DNA of 64,000 nucleotides, taken from NCBI GenBank assembly GCA_030685235.1, contig MU839243.1:1-64000 (forward strand), written 5' to 3'. Positions 1-64,000 of the stretch are shown in pieces. The DNA comes from Copromyces sp. CBS 386.78 (Eukaryota > Ascomycota > Sordariomycetes > Sordariales > Sordariaceae). A program made the position numbers and the translations under genes. Under the pieces are notes generated by a model. The model saw only the letters and a program-made list of their open reading frames with translations. It searched no databases and was not told the origin of the DNA. Within the stretch, counting starts at the first letter, position 1. Each line of letters opens with the position of its first letter.

Positions 1-3000
1 TAATGGATGCGTGTGAGATTATTGGTCCAAAAAAAAAATTAAAGTGGGGGAGCAGTGTATGAAGACATTGAGGGCAGTGCGAAAAGACTTTCTCAATATT
101 ATTGGGAAAATATTAGATTAGGATTAGTGTAATTCGAAGTTTATACCCGCTAATATAAGATAAATACTTATTAATAATCGTACGGCATTTCTATATAGGC
201 TAAACCTATTTATAAATAGTAATATAGGATAATTGAATATTAATTTACTATATAATAATAATTTATCCTAATATTTATTATATTCTTCTCGGCCGTATAC
301 GTCGAATTTAAATTATCTACGAACGGGGCTAGTATAATATAGTAGTACTATTTATAAAGTATATATATTATTTTATACTATAACGGCCCGTCGAAGAAAG
401 AATTTGTAATATACTTTGATTATAGGACGAAGACCAATATATGAATATTTTGGGAATATTTTCATACGGATTTTACTACGCTTTTATTCTTATATTTACC
501 CCTATCTAAATATATTTATAGGTCGCTCCGTATCCCTATTTTATAGGTATATTTATTCGAATACCCTTTTACGGGGACTAGGATCGTTTTAGGTCTTATT
601 CTAATACTAATTGTAATATACTTCCTAATTATATATCGTAAATACGTCGGTCTCCCTAATATATGCGTCTACTTTAAAGAGTACAACTTCGTCTTTACTT
701 TATTCTAGCTTATATATAACGCTATATAGTTTAATACCTATAGTATTAGCTAGTAAAAGATCGGGAAGCTTACGATCTTTTTTAGGGAATAATTCGTAAA
801 CGATTAAAATAATGCCGCCGCATTATATAATATAGTAGTCTACTTTAAAGTCCTTTATAATAGTAATAATTTAGCTAATATATATAATATTAAATATATC
901 GAAGTACGCGTATTAACAAACGCAATTATTTAATCGACAGCTAAAGTAGATATAATCGGAAGGAAATACCGGATTACCTAGTTCGTTAGGACTATTTTCC
1001 ATCTTGGAAGGGTAGTAAATATAAGTAAATTGGCTAAATATAGTGCGGATTAATAATATTTATAATAATAATTCGTATAATTCTATTAGTTCGTTTATAA
1101 AATGCTTTATATTTCGGTATACTAAATTGACGATATTAAATTAATATAAAAATATAAATAGGCTAACCGGGTTAATTATATATAGCTTTCTTATAAATGT
1201 TTTAGAGATAACGTTGCTTTCTCGTCGTATATCCTTTTTAATTATCTTTTTAAACGCGGATATAATTATAATATACTTAATAGAAAAGGGAATATTAGTA
1301 TATTATATATATATTATTAAGATATAGGATTTAGTACGATTCTTGAGAATATTGAGCTAGTTTAGAAGTTGTTAAATTTAATATAATAGACTATTGTAAT
1401 AATAGTTCTAATAATAAAGAATTTATATAATTTTTCGGATATTAATATATTGTATTTTCTTTATATTATACGAATATATATATAGTAATAGTAATATTTC
1501 GAAGTCCGAAATAATTTAATTCTTATTGAATGTATATAGAATTAATATAGATAAATTATTTAAATCGGCGATGTAGGGTAGTTATATAGGCCGGCTTTCT
1601 CTACTAATTATAATAACGTTTTCGACTATAGCCTCCATTTACTCGGTCGTAAGTGCTTTTTTTATTTTACGGTCGATATTAATTACTGGTAGGAAATCTT
1701 CGTTAAATAGTATAAAAATTTCGGGCTCGTCGTCGTCGCTTTTTTCGTTATATTCGATAGTATAAATTAATTCTCCGCGATCAAATCCTAATAGTAGAAG
1801 CGTAATATTAAGATTATTAACGTTAATATTAGCTTCGATATTAATAATCGTTAACTATATTTAGAATATTAATATACGAATTAGAGAAAAGTAGTTTATT
1901 ATATAATAGGCAGGATACGTACGCTAGCCGTCGTTTTTAATTTCTAGCTACGTATTGTCGTATTCGTCTTCGATTTAATTATTAATTAATACGGATAAAT
2001 TAAAACCGGGGCTATTAAAAATAGTAGGGCACTAATTTAAACTACTTTAGTCTACGTCTATAATATCCGCGACGGCGGTAGGACTTTTAAGAATAGCACT
2101 AAATATAAGTAGATTATACCTTATACTCCTAGGTCCTTCTACTACTAATTTTTTATGATATTATTCTACGAATTTTCGTATAGCCTTTTATTGTGCTTTT
2201 TCGTATCGAATTTAATTTTATACCTATTTCTTTACTAATATCTAGGCTTCTACGCGTTACTTAACCTCAAGTTTGGCGGTTTTTAATCGTCGTTTATTTA
2301 GTAGAATAATAGTAACTTACCCGCGAAAGCCCGTACGCCGTCTATATTATTATAATTATTATTTAAATAAAAGATTTACGGAAATAAATTAATATAGGAA
2401 ATTCTAAAGGGGGATAGAATTATATATTTAATAGTTAAGTAGGATAGGTAAATACGTTCGCTTTATTTAATATTACCGTTAAAAAGGTAGGGTAAATTAG
2501 TAATAGCTTAGGATAAAAATACGAAATTTTCTATAAACAATATATTATTTATTATTAAATACTATTTATTCGTATTATAAAATATCTATTCACCCTATTT
2601 TTAAGTAGACCTCTTTCGTATAATACTTCTATTATACGAAATTTCGAAATTTCTCCCTTTAAACTTCTTTCTTTAAATTATTTTACCCCTAAAACCCCCG
2701 CCCCTTTCGTAAATCCAATAAATTAATATAAGCGAATATTAAAATAATTTATTAAATATTTATCGTATTTAGAATAATCGTTAATCTTCAACTATATATG
2801 TAGTCTACGCGTTAATTTTAATATAATATAAATTCAATTTTCTATCGGTCGTATTTAGTAGTATATAAATTAATATATATTAATCGATTATATATAATAA
2901 TTAGATTATAATTATACTGCCTAAGAAAAAAAAAGCGATATAAACCACAACCCCTAGTAGCGCTGTAAATTAGGTATAGGGTCTTAAATAAGGATAAAGT

Positions 3001-6000
3001 ACCTTACTATTTAATATTTATATTTTAATTCGTATAATATCTTATATATTATAATAGTTTCAATTTATTGCGAACTTTATAATTATACTGCCAACTACTG
3101 AATTATCGATATTAAGTAGGAATTTATATATAATTAGCTTAATTACTAATTTCTTTAACTTTACTAATTTATCGACTTTTAACGGTCGTAATATTCTTAT
3201 TAGTCGGCATTCCCTTCGGAATAATATAAAGTTACGTAATAAATAGAACCCTTAAGCGCTTCTACCCTTAGCTCTATTAATTTAATAGTTGTATAGGTAG
3301 TATAACCCTACCCTACTCGGACGCGCTCTTATTAATACGGCCCCGGAAGCTAGGTAATTAATATAATAATATAAAGATTAAGATTACCGCAATAATAATA
3401 ACGAATTTTTAAAGTTTAATATTATTCCGTCCTTTTATTTTGAAGGGGGTTACGAACAACTACCCGGCATCAATTACTTAACGGCGTCAATACATACTTT
3501 AACAATATAAGTACTATAGTCGGCATCTTTATCGACCTATCGCAATTAATACGCGTCTTAATATATTTTAGTAAATTGCGTTAATTAATATTAATTTAAT
3601 AGTTATATACTAATAGTTTATTATTATATTAATTACTAGTTTAAAAACCGCCGTTTATAGCCCTATTATCTATTGTTATTGCCGGTAATAATCGATATAC
3701 AACGGTATTTAGATATAGTATTAGTAGATATAAAATAATGTAATTGTAAACCTAATGGAATATTATATTAAAAAATATATTAGATTTACTAATTAAATTA
3801 AATTCACTAATATAATAGCCCTTATCCCCCGTTATATTATAAAATGCGTTATAACCTTTTATTTCCCCCCAATTATACCTAGTAAGTTTATTAATATTAA
3901 ATAGCTACCCCCAATTGTATTTTAAATATTAATTTAAATAGTAGGAGCAGCTAATTATTCGGTAACCTTAACCCCGATATTAAAAGTACTACTTAGTAGA
4001 AAAGCCTTATTAACCTTTAGAACGTATTTAATTATTTTTTAACGAACTAATATATATAATATATTAAATATCTACTTTTAAACCCGTATATTATAACCAT
4101 TTTATATTTTAAGAGGAATATTGCCCACTTTTTATTATACCCTTTAATTAATAAGAGCGCCCTACTTTTATTTTTAAAGTTCGTTAATTATTGGAATAAT
4201 ATCGCTCTCCTACTCGTCTTCTTACTATATTTTTAATATATTTATTGGTATATATATAGCGTTAATTATTATTACGTTTATTTACTATAATCGATAGTCT
4301 AATAAGAACTATTTAGTTACCGCTTATATATTTTTAATCTTAATAGTAGCTACTACGACCCGAGATATTATTACAATAGTAATTATAAGAATATGCCCCT
4401 ACTATTATAGAAGAGAGCTATACTAATAATTATATTAAAGAATTTCAAGATTATATAATTTAAAAAATCTATAAATAAATAATTAAATATAAATATAGTA
4501 ACCCTAAAAGGATCTTCTAAAACTAATAATAAATAAACAACTTAATAAATTATATTATATTTAAATTAGAAAAGGGATAATCGATCGATAAAGTTTTAAA
4601 TAGTTGTAGGCTACTTAATTACGTAGATAATTTAATCTTCGAATTAAACTTATTTACTTTATTAGATTCTAGATTTTAAATTAAATCCCCGCTAAAATAT
4701 AGAGCGGACTAGGCGGAAAATACTAAACTTACTAGTAATAGTAATATTTAAGAAGAATAACCCTAAAGTACCTTCTTTCTACTTATTATTATAAAGGTAT
4801 TAGAATATAGCAGTATATTTAGGGAGATCCGCTTAACGCTACTAAAAGGAACCAGCTAATAAATTAGTATATTAGCTATTAACCTTGTTTACCCTGCTAT
4901 ATTTATTTACCCCGTTATATTTATTCGCCCCGCTACTTCTACTATAACAATTATAAAATCGTATTACTAATTTAATAAGTATCTAAAAGATACAATATTA
5001 CGACGCCCTAACGATATGTAATAATATAATAACGACGAACCTACTATTAGTTTTAATAATTATATTAATAATAACGACCCGTAAACTATATAGTAAATAA
5101 TCGACGTATTACGCCAATCTACAATTTACAATATAATACGACGTAAATAATTAATAGCCGGCCTTATAATAATCCGCCCCCGAATTATTATTAAATATTT
5201 AAATAATTTTCTATTGTTAAATAATCTAATTATTTATTTACGACCGAAATAAATTGGTATACTATTATAAATCGATATATTAAAAATAAAGGGTAAAGGG
5301 AAGGCGACTAAAAAGGATAATAAACCGAAGGTATTTAAATAGTAGAAGTCTTCGAAAATAAAAGTATATATATAATCCCCTATATAGCCGATACTTTAAG
5401 CGGAACCGAATATAGCCGATTTAGCCGACCTAATAACGCCTACTAACGACGACAATATATTAGAAGACGAAATTAAATTTTAAATTACTATTACTAACGA
5501 AATAGTAGAAGTACCCTATAATTTAAAATTCCCACTAATTACTATTCGAATTATTAGGCTACTATATAATACGAACCTATACTTTTAATTGCTACTAATT
5601 AAAGAAAATTAATAATTCTTTATCCTAAAGAACGGTCTACTAAAATTATAATTAATTTCCAATTCCCAATTATAAAGTAAAGTTAATCCGATTATCGCTT
5701 TAATGGGTATTAATTAAAATATTTGGATAAACGTACTATTTAATATTAATTTAGAAATTCGTATTAATGATTTTATATATATAAATAATATATTTATTAA
5801 TTATAAAATTAACTACGGCCTAAAAGCGTTATAAATCTTTAAAAACGTAATTCCGGATTAAATATAGTAAATATTATAAAATAAATTTATAATTACCTAC
5901 TATATATATAAATATAAGATTATTAAAAGTTTTATTAAATTTACTATAGTATTTCTTAATTAAAATATTTAGAAAATAACTAATATATATAGTATTCGCG

Positions 6001-8340
6001 AAAATATTTTAGAAGAGATTTATAATATTAAGCTCTTTAAAATACGGATTAGTAGCTACGATTTAAATACGTTAAATAATTAATATATATCGAAGTTCGA
6101 TATTTATTTAATTCTTATATTATTTCTATATATTATTGGATATATCGACTTCGAATTATTTAATAATTGCGATAACTTCGTATTCTATTAGGTTAAAGAA
6201 GTATTTAATCGCCTAATATATTCGGCTATAGAAATTATATATACCGAAAACGTTGTTAAAGAATAATAATAAGTAAATATAATTCGGAAGAAAACGAAAT
6301 TCGGGATGATTTAATAGAATAAACGAATATGTATTGTTATAAAGAATATATATAATTTAATACTATACGACCCAATCGCTCGTACTATCGATTATAACCT
6401 ATTTTAATTCGTATAAAAAAAAGGTTTAACGAAGCTATTTAAAGTTTATAAATATTATTAATACGTAAGATTTGTGTAAAGTTACGTACTATTCCGTTAA
6501 TTACCCTTACCCCCTCTAAGTTACACTTCTATTATTATATCGAATAGTATTATTAATTTAATCGATTGTATTGTCGAAGCGTCTTTATTTAACGACGAAA
6601 TTTCTAATTACGGTAATAAATTACTAATAATTAATTTATTAAGGCTTAATTCTAAAGTTAGGACTTTAGTAACGAAACGTTCGATTTTATACTTGCTAAA
6701 TAGTTTATAAAGCCGATTATTAACCAAATTTCGGGTCCTATTTAATTTATAGCACGTATAAATTACGTATAGAAATATAGAAATAACTAATATTAATAAT
6801 AATAGAAGGGAGATTATTAGATAAATTAAATAAGAGATGGCGGAAATAGAAGTATAAATTATATTAATTATTATAATAATAAAATTATAACCCGTAAATC
6901 TTAATCCGTTGACCCTATATTCTAGTTTTAATTGTAATTAAACTAATTTACGTAATCCAATTATAAATACTCCTTTTGAATTTATTTTCAAATTTATTTA
7001 TCGAATTATCTACTTCGAGCGATAATAATAATAATAACGAATTATAATTTATATAATAAACGACTAAATTAAATAAATTAGTATTTGAAGGGGATAATAA
7101 GGATAATAGTCTATTTATATAATAAGACGTAAATAAATCGCCGTTTATTCGCATATTTAAAAAATATATTTTAAGAGTATTATTTATTACTAAAACCCGG
7201 TTATTATAACCCGTATTGCATATATAATCGTAGTTACTAGTATAACGACAACCGGAATAATAGTAATAAATATTAAATTTTCATTATAATAATATATTAT
7301 TTTTCGATTTATCCGCGTCCGAAATTTAAATACCTAAATTCAATTTATCAGGGAAGCTGGTATTTAAATAATATTACCTTTACAATATAATATCCGATAA
7401 AGTTATTATTACCCTTACCCTAGTCTAATTATAGGTATGTACGAGACGTAGACTTTAAACGACTATTGAAGAGGCTACTATCGCTAATATTATAATTGCT
7501 CCTCCTAGTCCTAGTATTATTACTACCTTAGGTAGTAGTAGTATAAGTATTAGAAGTTATTATAAGTCTTAGAGCTAAAGGGTTTTTAAAATAATTATAA
7601 TTTAATAACCCCTACGTTCTAATATCCCTCCTCCGTATAACCGTATTTTTTAATTCTAAACCGAATATAAATACAAATTTACAAATACCCCGCCCAATGC
7701 TTAACTTTATTAAAGTTAAACCGAACCCGCCGACGAAGGTTTAAAGAAGCGTTGTAAAAAATATAAAGGTAGAGTAGAATTTACCGAATCAACGATTTTA
7801 CAAGATATAATTATAATGCGTAAAGACTTTCGTAATTAGTCCTAACGCCCTATACGCCGCAATTAATATCGTTTCGCCGCAATTAATATTGTCTATAATT
7901 ATAATATTCTTATACAATATATTTACTATATTAACGATTCTATTATTATAATTGGTTGAACTTAGACTATAATTCAATATAATTATTAGCTCGTCCGTAC
8001 TATTATTATAATATTTAATTACAACTTATAATTAATAATATAAATTAGTACGAATAAATAATATATAATTTATTATATATATATATAATATTTATAATTA
8101 ATTATAGCTTAATATAGTTAAATAACCCCTTCGTTATCTATAGTACGAAATACGATAATAGTATACGCTAACTCTCCCTATAAATTAATTTAGAAGTATT
8201 ACAAATTTTTCTTTTATATATATAGTAACTTTATATATATATGATTAGTATTTAATTGTAATAGTCATATATACTTTCAAGTTCCTATTAGATATACTAT
8301 ATTAGGTTGGGTAACTACCAATCATTTAATACGCACTAAC
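1..8340. repeat. RIP-degraded AT-rich repeat block
   Basis: This 8.3-kb stretch is extremely AT-rich, dominated by TA dinucleotides, and has stop codons in all frames, so no credible gene survives. That is what RIP leaves behind in ascomycete repeats (C-to-T changes, mainly in CpA). I could not recognise LTRs or a reverse transcriptase motif here, unlike the three RIP-mutated retroelements further along, so the original element type is left open. The change to normal composition near 8340 is sharp. Confidence 0.75.
50..106. mobile_element. Right end of a TIR element related to the 39.5-kb MITE
   Basis: The segment containing AGACATT, GCAGTG, CGAAAAGAC and TTTCTCAATA matches, with differences, the right terminal inverted repeat of the hAT-like MITE at 39505-39928. 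The rest of the element would lie left of the window or be lost. The call rests on about 45 similar bases. Confidence 0.45.
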
Positions 8341-8454
8341 AAGAGTATTAATTAAAATAGAGTTCAGATTCCTACGTACCGCAAGCCCGCAGCCCAGGAC
8401 CTAGCAGATTTGTAGCCCACTTTTCTCCCAGCCAATCAGAGCCCAGGGATCCTC

Positions 8455-8525
8455 TTGAAACGGCTTTCCTGAGCTAAACGGTTTTTCTGAGCTGAACGGT
8501 TATTTTGAGCAGAACGGATGTGGCC
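8455..8525. repeat. Short degenerate tandem repeat, about 20-bp unit
   Basis: Three to four imperfect units built around CTGAGCT-AAACGG-TTT follow one another (cctgagctaaacgg, tctgagctgaacgg, tttgagcagaacgg). The repeat sits between the AT-rich block and the family relic at 8563. Confidence 0.5.
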
Positions 8526-8562
8526 GTTTTATAACAGTTATCACAATACAACAGTTTTCTGA

Positions 8563-8685
8563 AGAACTAGATTCCCAGTAATGGTCCCAAAGCAGAGACT
8601 TTGCCCGGACTGTGGTGAGAAGGGTAGGGTGCAGAGGGAACGGCGAGCTCGGGTAGCCGCCGAGGAGGCGGCGGCGGAGCTCTGA
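8563..8685 (+). pseudogene. C-terminal relic of the Cys/His-module family
   Basis: A short open stretch ending in TGA at 8683 contains C-P-D-C followed by a basic, then Ala/Glu-rich tail. It resembles the end of family members E and G, where a C-x2-C pair is followed by R-rich and Ala-rich residues. No upstream part of the module is present; it stops about 220 bp from the AT-rich block. It is probably a truncated family member, but the evidence is one C-x2-C pair plus composition. Confidence 0.35.
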
Positions 8686-8689
8686 AGAA

Positions 8690-9130
8690 TACCTCTAGGT
8701 ACCAACCTTGCCGTACGAAGTTCGCGCAGCTAGAGGGGGTATAGGATCAGATAAGCGCCAGCAGGTGGAAAAAGAAAGGGAGGGAGAGGTTGAGGTACCG
8801 ATGGAAAGGCTGGTTTCTTTCGGAATCAGGAAGGGAACTTTAGGAAGAGACTGGAAATGGGGAAGGTGTGCCCAATGTTCCGTTTCTATCAGAGCATGGA
8901 TTCACTCAAGGTGTGGAATAAAGAGAGGTTCCTTAGAGGTATCCATCTCCGAAGACATAACATGGCGCAGAGATACCTCTAGACAGCCCGAGAATACGCG
9001 TTTTACCAAGATCAGTGAGTTTTAAAATGAAGTGTTTTACATGTTTCAGTCACGGAAGGTATAACTTCAAGTCGAGGTTCGCGAATAGTCTCCACTGCTA
9101 GGTGTCACATAGTGGTACCTACCTACCTAC
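8690..9130. other. Intergenic stretch without a supported gene
   Basis: A 105-codon open frame (8708-9025, plus strand) has no recognisable domain or codon signal and I do not call it. The stretch holds three copies of a recurring palindrome-like motif, TACCTCTAGG or its reverse complement (8690, 8931, 8972). Confidence 0.4.
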
Positions 9131-9133
9131 TAC

Positions 9134-9830
9134 CTACTCCCCCCCTTCATCTTCCTCCTCCTCCTCCCCCTCGTCCCCCTCCTCCTCTTCTTCTTCTTCT
9201 CCTTCCTCCCCCTCCACAAACTCCCTCCCCACCCTCTCCATCCACCCCTCCTTCTCCGCCTCCCCCATCGGCAAATCATCCTCCCAATGCTTCTCCAACC
9301 CCTCCTCCGTTTCTTCTTCCCAGTACGCACTCTCCCAAACCTCCATCCTCCGCGACGGCCCGACCGCCTCCGGGTTCTCCCAATGAAACTGGATAAGCAG
9401 GTGCGGAGCCCGCTTGAGGTCGCCGGCCGGGTACCAGTACTCGTCTTTGCTCCACCCTTTCCACGAGACCTGGTAGTAGAGCTTGCCGCCGTGCATGACG
9501 CGGGAGGCGACGACCTCGTCGAGTTCCCAGAGGGGGTCGCCGGTGGGGGTGGTTTCGGAGGGGTGGAGGGTGTGGGGGGCGAGGGGTTTGGGGGAGGTGG
9601 GTTTTGGTTTTGGTTTTGGTGCTGGTGGTGATGCTCTCTTGGGTTTGGGTTTGGCTTTGGTGGTCTTTTTCTTGGTCTTGGGCTTGGGTGGTGGTGGGCG
9701 TTAGCTTGGTCTTACGGCTGTTGAGGACTTGAGGGGAAAGGCATTGGGCTTGGGGTGTTACCTGTACTTTGGTTGCCGTTCCTTTTTTTGTTTTGGCAGT
9801 TCCTTTCGGTGTGGCTGCTTTGGGCGGCAT
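9134..9830 (-). CDS. Chromodomain-like protein 1 (two exons)
   Basis: Exon 1 runs 9830-9762 and exon 2 9682-9134, giving about 205 residues. The 79-nt intron (9683-9761) has donor GTAACA, branch site GCTAAC and acceptor AAG, and joins in phase 0. The N-terminal 70 residues are Lys/Pro/Thr-rich and basic, suggesting nucleic-acid contact. Residues about 72-132 form a chromodomain-like fold signature: an L-x-E-L-D-E-V-V start, then Y-Y-Q-V-S-W-K-G-W, then W-Y-P-A-x-D-L-K and a C-terminal H-L-L-I-x-F-H helix. The end is a long run of Glu. Chromodomains of this type bind methylated histone tails or sit in retroelement-derived proteins; the ligand here is unknown. An in-frame ATG at 9866 would add 12 residues. 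The next gene encodes a diverged relative, so the pair is probably an old tandem duplication. Confidence 0.75.
9683..9761 (-). other. Intron of chromodomain-like gene 1
   Basis: The donor is CAG|GTAACA, the branch site GCTAACG lies about 17 nt before the acceptor, and the reading frame upstream of the acceptor is closed by the TAA inside the branch site. Splicing is therefore needed to join the basic N-terminus to the chromodomain. Confidence 0.75.
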
Positions 9831-9866
9831 CGCGGTTGAAGCTTCGTGGGTGTTGTTGGTCTTCAA

Positions 9867-10598
9867 TGGCGGAACAGCCAGGCTTGAGAGATGCTTTTGC
9901 TTCTGTTGCCCAAAGGCCAGCCTGGCGGGATGCTTGACTTTTTCACTGCCAGTTGTTTGCTTTTCAAGTTTGACGCTCTTGTGGGCTGGGCTCTGGGTAT
10001 GGGAGAGGAGGGCAGAGTGGTGAGTTTAAATCCTCGCCGAAGGAACAAACCGGGAGAAGGGTTACTCACAAGCTGCTTGTTTTTGATCCATCTGGAGTTT
10101 GTCCTGCCAATAAACCTGTGCTCACTCTTCCTCCATATTGGGATGACGGCTTCGTGAAGAGCACGACTCTGCCAGGTGTGTTTGGAGATGCACTCTCTTG
10201 TTATAACTTCGGTCGTAACTTGGGGACATGTGATGGAAGTTGGCGCGGATGAATGATGGCATAGACTTCCAATCACATTCGTAAGGTTTACATGCCCGCT
10301 GGGCAGGCCTCGAAATTGCGCTCACCAGTTTGGTACCACTTACATCCAGTCATTCCCTGGCTTTTGAACAAGCTCAAAGTATTTCCAATCATTGTTCAAC
10401 TCATGGTTTCCATTATCAGCCGAATCCCTTTTTTCCCCGCTCTACCTGCCCCCGTGCTATGAAACGTGAAGTCTCTTACCAAATTCCCAACCACCTCCTG
10501 CCTCTTGTCTCCGGTCCTCAATCCCAGGCCGTCGAAAGCTTCAATGCTTCAAACTTCCCAACCCCTTATTCCTTCAACAGTCCCTCTCCCATTGACTT
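9867..10598. other. Spacer between the two chromodomain-like genes
   Basis: This 0.7-kb stretch of normal composition lies downstream of gene 2 and upstream of gene 1 on the minus strand, so it should hold gene 1's promoter and gene 2's 3' end. The open frames in it are short, overlap on both strands and resemble nothing I know. Confidence 0.4.
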
Positions 10599-11720
10599 TC
10601 ACCTGTCTACCGGAAGGTCATCATCATCGTGGGCTTCCGCTACCTTACCGTTGTCGAAAGCTTCCTTCCACTCTTGCAGCCGCTTTGGCGGACCCGGCTG
10701 TTTGGGGTATCTTTCATGGAAAGATATCAGACGGTTGGGGCAGATCTTGAAGCCCCGTGCCGCGTAGAAGTTGGGATCCGGAGCTCCCAAACCCTTCCAG
10801 GCCGCCCGGTAGTATAACAGTCCCTCGATGGTGACGGAGGCCAGTATACGATGGACCTCATATTGCGGTAACTGCTCTTTGGGCTTCGATCCGTTCTTGG
10901 TTTCTTTCCATTCTTTCCCTTTTAGTTCCGCCTCCGGCTCCTGGGCGGCGGGAGTGTTTTGTGCGCGTGCTCTGGCCCTCATGCGTGTCATGGGTGGCTC
11001 GTAGTGGTAGTGTCCCTTTTCGCGGTTCAGAGGGCTACTTGGAGGACTGGAAGAAATATCCTCGTCCGCTGCGACCGGTGAGGCAGTCAAGTCTTCGATG
11101 TTGTTTTCGCCATGAGAATCGGTGTCCGCAGCAGGGTTGTTACCAATAAGTTCAGGGGCCAAGGGTGTGGCCTCCACTTGAGCTTGGCCCATCTCATGGG
11201 GAGTTTGGAACTCGCGGGGGTCGGAAAAAACAGGTGAGTCCATGTCAACGTCGTAGTAGTGTTCAGTCTGATCCTCGTAGTGCGTGCTCCCGCTCTTTCG
11301 CTTTGAGCCAGCAATGTTGCTGGCTTTGGCACCCTCATCTCCGTCGTGTAATAGGACATTCTGGTCTGCAACGGCTGCAAAGACGGTGAGGTCACTCAGG
11401 CTTTTGGTGTCGTCAACGAGAGAAGGGGCGACCGGTTCCCCTTCCACATCCATGTCGCTGCCGGAAGGAGAAGGAGATAGCAAAGGGGAAGGAACGGAGA
11501 AGGTAAATAAAGTCTGTGGAGAGATCGGGACATGGACTCTATGCGACGGCGAACCTGAAGCATTTCCAGAGTCACCCACTCTTGTTTTCGCTGCCGGTTG
11601 GTTGGCTCCAAGCTCCGTTGCTAGTGGGATGATTTCGTTCATATCCCGCTCATAGGCCTCAAAGTCGAAGAACTCCGACATATCCACGTCGTTACTTTCC
11701 CCGCTACCGTGGACGCCGGT
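10599..11720 (-). pseudogene. Chromodomain-like protein 2, main part, cut by a Copia insertion
   Basis: This is exon 2 of a gene whose exon 1 lies 6.7 kb away at 18558-18641. It gives 373 residues: acidic and Ser/Pro-rich for most of its length, then a C-terminal chromodomain-like segment (Q-Y-E-V-H-R-I-L, Y-Y-R-A-A-W-K-G-L, N-R-L-I-S-F-H, P-G-P-P-K-R-L) and the ending D-D-D-D-L-P. The Copia element at 11721-18465 sits 5 nt inside the exon and duplicates those 5 bases (CCGGT). The segment F-F-D-F-E-A-Y-E-R-D also occurs in family member D. Because the LTR happens to be open in this frame, the open frame extends into it to an ATG at 11759, so a 386-residue fusion could still be made. Confidence 0.8.
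11716..11720. repeat. Target-site duplication CCGGT, left copy
   Basis: CCGGT precedes the LTR start TGTCAAAATG here and follows the LTR end TTTCAGCA at 18466-18470. A perfect 5-bp repeat is the normal size for a Copia-type integrase. Confidence 0.9.
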
Positions 11721-11917
11721 TGTCAAAATGCATATGAAAGAGAGTGGGAGAAAGGCCATTATTATTCAATGAGAGCTAATAGACTACGATGTAACTGCCT
11801 TCCTTTTATGCCCGCTTGCCTTAATTACCTTTAAGATATCCTTATCTACTATATACTAATACGTAGAGTGAGGCTCAAATTGAGGCTTTATATTATATAT
11901 AATTATAACTTTTAATA
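11721..11917 (-). repeat. 3' LTR of Copia copy 1, with TATA-like promoter and start codon
   Basis: Read on the minus strand, this LTR holds a CATAAAAGG box (11801-11810) and, about 45 bp downstream, an ATG (11759) that opens in frame into chromodomain gene 2. The outer half is almost free of RIP changes while the inner half is heavily changed, compared with the LTR at 18269-18465, which shows the opposite gradient. Confidence 0.85.
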
Positions 11918-13939
11918 CTCCCCTTCAATAGTTACAAATAATGCAAAAACTCCCCTATACTCTATACCTGTTAATTAATATTTAACATTCGTCTTTACTA
12001 TTACCCGAATTTAATTCTTCTATAGTAGGTAGTACAGCACCTATACTGACCTTAAAACTTCTTTATACCCTACTTAAATTAATTAAACCTAATCCTTTTC
12101 TAAAGAATAAAAATTAATTTTTAGCAAGCGGTTTAATCAATCTATTAACTATCTACTCTTCCGTTAGTACGTAATTAAATTTGATAGATCCGTCTTTAAC
12201 CTTTTTATATATAAAATATTATTAAATATTAATATATTTTATCCTTTAATAATATGTAGGGTTTAAAGTAAATAATATAATTCCTTAATTATTATAATAG
12301 ATAATAACGGTTTTCGTTTCCCCTATATCTATATTACTTTCCCCCCGAAAATTAGTATTTAATTCTATATATAATTATTTTAGCTAGATAACTTCCTTAA
12401 TTACTTATATCTATACTATATACTTAATTTCCGTCGATAATAATACTACCGTTTATTATTTCTTAGAATTCTAATTAATATTTATACTACCGAAATTAAA
12501 TACGAAACCAGTAGTAGACTTCCTAATATCGACGTCCCCGGCCTAATTTAAATTAAAGAATTTTTGTAGGGGGCTTAAATCTCTAATAAATATTAATACT
12601 AAACTTTTCGTACTTTTAAAATATTTAAAAATTCTTTTTAATATATAGAAATAGGCTTTAACCGGATTTATACAGTAATAATTAATTAAAGAGACTACGT
12701 ACGCAATATCTAATCTTATACCGAATATAATATATATTAGTAACCTAACCCCTAATTAATATATTATTATTTTAACCTTCTTAATTTACTAGCCTTCTCT
12801 AGCCTTTTTTAGCGAGTTAATAGTTATTAGAGTATTTATTAAATTATAATTTATTATACCGAAGTAAGTAAAGATTTTATTAATATACCTTTATTAATTG
12901 AAATAAATAATCCTATTCCGCTTATTATATATAATACAAATACTAAAGTAGTAATAACAGGGACTTAGATTTATTATTTGAAATTTAGTACTTAATATAT
13001 CTTTTAAATTTTAAATCTCTCCCTTATCCTTCCTAACGATTAGTAAATCGTTTATATAAATAATTACGAAGGTACTTTACTTAAAGAATACTCTATAATC
13101 AATAGTAATAAAATTATAGCCTAACTCCTTTAGCGTTATAGTAAACGTATTGAATTAAATTTTTAATACTTATTTAAAATTATATAAAGCTTTATTTAGC
13201 TTATAAACTTTACCGGTACCGTTATCGAATTTAAGAGGTTATTCTACGTAGATCGTCTCCTCCACATTCCTATATAAGAATATAGTCTTAATATTTATTT
13301 ATTTAATTTCTAAATTTAATATAGCGGCGATAGCAAATAGGATTTTATAGTTTATTAGTTTAATAACCGAAGCGAATATTTCAAAATAGTCCATTCCTTC
13401 GATTATTTAAAGCTATAGACTACCTAACGAACTTTTCGTTTAATAACCTCGTTATTAGGCCCTCGTTTAAATTTATAGACTTACTTACCGTATAAAACGT
13501 ATATTTACAGCGTTACTTCTACTAATTCCTATATACTATTTTAAATAAGAGACTGGTATTCATCGGCTATTACCTCTAACCACTTATCTTAAAAAAAATT
13601 CTACTTTATTTCCTTTAACATTATTAGTTCTATATTCTCCGAGTCCGTACCGTTATCGCTAGTATATAGTATATAGTACTAGATAGGGTATTAATATTCG
13701 AGAATCCTATCTTTCAATAGATATTGAAATTCTAGGTAACCGTCGACGATATTACTATCTCCGGTTCTTATTAATATCTATAGTATTATTTGTATTTATA
13801 CTAATATATTACAACCTAATAATATACTATTTTAAAGTTTAAATTCGTTATTTACTATTATAATATTTAGGGAAAAGTTATCCAACGTACGCTATTACCC
13901 TATAAATATAATTTATCTAATAATAAACCTTTAACGTTA

Positions 13940-14185
13940 TCGTTTAAAGGGTGGAAATTATAACGTTAGTGAGGTTTAAACTAATAAATCGGGAGACTCT
14001 TATTTACCCGGGGTATATTTTAACCTACCCGGGATACCCCCTAGTATACCCTAGCCAATTAATTGCCTACCTTAGTCCAGGGTCTAAAGTTGTCTCCCTT
14101 ACGGATCTACTTATTTACCCCCTATATTTATATACCTACCCTAGTCCGGCTCCGTAGACCCGGCTCTAATCTAGTAATTTAAATT
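13940..14185. other. Less AT-rich patch inside Copia copy 1
   Basis: A patch of about 240 bp with repeated TACCCGGG- and CTACCCTAG-like words stands out from the RIP-mutated surroundings. A 68-codon frame (13951-14157) through it gives a repeated Tyr-Pro peptide. I cannot say whether it is a small later insertion or simply a RIP-spared part of the Copia. Confidence 0.3.
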
Positions 14186-14285
14186 AGGAATTATTTATAT
14201 TACTACGTTTTTTATCCTTCGTCTAATTAATACTATTTCTATTTTAAAATAAACGTTAATTAATTTAATTACTCGCTTATTTAAT

Positions 14286-14699
14286 GAGAAACGCTATTCG
14301 CACCGCCGCTAAACGCTTTATACACCGCCATCCAAAATGAAACAAGGTATAACTTCGCCAGGTCTCAAGCTATAAACATATAAATAAGTATATAGAATTC
14401 CTTGATTTTTTCTACATTTTATAGGCTAAGTGGGGTCTTTACCTAATATCGTTTAGGACCTTTAAAAATACGTCCTTAACTTTATAAATTAAAACTTTCA
14501 TTTTTGAGCACCTAGTGTTTTTAGCTTCGTAGGATAGCTTAGATTTATTGGCCAAAGTAGTGTTAGATAGAGCAAAAAATTACAAAAATTCTAATATTAT
14601 TATTGAGCGGTATAGCCTAAATTCCGTAGAGTAACTTAGGATTTTCATTTTTAATAGCGGTGCGAATAGCGTTTTGCTACAGTGCGAATAGCGTTTCTC
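14286..14699. mobile_element. hAT-like MITE nested in Copia copy 1
   Basis: The 414-bp element has 18-bp perfect terminal inverted repeats (GAGAAACGCTATTCGCAC and its complement) and an 8-bp target duplication TATTTAAT (14278-14285 and 14700-14707). An 8-bp duplication is typical of hAT elements. A second GTGCGAATAGCG word lies just inside the right end. The interior shares the word agagcaaaaaat and neighbouring bases with the MITE at 39505, so the two are related. There is no coding capacity. Confidence 0.8.
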
Positions 14700-14849
14700 T
14701 ATTTAATATAAGGAATTTATAGACCGTATATCCTTTAAAACTGATAAATATATATTTAACTGCCTTTTTATCTATCTTCTTCCTATTTACTTCTAAAATA
14801 AAATACTAAGCGGTTATACTAATAATTCTAATATTATTAACGTTTAATC

Positions 14850-15284
14850 GTCGCGGTGGCTAAGACCACCGAGGAAAACTGTCGGACGCTCCAAGCGGCA
14901 TAGGACATCTGCTCGGGTTGGGCAGCTGAGAGAGGGATGGAGTTCGAAGCAAGTAAAACGGAGCTCATGCATTTCACGCGGAGGAGGGAACCAAGAACGG
15001 AAACTCTCCAAATCGGGGGAGTCGTACTTAAACCAATGGAGTCGACTAGATTCCTTGGGGTTTGGCTGGATCGGAAACTCAACTACCGAGCACACGCGGA
15101 GGCAGTGAAAAAGAAGATGGCTACGCAGACGAACGCACTAATACGATTAGCGGCGAAGACTTGGGGTTGCTCTTTTGCGCGAGCGAGGGAGATTTATACC
15201 AAGTGTATTCGGAGTGCGATCGCATACGGAGCATCAGCCTTCCACCAGCCGACCGAAGTCTACGGCAAACTACTATTATTATTA
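14850..15284 (+). mobile_element. 5'-truncated LINE (Tad/jockey-like) fragment
   Basis: This 435-bp insert encodes a typical non-LTR reverse transcriptase C-terminal part: K-T-E-L-M-H-F, F-L-G-V-W-L-D-R-K-L-N-Y, and a helix-rich thumb region. It is flanked by a 17-18-bp duplication (ATTATTAACGTTTAATC at 14833-14849 and 15285-15301) and ends in an ATT-rich tail, as expected of target-primed insertion. It is not RIP-mutated although it sits in a RIP-mutated Copia. One in-frame TAG (14901-14903) falls where such proteins usually have Trp. Confidence 0.85.
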
Positions 15285-18268
15285 TTATTAACGTTTAATC
15301 TTTACCCGAATACTAATTTGTAAAGTATTTTATTAAATACTAAGTAAAGGCTTTTATTCTTAAAGTAATTAACTGTTTTAAGGATTTCTAGCCAAAACTC
15401 CTTTGGAATATTCCTTCTAATTATAATTAATAATAGCTTTTCTCGGAAGTACAAATTCAATACTTCCACTATATTATTAAATTAGTATTACTCTGTTATT
15501 AACCTCTTAATATACATTCCTCGTCTAATTGCCTATATATTAAATTCGTAACTATTAAATTTTTAAATTCTATCCAAATAAATAATTCTATATTTTCTCC
15601 TTTAGGGTTCTTTTACTTCCAACTTCTATACGAAAGCTTAAATAAATTCCCAAACCCTTATCCTATTTTTAATAACTAATAATCTGCTAAATCTACTATA
15701 ACCGTTAACTAATATAATTTAATAGCGTTTACTTTAATACCCTATAATATAAAAGGGCCCGTAAATATCTATATAAAATATATTTAATATATATTCGGCC
15801 TATCGAAATTTACTACAATATAGGGTCTTTCTTATTCGGCCTCTAACGTATACTTCGCATATATAGTACTATTAAGCATCTTTTATCCCGTCGACTATAT
15901 CTTCTATTTTAATGAGGTTCTCCTCCCCTAAATACCTTATACGCTCGTGCTAAAGCCTTATCTTCGGGTTAACCGAATACGAAACTAAAGTTTACCAAAT
16001 AGTATCGGTAGTTTATAAGATAAATAAGTTGCCGAAACAAGTAATTTAAATATTTATACCGCTTTTTTCAATATATTAATAATTTCTAAATAAAATTATA
16101 TCGGTACCGTAGTTAAAGAATTAAATTATAGAAATTAAGTTAATACTAAGGTTAGGGGTAAAGAGAATATTATTAAATTGAGCTATAATAACCGTATTAT
16201 TAAAGATATACTTTTTTTTAATTATTTTAATATTTAATATAGGGATTTTTATACCGCCGATACCGGTAATAGATCCGTTACTTGCTGTAAAAATAACGAA
16301 GTTACTTCGGACGGTCGTTATATATTATCTGTAGCCCGAATTAAGGAAGTACGCTATTTAGAAAGAGTAAAAGCTTTTTATCCTATTATAAAATATATTA
16401 TTAAAGGTAGAAATAATATTCTTTAATCTAATTATAAATAAGGAAGGACGAAGTAAATAAGGTAATAGGCCTTACGTTTGTAATAAAAGCCGTTTAAATT
16501 AGGGTTATTATTATAAGGGTTAATATTAAAAATGGATTTCTATCCTTTTTCTTCTATTTATAGGTATTATACTCCTTTTTCAATTCTAAATAGAAATCCT
16601 AGCAACTTTCTTTATTATAGTACTTCTTATTATAATAGGTATAGAATTTATTATAAAGGTTATTAATTAGAAGTATTAACGTTGTACTCCTCTTTCTCGC
16701 TAATATTACTATTATATTATAATTGCCCTCGGCGTTAATATATATAAATTCGCCTTTAGTAGAGTAGATTATATTTTAGAAAGAGAGGAGCTTCTTATTA
16801 TAAATAGCTTAATAATTAGTTTTTTAAATATTATATTACTTTTAATTAAGCGCTTATAATAATTTTAAGATTAATTAGCTTTCGGGTAGTTTATATTCCG
16901 TACTAATTATAATATATTCTTTTTATAGGGATAAGATCTTTTAGCCTAGAACTTAGACTCTATTAAAATTACTGAATTTTAAATTATTTTATTCCTATTA
17001 AATTCGTTATAAAGTATTAATACCTTCGTCCAAATATTCTTCTTTAGCTTTAGCGAAGAACCTAATTATAATTATCTATCCTTGTAATAACTTTTCGGCG
17101 GTTTCGCTGAAGGTTATATAAAGAATTTTAATATAACGTCGTTATTTATTTCTTTAAACCTTTAGAAAATCGATAAAAATAGTATTTTTAGTAGGATAAG
17201 TTTCTATAATATTAAAACCGCCTATAATATCGATTATAAATAATTAGAAACGGTTCTAGGCTTTATAATTATTTTTTCCGTCTAATTTTAAATTAGTATT
17301 AATATTAATATTTATTAAAGAAATTAGATTAAACGTAATATTTAGTCCTATAATAGTCGGGATAATACGTAAGGTTATTAGAATTATAATTTTAATTCCG
17401 GTACTACTTGTATTAATATTACTTAATTCGTCCGGGGTTATAATTCCGGCTCTATTTATTTATTCGTTAAAAATATTAATAATACTTTTATAATCCTTAC
17501 TATTATTAATTTTAATATGTAGAATTATATTAATAGGATTATTAATTATTTAATATATAAAGTTATTAAAATTAATATTATAGAGATAAATTATTCTAAA
17601 TTAGAATGGAGAAATTATTTATATTTATAAATTTAGGTATCCTTTAGTATTTAGGGATTTAACTTCGAATTTAAAGAGCTCCTTATTATTTAGTAGTTTA
17701 ATTTTACTAATTATCCCTACTTCGAAATCCTTTAATACTAAGGGGGGTATCTTAATAGTTTCGAACGTACTGTCGCTTTTAATACTTATAGGGTTTTATA
17801 AATTGTAATACTTTAATAGGTATTTAATAGTCCTAACCAACCGTAGGAATTCGTTTTATTTTATAGTATGTATAGTAATTAAAATTTAAATAGGATAATT
17901 GTATTTACGTTAATAGTTATATTAGCTACTATTTTTACCCGTTTCCGAAGTATTATTTACTTCTATTTCTAATATAGAACGAAATTAGTAATTTAATTTT
18001 TAAAATAAAAGGATAAATATTAATTTTTTAATATATTTTCCTAATTATTATATAGTATCTTTAGTATTTTAAATAATAGATAATACGAAGGAGACGGAAT
18101 AAAATATATTTATCCTACCCTAATTAAAATATAGAATTAAGATTAAATTTTAGTTCGTTTATAACGGAAGAACGTATTTGCTAATACGCTAAATTGGATA
18201 CGGTTTAATAGCGTTTAGTCCGTAATATTGGTACGAATTGCTGCATAGCAGGAGCCGGGTTTATAATT

Positions 18269-18465
18269 TATTAAAATATATATAAAAAAGAGTAGGAGAA
18301 AGGCTATTATTATTTAATAAGAGCTAATAGACTATAATGTAACTACCTTCCTTTTATACCCGCTTGCCTTAACTACCCTTGAGACATCCTTATCTACCAT
18401 ATACTAGTACGTAGAGTAAGGCTCAAATTGAGGCTCTATATCACGTATAATTATGACTTTCAGCA
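18269..18465 (-). repeat. 5' LTR of Copia copy 1
   Basis: It is 197 bp, the same length as its partner. Inward from it on the minus strand follows TAAATTATAAACCCGG, a likely RIP-altered primer-binding site, because nearly the same word follows the 5' LTR of the other Copia element at 41230. The half next to unique DNA (18380-18465) keeps its C and G bases; the inner half does not. Confidence 0.85.
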
Positions 18466-18641
18466 CCGGTCTAAAATTTCAGGTTCGTTAGTGGCTGCTT
18501 CCAGTCTCTTATTGAACACTCCCACATCAAGAAACGTGTATGAAGTCCAAAACTCACCACTTCCTGGTTTTGTTGATCGCCATCATGTTGACTTTCGTTC
18601 GATAACGAGAAGGATCCTCCAAAGTCTCCAAGGTTCGACAT
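18466..18641 (-). pseudogene. Stranded exon 1 and intron of chromodomain-like gene 2
   Basis: Exon 1 (18641-18558, 28 codons, starting M-S-N-L-G-D-F-G-G) ends at GTG|GTGAGT. The 87-nt intron (18471-18557) has branch site ACTAACG and acceptor TTTTAG. The acceptor is followed by ACCGG, the first five bases of exon 2, where the Copia cuts in. Joining exon 1 to the piece at 11720 is phase 0 and in frame, giving a 401-residue ancestral protein. An open frame upstream to 18698 exists but starts with TTG. Confidence 0.8.
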
Positions 18642-18757
18642 GATGTCTTTCCGCTGCAGCGTCGTATTCGATGAGTTCTTTTTGTATGACTTTGGCAATC
18701 TGTGTTCAGCTACCAGTTGGTGCTCTCACGGTTAGGAAGAACGAAAAATTTGGAGGG

Positions 18758-18767
18758 TTTATATATT
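18758..18767 (-). promoter_or_regulatory. TATA box of split chromodomain gene 2
   Basis: The minus strand reads AATATATAAA about 117 bp upstream of the exon 1 ATG at 18641. It suggests that the native promoter is intact but now reads into a Copia. Confidence 0.4.
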
Positions 18768-18769
18768 GG

Positions 18770-19764
18770 AATTTGACCAGCGCCGAATGGGAATATTCCA
18801 TCTACCGCACGTTCACACAACTATTCCAAGATGACAAGGCTTGAGTCTAGGAATCTTGAGTGAGTCTGGCGTCTGAATAGGGCAGCCCCGGAACTCTAGG
18901 TGAATAAGAGCACAAACGGAGATCCATCTCCACGACATGCTGGGAGATTTTGAAGTCTTCTCACCATCGAGAAGTTCTACCTATCTAATGATCCGGTTAT
19001 TTAGCGGTAGGGTTGTGTTTGTTGGAACCCTAGCAGGTATTCGTCTCATCTTCATATCCTGTATTACTCCATCGTGTCGTGACGGCTTGAAAGCGCTGCT
19101 TTTGCCCCCTAAAGGCCTGTTCGGGTCCGCGTTAGGGATTTTAAGAAATAAACGTGTTAACGTGCAGGGTCCGCAGCTGTACTCCTGCAACATTAAGGCA
19201 GCGTTAAGGTAGGCCAAGACTTTGGCTGCAAGATGGAAAGAGGTGCTTAGGTAACATCCCCTTTCTACCTCTACCTTTCTTCTTTCCTCCTCTTTCTTCC
19301 TCCTTCACTCAACAAGGTCACCACCATCCTTTTCATCATCATCGCCATCTTTCTTATCGTCACCATCCTTCTTATCATCCCCGTCCTTCTCATCATTACC
19401 ATCCTTCTTATCATCGCCATCCTTCTCATCGTCACTTTGGGAATAGCCTCATCCATTGTCTTTGCGACGGCTATCCCCTATATTTATAGGGGGTTGAACG
19501 TTATAGTTGTACTTAACCGTAGTTCTTACCGCACTACAGCTCAAAATCGAGCAGTCTGGCAGTAAGAACTGCTGTTAAGAAGTTCAAAGATTCTGGCCTT
19601 CTGATTGGTCAGATCGAAGATTTGAGGTAAGTGCAGGTGGTTGCAGGTGGTTGCAGGGCGTGCATGAAAAATAAGGTTTTTTTGACGAATGCAAAAAGGA
19701 GCAGTAGGGCAGTAATGCGTTATATCGTTACTGCGACCCGAATACTGCAAAAATCTTAATTGGT
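18770..19764. other. Spacer with CT-rich tract and minisatellite, no supported gene
   Basis: The composition is normal, open frames are short, and no domain is recognisable. It contains a pyrimidine-rich run (19258-19312) leading into the minisatellite at 19323. Confidence 0.4.
19323..19437 (+). repeat. 18-bp minisatellite coding a hydrophobic I-L-L-I repeat
   Basis: About six to seven imperfect 18-bp units of the type ATCCTTCTTATCATCGCC follow one another. Read on the plus strand they give a six-residue repeat of Ile/Leu/Val, long enough for several membrane spans, but I see no start or gene structure around it. The minus-strand frame gives an Arg/Met repeat and is equally unsupported. Confidence 0.65.
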
Positions 19765-20111
19765 TACCGCAGCGAGATTATAAGGAGGGTGTCTAGGCTA
19801 GATGGGGGGTGTCTAGCCCAGACTGTGATTCTAGCACAGTCTAGCTATCTAGGCTAGACTTCAAATTTAGGTTAGACGAAAAATGGAGGCCTCTGATTGG
19901 TCGGAATTAAGTACAAAATAGTAAAAGCCAAAAACCCCTATAAGGCCTTCTAAAGGTCCTTTTAAGGGTCTTCTTAGTAGTCCTTCTAAGGGTCTTCTTA
20001 GTAGTCCTTTTATAGTTGTTTAAAATTTTGACTTAAAAATCCAGATGAGGGCATTCACACATATCACATTCGCGCGAAACTTTTCGCGCAACGGAAAAAA
20101 AGCTGTCACTA

Positions 20112-20781
20112 CCGTAGCGGTACTATAAGGAAGCTTACAAGGCTTGAGGGGGGCCTTCAAGGGTTGGTTCAAATGTTAGGCAAGATAACTGGACAAGCCT
20201 TGTTGCCAGAACCATCCTTGTGGTCTGAGGAAGGCCTCTGATTGGTCGGATTTAGGTAGGTAGAAAAAAAAGCTCAAGACCCCTATAAGGACCTTCTAAA
20301 GGCCATTATAGGGGGCTTTAATCAATAGTCGTTATAATAGGTAGTCTTTTTAGTAGTACCTTGGGTAGGCGGGACTTTGACTTCAAATTCCGGATAAAGG
20401 CATTTACACTTCCGCGCGCGAAACTTTTCGCGTAATAGAAAAAAAGCTGTCACCAATTGGAATCAAACTGGCGATCCTAAGAAAGAGAGCGACGACAAGA
20501 ACCATTGAGCCACTAGCCCAATTGATTGAAGGCGGGCTTCGTTTTTTCCTTTGATATAGGGTAGGAGCGTTTCTGAAGAAGGGTGAACTTTAGGAAAGAA
20601 CCATTGTTACTTTGGGATTTGGAATTAGGATCTTTAGCGACCGTCTTTAGCGCACCGAAAATCTGACCAATCAGAGGCCGTCCTCAACCAACAGTGATGG
20701 GTGGTGAGACAAGGCTTGTCAAACTACAAGCATTGACACCCCCCTTCAAGGCTTGTTGTCCTGGGGATTTTCCCGCTATGG
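20112..20781. mobile_element. TA-inserting TIR element, copy 2, nested in copy 1
   Basis: The 670-bp element runs from CCGTAGCGG to CCGCTATGG. It splits the word that reads CTGTCACCAATTGG in other copies, leaving CTGTCAC-TA before it and TA-ATTGG after it, which directly shows a TA target duplication. It carries the tRNA-like core at 20453-20525. Confidence 0.85.
20453..20525 (-). other. tRNA-like core of the TIR element
   Basis: On the minus strand the segment has a CAATTGG/CCAATTG pairing at its ends, an A-box-like TGGCTCAATGG and a B-box-like TTTGATTCC, spaced as in a tRNA gene. Equivalent cores lie near 20784-20857, 21908-21985 and 30689-30765. The arms do not make a normal tRNA, so I read it as an internal RNA polymerase III promoter-like relic, as in SINEs, rather than a functional tRNA. 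Confidence 0.5.
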
Positions 20782-21088
20782 TAATTGGAATCGAATTGGC
20801 GATTACAAGGAAGATAACGACGATAAGAACCATTGAACTACTGGCCCAATTGATTGAAACCGGGCTCCGTTCTTACCTTTAATATAGGGTGGTGGAGTCC
20901 TTAAGAGGAAATGAACTTTAGAAAAGAAGGAACCATCACCAAAATGGATGTAACCAATCAGAGGCCTCCATTAAATGTCTAGGCTAAATTTTGAGTCTAG
21001 GCTAGATACCCAATCCCGATTGACTGAGACTCTAGCCTAGAATAGGGACATCTAGCCCAGATGACCGCCCGATTTTTCCGCTACGGTA

Positions 21089-21557
21089 ACTTCTTACAGC
21101 GGAAACGAACAGGCCTTAATTCCCTCCGTCTTATATGTGGCGTATGTGTCGGAAAGAGCACATGGCTGAGGACCTCTTCATCTTCTCCCAAGCCTGGACT
21201 ATTAGTTCTGGCTCTGAGAGCGAGGTAGGTAGCTTACGCATTGCGGAGGAGAAACGCGGAATGACGAGGCTTTATGAAGAGTGCACACAGCATCTCCCAA
21301 CGGCCTGTACGGCTACAGCAAAGTCAAACCGTTGATGTTTTGTGTTATTACGCGAACTGTATGACTCATACAAGACACGAATTCGCTATTGCTGTCCTTT
21401 TATCTTCTATTCCCAGCTGACACATACCGGGTGAGTGTCAGACCTGCACCAAATGAGGGTGGAAACACTTGCCAGAGGTATCTTGAGTCAGAGGCCCTCC
21501 CTTTGTGCCGTCCCCGTATGTTGCAAAGGCCAAATCGAGTCGCAGACTTACTGTAGA
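21089..21557. other. Spacer between TIR elements, no supported gene
   Basis: The composition is normal. A 66-codon frame (21135-21335) has no recognisable features. Confidence 0.4.
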
Positions 21558-21559
21558 TA

Positions 21560-22212
21560 CCGTAGCGGGAGTATAAGGAGAGCACCTAGCCTAGGAGGGT
21601 GATTTCTAGGCTAGGTACTGAATCTAGTCAAGATAGTGGGCTTAGCCTAGGTGGCTCACCTAGCCTAGTGGTTGAACGGAGGGCTCTAATTGGTCGGATT
21701 TGAGTGTAAAAAGGCAAAAGCCAAAGACCCTTATAAGGACCTTCTGGAGGTCCCTATAGGAGTCTTTAGTTAACAATTATTTTGGAAAGATCCAGAGCGT
21801 TCGAGGTAGGCGAAGGATTTTGACTTCAAAGTCCGGGCAGATGAGGGTATTTACACTTTCGTACGAAACTTTTCGCACGAAACTTTTCACGCGAAAAAAA
21901 CTGTCACCGATTGGAATCGAATTGGCGATTACAATGATGAGAGCGACGATAAGAACTATTGAGCCACTGGCCCAATTGATTGATAAAGACGTTCGTCCAT
22001 TGCTCTTATAAGGAAGGTGTTAAACTTGGGGAAAGAACTATCGTCACTTGTGAAAAAAAAACCCTGCCTAGGAGCTTGGCCAATCAGAGGCTTTCCCTGG
22101 CCAACTAGGCTAGGTATTTCAACTTGCCCAGGTGTAAAGTCTAGGCTAGGCAAAAAGGCTAGGCTAGAAACCCCCTACTAGGCCAGATGCCTTGGGGGAT
22201 TTCTCGCTATGG
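21560..22212. mobile_element. TA-inserting TIR element, copy 3
   Basis: The 653-bp element is flanked by TA (21558-21559, 22213-22214), with ends CCGTAGCGG and TCGCTATGG. It has the same internal order as the others: CCTAGCCTAG words, ATTGGTCGGATTTG, a CGAAACTTTTCGC palindrome, the tRNA-like core (21908-21985), an AATCAGAGG word and mirrored CTAGGCTAG words. Confidence 0.85.
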
Positions 22213-22214
22213 TA

Positions 22215-22923
22215 CAAAAGCATACAAACAAAAAAGGCAAAAAGCCGAGATTCATACGTTCTTTACAGTCATAGAAAAACACTTGTAACAGATGGAACGC
22301 ATTAAGTTTGGAAACCGAAGAAGGCAAACTACGTTGACCCATGGACTAACGAGAAAAGATGGAAACTATATCTAGCCTTTCCTCCTCTACCCTCAAAAGC
22401 TTCAAGCATCGATTTCCGTTATTTCGTCGATAAATTCGTTGTGCTGGCGCTGGTAGAGCCACTTAATTGTCATCACCTCATATAGAAACTCCGGTAGGAG
22501 GCTAGATGATATGAATACCGCGGAGTGTCCTTAGAGCTGGGGACCAGTCGATTGTGTTAAGCTCCTAGAGGTATCCTTTGCCGCTATGGTATCGTTCGTA
22601 AAGTGGTATAGAAAGCTATAACTTCAAGGTTCACCGGACAACCTGTCGAGTGAAGTGGTCAACGAGACATTGTATCCGTGAAGGATTCTACGCCCAATCT
22701 CCTCAGGTTACACTCTCCTACAAGTCCTACCAAGGCACCTCGCCCTATAAGTGCACTTCTTCTCCACAAACTCACTCCAATGAGCTAGACCTTTTCTTCC
22801 TCATGCTCGTCGCATCCGCATCTTTCGTGAGACACTCGAAACACCACCCTTCGTTACCTCTACCTTATCCTCAAGAACGATCCGTTAACAACGTATTGTT
22901 TTCTCGATCATCATCGAGGCGCC
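22215..22923. other. Promoter region of the chimeric gene at 22924
   Basis: No gene is supported. A CCCTATAAGTGCAC box (22743-22756), followed by a CT-rich and CACAAACTC stretch, closely matches the core promoter of family member D (CCCTATAAATGCAC at 31659). A lone TIR-like word (CCGCTATGGTA) lies at 22580-22590. Confidence 0.45.
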
Positions 22924-23553
22924 ATGGAACCGAGTCAAATGGCTGCCGGCCCTCGGCACCAGCCCCCATCCCAAAGAGAGCTGGCTGCCACGACTGAGTC
23001 GAACCATCCGGCTTCCCATCAACCAGCTACGGCCAATCGACCTTCTTCTCTGGCACCAGTCCCGTCCATGACCCGAGCGGCTAACGCAGAGCTGGCCCTC
23101 ATTTCTCAACCTGCCGGCCCCCGCAATCTTCAACTAGCACGTCCGAACTCCTTCCAGGTTCCATGCTGCCCTACATGTGGTCGTCAGCGCGCTCCAGCTT
23201 CTACGCCTCATGTTCCGTCTACTGCTCAGCCGCCGAGCATGACCCGGCAACCTCAAGCCAACGTCGCTAATGTCGCCAACGGGGCGCGCCCTCACCCAGC
23301 TGCCCGCCTTCGCAAAGCTGCCGGATCCTTGATGCACCTCGCCATGCTTGGTGGCAGACCGGACATCGCACGCGCCGCCGCCGTTTTTGGTCGATTCGCT
23401 GGCAACCCTACTAAGGCAGAGTTTCAACATCAAATGCGAGGGCTCAAGCGGATACTGGAATATCTCAAGGACACTAGTGACCTGTCGTGGGAATTTGCGG
23501 GAGATCTTAGAGATCTGGAGGGATACTGGGAGTTGGAATTTGAACGGGAGTAA
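22924..23553 (+). CDS. Chimeric protein ending in a Copia RNase H fragment
   Basis: The 209-residue open frame falls into two parts. Residues 1-130 are Pro/Ala/Ser-rich and probably disordered, with one C-C-P-T-C-G cluster near residue 80. Residues about 131-209 match the start of a Copia-type RNase H region: A-G-S-L-M-H-L-A, R-P-D-I-A, R-F-x-x-N-P-T-K, L-K-R-I-L-x-Y-L-K-x-T-S-D-L and D-L-x-G-Y. Copia proteins then have S-D-A-D-W or C-D-A-D-F with a catalytic Asp; here it reads W-E-L-E-F, so the acidic site is changed, and the frame stops soon after. The DNA is not RIP-mutated, unlike the Copias nearby. It could be a domesticated fragment, a chimeric gene, or a fortuitous frame over a truncated insertion. 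TATA-like box about 180 bp upstream. Confidence 0.55.
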   Translation: MEPSQMAAGPRHQPPSQRELAATTESNHPASHQPATANRPSSLAPVPSMTRAANAELALISQPAGPRNLQLARPNSFQVPCCPTCGRQRAPASTPHVPSTAQPPSMTRQPQANVANVANGARPHPAARLRKAAGSLMHLAMLGGRPDIARAAAVFGRFAGNPTKAEFQHQMRGLKRILEYLKDTSDLSWEFAGDLRDLEGYWELEFERE

Positions 23554-24113
23554 GTTGTGGAGCAGGATGGAAATCGGGAGTCTTGAGGTATACCTGGATT
23601 TGTATTCAACTTCTCTCTCTGGTTCCATACCTCTACTGTAGATGTACCTACGAGATAATAGCTAGGTCGGAGAATGATTTACTATTAGCTTACAACTGTT
23701 TTGATTCTGTCTTCCACTTCCTTTCAATGTTGACAATTTCCCACATAGAGGTATCTGGTTGTTTCCCAGATATACATCGAGAAGGTATTCGATTCGCTTT
23801 CCAAGAAGGAACGAAAGCTCGTCAGTCCTTAAAGTGTCAAAGAAAGAACTTGAACATGTCACGGCCATATTTGAGCGTCTGCCTTAGAGTGTCCTTTAAG
23901 TCCTCTCCAAGGAAGCCACATCCACCTCTGGATACCATATCTGAACTTGACCCCATTGCTTGACACTGTTGAAGTCCACGATTTCGTAGTGGCTAAGCCC
24001 AGCACTACTGCAGTGTCTTCCTCCAGAGACTCCTAATCTCAACATTTCATGTTCTTAACAATCTCTTTCTCCCTTTCTCGTAGGTCATACATGTCCTATA
24101 CAGACGGGAGGTA
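23554..24113. other. Spacer without a supported gene
   Basis: It lies downstream of both the chimeric gene (plus strand) and family member A (minus strand). The open frames here are short and unremarkable. One AGAGGTATC word (23748) belongs to the recurrent CCTAGAGGTA motif set. Confidence 0.4.
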
Positions 24114-25056
24114 TCAAAAGACCAGTGGAGACACGCTCTCGGGAGCTCCGAAGCCGCCGGCACCGCCATCCCCATTAGGAGGATCCATGTCCTTACCGAA
24201 CGAGAAGCCAGTAATGGGAAAATCATCCAAAAGAAGTTCGAGGTCCATCTCCGAGTCGTCGTTCTCGGACTCTTCGTCGTCTTGGGTGTTCGGAGTCATC
24301 CTTCTTTGCCGTGTCTTTCTTCTCGACGCGGCCGTGTAGATCACCACTTTTCATGTGGTTGTTGTTACTAGCGCTGCCAGCAACACCCGGACCTGAACAT
24401 TTGGCCGTCTTTGCCTTTGGGTTGGCCGACGTACTGGTCGAACCAGTCGCGTTCCTCCGGTTGCCTCTGTCCTGGCGCTTTCTGCCAAGGCAGTGTTCGC
24501 AGAGTGACTTGGGCGTGTTGTTCGCCGCAACCCGCTTGAAACAGTTGGAGCAAGACCAGATGCCCTGACTGATCCGGGTTGTGATCAATGCAATGGTGGC
24601 TCTGTTCGGCCTGTTGCGGAGGTGGCGGAAGCACCTGCTCGCTCCCGCTTGCTAAATGAGAGACGAGCAACCGCCTTTGCCGCCTTCGCCTTTATAGGTT
24701 GTGGTCGGTTGAGGTGATAGTGGATTGAGTGCTCTAGTTGTTTGGGGCGCGCTTGGCTGTCCTTGGTGATGGTGTCCTTGGTGGTGGTGTACGTGGGGCA
24801 TGGGGGACGGGTGCATGTGAGGAACACATCTATTGACCTGGTTCTGCACATAGATCTGGTGATGATCTCCGCCCGGGAAAGAAGGGGTACCGATGTTGGC
24901 GGTGCCGGTAGCCATCCAGCCGGGCCGAAGAAGTTGCGAGGCAACCGATCCGGTAATACTCGGAGTCATACTGGGAGTCGGACTGAGACGACTCATACCT
25001 CTTCTGCACAAGTCGGGGGATGATTCACAGCAAACGATATGAAAGTCAGACAACAT
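24114..25056 (-). CDS. Cys/His-module family member A (in-frame TAG)
   Basis: From the ATG at 25056 (alternative ATG 24996) 134 codons lead to G-G-C-S-S-L-I, then TAG (24654-24652). Coding continues in the same frame with Q-A-G-A-S-R-C-F-R-H-L, W-S-C-S-N-C-F-K-R and L-C-E-H-C to a stop at 24223, 277 residues in all if TAG is read as Trp. The upstream part is Pro/His/Thr-rich and matches member B (T-P-S-x-T-G-S-V-A). Compared with B there is one extra base in a CCC run near 24284-24286; the frame after the shift (24283-24114) encodes B's acidic C-terminus D-D-E-E-S and G-G-F-G-A-P-E. So A ends in an alternative basic tail or is frameshifted. A is a 5'-truncated tandem copy of B. Function unknown; the C-x2-C/C-F-x-H pattern suggests zinc binding. 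Confidence 0.6.
24635..24673 (-). promoter_or_regulatory. TAG in hairpin loop, member A
   Basis: On the minus strand TGCTCG pairs with CGAGCA and, after one bulged T, CTCTC pairs with GGGAG. The loop ATTTAGCAAGC holds the TAG. This is the kind of structure in which fungal A-to-I editing sites lie. Pairing was drawn by eye. Confidence 0.55.
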
Positions 25057-25319
25057 GAAAGCAAGCAATAATTATAGAGCTACCTGATTCAGCTATAAAG
25101 TAAAAACCGGAGGCCGACTACATAGGTGACCTAAGGGGATGCCTTAACCATTCCTTGGACGGACTTTCGAGTATGATTAGAAGCCTCTGATGTTCCCATC
25201 GGCAACCACTGTAGTGGTTACCTCTTTCCCGCTATTCGTACACGTCCCGATCTCCTTGATGCCAGGCCCGTCTCGGTTGTTTCGGTCTTTGTTCTGGCAT
25301 GGTTAAGCCAAGGACCCGG

Positions 25320-27270
25320 TTAAAAGACCAGTTGAGATACAGTCTCCGGGGCCCCAAAGCCGCCGGAACCGCCATCGCCATCCGGGTCCGAATTCTTATT
25401 AAATGGGTAGTTCTGCATGGGTACATCAACAAAGGAGTCATCCTCGCCCGCTTCGTCCTCTTCAGAGTCCTCCTCGTCGTCCTGGACACTTTGTTCGGTC
25501 TTGTGCAAAGCTCCCGCTCCGGTCTTGAGGATCCGGCCGGTCAGGACTCCAGATCCCTTAGGTGGAAGCTTCGCACTCGAAACAGCCAAGGGACCCGCAC
25601 CAGAGCCACTAAGCTTGGTTTTGCTACCCTTCTTGGGATTGACAGACGTCTGGGTCGAATGAGTGGCCTTCTTGCGGTTGCGGTTCACTCTGTCCTCGCG
25701 CTTCCTGGTGATGCAGTGATCACAGAGACAATTCTGATCCCGAGCAGTCCGCTTGAAGCAGTTGGTGCAAGACCAAATGCCTTGGAGGTGACGCTCGATG
25801 ATCAGGGCAATGATGCGTTTACCGGGGCGGTTCTGGAGGTGTTGAAAGCACCTGCTCGCTCCCGTCTGCTAGACGGTAGCCGAGCAGCCACCTTTACCAC
25901 CAGGGCCCACGCAAGTGCCAGTGGGGACAATCGGCGTGACTGGCTGATTGTGTGCGCTTGAAGAAGAGGAGTTGTCGACGTTCAAGGTATTGGCGCTGGT
26001 CATCCAACTGGGTGGAAGAAGTTGCGGGGCAACCGAACCGGTAAAGCTTGGGGTGATGTTGGAAGCCGGACGGAGGGGAGTGTTGTTGTAGGTGGTACTT
26101 CCATCAGTGGCTGGAAGCTCAACGATGCCAGCGGTGTTCACATTGCAGTTCCCGAACACTTGGCCCGCGTCGTTGTTCGGAGTGGCCACGCCGTTGACAG
26201 GGGTACTGGAAGAAGTGAGGAAATTCGCCAAGTCGTCAGGAGGACTCTGGGAAAGAGCAGGAGAAGGGATTCCGTGGTCATATCCAACAGCCAGGCTCTG
26301 ATATCCAACTCGCCTGGACATGTTCGAGTTCAAAGCCTGAGGAGGCGGGGCTATCGATGGGGCACCCAAGCCTTGGGTGTCCGGGAAGCGGCCCTGGATT
26401 CTGGATGCCTCTAGACCCAGGCCGTTATTGCTAGGAGAAAGCGAGGTGGTGAAGCTGATATTCTCGGTACTAGCGTGGCTGGTGTTGGACGGGATCTCCA
26501 CGGAAGCAGAGGTATCGACCTCGGGCTCTGTGTTTGGTGGAGAAAGTAGAGGTATGGTGCTGGGGTTATCGACTAGGGTAGCGGACATGGAGGAGACTGC
26601 TACAGGCTGAAAAGAGGTAAAGGTGCCGACAGTCCCATGGGAGATGTTGACGGTGGTTGAGTTCTCATTGTTGGTTGTGGTGGCGGACATTGCCACGCTC
26701 TCGCCGCCTTTCAGGGCGACGTCGTCGTCGCGGTCTCCGGCTGATTTTTTGCCTTCTTGGGGGCTGGAGGCAACGGCTGTGATGGTTATGTTGCTGTCGC
26801 TGGAATCAGCCGGAAAACCGAGCATGTTCTGATCGCTTTCTGGTTCGAAGACAACGAACTCCTCCCAAACTATATCCGGGCAAGTGCAACGCTCATCCTC
26901 CTCCGTCGCCATGGCTACGTGTTGAGCAACGGGCTCCTGGTAGTCGACGACTGTTAGTTTGTTGTGATACAATGCTCTTGACGCATGGTTTCTTACCTCG
27001 GTTCTGCCAACTAGCAAGCTGTCAAAGCCCTCGAAGTACGAATTGTGCTCATTCATGTCGTTCAAGGAGTAGTCGTTCTCTTCTTCCAAAATCGCTCTTC
27101 GGCGATCTTCCAGTTGCTTTTTATCAAAAAATGTCAGGTTCTGGTCATTATCAGGTAGTGTACCCGTGCAGTATGGGATATGGAGACGGGTTTCTTACCT
27201 CGTTGATCCCCAAAGGGTCGTCATCAAGAACTCCAAGCACCCACTGGTCAAAAGGCACCTTGGGTGACAT
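25320..27270 (-). CDS. Cys/His-module family member B (three exons, in-frame TAG)
   Basis: Exon 1 is 27270-27199 (24 codons from ATG), exon 2 27116-26997 and exon 3 26936-25320. The introns (82 and 60 nt) have GTAAGA donors and branch sites CTGAC and CTAAC; both are phase 0. The N-terminus is acidic (D-D-D-P, L-E-E-E-N), and the middle 300 residues are Ser/Thr/Pro-rich and probably disordered. The module starts G-G-K-G-G-C-S-A-T-V, then TAG (25871-25869), then Q-T-G-A-S-R-C-F-Q-H-L, W-S-C-T-N-C-F-K-R, L-C-D-H-C. A Lys-rich stretch and an acidic tail follow, with a TAA stop. The protein is 419 residues if TAG stops translation, 602 if it is Trp. The long intact frame on both sides argues against a dead gene. 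Confidence 0.75.
25849..25893 (-). promoter_or_regulatory. TAG in hairpin loop, member B
   Basis: On the minus strand CTGCTCG pairs with CGAGCAG (7 bp) and, inside that, CCGTC pairs with GACGG; the five-base loop is TAGCA. It is one of the strongest hairpins of the set, with the A of the stop codon in the apical loop. Confidence 0.65.
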
Positions 27271-28725
27271 GATTCGTGTTGTTTTTAGAGGTACCTGCTA
27301 TGCTGGACTTTGTACACCCAAGGTAGGGCTGAGTAGGATGCGGAATGGTAAGGTATGGACCAGGTTACGAGGGGTGCTTCTCTCATATGCCTCTAGGTAC
27401 TGTCCTAATTTGTTGTAGGAAGTAGAAGGGGAAAGGATTGATGCTTCAGGAGAATATTTAAAGGTATGGGATAGTTGTAAATAAATGATAACCTGAGGTG
27501 GACGACAGGTGAAGGCGTCAAGGCGGTGAGATATCGCCCTGACATATGGGAGATTTACACTGATGTCCTCGATAGACCAATAGCATGGTACTAACTGTCG
27601 CCTTATGGTTGGGATGCCTTCACCCTTCACTGGGAAAAAGGCGGTCACCGAGAGCAGGACAGTGTCAAACTGTGTTCCCGCCAAATGACCAGAAATTGGT
27701 ACCTAGTGACAATGAACACCTAACGTGTTCATTGCAAGGCTGTCAGTGTCGTCTCACAACTGACATGTGGACATGGCTGCCAGCTTGGTATCCTGCTAAC
27801 CGCACCATGATATCCTCGACTCAACAACGGGGGAACTGCGAAATTCTTCGCCATGACGGATTCGGTACCACATTGTTGTACTTATATAGAGACAATCCTT
27901 TCTATTTCCTTTCGTTCTCTGTTGAGTTCGTCACCGATACCATGCTGCAACGTTGGAACTCTTTGGGTCGGCTCTCAAATTGTACCCATGCCTAGAGGTA
28001 TTCTCGTACAAGCAATGATGGGGTATCAAGCTGCAAGACTCAATCCCAAGTAGAAAGAAGTAGGTATGGAGTTTGGTAATATCAACAGGCTCGGTGCATT
28101 ATGAGAAGATAGACGTTTCGCTTCTGTAGAAAGACATGAAGCTCGAGTGTCTTGACATCTCCCATTTTCTCGGCACTCGCTCGAAAGTCACTTTGGCCGG
28201 CAGAATTTGTGATAGAGATAAGCAGAGATAAGTCACTTGTACCGTTGATGGCCCTCGAAGGAACTGCGTCGACGAGAGGCTTGTAATTTTCGAGTGTCTT
28301 CCTTCGCTCGTCGGGGTGAGTCAACCGCCTGCCCAGCAGTAGATGCACGGACAACCTGAATTTTCGGGGCCCAGAACAGGGCCAAAACAAAGGGCGTGAT
28401 CCCTGTACATTGTACAATACAATTGTTCAGGGATCGGTGGGAAAGAATTTGGACTTCCAGGGTCGACGGGACAACCTGAGGAGTGTATGAGCCAAAGTGA
28501 CAGTCATCTCCCAGGGTCGCAGTATCCTGCTAACGTGGGATGCACCGTGCATATAAAGCACACCAGTTCTTTGCCCACCTCGAGCCCCCGAACTCTTTCT
28601 CTCCTCATGCAAAGTCACAACTGCTGAACTGCATCTCCGGATTTCTGCGACATCGGCACATCTTCCCCCGCGCAAGAGCACTTGGAGCACTCCTTATTCC
28701 AACCCCAACCACCATTATCATCATC
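27271..28725. other. Divergent promoter region between members B and C
   Basis: No gene is supported in this 1.45 kb. It must hold the promoters of B (minus) and C (plus). A CATATAAAGC box (28550-28559) lies about 170 bp before the ATG of C. CCTAGAGGTA-type motifs occur near 27285, 27390 and 27991. Confidence 0.5.
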
Positions 28726-30018
28726 ATGGCACCATACCAGAGAGCCTCTGGCGCCCATGCGCAATCCCCAGCTCGCGGCATTGTTCCCCGCTCGCTTCAT
28801 CACCGCATCGAGCGTCCGCAAGCCCCTTCAGCTGCTACCAGATCCGTCGCTGCCAGGCGCTACGCTATCCTCCGCCACCAGCTTCCCAGCGAGTTGCTTG
28901 CCTCAGCGGTCCAGGACAACACCACCCATCTCTTGGTCCCCCATGGCCTGTATCTGCACATTCACGCCAGTCAGCCCCCACGCGCCGTCATCTCCAATGA
29001 GGATCTGAGGCGCTATATGAACTTGGACCCCAACCGTCGCGACGAAGACCTTACCATGGGTGATGGACACCATCCTGTCAGTTCGGGTTCCCTTCTCTTC
29101 AAGTCCACGCCAGCAACCAACCAGGCTCATCATCATCTGGTCGCCTGCAGTCAACACCAGGCAGCTTCTTGTCCCTCTTTTCAACCGGCCGATCCGATTT
29201 CTCCTCAGCAAGCGATCTCCGTGGGCGCTCAGATCCCTTCCCCTGTGATTCATTCGTTCTTGGCCCCCGGTCCGCTGGCCATGTCTGCCCTTTCCATGTC
29301 CACGTCGGATGATGGTACCGCACCTCGCATTTACTTCCAAGAGCCGGCTAGTGAAGTTTCGGACTTTTTCCCCGCCGCACCGATTAGCCCTCAGCAGAAT
29401 TTGACCGTCCATGATCTGGCCATGCTGGACTCAGCCGATTCCCCGAGGGTCCCGACTTGGCTCTCAGGGTTCGAAGAGTCTGTGGCCGCTTCTCAGGAAT
29501 CCTCCAGCAACTCTGAGGTGTCCTTCACCGTTTCTTCGACATCCACTCACAAGTCCGATCTGGACTGGCTTGTGTTTGGCGGCCGACCTCTCGTCTGGGC
29601 GCGTACCGATGTCTGCCAGCACGGAGACTGCCGGACCTTGGCCTAGCAGCCCAAGGCCGGTAGATGCTTCGAGCATATGGACAGCTACAGGACGTTCAGT
29701 AGGGGAAAGCGGGAGTGGATCGCCGACATCCACAGGGAGGGTTTCTACCTTTGCACCGGCCGGTACGACGCAGCAATTAACACTCCTAACACGCTTTGCG
29801 CCAAGTGTCAGAATCGTAAGGCCAGGAAGGCAGCCCAGAGGCAGGATTGGAAGAATTTCTTTGTTTCAGTCTTCACTTCAGTCTTCACTTGGCTGGAAGG
29901 CATCGACGAGGAGGAGCAGGAGTCTCATCCGCAGTGGGAGGGCACATTGGGCGACATCAAGATGGAGAGCGACGAGGAGATGGATGCCGATATTAAAAGT
30001 AAACCTAAAGATGAGTAG
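28726..30018 (+). CDS. Cys/His-module family member C (in-frame TAG)
   Basis: The start ATG at 28726 is in good context (ATCATCATGGC) and is shared with members D and E (M-A-P). 306 codons lead to D-V-C-Q-H-G-D-C-R-T-L-A, then TAG (29644-29646), then Q-P-K-A-G-R-C-F-E-H-M, a W-I-x-x-x-H-R-E-G-F-Y-L-C-T segment, N-T-x-C-A-K-C and an acidic tail; 430 residues with Trp at the TAG. The first C-x2-C pair of other members is here C-T-G-R-Y-D, so one Cys is lost. The N-terminal half is Pro/Ser/His-rich. The frame ends at a second TAG (30016) after which G-E-D-E-D and TAA follow, matching the end of D, so that TAG may also be a lost codon. The 3' flank is duplicated with D. Function unknown; the module looks zinc-binding. 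Confidence 0.7.
29625..29666 (+). promoter_or_regulatory. TAG in hairpin loop, member C
   Basis: CTGCCGG and CCTTGG on the left pair with CCAAGG and CCGGTAG on the right, with one bulged A and one G-T pair, around the nine-base loop CCTAGCAGC. About 13 base pairs place the TAG in the apical loop, the clearest case in the window. Confidence 0.7.
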
Positions 30019-30354
30019 GGCGAGGACGAGGACTAAACTATCACATAAGTTAACAGCAGCGAGGAAGAGAAGGACTACAGCTATAACGATATCTATGGTA
30101 ATCACTCGCATTTCAACAGTTCAACCCTCTTAAGCCGCCCACCTGCCCCTAGGACGACATATTTTAACGAGGGGGAAAAGGGAATAGGGTCTACTTACGC
30201 AATGACTAAGGTGGAATCATTTACGCTTGGATGTAATAAGATATCGAGGGTCTGTAATAGAAGGAAAGCAGAGGCATAAGCTCTATATCGATAAAGGTCG
30301 TACCTATACATCACATCAGCTACTAGTACCTAGAGGTAGTTTTTCTCAACGATA

Positions 30355-30998
30355 CCGCAGCGGAAATATAAGGGTGGTGTCTTTCGCAGACGGGGGCATC
30401 TGCCCATGCCTCAGTTCCTATAGCAGTCTAGCATAATGGGCCAGATTTGTCGTCTGGGCCAGACGGTTGAGGAAGCCTTCTGATTGGTCGGATTTGGGTA
30501 TAAAATAATAAAAGCCAAAGACCCTTATAAGGACCTTCTAGAGGCCACTATAGGGGTCTTTTATTAGTACTAGTCTTGGTGGTTATTGTAGCGGTTTTAG
30601 TGAAGAAAGATTTCGACTTTGAAATCCGAAGAAGGGTACTAGGTTTTTACAATTGTACGAAACTTTTCGCGCGAAAAAAACTTGCTACCAATTGGAATCG
30701 AACTGGCGATCACACAAATGAAAGCGACGATGAAAACTATTGAGCCACTGGCCCAATTGATTGGAAATGAGTTTCGTTCTTTCTTTTAATATAGGGTGGT
30801 TGAGTTTTGATAGGAAAATAAACTTTCAGAAGAATTACCGTCAATGAGTTTTAGCGACTATCTATAGGGGGTAATGTGATTGGCCAATTAGAAGGCTTCC
30901 TTAACCGTCTGGCTCAGACGATTTATCTAGTCCAACTACTTTATCTACGGCAGACGACCTCCTCTAGGCCAGATGCTATTTGTATTTTTCCGCTATGG
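30355..30998. mobile_element. TA-inserting TIR element, copy 4, with paralogous empty site
   Basis: The 644-bp element runs from CCGCAGCGG to CCGCTATGG with TA on both sides (30353-30354, 30999-31000). The flank downstream of member D reads CAACGA-TA-GTATGAAGC (33503-33519), which is the same site without the element. The insertion therefore came after the C/D duplication and duplicated only TA. It carries the tRNA-like core at 30689-30765. Confidence 0.9.
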
Positions 30999-31000
30999 TA

Positions 31001-31758
31001 GTATAAAGCTTGAGCTACTAGACATCTTACCTTATATACCGTAACTTCCGTATCGACCTTCTTCTCTAATATCAACCCCGGCCATTCTCCGCTACCAGGC
31101 CGACAATATACATCCCCTTATAGACTCAAACCCCAATCAACATAACCGGACGTCTCATATTGTGTCTTCTATTACATCGGTCTTGTGCCTTTTCGTCTCA
31201 CAACTAGCAGCACGAGTAGATATTGATTCCCAACTCCGGAACTACACGTATGTTATGTCAGGTGGTCCCAGCTTGGGAACATGAACCTGAGCTGGTCCCC
31301 CGAAGGCCGGATCTGTGGCCAGCAGGTGACTATATGTAAATAAGAAGGCTTTGTTCGTGACTTTTTCGGCGGCGATGGGGTTGTCATCGGACTTCTCGTT
31401 GTAAGCTTCAATCGCGTACTCCAGGACGGCGTCGTTGATCTTTCTCGCCTCGTTTCGCCACACGGGGTGGCATCCTCCGTCCTATTCGGCCCATCCTGTG
31501 CCCATTGCCGCTGAGTAGGCTCGCTCGCAGCGTTTTTCAGGTTGTCTTCAAAATTGCACACCGGCAGTGACCGCACACTGCAATATTGGTAAAGGGGATA
31601 ACGGGACAAGACACCCACTAAGGTGGACATGGGAAATATCCTACCCATCCATGGGCCCTATAAATGCACCTCTCCTTCGCACAACTCGAGGATATTGCCT
31701 TTTTTTCTCCCTGCTAACAGCAAAGGCATCTTGACATTCTCTACTCAAGACATCAACA
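31001..31758. other. Upstream region of member D
   Basis: No gene is supported; a minus-strand frame of 131 codons (31253-31648) has no recognisable domain. A CCCTATAAATGCAC core promoter lies at 31659-31672, about 100 bp before the ATG of D, and resembles that at 22743. Confidence 0.45.
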
Positions 31759-32667
31759 ATGGCACCCTTCCAGCCGACCACCGGCACTCGCCTGCGCCCC
31801 TTGGCCCAGAGCCATTTCTCTCCGCACTCGACTCATCATCGTGTTGAGCGCTCAAGTCTTCCCCCGGATGTCGTCAGGGCCATCGCGGCCAGACGCCAGG
31901 CGATCTACCACCATCGACTCTGCGATGAGCTCCTGTTCGTGGCTTCTCAGGCCTAGGAAAACATACCATGCCTCATGGACATGGACCTCTCGAGCGCTGC
32001 TCCTGATTATGCCACTCCTCCTCCTCCCGCTATAATAAACGATGAGACGGCCTAGTTCTTCGACTTCGGCGCTTACGAGCGTGACCACCAAGCGGCCATG
32101 GGCGTCATGGAGGAAGATGTTTCCGGGTTCTTCCACGGTCGAACCCATGCCAGCCGCTCCCACCATCGGCGAGCAAGAAATTCCCCATGCCTCGTTGCAG
32201 GCGACAAATCCCGCCGTATATCAGTCAGCCAACGACAATCAGTCAGTCGGCCAAGTTATCATGAGCGACAATCAGTCACCTGGAGCTCCTCCGCCGACCT
32301 CGACGCTCGAGACTCGAGTTCCCTCTCAATACCACACTTCAAGCCCCATTTCTGTCGCTGAATCCGAGCCGGCCGTCGCCAACAACCATCCGCCCGTCTC
32401 TCATGTTGAAGCCCATTCACATCCAGCTGCAATTTCCAACACCCAAGTGGAAAGCTCTGCTCTCACAGCTGGTCCTCCTCGCCTGACAGCCGAGGCTTTG
32501 GCACTTATTGATCAGGCATTTCCTCCGACTCTTCAACAGTTGGGAGCCCAGGCGCCTTCCTTAGCTACGTTAGCCGCTTCCGATGCTGCCGACGCACAGC
32601 TTGCCCCCATCGTCCCCGGGCCGCCCATTATCATCGCCCATACCGAGGAGAACATCTGCCGTCGCGA

Positions 32668-32704
32668 AGCCTGGGCAGCTCTGGTCTAGCAGCCCGGAGC
32701 CCGC
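32668..32704 (+). promoter_or_regulatory. TAG in hairpin loop, member D
   Basis: CTCTGG pairs with CCGGAG (one T-G pair) around the nine-base loop TCTAGCAGC, and GGG with CCC further out beyond a bulge. Loop size and stop position equal those of C, E and G. Confidence 0.55.
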
Positions 32705-32984
32705 AAGTGCTTTGACCACCTCGACAAGAAGTTCAGTTAGGGGAAAGAAGAAGTGGATCGGATCCCTCCACAGGGACGGCTTCTACCTGTGCACCGACCG
32801 CTACGACGCGGCGGTTAGCACTGCCAACACGTTTTGCAACAAGTGCAAAGCGCGTAACGCCAAGGAGAACAAGGCTTGGGACGACTACTTCGCCCCCGTA
32901 TTAGCGTGGCTTGAAGACGTCGAAAACGAAGAGCAGGAATGGGTTGGCATTTTAGGCAATAGCGAGGAGGACTTGGAGAGCGAG

Positions 32985-33150
32985 GAGGATACGGAGAGCG
33001 AAGACGAGATGGATGACGATCTGAGCGATGAGGATATGGACAGCGAAGACGAGATGGATGACGATCTGAGCGATGAGGATATGGACAGCGAAGACGAGGT
33101 GGATGTCGATCTGAGCGAGGAGGACACGGAGAGCGAAGACGACATGGATG
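32985..33150 (+). repeat. 45-bp tandem repeat coding an acidic peptide
   Basis: About four units encode the 15-residue type D-M-D-S-E-D-E-M-D-D-D-L-S-D-E in the C-terminal tail of member D. Such purely acidic tails also end members A, B and F, and chromodomain gene 1. Confidence 0.7.
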
Positions 33151-33188
33151 TCGAACTGGAAAGTGCCGGCGACGAAGACGAGGACTGA

Positions 33189-34357
33189 GCTATCAGACAG
33201 GTCAACCGCGGCGAGGAAAAGAAGGACGACGGCGACAATGACGGCGGTGATTACCCGCAGTCCCGCACTTAAATAGTTCACCTCTCTCAAGCCGCAGACC
33301 TCGCTCAAGGAAGGCATGTTTTGACGAGGGGGATGAGGGAATACGGCCTGCATTTGCGAAGACCAAGGTGGAATCATTTGCTCCAATATGAGGATGGTTT
33401 GGGGGTCTGTAACAGAAGGAAAGCGGAGGCATAAGCTCGTACAAAGGTCATACATGTACCTGTACATCACATCAGCTGCTAGTACCTAGAGGTAGTTTCT
33501 CTCAACGATAGTATGAAGCTTGACCCACTGGACATCTCCATCTTACCTTCTATACCGTGACTTCCGTAATTGGTAGGATCTGTAGCATGTTGAAGGTGCT
33601 CGAAGCTGTGTTTCCAATAGTCCAATCACTCATAGTGAAGATCGCACTGTGGGCTTTCCCGGAACAACATGAAGGCAAGGTAGTTCGGTATCGACTGTTC
33701 CCAGTGCCGGCATCATTGGCGGAGAGATCAAGTTGTTAAATAGGTGGGCTCATGAAAAGCCAATTTAGTGGTGGTATTATGACTACCTAGGTAGAAGAGT
33801 TGCAAAGGAATGAAAGAAAGGCGCAGGGCGCAAAATTGGGGCAGAGGCGTCTCGGATTATTGCAGCTGGAGTTGGAAGTGTGTAAGAGTGGTTGAAACCA
33901 ATGAGGAGAAATTGACTGTTTGATTGGTCTGGGGAAGAGGGGGAAATTCCCAAGGTCTGCCAGTCCTCCAGCTAAAATACCCGAAAGTCGAAGAAGAAAG
34001 AGAAGGGTGGGGGACGAATACAGTGGAGACAAGTGTCCAAGATGCGCGATACCAGTGACGTGCTCCTGCAAGATCCTCCTGCCGCAGCACAGCATCGGGC
34101 AATTTGGAACTTGAACGTAAAGCTCATACACTCCTTCCTTATCAATACCTCGCATGTGCAGTACGATATACATGCCAAGCCAGCAGTTCCTTCTTTACAA
34201 CCCGCATTCTCTTCAGAGCAACAACCTCCAAAGAACTTCGATCCAAACATAAGGGAAAGGTCAGCTCTTCGGCCACTTCATCAACACCTGAACACCCGCG
34301 CACGCGAAGAGCAGCGGCAGTGAGCCAAACCAGCCACTCTTCAAGTCCTGGCAGACG
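33189..34357. other. 3' flank of member D and spacer up to Copia element 2
   Basis: The first 370 bp are homologous to the flank after member C, interrupted there by TIR element copy 4. They contain the shared AGTACCTAGAGGTAGTTT motif (33481) and the empty site at 33503-33519. Beyond 33600 nothing is recognisable; open frames at 33787-34382 overlap on both strands. The Copia at 34363 cuts this stretch; sequence resumes at 41395. Confidence 0.5.
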
Positions 34358-34362
34358 TTCTT

Positions 34363-34527
34363 TATTGAAGCGGAAGATATAGAGCAAGACAAAGAGGGGC
34401 AGAATACTTAATTGATTGAAGAGGAGAGAGAGATAGAAGGAGTAATCGTAAGGATCACAAATTATATACATACCCAAAGTAGGGAACAATCCTAATAAGA
34501 TAAAACGAAATACGAATAGCTTCAACA
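34363..34527 (-). repeat. 3' LTR of second Copia element
   Basis: It is 165 bp and differs from its partner at 41230 mainly by RIP-type changes. Its outer half is the less mutated one. Confidence 0.8.
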
Positions 34528-37500
34528 CTCCCCCTCAATCCCAACGTTAGGAATCGACTCTCTTCAAACTACCATAAGTATTAGAATCTTACAAGCTGGT
34601 AAAACCTAATAGGAAAAAGGTCTCTACAGCCAACACCCTACAAAAAAAACGAAAAATATAATACTTTTAATATAAAAAAACAGAAAATAATTTATAACTC
34701 CCCTACTTAATATCGTACATACAAACCGTTAATACCGTTAGAAAGAGCTCGTTGAAACGGTTCGGAAAATGTTAAGAAGTATGTAAGAAAGTGGTATTTG
34801 ATAGAGAAAATAAAAAATAAATAATAATAAATTTTTCCTATAAAATGAATTTCGCGGAATTCGAAAAATTGCGACTCAAACCGTCGGACCGTATATAATT
34901 AAGATTAGAAGTCGGTAAATATATAAGAAGAACCGTTTAAATATCAAAATTATAAAGTTAAAAGTATTCCAAATTAAGCCGAAGATAGGGGTTTATTACT
35001 ATAAATTTAATATATCCCTAAATTTAATAAAGGTATTACGAGGTAAGGGTTTAATAAGGCTATTAGCGATTTATTATTCGGTAAATATATATTAAAGATC
35101 TACTTCGTCAAAAGCCTATTTCTCTTTATAAAAAATTTTTTAAACTTTAATATATTTAGTTCTAACGTAGAATTAGGGGTTTCTAACTAACATTAAAATT
35201 CCCTAATTATCTCCCTAAATAATTATAACCGTTAGTAACTACTTAATATATAATTCTTATAATAACCTCCGTAGTTAAATAGCCTCTTTTATAGTTTAAG
35301 TTTACTTTATAAATTTAATTTCGTAAAAGGAGAAGACTATAATTACTTACCTTTTAGAATTCTAATTAATAATACCGCTACTAATATTAAATATATACCC
35401 TAAAATAAATTTATACTTTTAAATATCTTACACTTAATTAGCGTTAATAAAACTTATTAAATCTTTTATTATATTTAAATAAATAAAATGAAGGTTAATA
35501 GTACCCTTAAAATACCGAAAACTACATTTAATAACGGTAATATAAATTTTAATAAATTTTACTATATAACAACTATAATAAGAAATAAGAAAAGCAATAT
35601 TTAACTTTATACCTAATATTATATATATTAATAAGCCGATAGTACTTACGTACTATAATTTAGCTTCTAAATTAAATTCGAAGTCCTTTAAAAGTTCTAA
35701 AATCTTATTTATCTCTATTAAAATAATTATTAATTTAGTATTTTAATACCTAAAAGTACGAATGATTTTTTAAAAGTAGGCCTATTAATAAAGAAAAATA
35801 ATATTGTACTTACAATCCCTAATGATAGCTATACCGAAATAGAACGAATATAGACTAAGGTCGGATATTTTAAAATATTTATTTAGTACGATCTTTAACT
35901 TTTAGATTTCTTTTCGAAAGGGTCCGGCATTAAATAATGCCCTTTTACGAAGACGTTATCATTTATAATTAATAATATAAAGTCCTATTTTCGTAAGAAT
36001 AAAAAAAATATTTAGTATTAAATTTAAAAGGACTATTTTAAATTATATAAGGCCTTATTCAACCGGTAGACCTTATTTAGATCTTTAATAAAGCCTAGGA
36101 GTTATTTAATATAAATCTTTTTAATAACGGTACTATATAAAAAGGCGGTATATACATCTATTTATTCGAATTCTAAATCCTAAATTACAACGATAGCGAA
36201 GATAGCCTTATAATTTATTAATTTAATTACAGCCGCGAAGGTTTCGTTATAATTAATACCTTCTTATTATTTAAAGCCGTAAACTACTTAATATACTTTA
36301 TAATAAAGGATTTCGCCGTTAGCGCCTATTTTAATTCTATATACCTATTTTCTAAATAAAATCTTTCGTCCTAATAACTAGAATATTAAAAACTAAATCC
36401 AATTATCTATTAATAATTTATATTTACTACCTATAGCGGAATACTATTCTATAATATAAATATCCTTTATAATTTATTTATAAATTTTAAGTTTAAACGG
36501 GGCTTTATCCTCGTTTATAATAATAATTATAACTATTAATACAATATAGAAATCGATTATAAAAGCTTTAAATATAATTTCTTCGGGCTAAGTAGTAGTA
36601 TAAGTATTTAAGCGTAGTTCTAGGTATTTAGAATTTACAATTTAAATATAAATATTGTCGGCTAAGTATAGGGCGCCTCCGATGACAATAATATTAAAAA
36701 TTAATAATAATAGCGGAGCCGGAGTTAAAACTAGAATTAGAATCAGTTAAACCGGTATAATAACCGGTAATAGTAACGATAATTACCGATCTAATATTAA
36801 TATTAAACTATTATTAAGTACGTCCTACTAGCGCTATTAGAATTTAAGAATACGAAGGGTATAAAGAATTTCTACGTCTAATATAAATTCCTTAGCGTCT
36901 CCCCTTAATTATAATATAACGGGGATAACTCCCCTTAAATTATAGCCGGAGATTATTAATAAGTTATTCCAAATTTCGAGGCACTTATAAACAGTTCGAT
37001 TAATAACGTACGTAAATTATTCGTTAAAAATAATGTTATTAATAATAAAGATTTTATTAGAATCGGTAAATACAATATAATTATATAAGCCGTTATAACT
37101 AAAAAGCCTATAGTAGGCGCTTAAGAATAATATTTTACTATAGTATTTATAGTCTAGGATATAGTAATAATTATATAAGCCGAGTATATGCAAATAAGAG
37201 AGATCTAGCTTATCGCCGTATTAGGCTTCGTATAAAGTCCTACTAATAATAAAATTAAGGCATCTATTCCTAATATAATTAACGGATTAAAATAAATAGG
37301 GCTAATATTTTAATAGTAACCCTATTTAGAATAGGAAGATAATAATATATTCGAAAAGAATACCGTTTAATCTTTTTATAATACTATTCTATTAATATTA
37401 TTCGGTCGTAATATAATAAAGAGCTATACTATAGTCGAAGTACTATTACTTTAGGCGGTTATTAGTATTTTTACCTACTCAATTTAAATAAACGTTATAA

Positions 37501-39504
37501 ATATATCGTTCGGGCTGTTCGATACCTTTAACCTACTTAGTAAATATATTAAAAAGGTCAAATTTATAAACGAAAAGGAAGATCTAATAGAATTAAATAA
37601 AATCGTTTATAATAAATAATTAATAACGTTCCCTATAAACGCCTTTATATTAAAACGGCCTACTAATATCGAAGTAAATATACTCTAGAAGCCTTATATT
37701 ATAATAAATCTTTCCTTTATAAAGTACTTACTTAAAGCGGCCGGTTACGTAGTTCTTATATATATAAGCGGTCTTAATTAATATAATACCGGTTAATATT
37801 TTCTAAAGCTCTTTAATATTACATTCGCCGAAATAAACAAATTAATTATACTATATTTATAAATATTTATCTAATATATAATAAGTAACAAAAGCGCGGC
37901 GGGCAATTTAAAGGAAGGCGGACGTAGGCTAATCGAAATAATAAAGGCCGCCGAATTCCGTACCGGTAAACCTAATCTTAATACTAAAAATACTACAAAA
38001 CCAACCCTCCTTTAAAATAGTAAAATCGAAACCCTTCTTCTAAAAGGCTAAAATAGAAATAAGGTTATAGGCCGCCTTAGGGGTATAATAAATATTCTTT
38101 AATAGTAAATAACCTTATCTACCATTAATAATAATAAGTACTTTAAAAATATTAATACCGCTAAAAATAATTATAATATTTCCAATACTAAAAATTAAAG
38201 GGCCATTATAAAATTATAAAAATATAAACCCTTTATCAATACATACCAAATAGTACGTAGCGCCTATATTTAAGACGAATAAGTATTAAAAATTATTAAA
38301 GAAAATACTAAATCTATATTCTACAACTAAAGTAACAATTAAATTACTTAAAATAAATTAGACTAGGAAAATAATAGTAGGGTATCCTAAAACCATTATA
38401 TCCAACAATTCTATAGGAAGGATAGGACTAATATATTCGGGCTAATTAAGAATCGGCGGATAAAGGACTTCCTAATCCTAATATTAACGCTTACGCAGTC
38501 ATTCTTTATCGGTATCGCTTATTAAGTCCTCTACCTCATAATAGCCTAATATCGCTATAGGTTTGCCGGATCGACTAGAATTCTTATATTTATTATTAAC
38601 TTATTAAATAGTTTCATTAAATAATTATTATAATATATATTTTCCAATTTTATTTTAATTAAACTTAGGGTATTATTTACAATACTATTCGTTATTATAG
38701 AATAAGATCTTGTATATTAAATAAGGAGGCTAAGCGAAAATCTTAATCTTCTTTTTCTTAGTAGCTTTAATTACAATAATTTTAGCCGCGTATAGCACTT
38801 TTTCCTCTTAGTCAAATTTCTACTACTCCTCAGTATAAATAGTTACCTCAATTATATTATCGAAATTAACCGCTGGAGAGGTTTAATTGCCAATAACCCC
38901 GCGGACTAGAAGTAAATTATAATTTTATAAATAAACGGTAACGAAGAGGCTATACTTTTCACCGAAGCTCTAACGGAATTTATAATTAAATAACGGCATT
39001 AGAATTACGTAAGTCTTATTTAACGTTAATAAATCGTTGGCTAACTAACGGAATTAATCGGCGTAATCGTATACGCCGGTATAATTAGAAAAAATAAGGT
39101 TCTAAAATTCGTAATAGAAGCGAACAAAATTAGTAGAACCTTTAGGGCTAAAACGCTTCTAAAGGATATTAAATACTTATTTAATAGTCTTAGGCCTCTT
39201 AATTAATTTGTCGAGAACTTCGATAAATTTACGGCCTATAGAATAGCAATAGTAGGCGATAAAAGTAACGTATTTAGACTAGAGCTTGCGCTATACTTAT
39301 TACCAGCCTTAAAATATAATTTTAGCTTTACTATTAGCCTTCTTAAGCGGAACGTTTAATTTAAAAAATTCGCCTTCGCCGGCTATACGGATATAATCCG
39401 AAATATCCCTCTTCCAACGTATTTAATTATCCGTACCGCGGAATTTAATAATACTATTAGCTCCAATAAAAAAATTATTAGTACTAAATATCGTTAAATA
39501 ATAT

Positions 39505-39928
39505 GAGAATGTCTTTCCGGACTGTATTAAATGTCTTCCGGCACTGTATTTAAAAAAAAGTTTAAGTATAGAATCTCGAAATAAAGTGGCACAAGGACAA
39601 ACCTAGAGTTGGAATTCTTGGCTTTTTTTTCTCTATTCAAAACCACTTTTGCCAAGTCTAAGGGAATTTTCAATACCTACTTATTAAATTCTTTTTCGAA
39701 AATAAATAATTAAATCTTTTAAGAAGTTGATATCAAATCTTCTGAACCTACGTGTGGTGTAGCGTAGTAATGCCTAGGTCATAAAATAGAGCAAAAAATG
39801 TGAAAAATTCTAAACATGGGTTTATTTTTATACACTTAATATTCGTTAACTTATTTCGATTTTAATATCTTTAAATATTTTAAACACAGTGCCGGAAGAC
39901 ATTTAATACAGTCCGAAAAGACATTCTC
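39505..39928. mobile_element. hAT-like MITE nested in second Copia element
   Basis: The 424-bp element has about 44-bp terminal inverted repeats (GAGAATGTCTTTCCGGACTG and on) and an 8-bp duplication AATAATAT (39497-39504, 39929-39936). It is less AT-mutated than the Copia around it and has no coding capacity. A related right end lies at 50-106 and a related element at 14286. Confidence 0.8.
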
Positions 39929-41229
39929 AATAATATACTTAATAATACTAAAGTTAATTTAATAGAATAGCTGGGGGATTTACCGAAGGGGCATTAAGAA
40001 AATCTCTGCTAAAACTTACTAAACCTCTAGGATTCGGCGAATTACTCTCAGAATTACTAGAATTCTAAAAATCGGAATAACTAGCAGAACTACTAGAATT
40101 CTAGCAACTAAAGGAATTTTATAGACCGTTTATAGAATCCGTAGAATAAAATATCTATAAATTAAATATTCGGAAAACCTAAATACTAATACGCAAATAA
40201 TTTAGAAGGGTAATAACTTTAAAACCCTATAAATTAATAAAGCTTAGTAGTAAAAGTAGTACAAAGGATATAAACGGAAAAGAATCAAAAAATAAAAAAG
40301 TAATAGTAATAAGAATATAAAATATATCGGGGGTAGAATTACTAAACGTTCTTATAGCGTAAAGAAATTAAGTTTTACGCGCAAAACAAGGGAAACTATA
40401 ATAATTTAAATATCTAATAACTATTACAAACTAAAGAAGCCGAAGCCGGAAATTATATTAATACAAATACCGCGAAACTAAAAATTACTGGGTCTTATCG
40501 GTATTACCGCACTTATCCAATATCGTTATACTTATTTATAAAAGTCCGCTAGAAGAATTTATACGCTTCGAAAGCCGAAAATAAATCTTTATAAATCGAT
40601 AGTAGAGGGTAGACTAAAACGGTCTAGCTAATTATAGAATTTTATAATACTATTCCAATACGTTTTCGCTATATTAATTAAGCCGAACTAACGAACAATA
40701 GATCGCGAAAACGAACTATAGGGTAAGTAACGTCCAATATACTTCCAATTAAATAATTATAATAAATATTTTAATTAAAATATAATTAAATAAGTAATTT
40801 TATTTACTCCGAAATAATTTAGATAGATTTAGCGAAGTATTAACTCCAATTTGTATTAAAAAGTACAATTTTAACGATATTAAATATAGGGTACGTTTTT
40901 ATCATTTTACTTTCGAAAAATCTTTCGACGGGATTAATAGGGTAGAACTATATTAAACGTAAACGAACGATTATCTTAGTAAAAACATTAGTTTTAACGT
41001 AAATACGTATTTTAATATTATAAATACGGAATATAGGGTAGTCCGTATACAATAGAAATAAAATAAATTCTAAGCGTACAATCTAAGTAACTACCGCATA
41101 GCGTCTTTATATATTGTAAAATAATAAATTCGAGTACGAAAAAGAATAAGGTAAGAAAAGGGTAAAAAAGGTATAAATTCAACTTATTCGTTTTTCGTAA
41201 ATGAGCGCGCGCAGTCTAGGCTTATAATT

Positions 41230-41394
41230 TATTAAAACGGAAAATATAGAGCAAAATAAAGATAGGCAGAATACTTAATTAATTGAAGAGGAGAGAAAAA
41301 TAGAAGGAATAATCGTAAGGATCACGAGTTATATACATGCCCAAAGTAGGGAACGATCCTAATAAGATAAGACGAGATGCGAATAGCTTCAACA
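41230..41394 (-). repeat. 5' LTR of second Copia element
   Basis: It is 165 bp; the part nearest unique DNA (41300-41394) keeps more C and G than the inner part. It is followed by the target duplication TTCTT. Confidence 0.8.
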
Positions 41395-41399
41395 TTCTT

Positions 41400-41777
41400 C
41401 TGTTTTCATCATCACCATCGGCACAGTGTGTCGGCTCTCACCACTCTAGAAGATGGGATGAGATGAAAAGCAGCCAGACACCGAATGCAACCAAGTGACT
41501 TTGTGGTGTCTAGGGATCTTAACGATGCTTACTAAATGGCGGATATATAGTATCGTCTATAATTGGCTGGGTTGCTTTCTAGGTTGCTGGTTCGAGACCT
41601 TCGGTTCACCTTCTTGGGCATTCAGCTAGCCATGGAAGTTAATCCATTTCGTTCTATAACCAAAGCTTACCTTAACCATAAAGTATCCTGCTCATGCTCT
41701 TTTGAACATTGGATACAGCATGTTGAGTTTCGTTAATGTCACGGTGTTTCTAAGTCGTACTTAGGTAGACATTCTAT
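41400..41777. other. Spacer downstream of member F
   Basis: No gene is seen. It should contain the 3' end of member F's transcript. Confidence 0.4.
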
Positions 41778-43071
41778 CTATTTTTGGGAGGCACCCGAAG
41801 TATCACTGTCGAAATCGAAACTCATCTTGGGGCTAGACCTCTGCTGAGGATACTTTGCCTCATCCTCCCCGTTCTCCCCGCTCTCATCGTTCTCGTTGTC
41901 TTCCCCGTTCTCGTCATATTCAGCGTCTTCGGAGTTCGGCGTACCATCACCACCACCATTGCCGGCCGAGTCCCTTTTTCTCTTCCTCAAACGCATTTCC
42001 TTGAACTTACGTCGGCATTCCAAGCAGTACAGTTGCTTGCTAGCAACCTCCTTTGTCATACAGCGAGTGCAGCACCAGATTCCCAGAGCGTGGCGCTCTT
42101 TAACAGCACGAATCGTAGGCTTGCCTACGGGCTTGCCCCATAAATGATCAAAACAGCGCTTCGCACCCGGCTGCCAGACGAGAGCGTTGCAGCCTCCCAT
42201 CTCTTTTAATCCCTTGCAGGTCTTTTTGGAAATTATGGGACCTCCAACCTCAACCGTGGAGCTCTGGCTGCTCTCACTACTAGTTTTGCTAGACTCAGCC
42301 TTTTTCTTCCTCCACTCCCTCGCGTACCTCTGCTTTTGGTTCAAGCGGCATTTTGGACAATACTTGTTTTTCCCGTCGGCCTCCCCGGTAAAACATCTGG
42401 TGCAGCACCAGATTCCCAACGCGTGGCGCGCTTTGATATCGTTGATGACTTGTTCCCTTCCAGTCTTTGGGAAATTTAGGGACGCAATATGAGCAAAACA
42501 CTGGGTGCGTCCCGGTTGCCAAACGACGGATTTGCAGACGCCAGACTCAAGAGGTATAGAGCAAGGTTCCGTGGAAATAATAGGAGAGCCTACCCGATCG
42601 CCGCGAGCAAGCCGTGAGATACCGGGAGTAGAGTCGAGGCTGCTGGCGCCGCTTCCAGCAAGAGACCGACTATCAGGAGAGGCGACTTGACGGTAGGCCG
42701 GGTCAAGGGCCGCGGGTACGTTGCCAAGTGGTTGAGAAGAGGAGGAAGTCGGCGGAACGTTGCTGTTGTTGTGGAAGGGGGTGGCAGATCCGTTGGATTT
42801 GAAGAGTGGCTGTCCATGTGCTACAATGATGGTATCGGCTGGCTGGACAATCGGGACTTTAGGTGCTTGTAGCAACTGGGGAATGGGAGCCCTGCGAGGG
42901 TGCTCAGCGTCATGGCTTGGAGTGGTGTCCTGTGTGGAAAAAGGGATATATTAGCCTGAGTCTGCAACCAATGTAGGACCGCCTTACCTTTTGTACTCCT
43001 CCATGATTATTTTCCGGACTCTTGCCAGATCGCTGGCTATCCGATGATCTGTCTGTTGCCCGTCTTTCCAT
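41778..43071 (-). CDS. Cys/His-module family member F (two modules, Trp intact)
   Basis: Exon 1 is 43071-42988 (28 codons) and exon 2 42929-41778; the 58-nt intron has donor GTAAGG and acceptor CACAG, phase 0. The product is about 411 residues. After a Ser/Pro-rich N-terminal third come two copies of the module: G-V-C-K-S-V-V-W-Q-P-G-R-T-Q-C-F-A-H with W-C-C-T-R-C and Y-C-P-K-C, then G-G-C-N-A-L-V-W-Q-P-G-A-K-R-C-F-D-H with W-C-C-T-R-C and Y-C-L-E-C. Each is followed by a basic stretch, and the protein ends in an Asn/Glu/Asp-rich tail. Cys and His spacing suggests a zinc-binding fold, possibly nuclear. Unlike A-E and G both modules carry TGG at the W-Q-P-G position, so this gene is the reference showing what the TAG replaces. 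The module is not one I can name. Confidence 0.8.
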
Positions 43072-44058
43072 GGCGTCGTGGGTTCTGAATGGCTGCTGAT
43101 ACTGTAGTCGTAATCGGAAACGTGGTATTTCTGTCCAAAAACAAAGGCACAAAAGGATACGGTTACTTGCGACAATAAAGAGGAAAAGAGGAGGAAGCAA
43201 AAGATTGGGCCCTTTGGCTTCGTTTTGTTTGGTGTCTTGGCGGGTGGCACTTGCCTCCACGAGCAGCACTTTGGAGTGCTCTTTCTCAACCACGCTCAAT
43301 TTCTCCCCAAGTCCTTTTCACCTGCCTGTGTTCCGTTTCCACAGTACACCTTCCTTCTTGTTCTTGATACCCGTTCTTGCTTCTGAAGTGGATTACTGTG
43401 ACATTGAACATCCAAGCGTTTTGGTTATTCCTCTAGGCACGTTGTTGATGGAAGGATGCTTGATCACTTTCTCTAATCCCCATGACAGTTTTGCGACGGC
43501 CTCTCCAGGTGAAGCGGAGGCGTATCGGACTATCGAAAAAAAGAAGTGCAGTGATGAAAGAAGGAGTGCAAAATATCAAGTGTAAACACGGAGTGCTAAA
43601 CACGATGCTCATCACGGCCGTGACGTGATGATATCCCGGCCTGGCAGAGACTTTGATGGCAACCTGTGTTTTGCCAGGCAACCTGGAGCCCAAGCCTGTC
43701 ATAGTCCGTAGGGAATTTCCCGGTATCTTCAAGCAACTCAACCTCTGTGAACATCGGGACATCAGTTCTCTACCAATTATTTCTTGTAGGATCTCGAACG
43801 TCGCCCTTCCACCTTCTGAACCTCCGGCAGTCAGGCTTACCAGCTCATTCATCTCGCGTCTCTTACTTTCAGGTTCCCCTGCCTACCAGGGCAACAAGAC
43901 CGGCTTATCAGAATGCTTCAGCTTTCTTCAGCGCCCTTTATGCTCCGCAGTCACCAAAACAAAGCAACAGCATCTTTCAAAGTACCATCGCGGTCTTGCA
44001 CCAAGGGTAGGTAACGTCAACATTCCCGACCCCCAAGAAGGCCGGCACAGTTGTCGAT
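43072..44058. other. Divergent promoter region between F and H
   Basis: No gene is supported. A possible 5'-UTR intron of gene H (donor GTAGGT near 44008, acceptor CACAG near 44050) ends just before its ATG. One CCTCTAGG word lies at 43431. Confidence 0.4.
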
Positions 44059-44913
44059 ATGTCATCATCCGCCACCAACATCGGCAGCTCATCCGATGAC
44101 CCGCTCCACCGCTCACTTGCTTTGAAAGTCGAGCTCGGCTTGTCCAAGTTCTACGAGAAACTCTGCCTTCCTGTATTCCAGGGCAGTCGGGAACGCTTGA
44201 CACCGAAACACATCAACCACATCAAGAAGAGTGGCATCGACGCCTCGACGCGGCTCTTCAACAACACCCATGTGCCGCCGAGCTCCATGCTTGACCCGAG
44301 TCTCTTGATGTTGACGCCTGACCACGACGAGATGTATGCGGATGACTTCTGCCTCAACTTGGATACCGATACATTCGTTGAGGAGGACGCCATCCCTGTC
44401 CCTGACAATTACGGCAACCACTTGGCCTTGGGTCACGATCCTCCGGCCATGGCTCCTTCAGAAGGCTTTATCTTTCTCGAGTCCCTCGTTGCTGGCTCTT
44501 CCGCCTCAGAGTGGAATCAGGCTCTAGAGCAAGCACTCGCCGCTGATGACGCTCAACGGATGGCTCCGTCGGCTCCGTTGGCTCTGGACAGCGCCCCGCT
44601 CGCTGCCCCGGCTGTCATTGACGGCGTTGATACCACCCACACCTCAGCTCAGAAGCAAGTTCCCATGGCGGAGCACGGCTTGACTCCGCCCGACTCTCCT
44701 ACCCCGGCGGACACCATCGGTGCCGGGTTGTCCGTCCTCGCAGGTTCAGACTTCGTCACTGATGCTGCTCCGGAGGCTGCTAGTGCTGTCGATGCTGTCG
44801 ATGCCACCGCTGTCTCTGGCAAATCGGCCGAGGACGTTACTCCTGCCGAAGACATCCACGAGGAGAAAATAGTTGTAATGTGGAGTCGTCTCAGAAATGG
44901 TAAACAGTACTGA
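44059..44913 (+). CDS. Unknown acidic protein H
   Basis: This is a 284-residue open frame from ATG 44059 with an ordered-looking N-terminal part (residues 20-60, L-S-K-F-Y-E-K-L, H-I-N-H-I-K-K-S-G-I-D) and a long Ala/Asp/Pro-rich remainder, ending S-R-L-R-N-G-K-Q-Y. It has no Cys/His module and no signal peptide, and I recognise no family. The neighbours on both sides belong to the TAG family, and its style (disordered, Ala/Pro/Ser-rich) is like their N-terminal halves, so it might be a member whose module was lost; that is only a guess. Base composition is normal and the frame is intact over 855 bp. Confidence 0.5.
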   Translation: MSSSATNIGSSSDDPLHRSLALKVELGLSKFYEKLCLPVFQGSRERLTPKHINHIKKSGIDASTRLFNNTHVPPSSMLDPSLLMLTPDHDEMYADDFCLNLDTDTFVEEDAIPVPDNYGNHLALGHDPPAMAPSEGFIFLESLVAGSSASEWNQALEQALAADDAQRMAPSAPLALDSAPLAAPAVIDGVDTTHTSAQKQVPMAEHGLTPPDSPTPADTIGAGLSVLAGSDFVTDAAPEAASAVDAVDATAVSGKSAEDVTPAEDIHEEKIVVMWSRLRNGKQY

Positions 44914-47470
44914 GTCGGTGTATGCCCCCAACCAAGGTGCGAAACGGAAGGTAGAACTGGCTCCGCGCTTCGTGGGAATGTGACGAACATCGGGAATAGG
45001 CTTGGGAATATGCTCTCAGCGCAGGAAAGCGATTTCGAATCGGATTCGCCATGAAGGATCCAACCTCGTTGCGGGCTGGATGGGCATTGGGCAGTGCCAT
45101 GTTCTCATAAACTCATCGTGTCGGAGGAGTGGGAAACCGGGTGTAAATAGCGCCACGAGTGCCTGGAGGAGTTAGCGAAGACATCAAACCTTTGGTTGTC
45201 CTCCATGGATCGCTCACTCCCTTTGTGCCTACCAATGCGTGACGTTTTTGAGGAAGGAATCAGTGTGTTTGTGCTTTCCATTGCTGGCGTTGCCATCGTT
45301 TGATCGGTTTTCTTCTTTCCCCTCAAACAAGGAAGGGGTGATGTTGTCGGCAACACCCATTTTCGATGCCCGTCAAGCGAGCAGGGGCAAGCAGGCAGCT
45401 GCCAGAACCCGACTGTTGTTGTCGCCCTTTAGGGGCAGGCTATAGTGGTGTGGATGGGCTTTGCTACTCTGCTATCTTGATCGGCATCTGTTGTGCAGCC
45501 TTGGTGTTAGCGTAGAATCTCGCCATGCGTCTGCAGTTGGCCCGGTGCGCTGTAATATAGCGGACATCCGCCAAACATGAACAACCTAGGACGGCGACAA
45601 GAAAGGATGCCGGCGGCTTGGCACACAAGACCATGGAATGCCAACAAAGGAAAGCGACAACGATGCGGAGTTCCTGCCTTCTTTGTTATGTCATGTTTCT
45701 AGGAACCACAGCACTTGCCGGTTTGGTTCCTGCTTTCATTCGCACACTTGGATCTAAAGCCCAACTGCCATGGCGTGATGCAATCTCGCGGCAGCTGCAC
45801 ATGGCATGCCGCGCGCGTACCTCCCCATGTTCGAGCAAGTCCATTCGGATTGCTGCTCAACATACATGTCTGCATCCTTGCATCCCATCTCAGGCAGCCA
45901 ACTCACGTCATGCAGTTTGTCCGGCCACGGAAAAGAAATCCAGCCATTTTCCTTCTCGCGCCATCTCCAGTCGTCGCCCCAACGTTGTTACCTGAGCTCT
46001 TATAAGACGGGCCGGACACTCCAATTTTTGAAGACCTCTTTCCCTCAACCACTTGGCCAAAGACAGCTTCCTTGCTTGGCGGATGATGTTCATCCCATTT
46101 CTGCTACGATTATTATTTCCTTTGCTAACTGCCTCAGTCCGTTAAAAGTCTAGGAACTCCTCACCTCGATCTTTCTCCGCGGTCGTCGCAAAGCTGAAGC
46201 CGGAGAAGCACTGCTCGTGGGCCCTCACAATCTTCTCCGTATGGTCATTCGCTACTCTCTCGCTGAGAACGGATCACGCCTCGATGACGACGGCCGGCAC
46301 TCTCCGATGAACTACTAGCAGTATCTTGAGGTTACCATTACCGACCGGTTCCGGAGGTTTTTCTCTGCTTCTTTCGTGGTTGGAGGTAGAGACATTGGCT
46401 CGATAAGCTTCTTTCCCAGCCTCCGTTGCAAGCTCGATACCAGAACTGGTGGACACACTTCTCAACACGACATCGCCAGGCCTCGACATCTCCCGGATTA
46501 CTGCAAGGAGGAGCTACATACCAGCTCCAAGAACCATCACCGGATGCCGCCATCTACGATAGAAGTCAACAAGTCAAGTTGCGACGGGCTCAGAAAGCTT
46601 GGCACCTGAAGCCCTCAAGAACCAAGATGTTCGCCACGAGAATTGGTGCTGTGTACATCGGAGTAACTACACAAATGGTGATGGTGGACCAATGGTCGAG
46701 AATATTGCCTTTATGACTATGGCGTATATAACGTAATGAGGTTCCTTTGCTTATCATCCTGTGAGTGACCGAATCTCCTTAATGTATTCTGCGGAATTCT
46801 TGACACTTCCTCTTTCCTCGCAACACACTGGAATCACTCACAAACTCCCTGTCCGCTCACGGTAGCTATCAGTTGGGAAACAAGCACATAACTTCCACTT
46901 TTTGGTTCGAGGCAAGGCATTGCTCCATACCGATTTTCATCCCAAGTGAGTATTAGGGATGGCCAGTGCTTGTCTCCCGAAAGCAATGTCACTGCCACTA
47001 CACGCAACGGAATCCCTTTGCCAGCAGAAGCTTCCAGACTGGCAGGCAAGACACGCTCATAGCAGAGGAGGGGGAGCGGCTAGAAGCCTGTGCACGATAA
47101 GCTATCGGGGGCCCTGTCAACCAGCAAGATTACGATTTTGGCCGGGCAGAATTGGGTTGTGAGCTTTCACCTCTTCTCAAAAATGCGGGCCAGCACCCAC
47201 AAAACAGGGGCAATAGCAGCTGAATAACGGGACCATAGGTATAAAATATACCCAATTGCATTCACTATCCCTAATCCTGTTTATTTGATCCGCACGGGAC
47301 ACTCATAAATTGCACAATCCGGAGATTCCCCTCAACCTCTTCCCCGTCACGCTCCAGTCCCTTCATCGTGACACCCCAGCACCTCGATCAACTCGGCTGT
47401 CAAGATCGCATCAAGAGCAACCTCGCATTCATCTAATCGGAAGTTGACTCTCGATCCCAACAACGCAAAA
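44914..47470. other. 2.5-kb spacer with a doubtful open stretch
   Basis: No gene is convincing. From about 45990 to 46609 one plus-strand frame stays open apart from TAGs at 46151 and 46315 (V-TAG-E-L-L and N-Y-TAG-Q-Y-L); the segment A-L-L-V-G-P-H-N-L-L between them faintly resembles H-L-L-V-P-H-G-L-Y-L of member C. It could be another decayed member. The promoter of E, with a TATAAAATATACC box at 47240, lies at the right end. Confidence 0.35.
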
Positions 47471-48454
47471 ATGGCTCCTCACCTGCCGACCATGTGCGGA
47501 GACGCTCACGAAAGCGCCAGCGTCCACCACCCTATGGATCTTGTCAATCACAATAACGAGGTTGGAACCACCACTGATCCCACTTTGGAGACTCCCTCAC
47601 CTGCCTCAGGCGCAAACAACAACAGCATCCATCAGGCTACTTCTCCTGCCTCTATCCAGGCCAGTGGCGATATCCATCAGGGTACCGTTCCGGCCCTGAA
47701 CGCCAATCCTGCTCAAGCTCCTGCTCCGGTCTTGAACGCCAATCCTGCTCAAGCTCCTGCTCCGGCCTTGAACGCCAGTCCTGCTCAAGCTCCTGCTCCG
47801 GCCTTGAACGCCAATCCTGCTCAAGCTTCTGCTCCGGCCTTGAACGCCAATCCTGCTCAAGCTCCTGCTCCGGCCTTGAACGCCAATCCTGCTCAAGCTC
47901 CTGCTCCGGCCTTGGACGCCAATCCTGCTCAAGCTAATGCTTCGGTCTTAACCATCATCATTCCTCATCCCGCCGGCCCGGCCTTAATGACCCTCCCTCC
48001 TCAGGCCACCGCTCAGATTTTGAACGCTATTGCCGCCCAGGTTCCCGCTCCGGCCTTCAACATTATTATTCTTCATCCCGCCGGCCCGGTCTTAATGACC
48101 ATCACTCCTCAGGCCTACGCCGCAGCCACAATTACCTTTACCGCATACGCCCTTGGTACCCATGGGCCCCTTCTCACGTCCACCATTTCCACCTGCCAGA
48201 AGGCATTAAATGATAGAATCTGCGGGATGCCGGCCTAGCAGTCCGGTGCTCAAAGATGTTTCGACCATTTATCTCGCCCTATGAGCAGGGCCACCCGCAC
48301 CCAAGTATTGGAACGTCTTCTACGCGGCGAGTGGACCTGCTCTGGCAGGTACTGCGGCGTCGTGGATACCCCGAATACCACCTGCGCCGACTGCAGAGCT
48401 CGGCAGGCTCGCTATCGCGCAGCTCGGAGGGAGGCAAATGCCGGTAACTCCTAG
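47471..48454 (+). CDS. Cys/His-module family member E (in-frame TAG, 12-residue repeats)
   Basis: The ATG at 47471 (M-A-P, context AAAAATGGC) opens a frame of 255 codons to R-I-C-G-M-P-A, then TAG (48236-48238), then Q-S-G-A-Q-R-C-F-D-H-L, E-W-T-C-S-G-R-Y-C-G-V, N-T-T-C-A-D-C and a basic Arg/Ala-rich end; 327 residues with Trp at the TAG. The frame closes with TAG at 48452. The centre is made of seven 12-residue units followed by a doubled segment (I-I-I-P-H-P-A-G-P). As in C and D the region before the module is probably disordered. The frame is intact over nearly 1 kb on both sides of the TAG, with no RIP-type damage. Function unknown. Confidence 0.7.
47699..47950 (+). repeat. 36-bp minisatellite in member E, seven units
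   Basis: Seven units encode N-A-N-P-A-Q-A-P-A-P-A-L with few changes. Near-identical units suggest recent expansion or contraction, so length should vary between strains. Confidence 0.9.
48222..48250 (+). promoter_or_regulatory. TAG in hairpin loop, member E
   Basis: CCGG pairs with CCGG around the nine-base loop CCTAGCAGT, extended by two G-T pairs. It is shorter than in B and C but has the same loop length and position. Confidence 0.5.
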
Positions 48455-48891
48455 GCTGGAAAAAACAGTGACGAAGACCATAGGCACTGCCTTGGTAGAT
48501 AGGGTCGAAAGACTATATGACGTGGAAGGGTATGGAGGAGATCGACATATGGTGGCTGGAGAATGAATCGGGGTTACACCTACGAACTACGGATCATCAC
48601 CTACCTAGTACTAGACTTCTAGTTGTGGCCTTTGACCGATCGCTATAAGCTAACATCGAATCCCACACATCCTTCTTCTTTTTGCCTCCAAACTATAGCA
48701 ACAATCATGACAATCGTGACAATGTCGATTTGGAGGACCGTGATATATATAAGGTACCTTACCTAGCACCAGGAGAACTCACCGTAGCTTCAATGTTAGT
48801 CCGCAATAAGTTCCTGTAGATACCTTACCTAATGGTGTATTACGGCCAAGACTTCAGCCATCCTTGATATTAACGGGCGCCATACTCAACA
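48455..48891. other. Spacer between E and G
   Basis: No gene is supported. A TATATATAAGG box (48743-48754) lies about 140 bp before the ATG at 48892. Confidence 0.4.
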
Positions 48892-49494
48892 ATGGAACAC
48901 TCCAGCCTTCTGGCCACAAAGTCTCTCCGACTTGCCACCTCCTCAGTTACATCACCAACTTCAATTCTCGTTCAGCGAGTGTCAGCCAATCATGGCCTCT
49001 TCTTTGACGAGGGAAATCTGGAAATTCCCTGCTCTGGCAGGTTCTGCCACGTCGTAGCCACGCCCAACACGATCTACTCGCAACTTCGACCTGGACACCG
49101 AACGTCGCGACCAACACCTGGCCATGAACGATGGGCATCACGGTATCCATTTGGGCGCCCCTTTGGTAGACTCCCTCATCGCCAATTCTCAGGGCCTGCA
49201 TCAGCCCGTTGTCGCAATTCCAGCTGGTATCTCTACCTACCTTACTAGCGAAAAGGTAATCGACGGACACCTCCAGTCTATAGAGCTCCGGCCTAGCAGC
49301 CCGGTTGCCACAGATGCTTCGAGCATTTACGTCCTTATATGAGCCTGGCCAAGCGCGCCTTGGTCCAGGAGCGCCTGGTGAGGGGCGAGTTTACCTGCAC
49401 GGGCAGGTTCTGCGGCGTTATGGCCGCTCCCAATACGGTCTGCGGCAATTGCAGACAACGGAGCCGCAACTACCGCCGATCTAGGCAGGGTTGA
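48892..49494 (+). pseudogene. Cys/His-module family member G (decayed, in-frame TAG)
   Basis: One frame from ATG 48892 leads to P-C-S-G-R-F-C-H-V-V-A-T-P-N-T, a degenerate half-module whose final C-x2-C is lost. A second frame then gives F-D-L-D-T-E-R-R-D-Q-H-L-A-M-N-D-G-H-H, which matches member C (N-L-D-P-N-R-R-D-E-D-L). The first frame resumes with Y-R-A-P-A, TAG (49294-49296), Q-P-G-C-H-R-C-F-E-H-L, E-F-T-C-T-G-R-F-C-G-V, N-T-V-C-G-N-C and a basic end with TGA at 49492. An extra TAG lies at 49246. It is a broken or composite member in which the TAG-containing module itself is intact. Confidence 0.6.
49285..49304 (+). promoter_or_regulatory. TAG in hairpin loop, member G
   Basis: CCGG pairs with CCGG around the loop CCTAGCAGC, identical to the loop of member C. 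Confidence 0.5.
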
Positions 49495-49665
49495 CTCGTT
49501 GAGGAGGGAACATGAAGATTTCACGGAAGAAGGAACAAGTGGGGAACTTGCGCAACGGTACGCTGGCGACGAGGTAGCTGGTTGTAGCCTCGGGATTACT
49601 TCGCCATAGTAAGAGGTAGCGACTGGAAGATGGATCGAGGGAACGTCCCGAACTGATTACCTCTG

Positions 49666-49758
49666 TACAGACAGAGGATTGTCGACTATCGCCGCTCTAA
49701 GAAGGAACAAGGCACCTCTGCCAAGGCCAAAGGTACCGCTGCGACTGGTGGTGTCTAG
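49666..49758 (+). pseudogene. C-terminal relic of the family (R1)
   Basis: Y-R-Q-R-I-V-D-Y-R-R-S-K-K matches C-R-Q-R-S-R-N-Y-R-R-S-R-Q at the end of member G; Cys has become Tyr (TGC to TAC, a RIP-type change). The frame closes with TAG at 49756. Confidence 0.5.
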
Positions 49759-50067
49759 GGAGCTTCTGTGCCACCCGACGGTACCTGAGATAGAGATGGC
49801 CTGAGAGTGATATGGGCAAGGACAAGCAAGGATGGCAGGCACGAGTCGACATTTGGACGGAGAATTGAGGTTCTTATCGATGCCTTCATCGTACACTACT
49901 ATGGTCTTCGTGACTTGGCGCATAGATAGATCCAGCTCCATATCCCTGGGAGCATCAAATATCAGCCGTTTTAGGTACACATGTAGTTTACCTAACATGA
50001 CTGCTACCTCTGAAAATCGTAAACGGATGTCGTAGGATGTGACATGGCGTAGTAGAGACTTGCGATC

Positions 50068-50127
50068 ACCATCTGCGAAAATTGCAGACCGAGGATTGTC
50101 AACTGTCTTCAAACCAAGAAGCCGAAT
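50068..50127 (+). pseudogene. C-terminal relic of the family (R2)
   Basis: T-I-C-E-N-C-R-P-R-I-V-N-C matches N-T-V-C-G-N-C-R-Q-R of member G and shares its DNA with R1 (CAGACCGAGGATTGTC against CAGACAGAGGATTGTC). Nothing of the upstream module remains. Confidence 0.45.
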
Positions 50128-50129
50128 GC

Positions 50130-52140
50130 CTCACGGATTGGAAACAGCACAATCCCCGCAGCCAAAGGTCGCGCTCCTACTAGCGGCATCAAATCAAGGA
50201 CAGGGTCCAGAAGAAACCCAGAAACCCCTGGGGACCTTCGGTGACAACAAATTGGAGAGGACAATAGCTACTTGGTGTATGCCTGATGCCAACATCATAA
50301 TTTGTATAGCGACGTTTGAGTATTGCACTTGCTGTCCCATCCTCAAAGCAATTTCATCTCATCTTCCATGGGCCGACGGGCAACCACACAATAGAACTCG
50401 AGGCAAAGAGAAAGGAGCGAGGCATGCCGGGGAAGAACTTCGTGTGGGCCCAGTCAGGAGCGTCGGAAACGCCCAAGATGCCTTGAAAGTTCACGTGCCC
50501 GTCAATCGCGTCTTGCAGACCGACATCTGAGCAAAATGCTGGAGACTTTCCCAGCAAGTGTGTTTTCTTTCCACGCCACTCCATATCGGCGCCTTGGCTC
50601 GTCCTTTGGCACACCAAAACGGCCTCTTGGTGACTTGGTCGCCTTCTACTCTCCTCACTGGACTTGGAAGTCGGGAATCGCTGAGCAGATGGACCCGATG
50701 GGCGATCTTGTTGGCGACCTCAGGATGCCCATGGAGGTTATGCACGCTTCTTGAACTTTGATCAGTACGATAAAGATGGCGTTGCAAAGGAGTCAGCCAA
50801 AGCAACTGCTTGAATGTAGGGAGAGAAGATGCGGGTCAACGAACCGGAGGACCGTCCAGCTGAGATGTTCAAATTTGACCACTTGGTACTAAACATCCCA
50901 ATGGTAGGATTGCATAGACAAAGCTTTTAGCCCGGGTGGAGGAGAAACGCAAGAGGAGAAGAAATAACAGGACAAAGTCGGACGATGAAAAACACACGAT
51001 GGAAGTGAACAGATTAACAGAATAGAAGAGCTAGAAGATGATTGACTGACATCACTTGCCTGACCAACGTGGCTGTGCCCTGGACAATAGGGCTGATTAA
51101 TGCTGGACTGTCAGATCATATCGTGTGCATCCAAGGCAGGTAGTAGTATTGCTCCTCGCAGCAGGGCCAAGTGACTCGGTGCTGTGGAATTGACGCACTT
51201 GCTCGTATTTGTAGGTGAGCCCATAGCCCTCCCCGCCACAAGAGTGACGATGTTCGGTGAGGAGATTCACACCGTTCAAGCCGACAGTCTGAATGTTGGC
51301 ATCTCCGAGCAGGGGCTGTTGGGAAGTAGGTAGAGGAACCCAGAGGTCGGCAGCATTGCCCCCTACCTCGATGACCGATCCAAGACCACTCACACTTGGC
51401 CAGGGATGTTGGCTTGGTCGCTTTGTTGTAGCATGACCTCGGGGTCTGCAATACCTCAGGCTATTGAAGGAGTGTTAGCTGCGGTGCCATCCTGCTTCCA
51501 TGTTTCAACTGTCTCTTGTCCCTGCCCCCACCGCCGCGCCATCCGGCACACGACTCGCTCTTTCTTCCTTTAATCAATGTCGTATTGCGTGATGTAGGTA
51601 GGTCACTCCTTCCCGTTCTTTGATCGACTCGTGCCAGCAAGGTGTGAGGTGCCTTTTGACGCTGCAGATTCCTCTTCTTCCGTTCTCCACATTTCGAGTC
51701 GACGGGAAGGCGCATATGCGAGAAGTTCAAATGGGGAAATGGCACACATTCTACGGGCCCGAAGGGAAGCTGCATCTGCCAACCGTCATGTGATCTCAGT
51801 GGGAAGCTCCTGCGCCCGTCCAACGGCTTGATGGTTCGATCGAAAAATTTTTCTTTCCAACGGTTTCCACCATCACGATCAATCACATATCTGACTGCGG
51901 GAGCCAATGTAAGGTAAGTCCATTATCTTCCGTCACCGATCAGCTATCTACAAGGCGACAAGTGACAACACCATCCTCAATGAACCCTCCTCTGTTTTCT
52001 CTTTCCACGAATGCCTGTTGACCGTTTCCTCCCCAGTCCTTCGCGCTACGGCCACACCGCACCTCACGAAGGCCGCGTCAAGGACCTGCATCGGGCATGA
52101 TGTTGTCTCCCTCCTCGGATTGCACCGTGACATCAGTAAG
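50130..52140. other. Spacer with one doubtful minus-strand reading frame
   Basis: No gene is convincing. A minus-strand stretch (51393-51097, preceded by an ATG at about 51434 and a GTGAGT donor-like word) encodes 98 residues with a Cys-rich end; it could be the remains of a spliced gene. Other open frames overlap on both strands and are unremarkable. Confidence 0.35.
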
Positions 52141-53214
52141 CTACTCGCTCTGTTCGCTCGTCTCCACCGTGTTGTTCGAGGCCGCAGAAGAGTTTACGCT
52201 GCTGAATTTGATAGCGAGCCGGTCTACCTGAGCCTTCACCGCCGACAGCGTTTTACTCTGGGCTTTCACAAACTGCGCCAACTCCTTGATCTCGTTCATG
52301 AGTTTCTCCGATTGATCGTCCGACATACCGGCCAGCTCCCCGTCCTGGATTTGCATTTTCGCAAAGTCGGCTTCGAGGTATCCTATGGTGTCGTTGATGA
52401 GCTCGATCTCCGTCTTCGTGTTCTCGGCATGTTTCCGAAATTCGATGACAAATTGTTTGAAGGCGTTCCCCATACTTCGAACCTCGTTCAGGACACTTTC
52501 CAGACTAACACGAGCACCGTCTGGTCTAGGTACGGCTGATGTCGATTTTGCTGCCACGGGCTTTCCGGTGTCAGGGAAGGTTATAACGGACGTGCATCCA
52601 ACATCCTTTAACTCCTGGGGGTTCATCTGCAACAGGTCTTTGCCGTGTTGCCTACAGACCTCATTCCAGCAGGCCATGAAGTCTCTGGACACTTGTTCAA
52701 CTTTTTGGAGTCCAGTTTCCCACAGGCCGGGTTTCGCATCAAAAGTGACACAATGGCCAGCGAACTCAATCAGACTATCCCATACTCTGGCGCTCAATTC
52801 TTCGAAGCCCCTCCCGGGCGGGTAGTAGAACTCGACATCGCGATCAGATGTGCGACAGAGGTCACATCGGCTTTTGCTTTGTTCCTAGCCGACTGGCGCT
52901 GTACATGCAAGCTCTCCGATGATTTCGAACGCTTTTAAAATGTTGGCTTCGCCCAGAGGAAGACATGTCCGCAGAACCCTTCCCACCATGGCAGCCCGGT
53001 ATGCGCACCGAGGACATTGCGGCTTCCGCCAACCAGGTAGACTAACGTAGTAGGAAAGATTTGATGGCCCTTTGCTGTCCTGCCCTTTACCAAGGCCACC
53101 AGCCTGGGGAGGTTGACGAGAGGACCGTCTGGACATCTCAACTGGGTGCAACCGTTGCAAGTTGGTAGTAAGTTTTGGTCTTTTCCTTCCCCTGTTTTTC
53201 CGGAAAGGAGTCAT
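52141..53214 (-). CDS. Cys-rich/coiled-coil protein I with in-frame TAG
   Basis: From ATG 53214 (alternative 53136) 109 codons run to A-C-T-A-P-V-G, then TAG (52887-52885), and the same frame continues 247 codons to 52141. The first part is basic and then has C-P-R-C and further Cys; right after the TAG come R-C-D-L-C-R-T-S-D and a Y-Y-P-P-G segment, so a four- to six-Cys, probably zinc-binding domain is split by the stop. Residues from about 200 onward form a long Leu/Lys/Glu-rich coiled coil (N-E-I-K-E-L-A-x-F-V-K, L-x-A-V-K-A-Q-V-D). It is not a member of the W-Q-P-G family, yet shows the same arrangement. 357 residues if TAG is Trp. Function unknown; I recognise no named family. Confidence 0.65.
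52869..52896 (-). promoter_or_regulatory. TAG at the loop edge of a hairpin, gene I
   Basis: On the minus strand TCGGCT pairs with AGCCGA (6 bp). The stem's last T is the T of the TAG and the A is the first base of the loop. Confidence 0.5.
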
Positions 53215-53896
53215 AAACGAGTAACTGACGGGAATGGATGACTGATCCAATCACTCTACACCCCTTTTATCGTCAACCACTGAACACCAAACCTTTGTTG
53301 AACCATGGATGTTGACCTACGTCGTAGTTTGCTCTCTCAAAGACGCTTTGTCCATATGAAGGCAGCTTACCACAAGAGGCTCTACCACAAAGTATCCTTA
53401 TTGTTGGCGTTTGCTGAAATCACCAGCTACCACTGTATCACCATGTGTGTTGGTTGTATGTACCACACTTTGCCTACAATCTTGGCGGTTGTCCGTACCC
53501 AAACAACAGCCAACAGAATACGAGACTATCAGATGCTACCCGTAAGCCAGCGTTGTATTCCGTCGAAACATTGGCCAACAATACCATCGGGGAAAATTCG
53601 TTTCCCTTTTCGGCTCCCGTTCCCGTCATACCCGTATCCGTCCTCTCGCATTACCCGATCTGCTCTACCAGACTTTCAGCTGAGGGGTTCACAGGCACTT
53701 GATGGCCTCTACGTAGGCAGCAGCTTGTGTCGGACCGTCCACTCCAGTAACCGAGAAGGATGGAAGGGACAATTCTTCTTGTGCGCATGGAGTGTGATTA
53801 AGAACACTCGAAGCCCACCCTGAATGTTGTCATGGGGCTTGTGTTCTTGACACTCGCTCTCCTCTCCGTGGTCATACAACTCCTACGGCGATCATC
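53215..53896. other. Divergent promoter region between gene I and the secreted protein
   Basis: A 172-codon plus-strand frame (53305-53823) has neither domain nor codon pattern that I trust. A minus-strand C-rich and TTCC-rich tract precedes gene I. Confidence 0.35.
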
Positions 53897-54395
53897 ATGA
53901 AGGTCCAATTTGCCTTTCTTCTAACGGCCTTGAGGTGTGTTTCTCCTCCTTCCTTTACAGCTTCGTTAGATGATGCTAACAGTCTTTGACAGCACCGTCT
54001 CCGCCGGACCCTGTCAAGCTGCCACCACCACCACCGCTCCGTCAATTACAACCATGGCGCCGTCCTGCACTTTTACGGGCACCCAGACAAAATGGGCTAC
54101 CAGCGGATGTGATATTCCCTGCAACACGAGCGCTTTCTGCATTTACGACGGTAAGCCGTGTTCTCGGCGCACAAAACGTTGCATCTCTATGGCAATCTGA
54201 TCACTGTCTCGGCTGACTGACTGACTGCTTCCTCACCTTTTAGCTGCCGTAACCAAGTCTTGCGGCTGCTCATCCGTGCCGATCAGGGTGACGACTGTCA
54301 CGCTTTGCCCGACGGCAACGCCGTGCATGCAGTGCACTACTGCTTGGGGGACTTTTACGTATACGCAACCGTGTACGGCCACTGCGACTCCCTGA
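53897..54395 (+). CDS. Small secreted cysteine-rich protein (three exons)
   Basis: The exons are 53897-53934, 53993-54150 and 54244-54395. The introns (58 and 93 nt) have donors GTGTGT and GTAAGC; the first has a GCTAAC branch site and acceptor ACAG, the second ends TTTTAG. Both junctions restore one frame: 115 residues starting M-K-V-Q-F-A-F-L-L-T-A-L, a clear signal peptide likely cut after S-A-G, followed by a Thr/Ala-rich linker and ten Cys. The end, C-M-Q-C-T-T-A-W-G-T-F-T-Y-T-Q-P-C, is of a kind common in secreted fungal proteins of unknown role. Size, secretion and Cys content fit an effector-like or cell-wall protein; no specific function is claimed. It lies beside a transposon cluster, about 220 bp from the Copia LTR at 54618. 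Confidence 0.75.
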
Positions 54396-54627
54396 AGGAG
54401 GACCGAGCAGGCGTTCGTTATCCGCGGCTGTGGAGAAGAGCTCATTGTAACGATTCAGAGACGGCGGCATGATGAATGAAGGCGCTGGGGTTGCGAGGTG
54501 ATAGTGGCCGGGGCAAAGAAAGGTCGAAACGAGTTGATGTGTATGGATGAAGTGCTCTGGTTCTATTGGGGATACTTTTGCTGCCACTTCAGTTTCATCA
54601 TCTTACAACGAAATTACTGTCAAAATG

Positions 54628-54849
54628 TATCACAGGATTAGGCCTGTGATATGCCCACCCTGCACTGCCTCTTAGATGTGCCATGACCATCGTCATAGCA
54701 CGGTTACGTATAGGGTTATGTGCGCGTACGGCCTAGCTTCCAAGGCTCTCGCCCATATAGCCAATCCTCTACACACATCCTTCCTTTCCTCTCTTTCGTA
54801 CAATAATATATATCTTACCCTACCCCTAATAATATTTTACCCCGTAATA
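54628..54849 (+). repeat. 5' LTR of the Gypsy element
   Basis: 222 bp. The first 160 bp, next to unique DNA, are nearly free of RIP changes; the last 60 are strongly changed. Confidence 0.85.
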
Positions 54850-57800
54850 ATTTATTATACCTACTATTATGCTACGTACGCTTAAAGGAAATAAATTCAA
54901 ATTATATTTAGTATAGAAAGATTATTTAAATTGTATCCGTAATTAAAAATTCGACCCCTTATAAATAGGGCAAATAAAAATTCGGTTGCAAATAGTACGA
55001 CTCGAATTAGGTTATACAAGTATTAATTTTATCTCTTTCTCCTTACCTATTAATTAAAATAGTACGTTTAAAAAAACTACTATATCCGCATTAATTTAAT
55101 AATTAATAATAGACTAATTATAGGTTATTACTAATAATTTTATTGTAATAACTGCTATTAGAATTCTTTAAACCTCTAATATTAACCCTACGAATTAAAT
55201 AATTTACAATACCTTTATTAAAGTATTTATAAACTTCGATAACGATCCTAATACTTATTTTCCCTTTATCTATACTATAGATTACGCCTTCGTACTTACT
55301 TCAGTCCTTATACTCTATAATATTACCCTCGCCTTTAATTATTTCGTTTATAATAATATAATTGAAGCCTATTCGCGCGCTTAAAGAATTAAAGAGGATT
55401 TTATTAAGTCCTACTAAGAAATCGATTATTTAAATAATTGTAATACCGAGCTCTAATAAGGGATTAACGAATTTAAATAATCCTTTAATAACTTTAAAAC
55501 TAATACCTTTAAATCTTTCTAAAAATAAAAAAATAAATATACTGAAATTGTTAATAAAGTCTACGTTTAATTTAAGTAAATTTAAAATACTAAAGCACCT
55601 ATTATAGCAATTACGAATATTAATAGTAGTAGTTATAAATTAGTATAATTATATACGTATATTACTCTATTCAATAGTAAAAGAGTTATTCTATTAGAAA
55701 AAGTGGAGAAGTACCGCTCTTAGTGTATAAAAGTTAAATTATATTAGATTAATAAGCCGATCTATTTTACCTCTAAATTTAAACGTTTTTTGTATATCGC
55801 TAAATACTTCGAAGGCCCCCCTTTTGTAACTATTGAATCGGCGTTAACTAATATCTTTAAATATTTAATTAATAATAATAAATAGAAATAGAAGATTGCT
55901 ATAGACCTTTTTAAAGAATTCGATACCAAGTACAATAATTCCAACCTTACCGTTATTACTTACTACGAATTAAATGACCTAAAAATAATTAAAAATATAC
56001 GTTAGGCTATTTTCAAAGACCGTTTTACTATCCTTATCGATTAATATAATATAGATAATACTATAAAAGTATACTTCCTTTATAATAAAATTATTAAGGC
56101 TATCTATAATACTATCGCTTATTAATACCCGCTTCCTACTAATAATAATTATAGTAAATAGTTCTAAATAACTTACTTACTAACCTAAAGCTATAAAGAC
56201 AATATCTACCGCGAAAAGCTTATTAACCTATTTTACAAACCGTCTTCCTCGAATAATTATAATACTACCTCGTCCGTAGAACAATCCGTCAATTAAGGCG
56301 GTAATATAATAAACCTTAATTCTATGTCCGCTACTAATATTACTATACGCGGTATAATCTCCTAAGAAATATTCGAACATTGTATAAAAATAGGCGTATA
56401 TACCTATTATAATCGTAAGAATCATTTTTTAACCGCTTGCCATAATTGTATTAATTTTAATAAGGATCCCTTCACTTCTACTTATAATAATCGTAGCGGT
56501 CGTAACGGTAAGAGTAGTAGTAGAAGTAGTAGTAAGGGTAATAATAATAATTCTATTCCTTAGTAGGGCTAATATGGCTACAATTAATAAGGTTATAGTT
56601 AGCAGGGCTATAATTAGTAGTATTAAATTAACGCTTTAAACGCCTAAGCAACTAATAATAATAATAATACCGCGGTACTATAATATTAGCAAACCTTAGT
56701 CCCTGCGTACGTCCCCGGTTTCGTCGGCCCTATTTAAAGTAATAAAATTAATTATATTAATTAGTAGGGAAATATATAGCCTCTAAATTAAATCGCAATT
56801 AAAAGTAACCATCTATAAGATAAATATAGAAGGAAGAAGGTAATATCCTTATATAGTTAAATATAATTAAAATTTATAGATCTTTTATAAATAACTATTA
56901 TAAATACCCTAATTTATTAAACTTCTCTATCTAATTATTTAACGGATTATATAAAATATATTATTTAAGCCTAATCGACAATAATTATACCGCTTTAAAC
57001 TTTATTAATAAACGTTTCATTTATTAATATCGTCTTCCCTTCTACAAATTCATAATCCCTAAAATCTTTTACTTCGCTAACGGAAATCCCGCTAAAAGTA
57101 ATATTACCTATTTTATAAGATTTATAATAGGAATAGGCCATTATCGCGAAATTATTAACCTACTTATTTACAACCTAACTAAAAATAACCTAATTATTTT
57201 AAGCTACTTATAATTAATTTATTACTCGCTAAACATTTTATAGCTTTATAATTCGCTCTAATTTACTGTAACCTATAAAAAGCGCGGCTACTTCTTAAAG
57301 GGAATCCTTAATACTAAGTAGGAAGCCCCTATAGCCGGCCTAACTGACTATTTTAATATAACGAGTTTAATGTTTAAAAAGGCTACCTATAAGGAAGTCC
57401 TAAATAAAGGCAAACCCGATAATAAACTACGAACGGATACCCTTTACTGTATTTCTATTTCTATAATTATAAAATAAGCGGCCTACTAATAATTCAACTA
57501 TTTCCGAAACCGGATTGCTTACTACTTAAAAACCTCTACAATTAGCAAAATACTAGCAGGCCCTAACTAAGCCGTTATATTCAATACTATCCCCTTTAAT
57601 ATAATCTCCCCTCCTCTACTATAAATAGTCCTAATACTTTACCGGGTAGTTAAAAGATTCCGTACTATTACTACAAATTATTAAATCTAAATTTATTACT
57701 TCTATATCCTAACGGGTCCTATTAACCTTAATAATATTAAAGAACTATCCGCCGCCGCTTTTAACTAATTAGTAAAAAAATATAACCTCTAAATTATCTA

Positions 57801-60800
57801 CACTATAAGGGCTAATATAATCGAAGATATCAAATATATAATAGAGGAGGATTAATTAGTAGAAGAATACGGTATTTTAAACCTATCCGCCCTTAACGAT
57901 AAATTTACACTAAAAATAATTAAAGAGGTCTTTATAGGCAAGGGATAAAAATATAAAAAGTTTTTCGGCAATAACTTCTACTATTAAATCGATAATTTAA
58001 TAAGTAAAGGTAATACAATTATTTTAAAGGTAATTAAAGTCTCTAACTCCGTTAAAATTACTAGTACGGATAACAATTTTCCCCGGTGCGAAGAGGCTAT
58101 CGATTAGTACTTCGCCGCTAACGGCATTACTTTATACAAGGTCACCTCGGAAAATATCACAAAATTTCACGAAAAAGTTGATAAACCCCCTAAAACTAAC
58201 GTATAAATCCAAACTAAATTACTTCGATAATACTAGTATTATATAAACACTTTCTATTAAAAGGGGATTAAAACCCTTCCCCCTTACTATTCCTATAACT
58301 TTAAAATCGAATTCCGCCCGGGAATAATACTCCCAACCGTTCGCGGACGCCTTTTTAACCTTAACGAATTTAATGTAATTAAAAAATAAATTAATAATAT
58401 ACTATAGAAAAAGTTTATCCGGCTATTACAATTAGAAGTATTCGCACCAATCTTTTTAATAAAGAAACTAGGTAGAAAAGTCTACGTTTACGTAAACTAC
58501 TATAAAATCAATAACATTACCTTCAAATTATAGTATCTATTACTACTAATTAAAAAAACCTTTAATATAATCTATTATATTAAAATTTTTACTAAGCTTA
58601 ATATAATCGCTACTTTTAACTATATTCGTATTAAAAAAGGATATAAATAACTTATAACCTTTATAATACATTTTAATTTATTCGAATTATTAATAATACT
58701 TTTTAATTTATAAAGCGCCCCCGGGGCATTCTAAAACTATATTAATAATATTCTTTACAATATTCTCAACGTCTATACAACCGCCTATCTCGACAATATT
58801 CTAATTTACTCGGATAATATTAAAAATTACGAATAGTATATTAATAATATCTTCAACCGGCTAACTAAAATAAACTTTAATATTAATATCGATAAATACG
58901 AATTTTATACAATACGAACAAAATATCTAAGCCTCATTATTATACTAAAAAGCATTGAAATAGACCTAAAAAAAGTTAAGGTTATTACTAATTAAACGGT
59001 TCTTTAATTTAAAAAATCCCTATAATCTTTCTTAAATTTCGCAAACTTCTACCGCTATTTTATTAAAAATTTCTCGATAATAGCGGGACTATTATACGAA
59101 TTTATAAAGAAAAAAGCCGTATAATTATAATCTGCTACATACAACTCTACTTTCGAAATTTTAAAACGAATTTTTATTAGCGGACCCGTATTAAAAATCT
59201 ATAGTTAATTTAAAAAAACAGTAATTAAAATAAATACCTTTAATTAAATTATAAGAAATACTTTATCCTAATATAAGGATAATAATATCCTCTACCCTAT
59301 TACCTACTTCTTATTAAAATATTCGTTTTAAAAATATAATTACAATATATATAATAAAGAACTACTCGCTATTATTAAAATATTCGAAAAATAGAGGTTA
59401 AAATTCGAAAGTACCTAATAACTTTTTAATATTTTAACTAACTATAAAAACCTCTAAACCTTTATAACTAATAAATAATTTATTTAATATTATATAAAAT
59501 AATCCTAATTCTTATTATAATTCAACTTTTTAATTAAATATATTCTAAAATCGTAAAACCTTCGCCCTAATACCTTAAACTGCAAACCTAATAACCGCCC
59601 TACTAATACCGACGATAATCGTTTAATAGCCCGTTAATAAGTACTTTTAAATCCTATATAATTTAAAAATAGTTACTTCAACCCCTTAAATTTTACCCTT
59701 TACTTAATAAACGACTATAATAATAAATTTATTAACAATATTATTTTAAATAATTATAAAACCTTAATTTTCTTCTAAAAAATCGTTTCCTATCTATCGG
59801 ACCCCGTTTATAAATAATAAACCCCTAATATTAAAAAAGTATTTTATAAAATATTCGCAAAATATTAGGTAATTAGTAACGGAATTACTAAATAATGTAA
59901 TAAAATTATTATCGACCTTTATAATAAAAAATTCTAATTCGTTCTAATTAAGTATTAATATAATTCCCTTAATGTAGAATACCCTAGCCGTAATATAATT
60001 TACAACCTTCTTTAATACAATTTCTACTAGGAGGAAATAATTTACAATATTAAAATTTTCTATAAAAGCTATTTCCCCTATATTAAAATAAAATTTTTAA
60101 AATAAAAATCTACTAATTTATTTAAACTTTCTAAAATTTCGTTCACCCTATAAAAAAATATTTCTATTAATTATATTACTCTACTACCTCTAAATATCTA
60201 CTTCGGCCAAACCTTCAAATATATTGCCGTCGTTATTAATTAATTAATTAAAATACATTACTATATTCTAATAATAATTCTAAAAATTAAAGAACTAATT
60301 AATTATTTTATTAATTAGGTATACTATTTTTACAACTTATTAAATATAATCCTTTCTAATTGTAATATATAATTCGTTTTATATTTTTAAAATACTTTGT
60401 ATAAATAGTTTACTATTATTTATAAATTAACGTTTACTTTCTACCCTTAGACTAATATTTAAACTAAATATATTAATATAAAAATAGAATAATTCCTTCG
60501 TTTTTATATTAATTAAATATAAATTAATTAAATTAAATAATTACCCTTTACTAAATTTATAAATAATAATATAATTTCTTTATTAATTAATATTTTTCCT
60601 TTCTTCGCTAATTATAATTTCTATCTTTAAATAAATACTAAACTACGTACCCTACTATACCTAAATTTATTACCCATTTAATTAAAAGAATACTATAAAG
60701 TTAACGAACTAGCCGATTATTTTTAAACGATTTAAGATTTCGTATTATAATAAATAAGACGCACTTAAATACATTATAAAAACAATATTAACCGTTACCG

Positions 60801-61692
60801 AATTAATTCCCTTAAATATAAAGAAGGGGATTTAATACTCTTTAATACGATTAATTTCGCTAACGGCTACCCAATATTAAAGCTTTACCTTCAATAGGAG
60901 GGTCCGTTCAAAGTTATATAAATAAAATTTTATATAATTTATTTCGCTTTACCTTCGAATATAAAGTATACCCCCGTTTTTTACATTTTTATAATTTAGC
61001 TTTAAATCGGTAGAAACCTCTTTAATTAGAATATATTGATAAACGTTAAAGTAAATAATAGTAGAATTATAATTTATATAAATAATTATAAGGAATATAC
61101 TAAATAAGATTTCGAAAAATTTATCGACTATACTTAATTAAATAATAATACTTACTAATATTACTGTATATAATAAAAAGGGGATTATTAACCGATTTAA
61201 GAGCTTAAAGCTAATATTATTAATTACGAAGAAATAATCCTACGTTTCTATAAGGAGAATCTTAATAAACTAATACTTCCCGAAGTTCGGCAATAGCCCG
61301 AATATATTAACGCCGCCCTAATACCCAACCTTATACCCGTTCTCAAACCCCCTAAGCCCGCTCTTGAACCACTTAGACGGCGCTCCGCCCGCTTAATATA
61401 CCGCAACTATAAATCCGCTACTGTAATTGATATATTAATACTATTATTAATTGGTATTACGACCGTTCGTAAGTTAACTGAACCGCTAAATAAGAAAGTA
61501 AAAGAATTTTTAACCTTACTATATAGTAAAATACTATAGAAGTTATTAAATATTTAGGTAAGTAGGATACCGCCTATAAAAATTATTAATTACAATAAGA
61601 TATTGAAGGAGATAGAATTAAACGAATAAAAATAATTATAATTATATATATATATCTTTGAAGCTATTAGAGCTTCTTTTAAGGGGGGATAG

Positions 61693-61914
61693 TATTATAG
61701 GATTAGGCCTATAATATGTTTACTTTGTATTGCCTCTTAGATGTGCTATAACCATCGTTATAGCACGGTTATGTATAGGGTTATATGCGCGCACGGCCTG
61801 GCTTCTAGGGCTCTCGCCCATATAGCCAGTCCTCTACGCACATCCTTCCTTTCCTCTCCTTCGCACAATAACGTATATCCTACCCTACCCTCAACAGTGC
61901 CTCACTCCGTGATA
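61693..61914 (+). repeat. 3' LTR of the Gypsy element
   Basis: 222 bp. The inner (left) end is RIP-mutated and the outer (right) end is well kept, the mirror image of the 5' LTR. Confidence 0.85.
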
Positions 61915-61919
61915 AAATG

Positions 61920-62106
61920 CATATGAAAGAGAGTGGGAGAAAGGCTATGTCATTTAAATGAGAGCTAATAGACTACGATGTGACTGCCTTCCTTTTATGC
62001 CCGCTTGCTTTAATTACCCTTAAGATATCTTTATCTACTATATACTAGTACGTAGAGTGAGGCTCAAATTGAGGCTCTATATTATGTATGATTATAACTT
62101 TTAATA
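61920..62106 (-). repeat. 3' LTR remainder of Copia copy 2
   Basis: These 187 bp complete the LTR begun at 54618. A purine tract (minus strand AAGGGGGAA) follows at once, as in copy 1. Confidence 0.85.
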
Positions 62107-64000
62107 TTCCCCCTTAATAGTTATAAGTAATATAGAAATTCCCTTATACTCTATACCCGTTAATTAATATTCAATATTTGTCTTTACTATTGCCCGAGTT
62201 TAATTTTTCTATAGTAGGTAGTATAATATTTGTACTAATTTTAAAGCTTCCTTATACCCTATTTAAATTAATTAAACCCAATCCTTTTTTAAAGAATAAA
62301 AATTAATCTTTAGTAAACGGTTTAGTTAGTCTATTAGTTATTTACTCTTCCGTTGGTACGTAATTAAGTTTAATAGATCTGTCTTTAATTTTTTTACGTA
62401 CGAAATGCTATTAAATATCGATATACTTTGTCCTTTAGTAATGTATAGGGTTTAAAGTAAGTAATATAGTTCCTTAGTTGTTATAGTAAATAATAATAGC
62501 TTTTATTTCCCTTATATCCGTATTGTTTTCCCCCCGAAGATTAATATTTAATTCTATATATAGCCGTTTTAATTAGATAGTTTCCTTAGTTACTTATATT
62601 TATATTATATATTTAATTTCCGTTGATAATAATATTACCGTTTATTATTTCTTAGAATTTTAATTAATATTCCTACTACTGAAGTTAAATACGAAACCGG
62701 CGGTAGACTTCCTAGTATTAATATCCCCGGCCTAGTCTAAATTAGAGAATTTTTATAGGGGGTTCAAATCTTTAATGAATATTAATGCTAGGCTTTTTAT
62801 ACTTTTAAAGTATTTAAAGATTTTTTTTAGTATACGGAAGTAAGTTTTAGCCGGATTTGTAGAGTAATAATTAATTAAGGAAATTACGTATATAATATTT
62901 AGTTTTATACCGAATATAATATATATTAGCGACCTAACCCCTAATTAGTATATTATTATTCTAACTTTCTTGGCTTATTAGCCTTCTTTAACCTTTTTTA
63001 ACTAGTTAATAATTATTAGAGTATTTATTAGGTTGTAATTTATTATGCCGAAGTAGATAAAAATTTTATTAATATACCCCTATTGGTTGAGATAAATAGT
63101 TTTATTCTGCCTATTGCGTATAATACGAATACTAAAGTAGTAGTAATAGGGATTTAGATCCGTTATTTAGAATTTAGTATTTAATATATTTTTTAAATTT
63201 TGAATCTCTCCTTTATCTTTCTTAACAATTAGTAAATCGTTTATATAAATAGTTACGAAAGTGTTTTATTTAGAGAATATTCCGTAATTAGTAGTAATAG
63301 GGTTGTAGCTTAATTCTTTTAACGCTATAGTAAGCGTATTAAATTAAATTCTTAGTATTTATTTAAAATTATATAAAGTTTTATTTAGCATATAAACTTT
63401 ACCGGTACTATTATTGAATTTAGGAGGTTATTCTATATAGATTGTCTTTTTTATATTCTTATATAAGAACGCGGTTTTAACGTCTATTTATTCAATTTCT
63501 AAATCTAGTATAACGGCGATAATAAATAGGATCTTATAATTTATTAGTTTAATAACCGAAGTAAATATTTTAAAATAATTTATTCCTTCGATTTATTTAA
63601 AGCTACAGACTACCTAATAAACTTTTCGTTTAATAATTTCGTTATTAAGCCTTCGTTTAAGTTTATAAATCTATTTGCCGTATAAGACGTATATTTGCGG
63701 CGTTACTTCTACTAATTCTTATATGCTATTTTAAATAAGAGACCGGTATTTATTAATTATTACCTCTAATTATTTATCTTAAAAGAAACTTTACTTTACT
63801 TTTTTTAACGTTATTAGTTCTATATTCTCCGAATTTATACTATTATTGCTAATATATAGTATATAATATTAGATAGAGTATTAGTATTCGGGAATCCTAT
63901 TTTTTAACGGATATTAAAATTCTAAGTGACTATTAATAATAATATTATTTCCGGTTTTTATTGGTATTTATAGCGTTATTTATATTTGTGCCAATATATT

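Follow-up and report, generated by a model that had tools for sequence, protein, structure and literature searches.

A clustered, zinc-finger-like gene family of the dung fungus Copromyces with one shared premature UAG, a probable target of A-to-I editing

Introduction

The window analysed here, a stretch of 64,000 nucleotides from Copromyces sp. CBS 386.78, a dung fungus of the Sordariaceae that we take to be kin of Neurospora and Sordaria, holds several related genes with an in-frame TAG at a position where their nearest uninterrupted paralogues encode Trp. The question is whether these genes are broken, whether the stop is spliced out or read through, or whether it is corrected in the mRNA. 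We posit that they belong to a clustered, zinc-finger-like family which is very probably gated by one shared premature UAG that A-to-I editing corrects. The same stop recurs, mostly inside a hairpin resembling the targets of known editors, and production of the full protein would therefore probably depend on prior editing of the message.

Results and discussion

One stop codon at one column

The six TAG and two TGG codons that the initial annotation had placed at the Trp column were all recovered (Table 1). They belong to a family that is spread over contigs C165, C153 and C209 and was collected by a whole-genome search with single-protein queries and by a profile search that gave 38 rows, with the Trp column covered in 31 and absent from 7. 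Among the 37 copies readable at this column, 26 have TAG, six TGG, four another sense codon and one TAA. The TAA sits in a decayed copy with several further stops, and the four other sense codons (Cys, His, Glu or Leu) belong to more distant copies. The six TGG modules are the nearest non-TAG paralogues, and having Trp instead of the stop leaves their module length unchanged. On a tree of 28 rows, TAG and TGG were exchanged twice. With two decayed copies omitted, one of them that with TAA, the stop at the column is TAG in 25 of 25 members, compared with 4 TAG, 6 TAA and 9 TGA among the terminal stops of the same genes (n=19; Fisher p 1.7e-8). Between scattered stops and a TAG preference at the column, the paralogues of this genome favour the latter, in keeping with the initial annotation.

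Conservation before the TAG is narrower than first described. The motif G-G-C-S-A occurs in members A (with S-S) and B only; across the family, at least 70% of the rows retain a Cys that precedes the TAG by five or six residues. The module had also been reported to continue in the frame of the TAG in all six members of the window, which does not apply to member D. There, one additional base relative to member C, about 50 nt past the TAG, carries the module on into another frame, and the copy is probably damaged. The member at 49294 looks damaged as well, given its 15 open upstream codons. Signs of decay (truncation, a broken frame or no long ATG-led upstream frame) mark 11 of the 25 TAG members, so that part of the family is decaying.

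Table 1. Features of the family in the 64-kb window (positions refer to the whole window; hairpin p values are for single members).
Feature	Position	Strand	Details
Member A, in-frame TAG at Trp column	24652..24654	-	upstream open to ATG 25056; hairpin measure 18.4 vs 6.6, p=0.004
Member A, Cys-rich module	24454..24681	-	profile match 79.9 bits
Member B, in-frame TAG at Trp column	25869..25871	-	395 open codons back to farthest ATG; hairpin p=0.002
Member B, Cys-rich module	25680..25895	-	profile match 90.4 bits
Member B, hairpin core with TAG in apical loop	25852..25886	-	fold -28.5 kcal/mol over 51 nt; alignment A3
Member C, in-frame TAG	29644..29646	+	open from ATG 28726, farthest in-frame ATG 28540; hairpin p=0.002
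Member C, Cys-rich module	29614..29844	+	profile match 68.3 bits
Member D, in-frame TAG at Trp column	32687..32689	+	hairpin measure not significant, p=0.66
Member D, remaining module, shifted frame	32745..32873	+	profile match 28.2 bits
Member F, 390-aa open frame, two modules, both TGG	41778..42950	-	annotated QBC45DRAFT_490232
Member F, module 1, TGG at 42521	42315..42545	-	76.5 bits; hairpin p=0.66
Member F, module 2, TGG at 42176	41982..42203	-	85.9 bits; hairpin p=0.39
Member at 48236, in-frame TAG	48236..48238	+	open from ATG 47471; hairpin p=0.088
Member at 48236, module	48212..48430	+	81.9 bits
Member at 49294, in-frame TAG	49294..49296	+	upstream frame open 15 codons only; hairpin p=0.28
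Member at 49294, module	49276..49488	+	77.4 bits

Selection downstream of the stop

The TAG copies might be unedited pseudogenes in which RIP, or random G-to-A change, struck a hot TGG codon. RIP is able to convert TGG into TAG, the gene islands are flanked by RIP-mutated blocks, and some family copies are clearly decayed. The reading frames, however, lack the RIP signature: TpA/ApT is 0.58 as against 1.26-1.35 in four AT-rich blocks, and (CpA+TpG)/(ApC+GpT) is 1.33 as against 0.27-0.33. Real decay also looks different, as the copy with TAA and several other stops illustrates. Across the 31 modules that cover the Trp column, the profile-matched parts contain one other in-frame stop only, a count that rests on local profile matches (read-through frames would be circular, having been chosen as open) and leaves outside any stop beyond the match ends as well as two fragments without the Trp column, one of which, C209:34022, has TGA and TAG.

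Constraint also persists 3' of the TAG. Across 15 pairs, dN of this stretch is 0.21-0.65, and dN/dS is 0.14-0.43 in the nine pairs with finite dS, values which indicate purifying selection on the coding sequence beyond the TAG. A pseudogene would moreover give the covarying hairpin described below no reason to exist, and we consider a pseudogene origin very unlikely.

Introns end in YAG, and the TAG could itself be a 3' splice site or be removed within a small intron. The NCBI model of member F fits such a reading, as it splices out module 1 with the acceptor directly after Trp-Gln, which leaves some doubt as to how transcripts are built. In C209:20602, a TACTAAC branch motif lies upstream of two candidate acceptors, the TAG itself and a CAG that precedes it by 5 nt. 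Across the family, however, only 2 of 25 members carry, 5-45 nt ahead of the TAG, a branch motif of the form CTRAY, the conserved Cys lies five or six residues ahead of it, and the six modules with Trp keep their length. The splice-acceptor reading was therefore dropped at the family level, with C209:20602 excepted, and is very improbable as a general explanation.

A hairpin around the TAG

In the 25 TAG members the hairpin measure around the stop is 13.7, compared with 7.0 in synonymous-codon shuffles (Fisher p 3e-14). Sixteen members are individually significant (p<0.05) and nine are not; for C209:5650, C209:32844 and member D the measure lies under the member's own null. Over +-50 codons the mean measure peaks, among the offsets listed, at the TAG codon. 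The eight non-TAG members jointly reach 3.6 against 4.3 when shuffled (p 0.52). Against synonymous-codon shuffles, the hairpin is significant in none of the six TGG modules, and the TGT member C153:17852 is the single case among the eight with a low value of its own (p=0.04). Within the window, minimum-energy folding places the A in a loop in five of the six TAG members, one fewer than initially annotated. The exception is member D, where the A is paired, though this copy could still form a hairpin in the shared register. The nine-base loop string CCTAGCAGC, described as nearly constant in four members, is exact in member C and in the member at 49294, while the other two have TCTAGCAGC and CCTAGCAGT; genome-wide, CCTAGCAGC is not enriched (264 occurrences vs 337 for the reversed control).

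The hairpins share one register, in which 19 of the 25 TAG members reach at least six pairs, whereas the null gives 5.2+-1.9 members and at most 12 in 5000 trials. When shifted by one base, the register still lies above its null in mean pair number (5.80 vs 4.83+-0.23), but not in the count of long stems. Double-changed cells in the stem number 43, a value reached in 0 of 500 shuffles, as against 20.5, and this covariation signal drops when the stem is slid by one base in either direction. Where a wobble position faces a wobble position, 53 of 75 pairs are Watson-Crick (permuted 31.0+-3.6, 0/10000); the same count gives 12-33 of 75 around 45 other codons and 10 of 24 in the eight non-TAG members, among which module 2 of member F is the sole one left with at least six pairs in the shared register. 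RNAalifold returned no consensus structure for the 35-nt alignment A3; our stem pairs were counted by script and for one named structure. Covariation at wobble positions keeps the hairpin independently of the protein, which suggests separate selection on the hairpin itself.

The geometry of the hairpin resembles that of a tRNA. In the anticodon loop, A34, the target of Tad2-Tad3, has a U on its 5' side, and the pairs are symmetrical about the base after it. In the TAG hairpins, likewise, a U directly precedes the A, and the pairs are arranged symmetrically around the base directly 3' of the A. They differ in lying in mRNA, and the pair -3/+5, which would close a loop of seven bases, is formed in only 10 of 25. 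By this geometry, the putatively edited A is placed like A34 of the anticodon loop.

Programmed readthrough, by which an amino acid is inserted at the UAG in translation, has in its favour that a C after UAG makes for a leaky stop context, which is found in 14 of the 25 members. The codon after the TAG is CAR in 14, AAR in 6, GCG in 4 and AGG in 1, yet the readthrough motif CAR-YYA fits only 3 of 25 rows. Readthrough of UAG inserts Gln, Tyr or Lys, whereas the closest non-TAG paralogues carry Trp. The stem furthermore encloses the stop codon, so that a decoding ribosome would melt it. We hold readthrough to be highly improbable. The initial claim that the full-length module requires a change of UAG to UGG finds strong sequence support in the codon spectrum of the column, the selection downstream, the covariation between wobble positions and the anticodon-loop-like geometry.

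The encoded protein

The N-terminal part of the protein is mostly acidic and of low complexity, and the module after the TAG is basic and Cys-rich. Apart from one metagenome protein of 72 aa, searches of protein databases, which weigh candidates within a length range that share exact words, gave relatives within Copromyces only, and to date the family appears to be known almost exclusively from this genome. In Pfam, no family exceeded its cut-off for member F and four read-through TAG members, and no match to 28 modules was better than E 0.0053; zf-C2H2_jaz matched one module only, the second of member F (E 0.027, 15.1 bits vs a cut-off of 22.6). PDB sequences gave nothing significant for the module (best chain TAF3, E 0.013). 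The AlphaFold2 model of the module has a pLDDT of 82-83, and Foldseek matched it to no solved fold significantly, so that nucleic-acid binding by the module is our guess from its charge and Cys pattern. The spore killer Spk-1 of Neurospora was considered as a possible relative; its published description is unlike the Copromyces family, as it is given as a small protein of 134 aa that has two transmembrane segments by prediction and whose edited codon is one for Tyr (PMC8092558).

A proposed edit-locked array

In the mechanism that we propose, a stem-loop in the mRNA would position the A of the UAG like A34 of a tRNA anticodon loop, and a tRNA-type fungal mRNA adenosine deaminase would turn UAG into UIG, which is read as UGG (Trp). 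Editing would join the acidic, low-complexity N-part to the basic Cys-rich module and so yield a transcription-factor-like protein, while the unedited mRNA would give a short form without the module. We infer the edit, the resulting Trp, the stage, the enzyme and the biological role from the genome alone.

A broader picture, plausible but tentative, is that of a birth-and-death array of edit-locked regulators, in which copies arise, diverge and die while nearly all retain the UAG hairpin lock. Such an array may be silent in ordinary growth and released together by one editing enzyme, whether in fruiting or in response to a conflict, for instance in antiviral defence, allorecognition or meiotic drive. 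It is debated if mRNA editing that recodes proteins is adaptive or merely tolerated, and one editable stop retained across deeply diverged paralogues, with wobble covariation, would be a direct test of adaptive recoding. With its approximately 25 natural versions of a single editing substrate, the family could be used to learn the rules of the enzyme. It further suggests that entire families can be overlooked in the gene catalogues of such fungi and that editing can serve as the master switch of a gene array.

Comparison with known editing systems

Fungal editing is described as preferring U at -1, hairpin loops and an A34-like placement (PMC11156358, PMC4817773, PMC11087585); the Tad2-Tad3-Ame1 system was described in Fusarium, and sexual-stage editing also in Neurospora and Sordaria. 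In the Copromyces family as a whole, the A occupies a hairpin loop and has U at -1. Genes with DUF726, the domain of Ame1, are present in the genome, as matched by domain. One of them, on C16, has a TAG within its domain match and was considered as an edited editing cofactor; the candidate was rejected, its TAG lying in an apparent intron that starts GTAAGC.

A second editor, OLD, has been described as acting on mycovirus infection with the same preference for loops and U(-1) (PMC12754623). In Neurospora, the duplicated genes zao-1 and zao-2 have UAG at similar positions, encode zinc-finger proteins of full length only once edited, and adjoin their OLD gene, as far as that account goes (PMC12754623). 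The Copromyces family is likewise made of duplicated genes with UAG at similar positions. It differs in its far larger copy number, in the lack of a C2H2 match, in the Trp of the putatively edited codon lying within the Cys-rich module, and in its contigs, on which the whole-genome search found no OLD-type deaminase domain (OTT_1508-type); two such domains are located on C190 and C62. CHE1 of Fusarium, as described, combines a motif-less N-part, a conserved UAG in a hairpin loop and subsequent zinc fingers, a plan that our family shares along with the same kinds of mis-annotation; unlike the family, it is a single gene with fingers of the C2H2 type and is edited in hyphae (PMC11169179).

The same edit-gated family could accordingly be served by OLD-type editing in vegetative cells, in an antiviral or stress setting like that of ZAO and CHE1, and not by sexual Tad2-Tad3-Ame1; this is a variant within our preferred explanation, and their probabilities overlap. 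The shared plan of N-part, UAG and zinc fingers (PMC12754623, PMC11169179), the matching preference of OLD and the two OLD-type domains of this genome speak for it. On the other side, these domains do not neighbour the family as OLD does the ZAO genes, the module matches no Pfam zinc-finger family well, and DUF726 genes are also present. We regard OLD-type editing as possible, if rather unlikely, and Tad2-Tad3-Ame1 in sexual tissue as the more likely enzyme. Fruiting bodies, in which the family had initially been presumed to act, are thus not the sole possible setting.

The closest parallels in principle are the genes with premature stop correction, among them PUK1, AMD1 and FgAMA1 (PMC4817773, PMC11156358). 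Judging by the parts of these reports available, they have in common with the Copromyces family an in-frame UAG, conserved sequence downstream of it, a U at -1, an A in a hairpin loop and automated annotation that sidesteps the stop. In our family, conserved coding sequence follows the UAG in the same frame except in member D and the decayed copies. The initial annotation had known of no family with such a shared site. In kind this goes too far, given zao-1/zao-2 and CHE1; as to size, our literature search found no description of an array this large with one common gating site. The editing principle is already known, and what appears to be new is the scale: the genes with premature stop correction are described as single in those reports, whereas here about two dozen paralogues have one common site, at which stem covariation can be measured.

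Genomic setting

The window spans the opening 64 kb of contig C165, which is 89.3 kb long and belongs to the 49.8-Mb fungal genome of Copromyces, a member of the Sordariaceae, to which Neurospora and Sordaria likewise belong. Along the window, AT-rich blocks that bear a strong RIP signature alternate with GC-rich islands, which hold Cys-rich modules. The initial annotation had read six of these modules as carrying TAG at the codon that is TGG in both modules of one open gene, member F, and our reading of the window modules bore this out. Member F matched hypothetical protein QBC45DRAFT_490232 (Copromyces sp. CBS 386.78), whose predicted NCBI model contains an intron ending just past the Trp-Gln of module 2 (see the table).

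Features of the window and a decayed family copy on contig C140 of the same genome
Feature	Position	Strand	Remarks
Member F, NCBI model (270 aa)	41778-42950	-	module 1 and start of module 2 omitted by the intron
Open frame	9134-9700	-	chromo-domain-like stretch, 24.9 bits (cut-off 25.1); island flanked by RIP-mutated blocks
Tandem repeat, N-terminal part of member at 48236	47690-47940		repeat unit of roughly 12 residues resembling N-A-N-P-A-Q-A-P-A-P-A-L
Extra module fragment	49021-49110		directly upstream of member at 49294
Decayed copy, C153:57567 type	C140:77491-77628		TAA at Trp column, several more stops; locus without RIP signature

Family size and codon usage at the Trp column

The family was collected by whole-genome protein searches and a profile run over fetched contig parts, yielding 38 rows; the conserved Trp column is covered in 31. 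The preference for TAG at this column, claimed from the window alone, held among these paralogues of the same genome: 23 have TAG, six TGG, one TGT and one CAT, and the 31 profile matches, being local and thus giving a lower bound, contain a single further in-frame stop, in C153:17852. This member has TGT (Cys) at the Trp column and its in-frame TAG farther along the module, at a different column. Two TAG members added by eye (32687 and C153:25606) bring the set used in the later tests to 25. Four further copies were found by eye, namely a decayed TAG fragment (C153:13056), the decayed TAA copy on C140, and two distant members, one reading Glu and the other Leu, so that the column reads 26 TAG, six TGG, one TAA and four others over the 37 copies. 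Where a sense codon occupies the column, it encodes Trp in six modules (TGG) and another residue in four more distant copies. Since the genome searches scored the best candidates alone, the copy count is a lower bound and the family may be larger.

Of the 25 TAG members, 14 combine a complete module with an ATG-led upstream frame of at least 98 codons; each of the remaining 11 is truncated, has a broken frame or lacks such a frame upstream. Among the latter, C209:20602 may be multi-exon, because a branch motif and an acceptor lie just upstream of its TAG.

Selection on the sequence after TAG

Judged from the sequences, TAG at the Trp column is not decay. Where these genes end, the stop could be read in 19 of 23 and is TGA in nine, TAA in six and TAG in four, against TAG in 25 of 25 at the column (Fisher p 1.7e-8, the decayed TAA copy left out). 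After TAG, 15 non-independent paralogue pairs, some reusing members, gave dN of 0.21-0.65 and dS of at least 0.78; dS was saturated in six pairs, and dN/dS was 0.14-0.43 in the remaining nine. In 13 of the 15 pairs dN was higher before TAG than after it, with few comparable codons in several. RIP pseudogenes would be a rival explanation; no RIP signature was found in the family reading frames. With the Trp column excluded, a tree of 23 TAG and five TGG rows, weak at its basal forks, implies just two TAG/TGG changes, and much of the family's divergence therefore probably took place with TAG already present.

A hairpin around TAG

We measured the expected pairs enclosing the A of TAG, multiplied by its unpaired probability, against 500 protein-preserving recodings. 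For the 25 TAG members the mean was 13.7 versus 7.0 recoded, with p<0.05 in 16 (Fisher p 3e-14), whereas the eight non-TAG members showed no joint effect (3.6 versus 4.3 recoded, joint p 0.52; individually 0.26-0.88 for the six TGG modules, 0.04 for the TGT member C153:17852 and 0.98 for the CAT member). The initial claim that each TAG of the window can be placed in a hairpin loop is supported at the level of the family; at 32687, as at C209:5650 and C209:32844, this measure finds no hairpin.

The pairs fall in a common register, symmetrical about the base following the A of TAG. With one mismatch allowed, 19 of 25 sites have at least six pairs in this register (5000 recodings: 5.2±1.9, maximum 12), as does one of the eight non-TAG members (module 2 of F). 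Counts of such stems in the two adjacent registers were near their nulls; mean pairs in the register one base 5' were 5.80, above the null of 4.83±0.23. RNAalifold gave no consensus structure on the ungapped alignment of the 25 sites. In that alignment 66.5% of cells pair versus 55.8% with partners shuffled, and 43 cells changed on both sides versus 20.5 (reached in 0 of 500 shuffles); all covariation measures fall when the register is shifted one base in either direction. Because the register couples third codon positions with third codon positions, protein coding can hardly explain the pairing. Inner wobble-wobble pairs were Watson-Crick in 53 of 75 cases versus 31.0±3.6 with partners permuted (0 of 10000), in 12-33 of 75 when centred on 45 other codons, and in 10 of 24 in the eight non-TAG members. 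The permutation nulls ignore row kinship, a problem from which the other-codon control is free.

In a tRNA, A34 of the 7-base anticodon loop has the same symmetry about the base after A as the family hairpins, but 15 of 25 family sites lack the pair that would close a loop of that kind.

Editing as the proposed reading

A hairpin enclosing a stop codon would melt under a decoding ribosome, and therefore some other reader must exist. We consider it very probable that this reader is A-to-I editing of UAG to a Trp codon. Editing at the column would yield Trp, the residue in the six TGG modules. Readthrough, splicing and RIP were also considered, and each is contradicted by at least one result. 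In published work, A-to-I editing in fungi favours a U at -1 and an A placed in a hairpin loop, as A34 is in tRNA, and has been shown to convert premature UAG to UGG (PMC11156358, PMC4817773, PMC11087585).

DUF726 genes (the domain of Ame1) are present in the genome, as are two OLD-type (OTT_1508) deaminase domains, on C190 and C62; neither of these two domains lies on the family's contigs. Among candidate editors we place the sexual system (Tad2-Tad3-Ame1) ahead of OLD, because in related fungi it is reported to edit sites across the whole genome.

Protein layout and comparison with known systems

Ahead of TAG, the 14 intact members are mostly acidic (net charge median -8, negative in 11) and of low complexity by eye; the stretch after TAG (at most 75 residues) is basic (median +7), with 4-6 Cys. 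No Pfam family reached cut-off for F and four read-through members, the best Pfam match of 28 modules had E 0.0053, and no solved fold matched the AlphaFold2 models (pLDDT 82-83). The proteins may therefore be transcription-factor-like, as this layout and its likeness to ZAO and CHE1 suggest. A 72-aa protein on a 1.1-kb metagenome contig, resembling the post-TAG part of C153:40451, is the only relative found outside Copromyces.

That no family with such a shared site was known holds in part. Premature-stop correction in zinc-finger genes is an established principle, and PMC12754623 describes zao-1 and zao-2 as a duplicated pair; the literature searched describes neither a clustered paralogous family this large locked at one shared codon nor wobble covariation.
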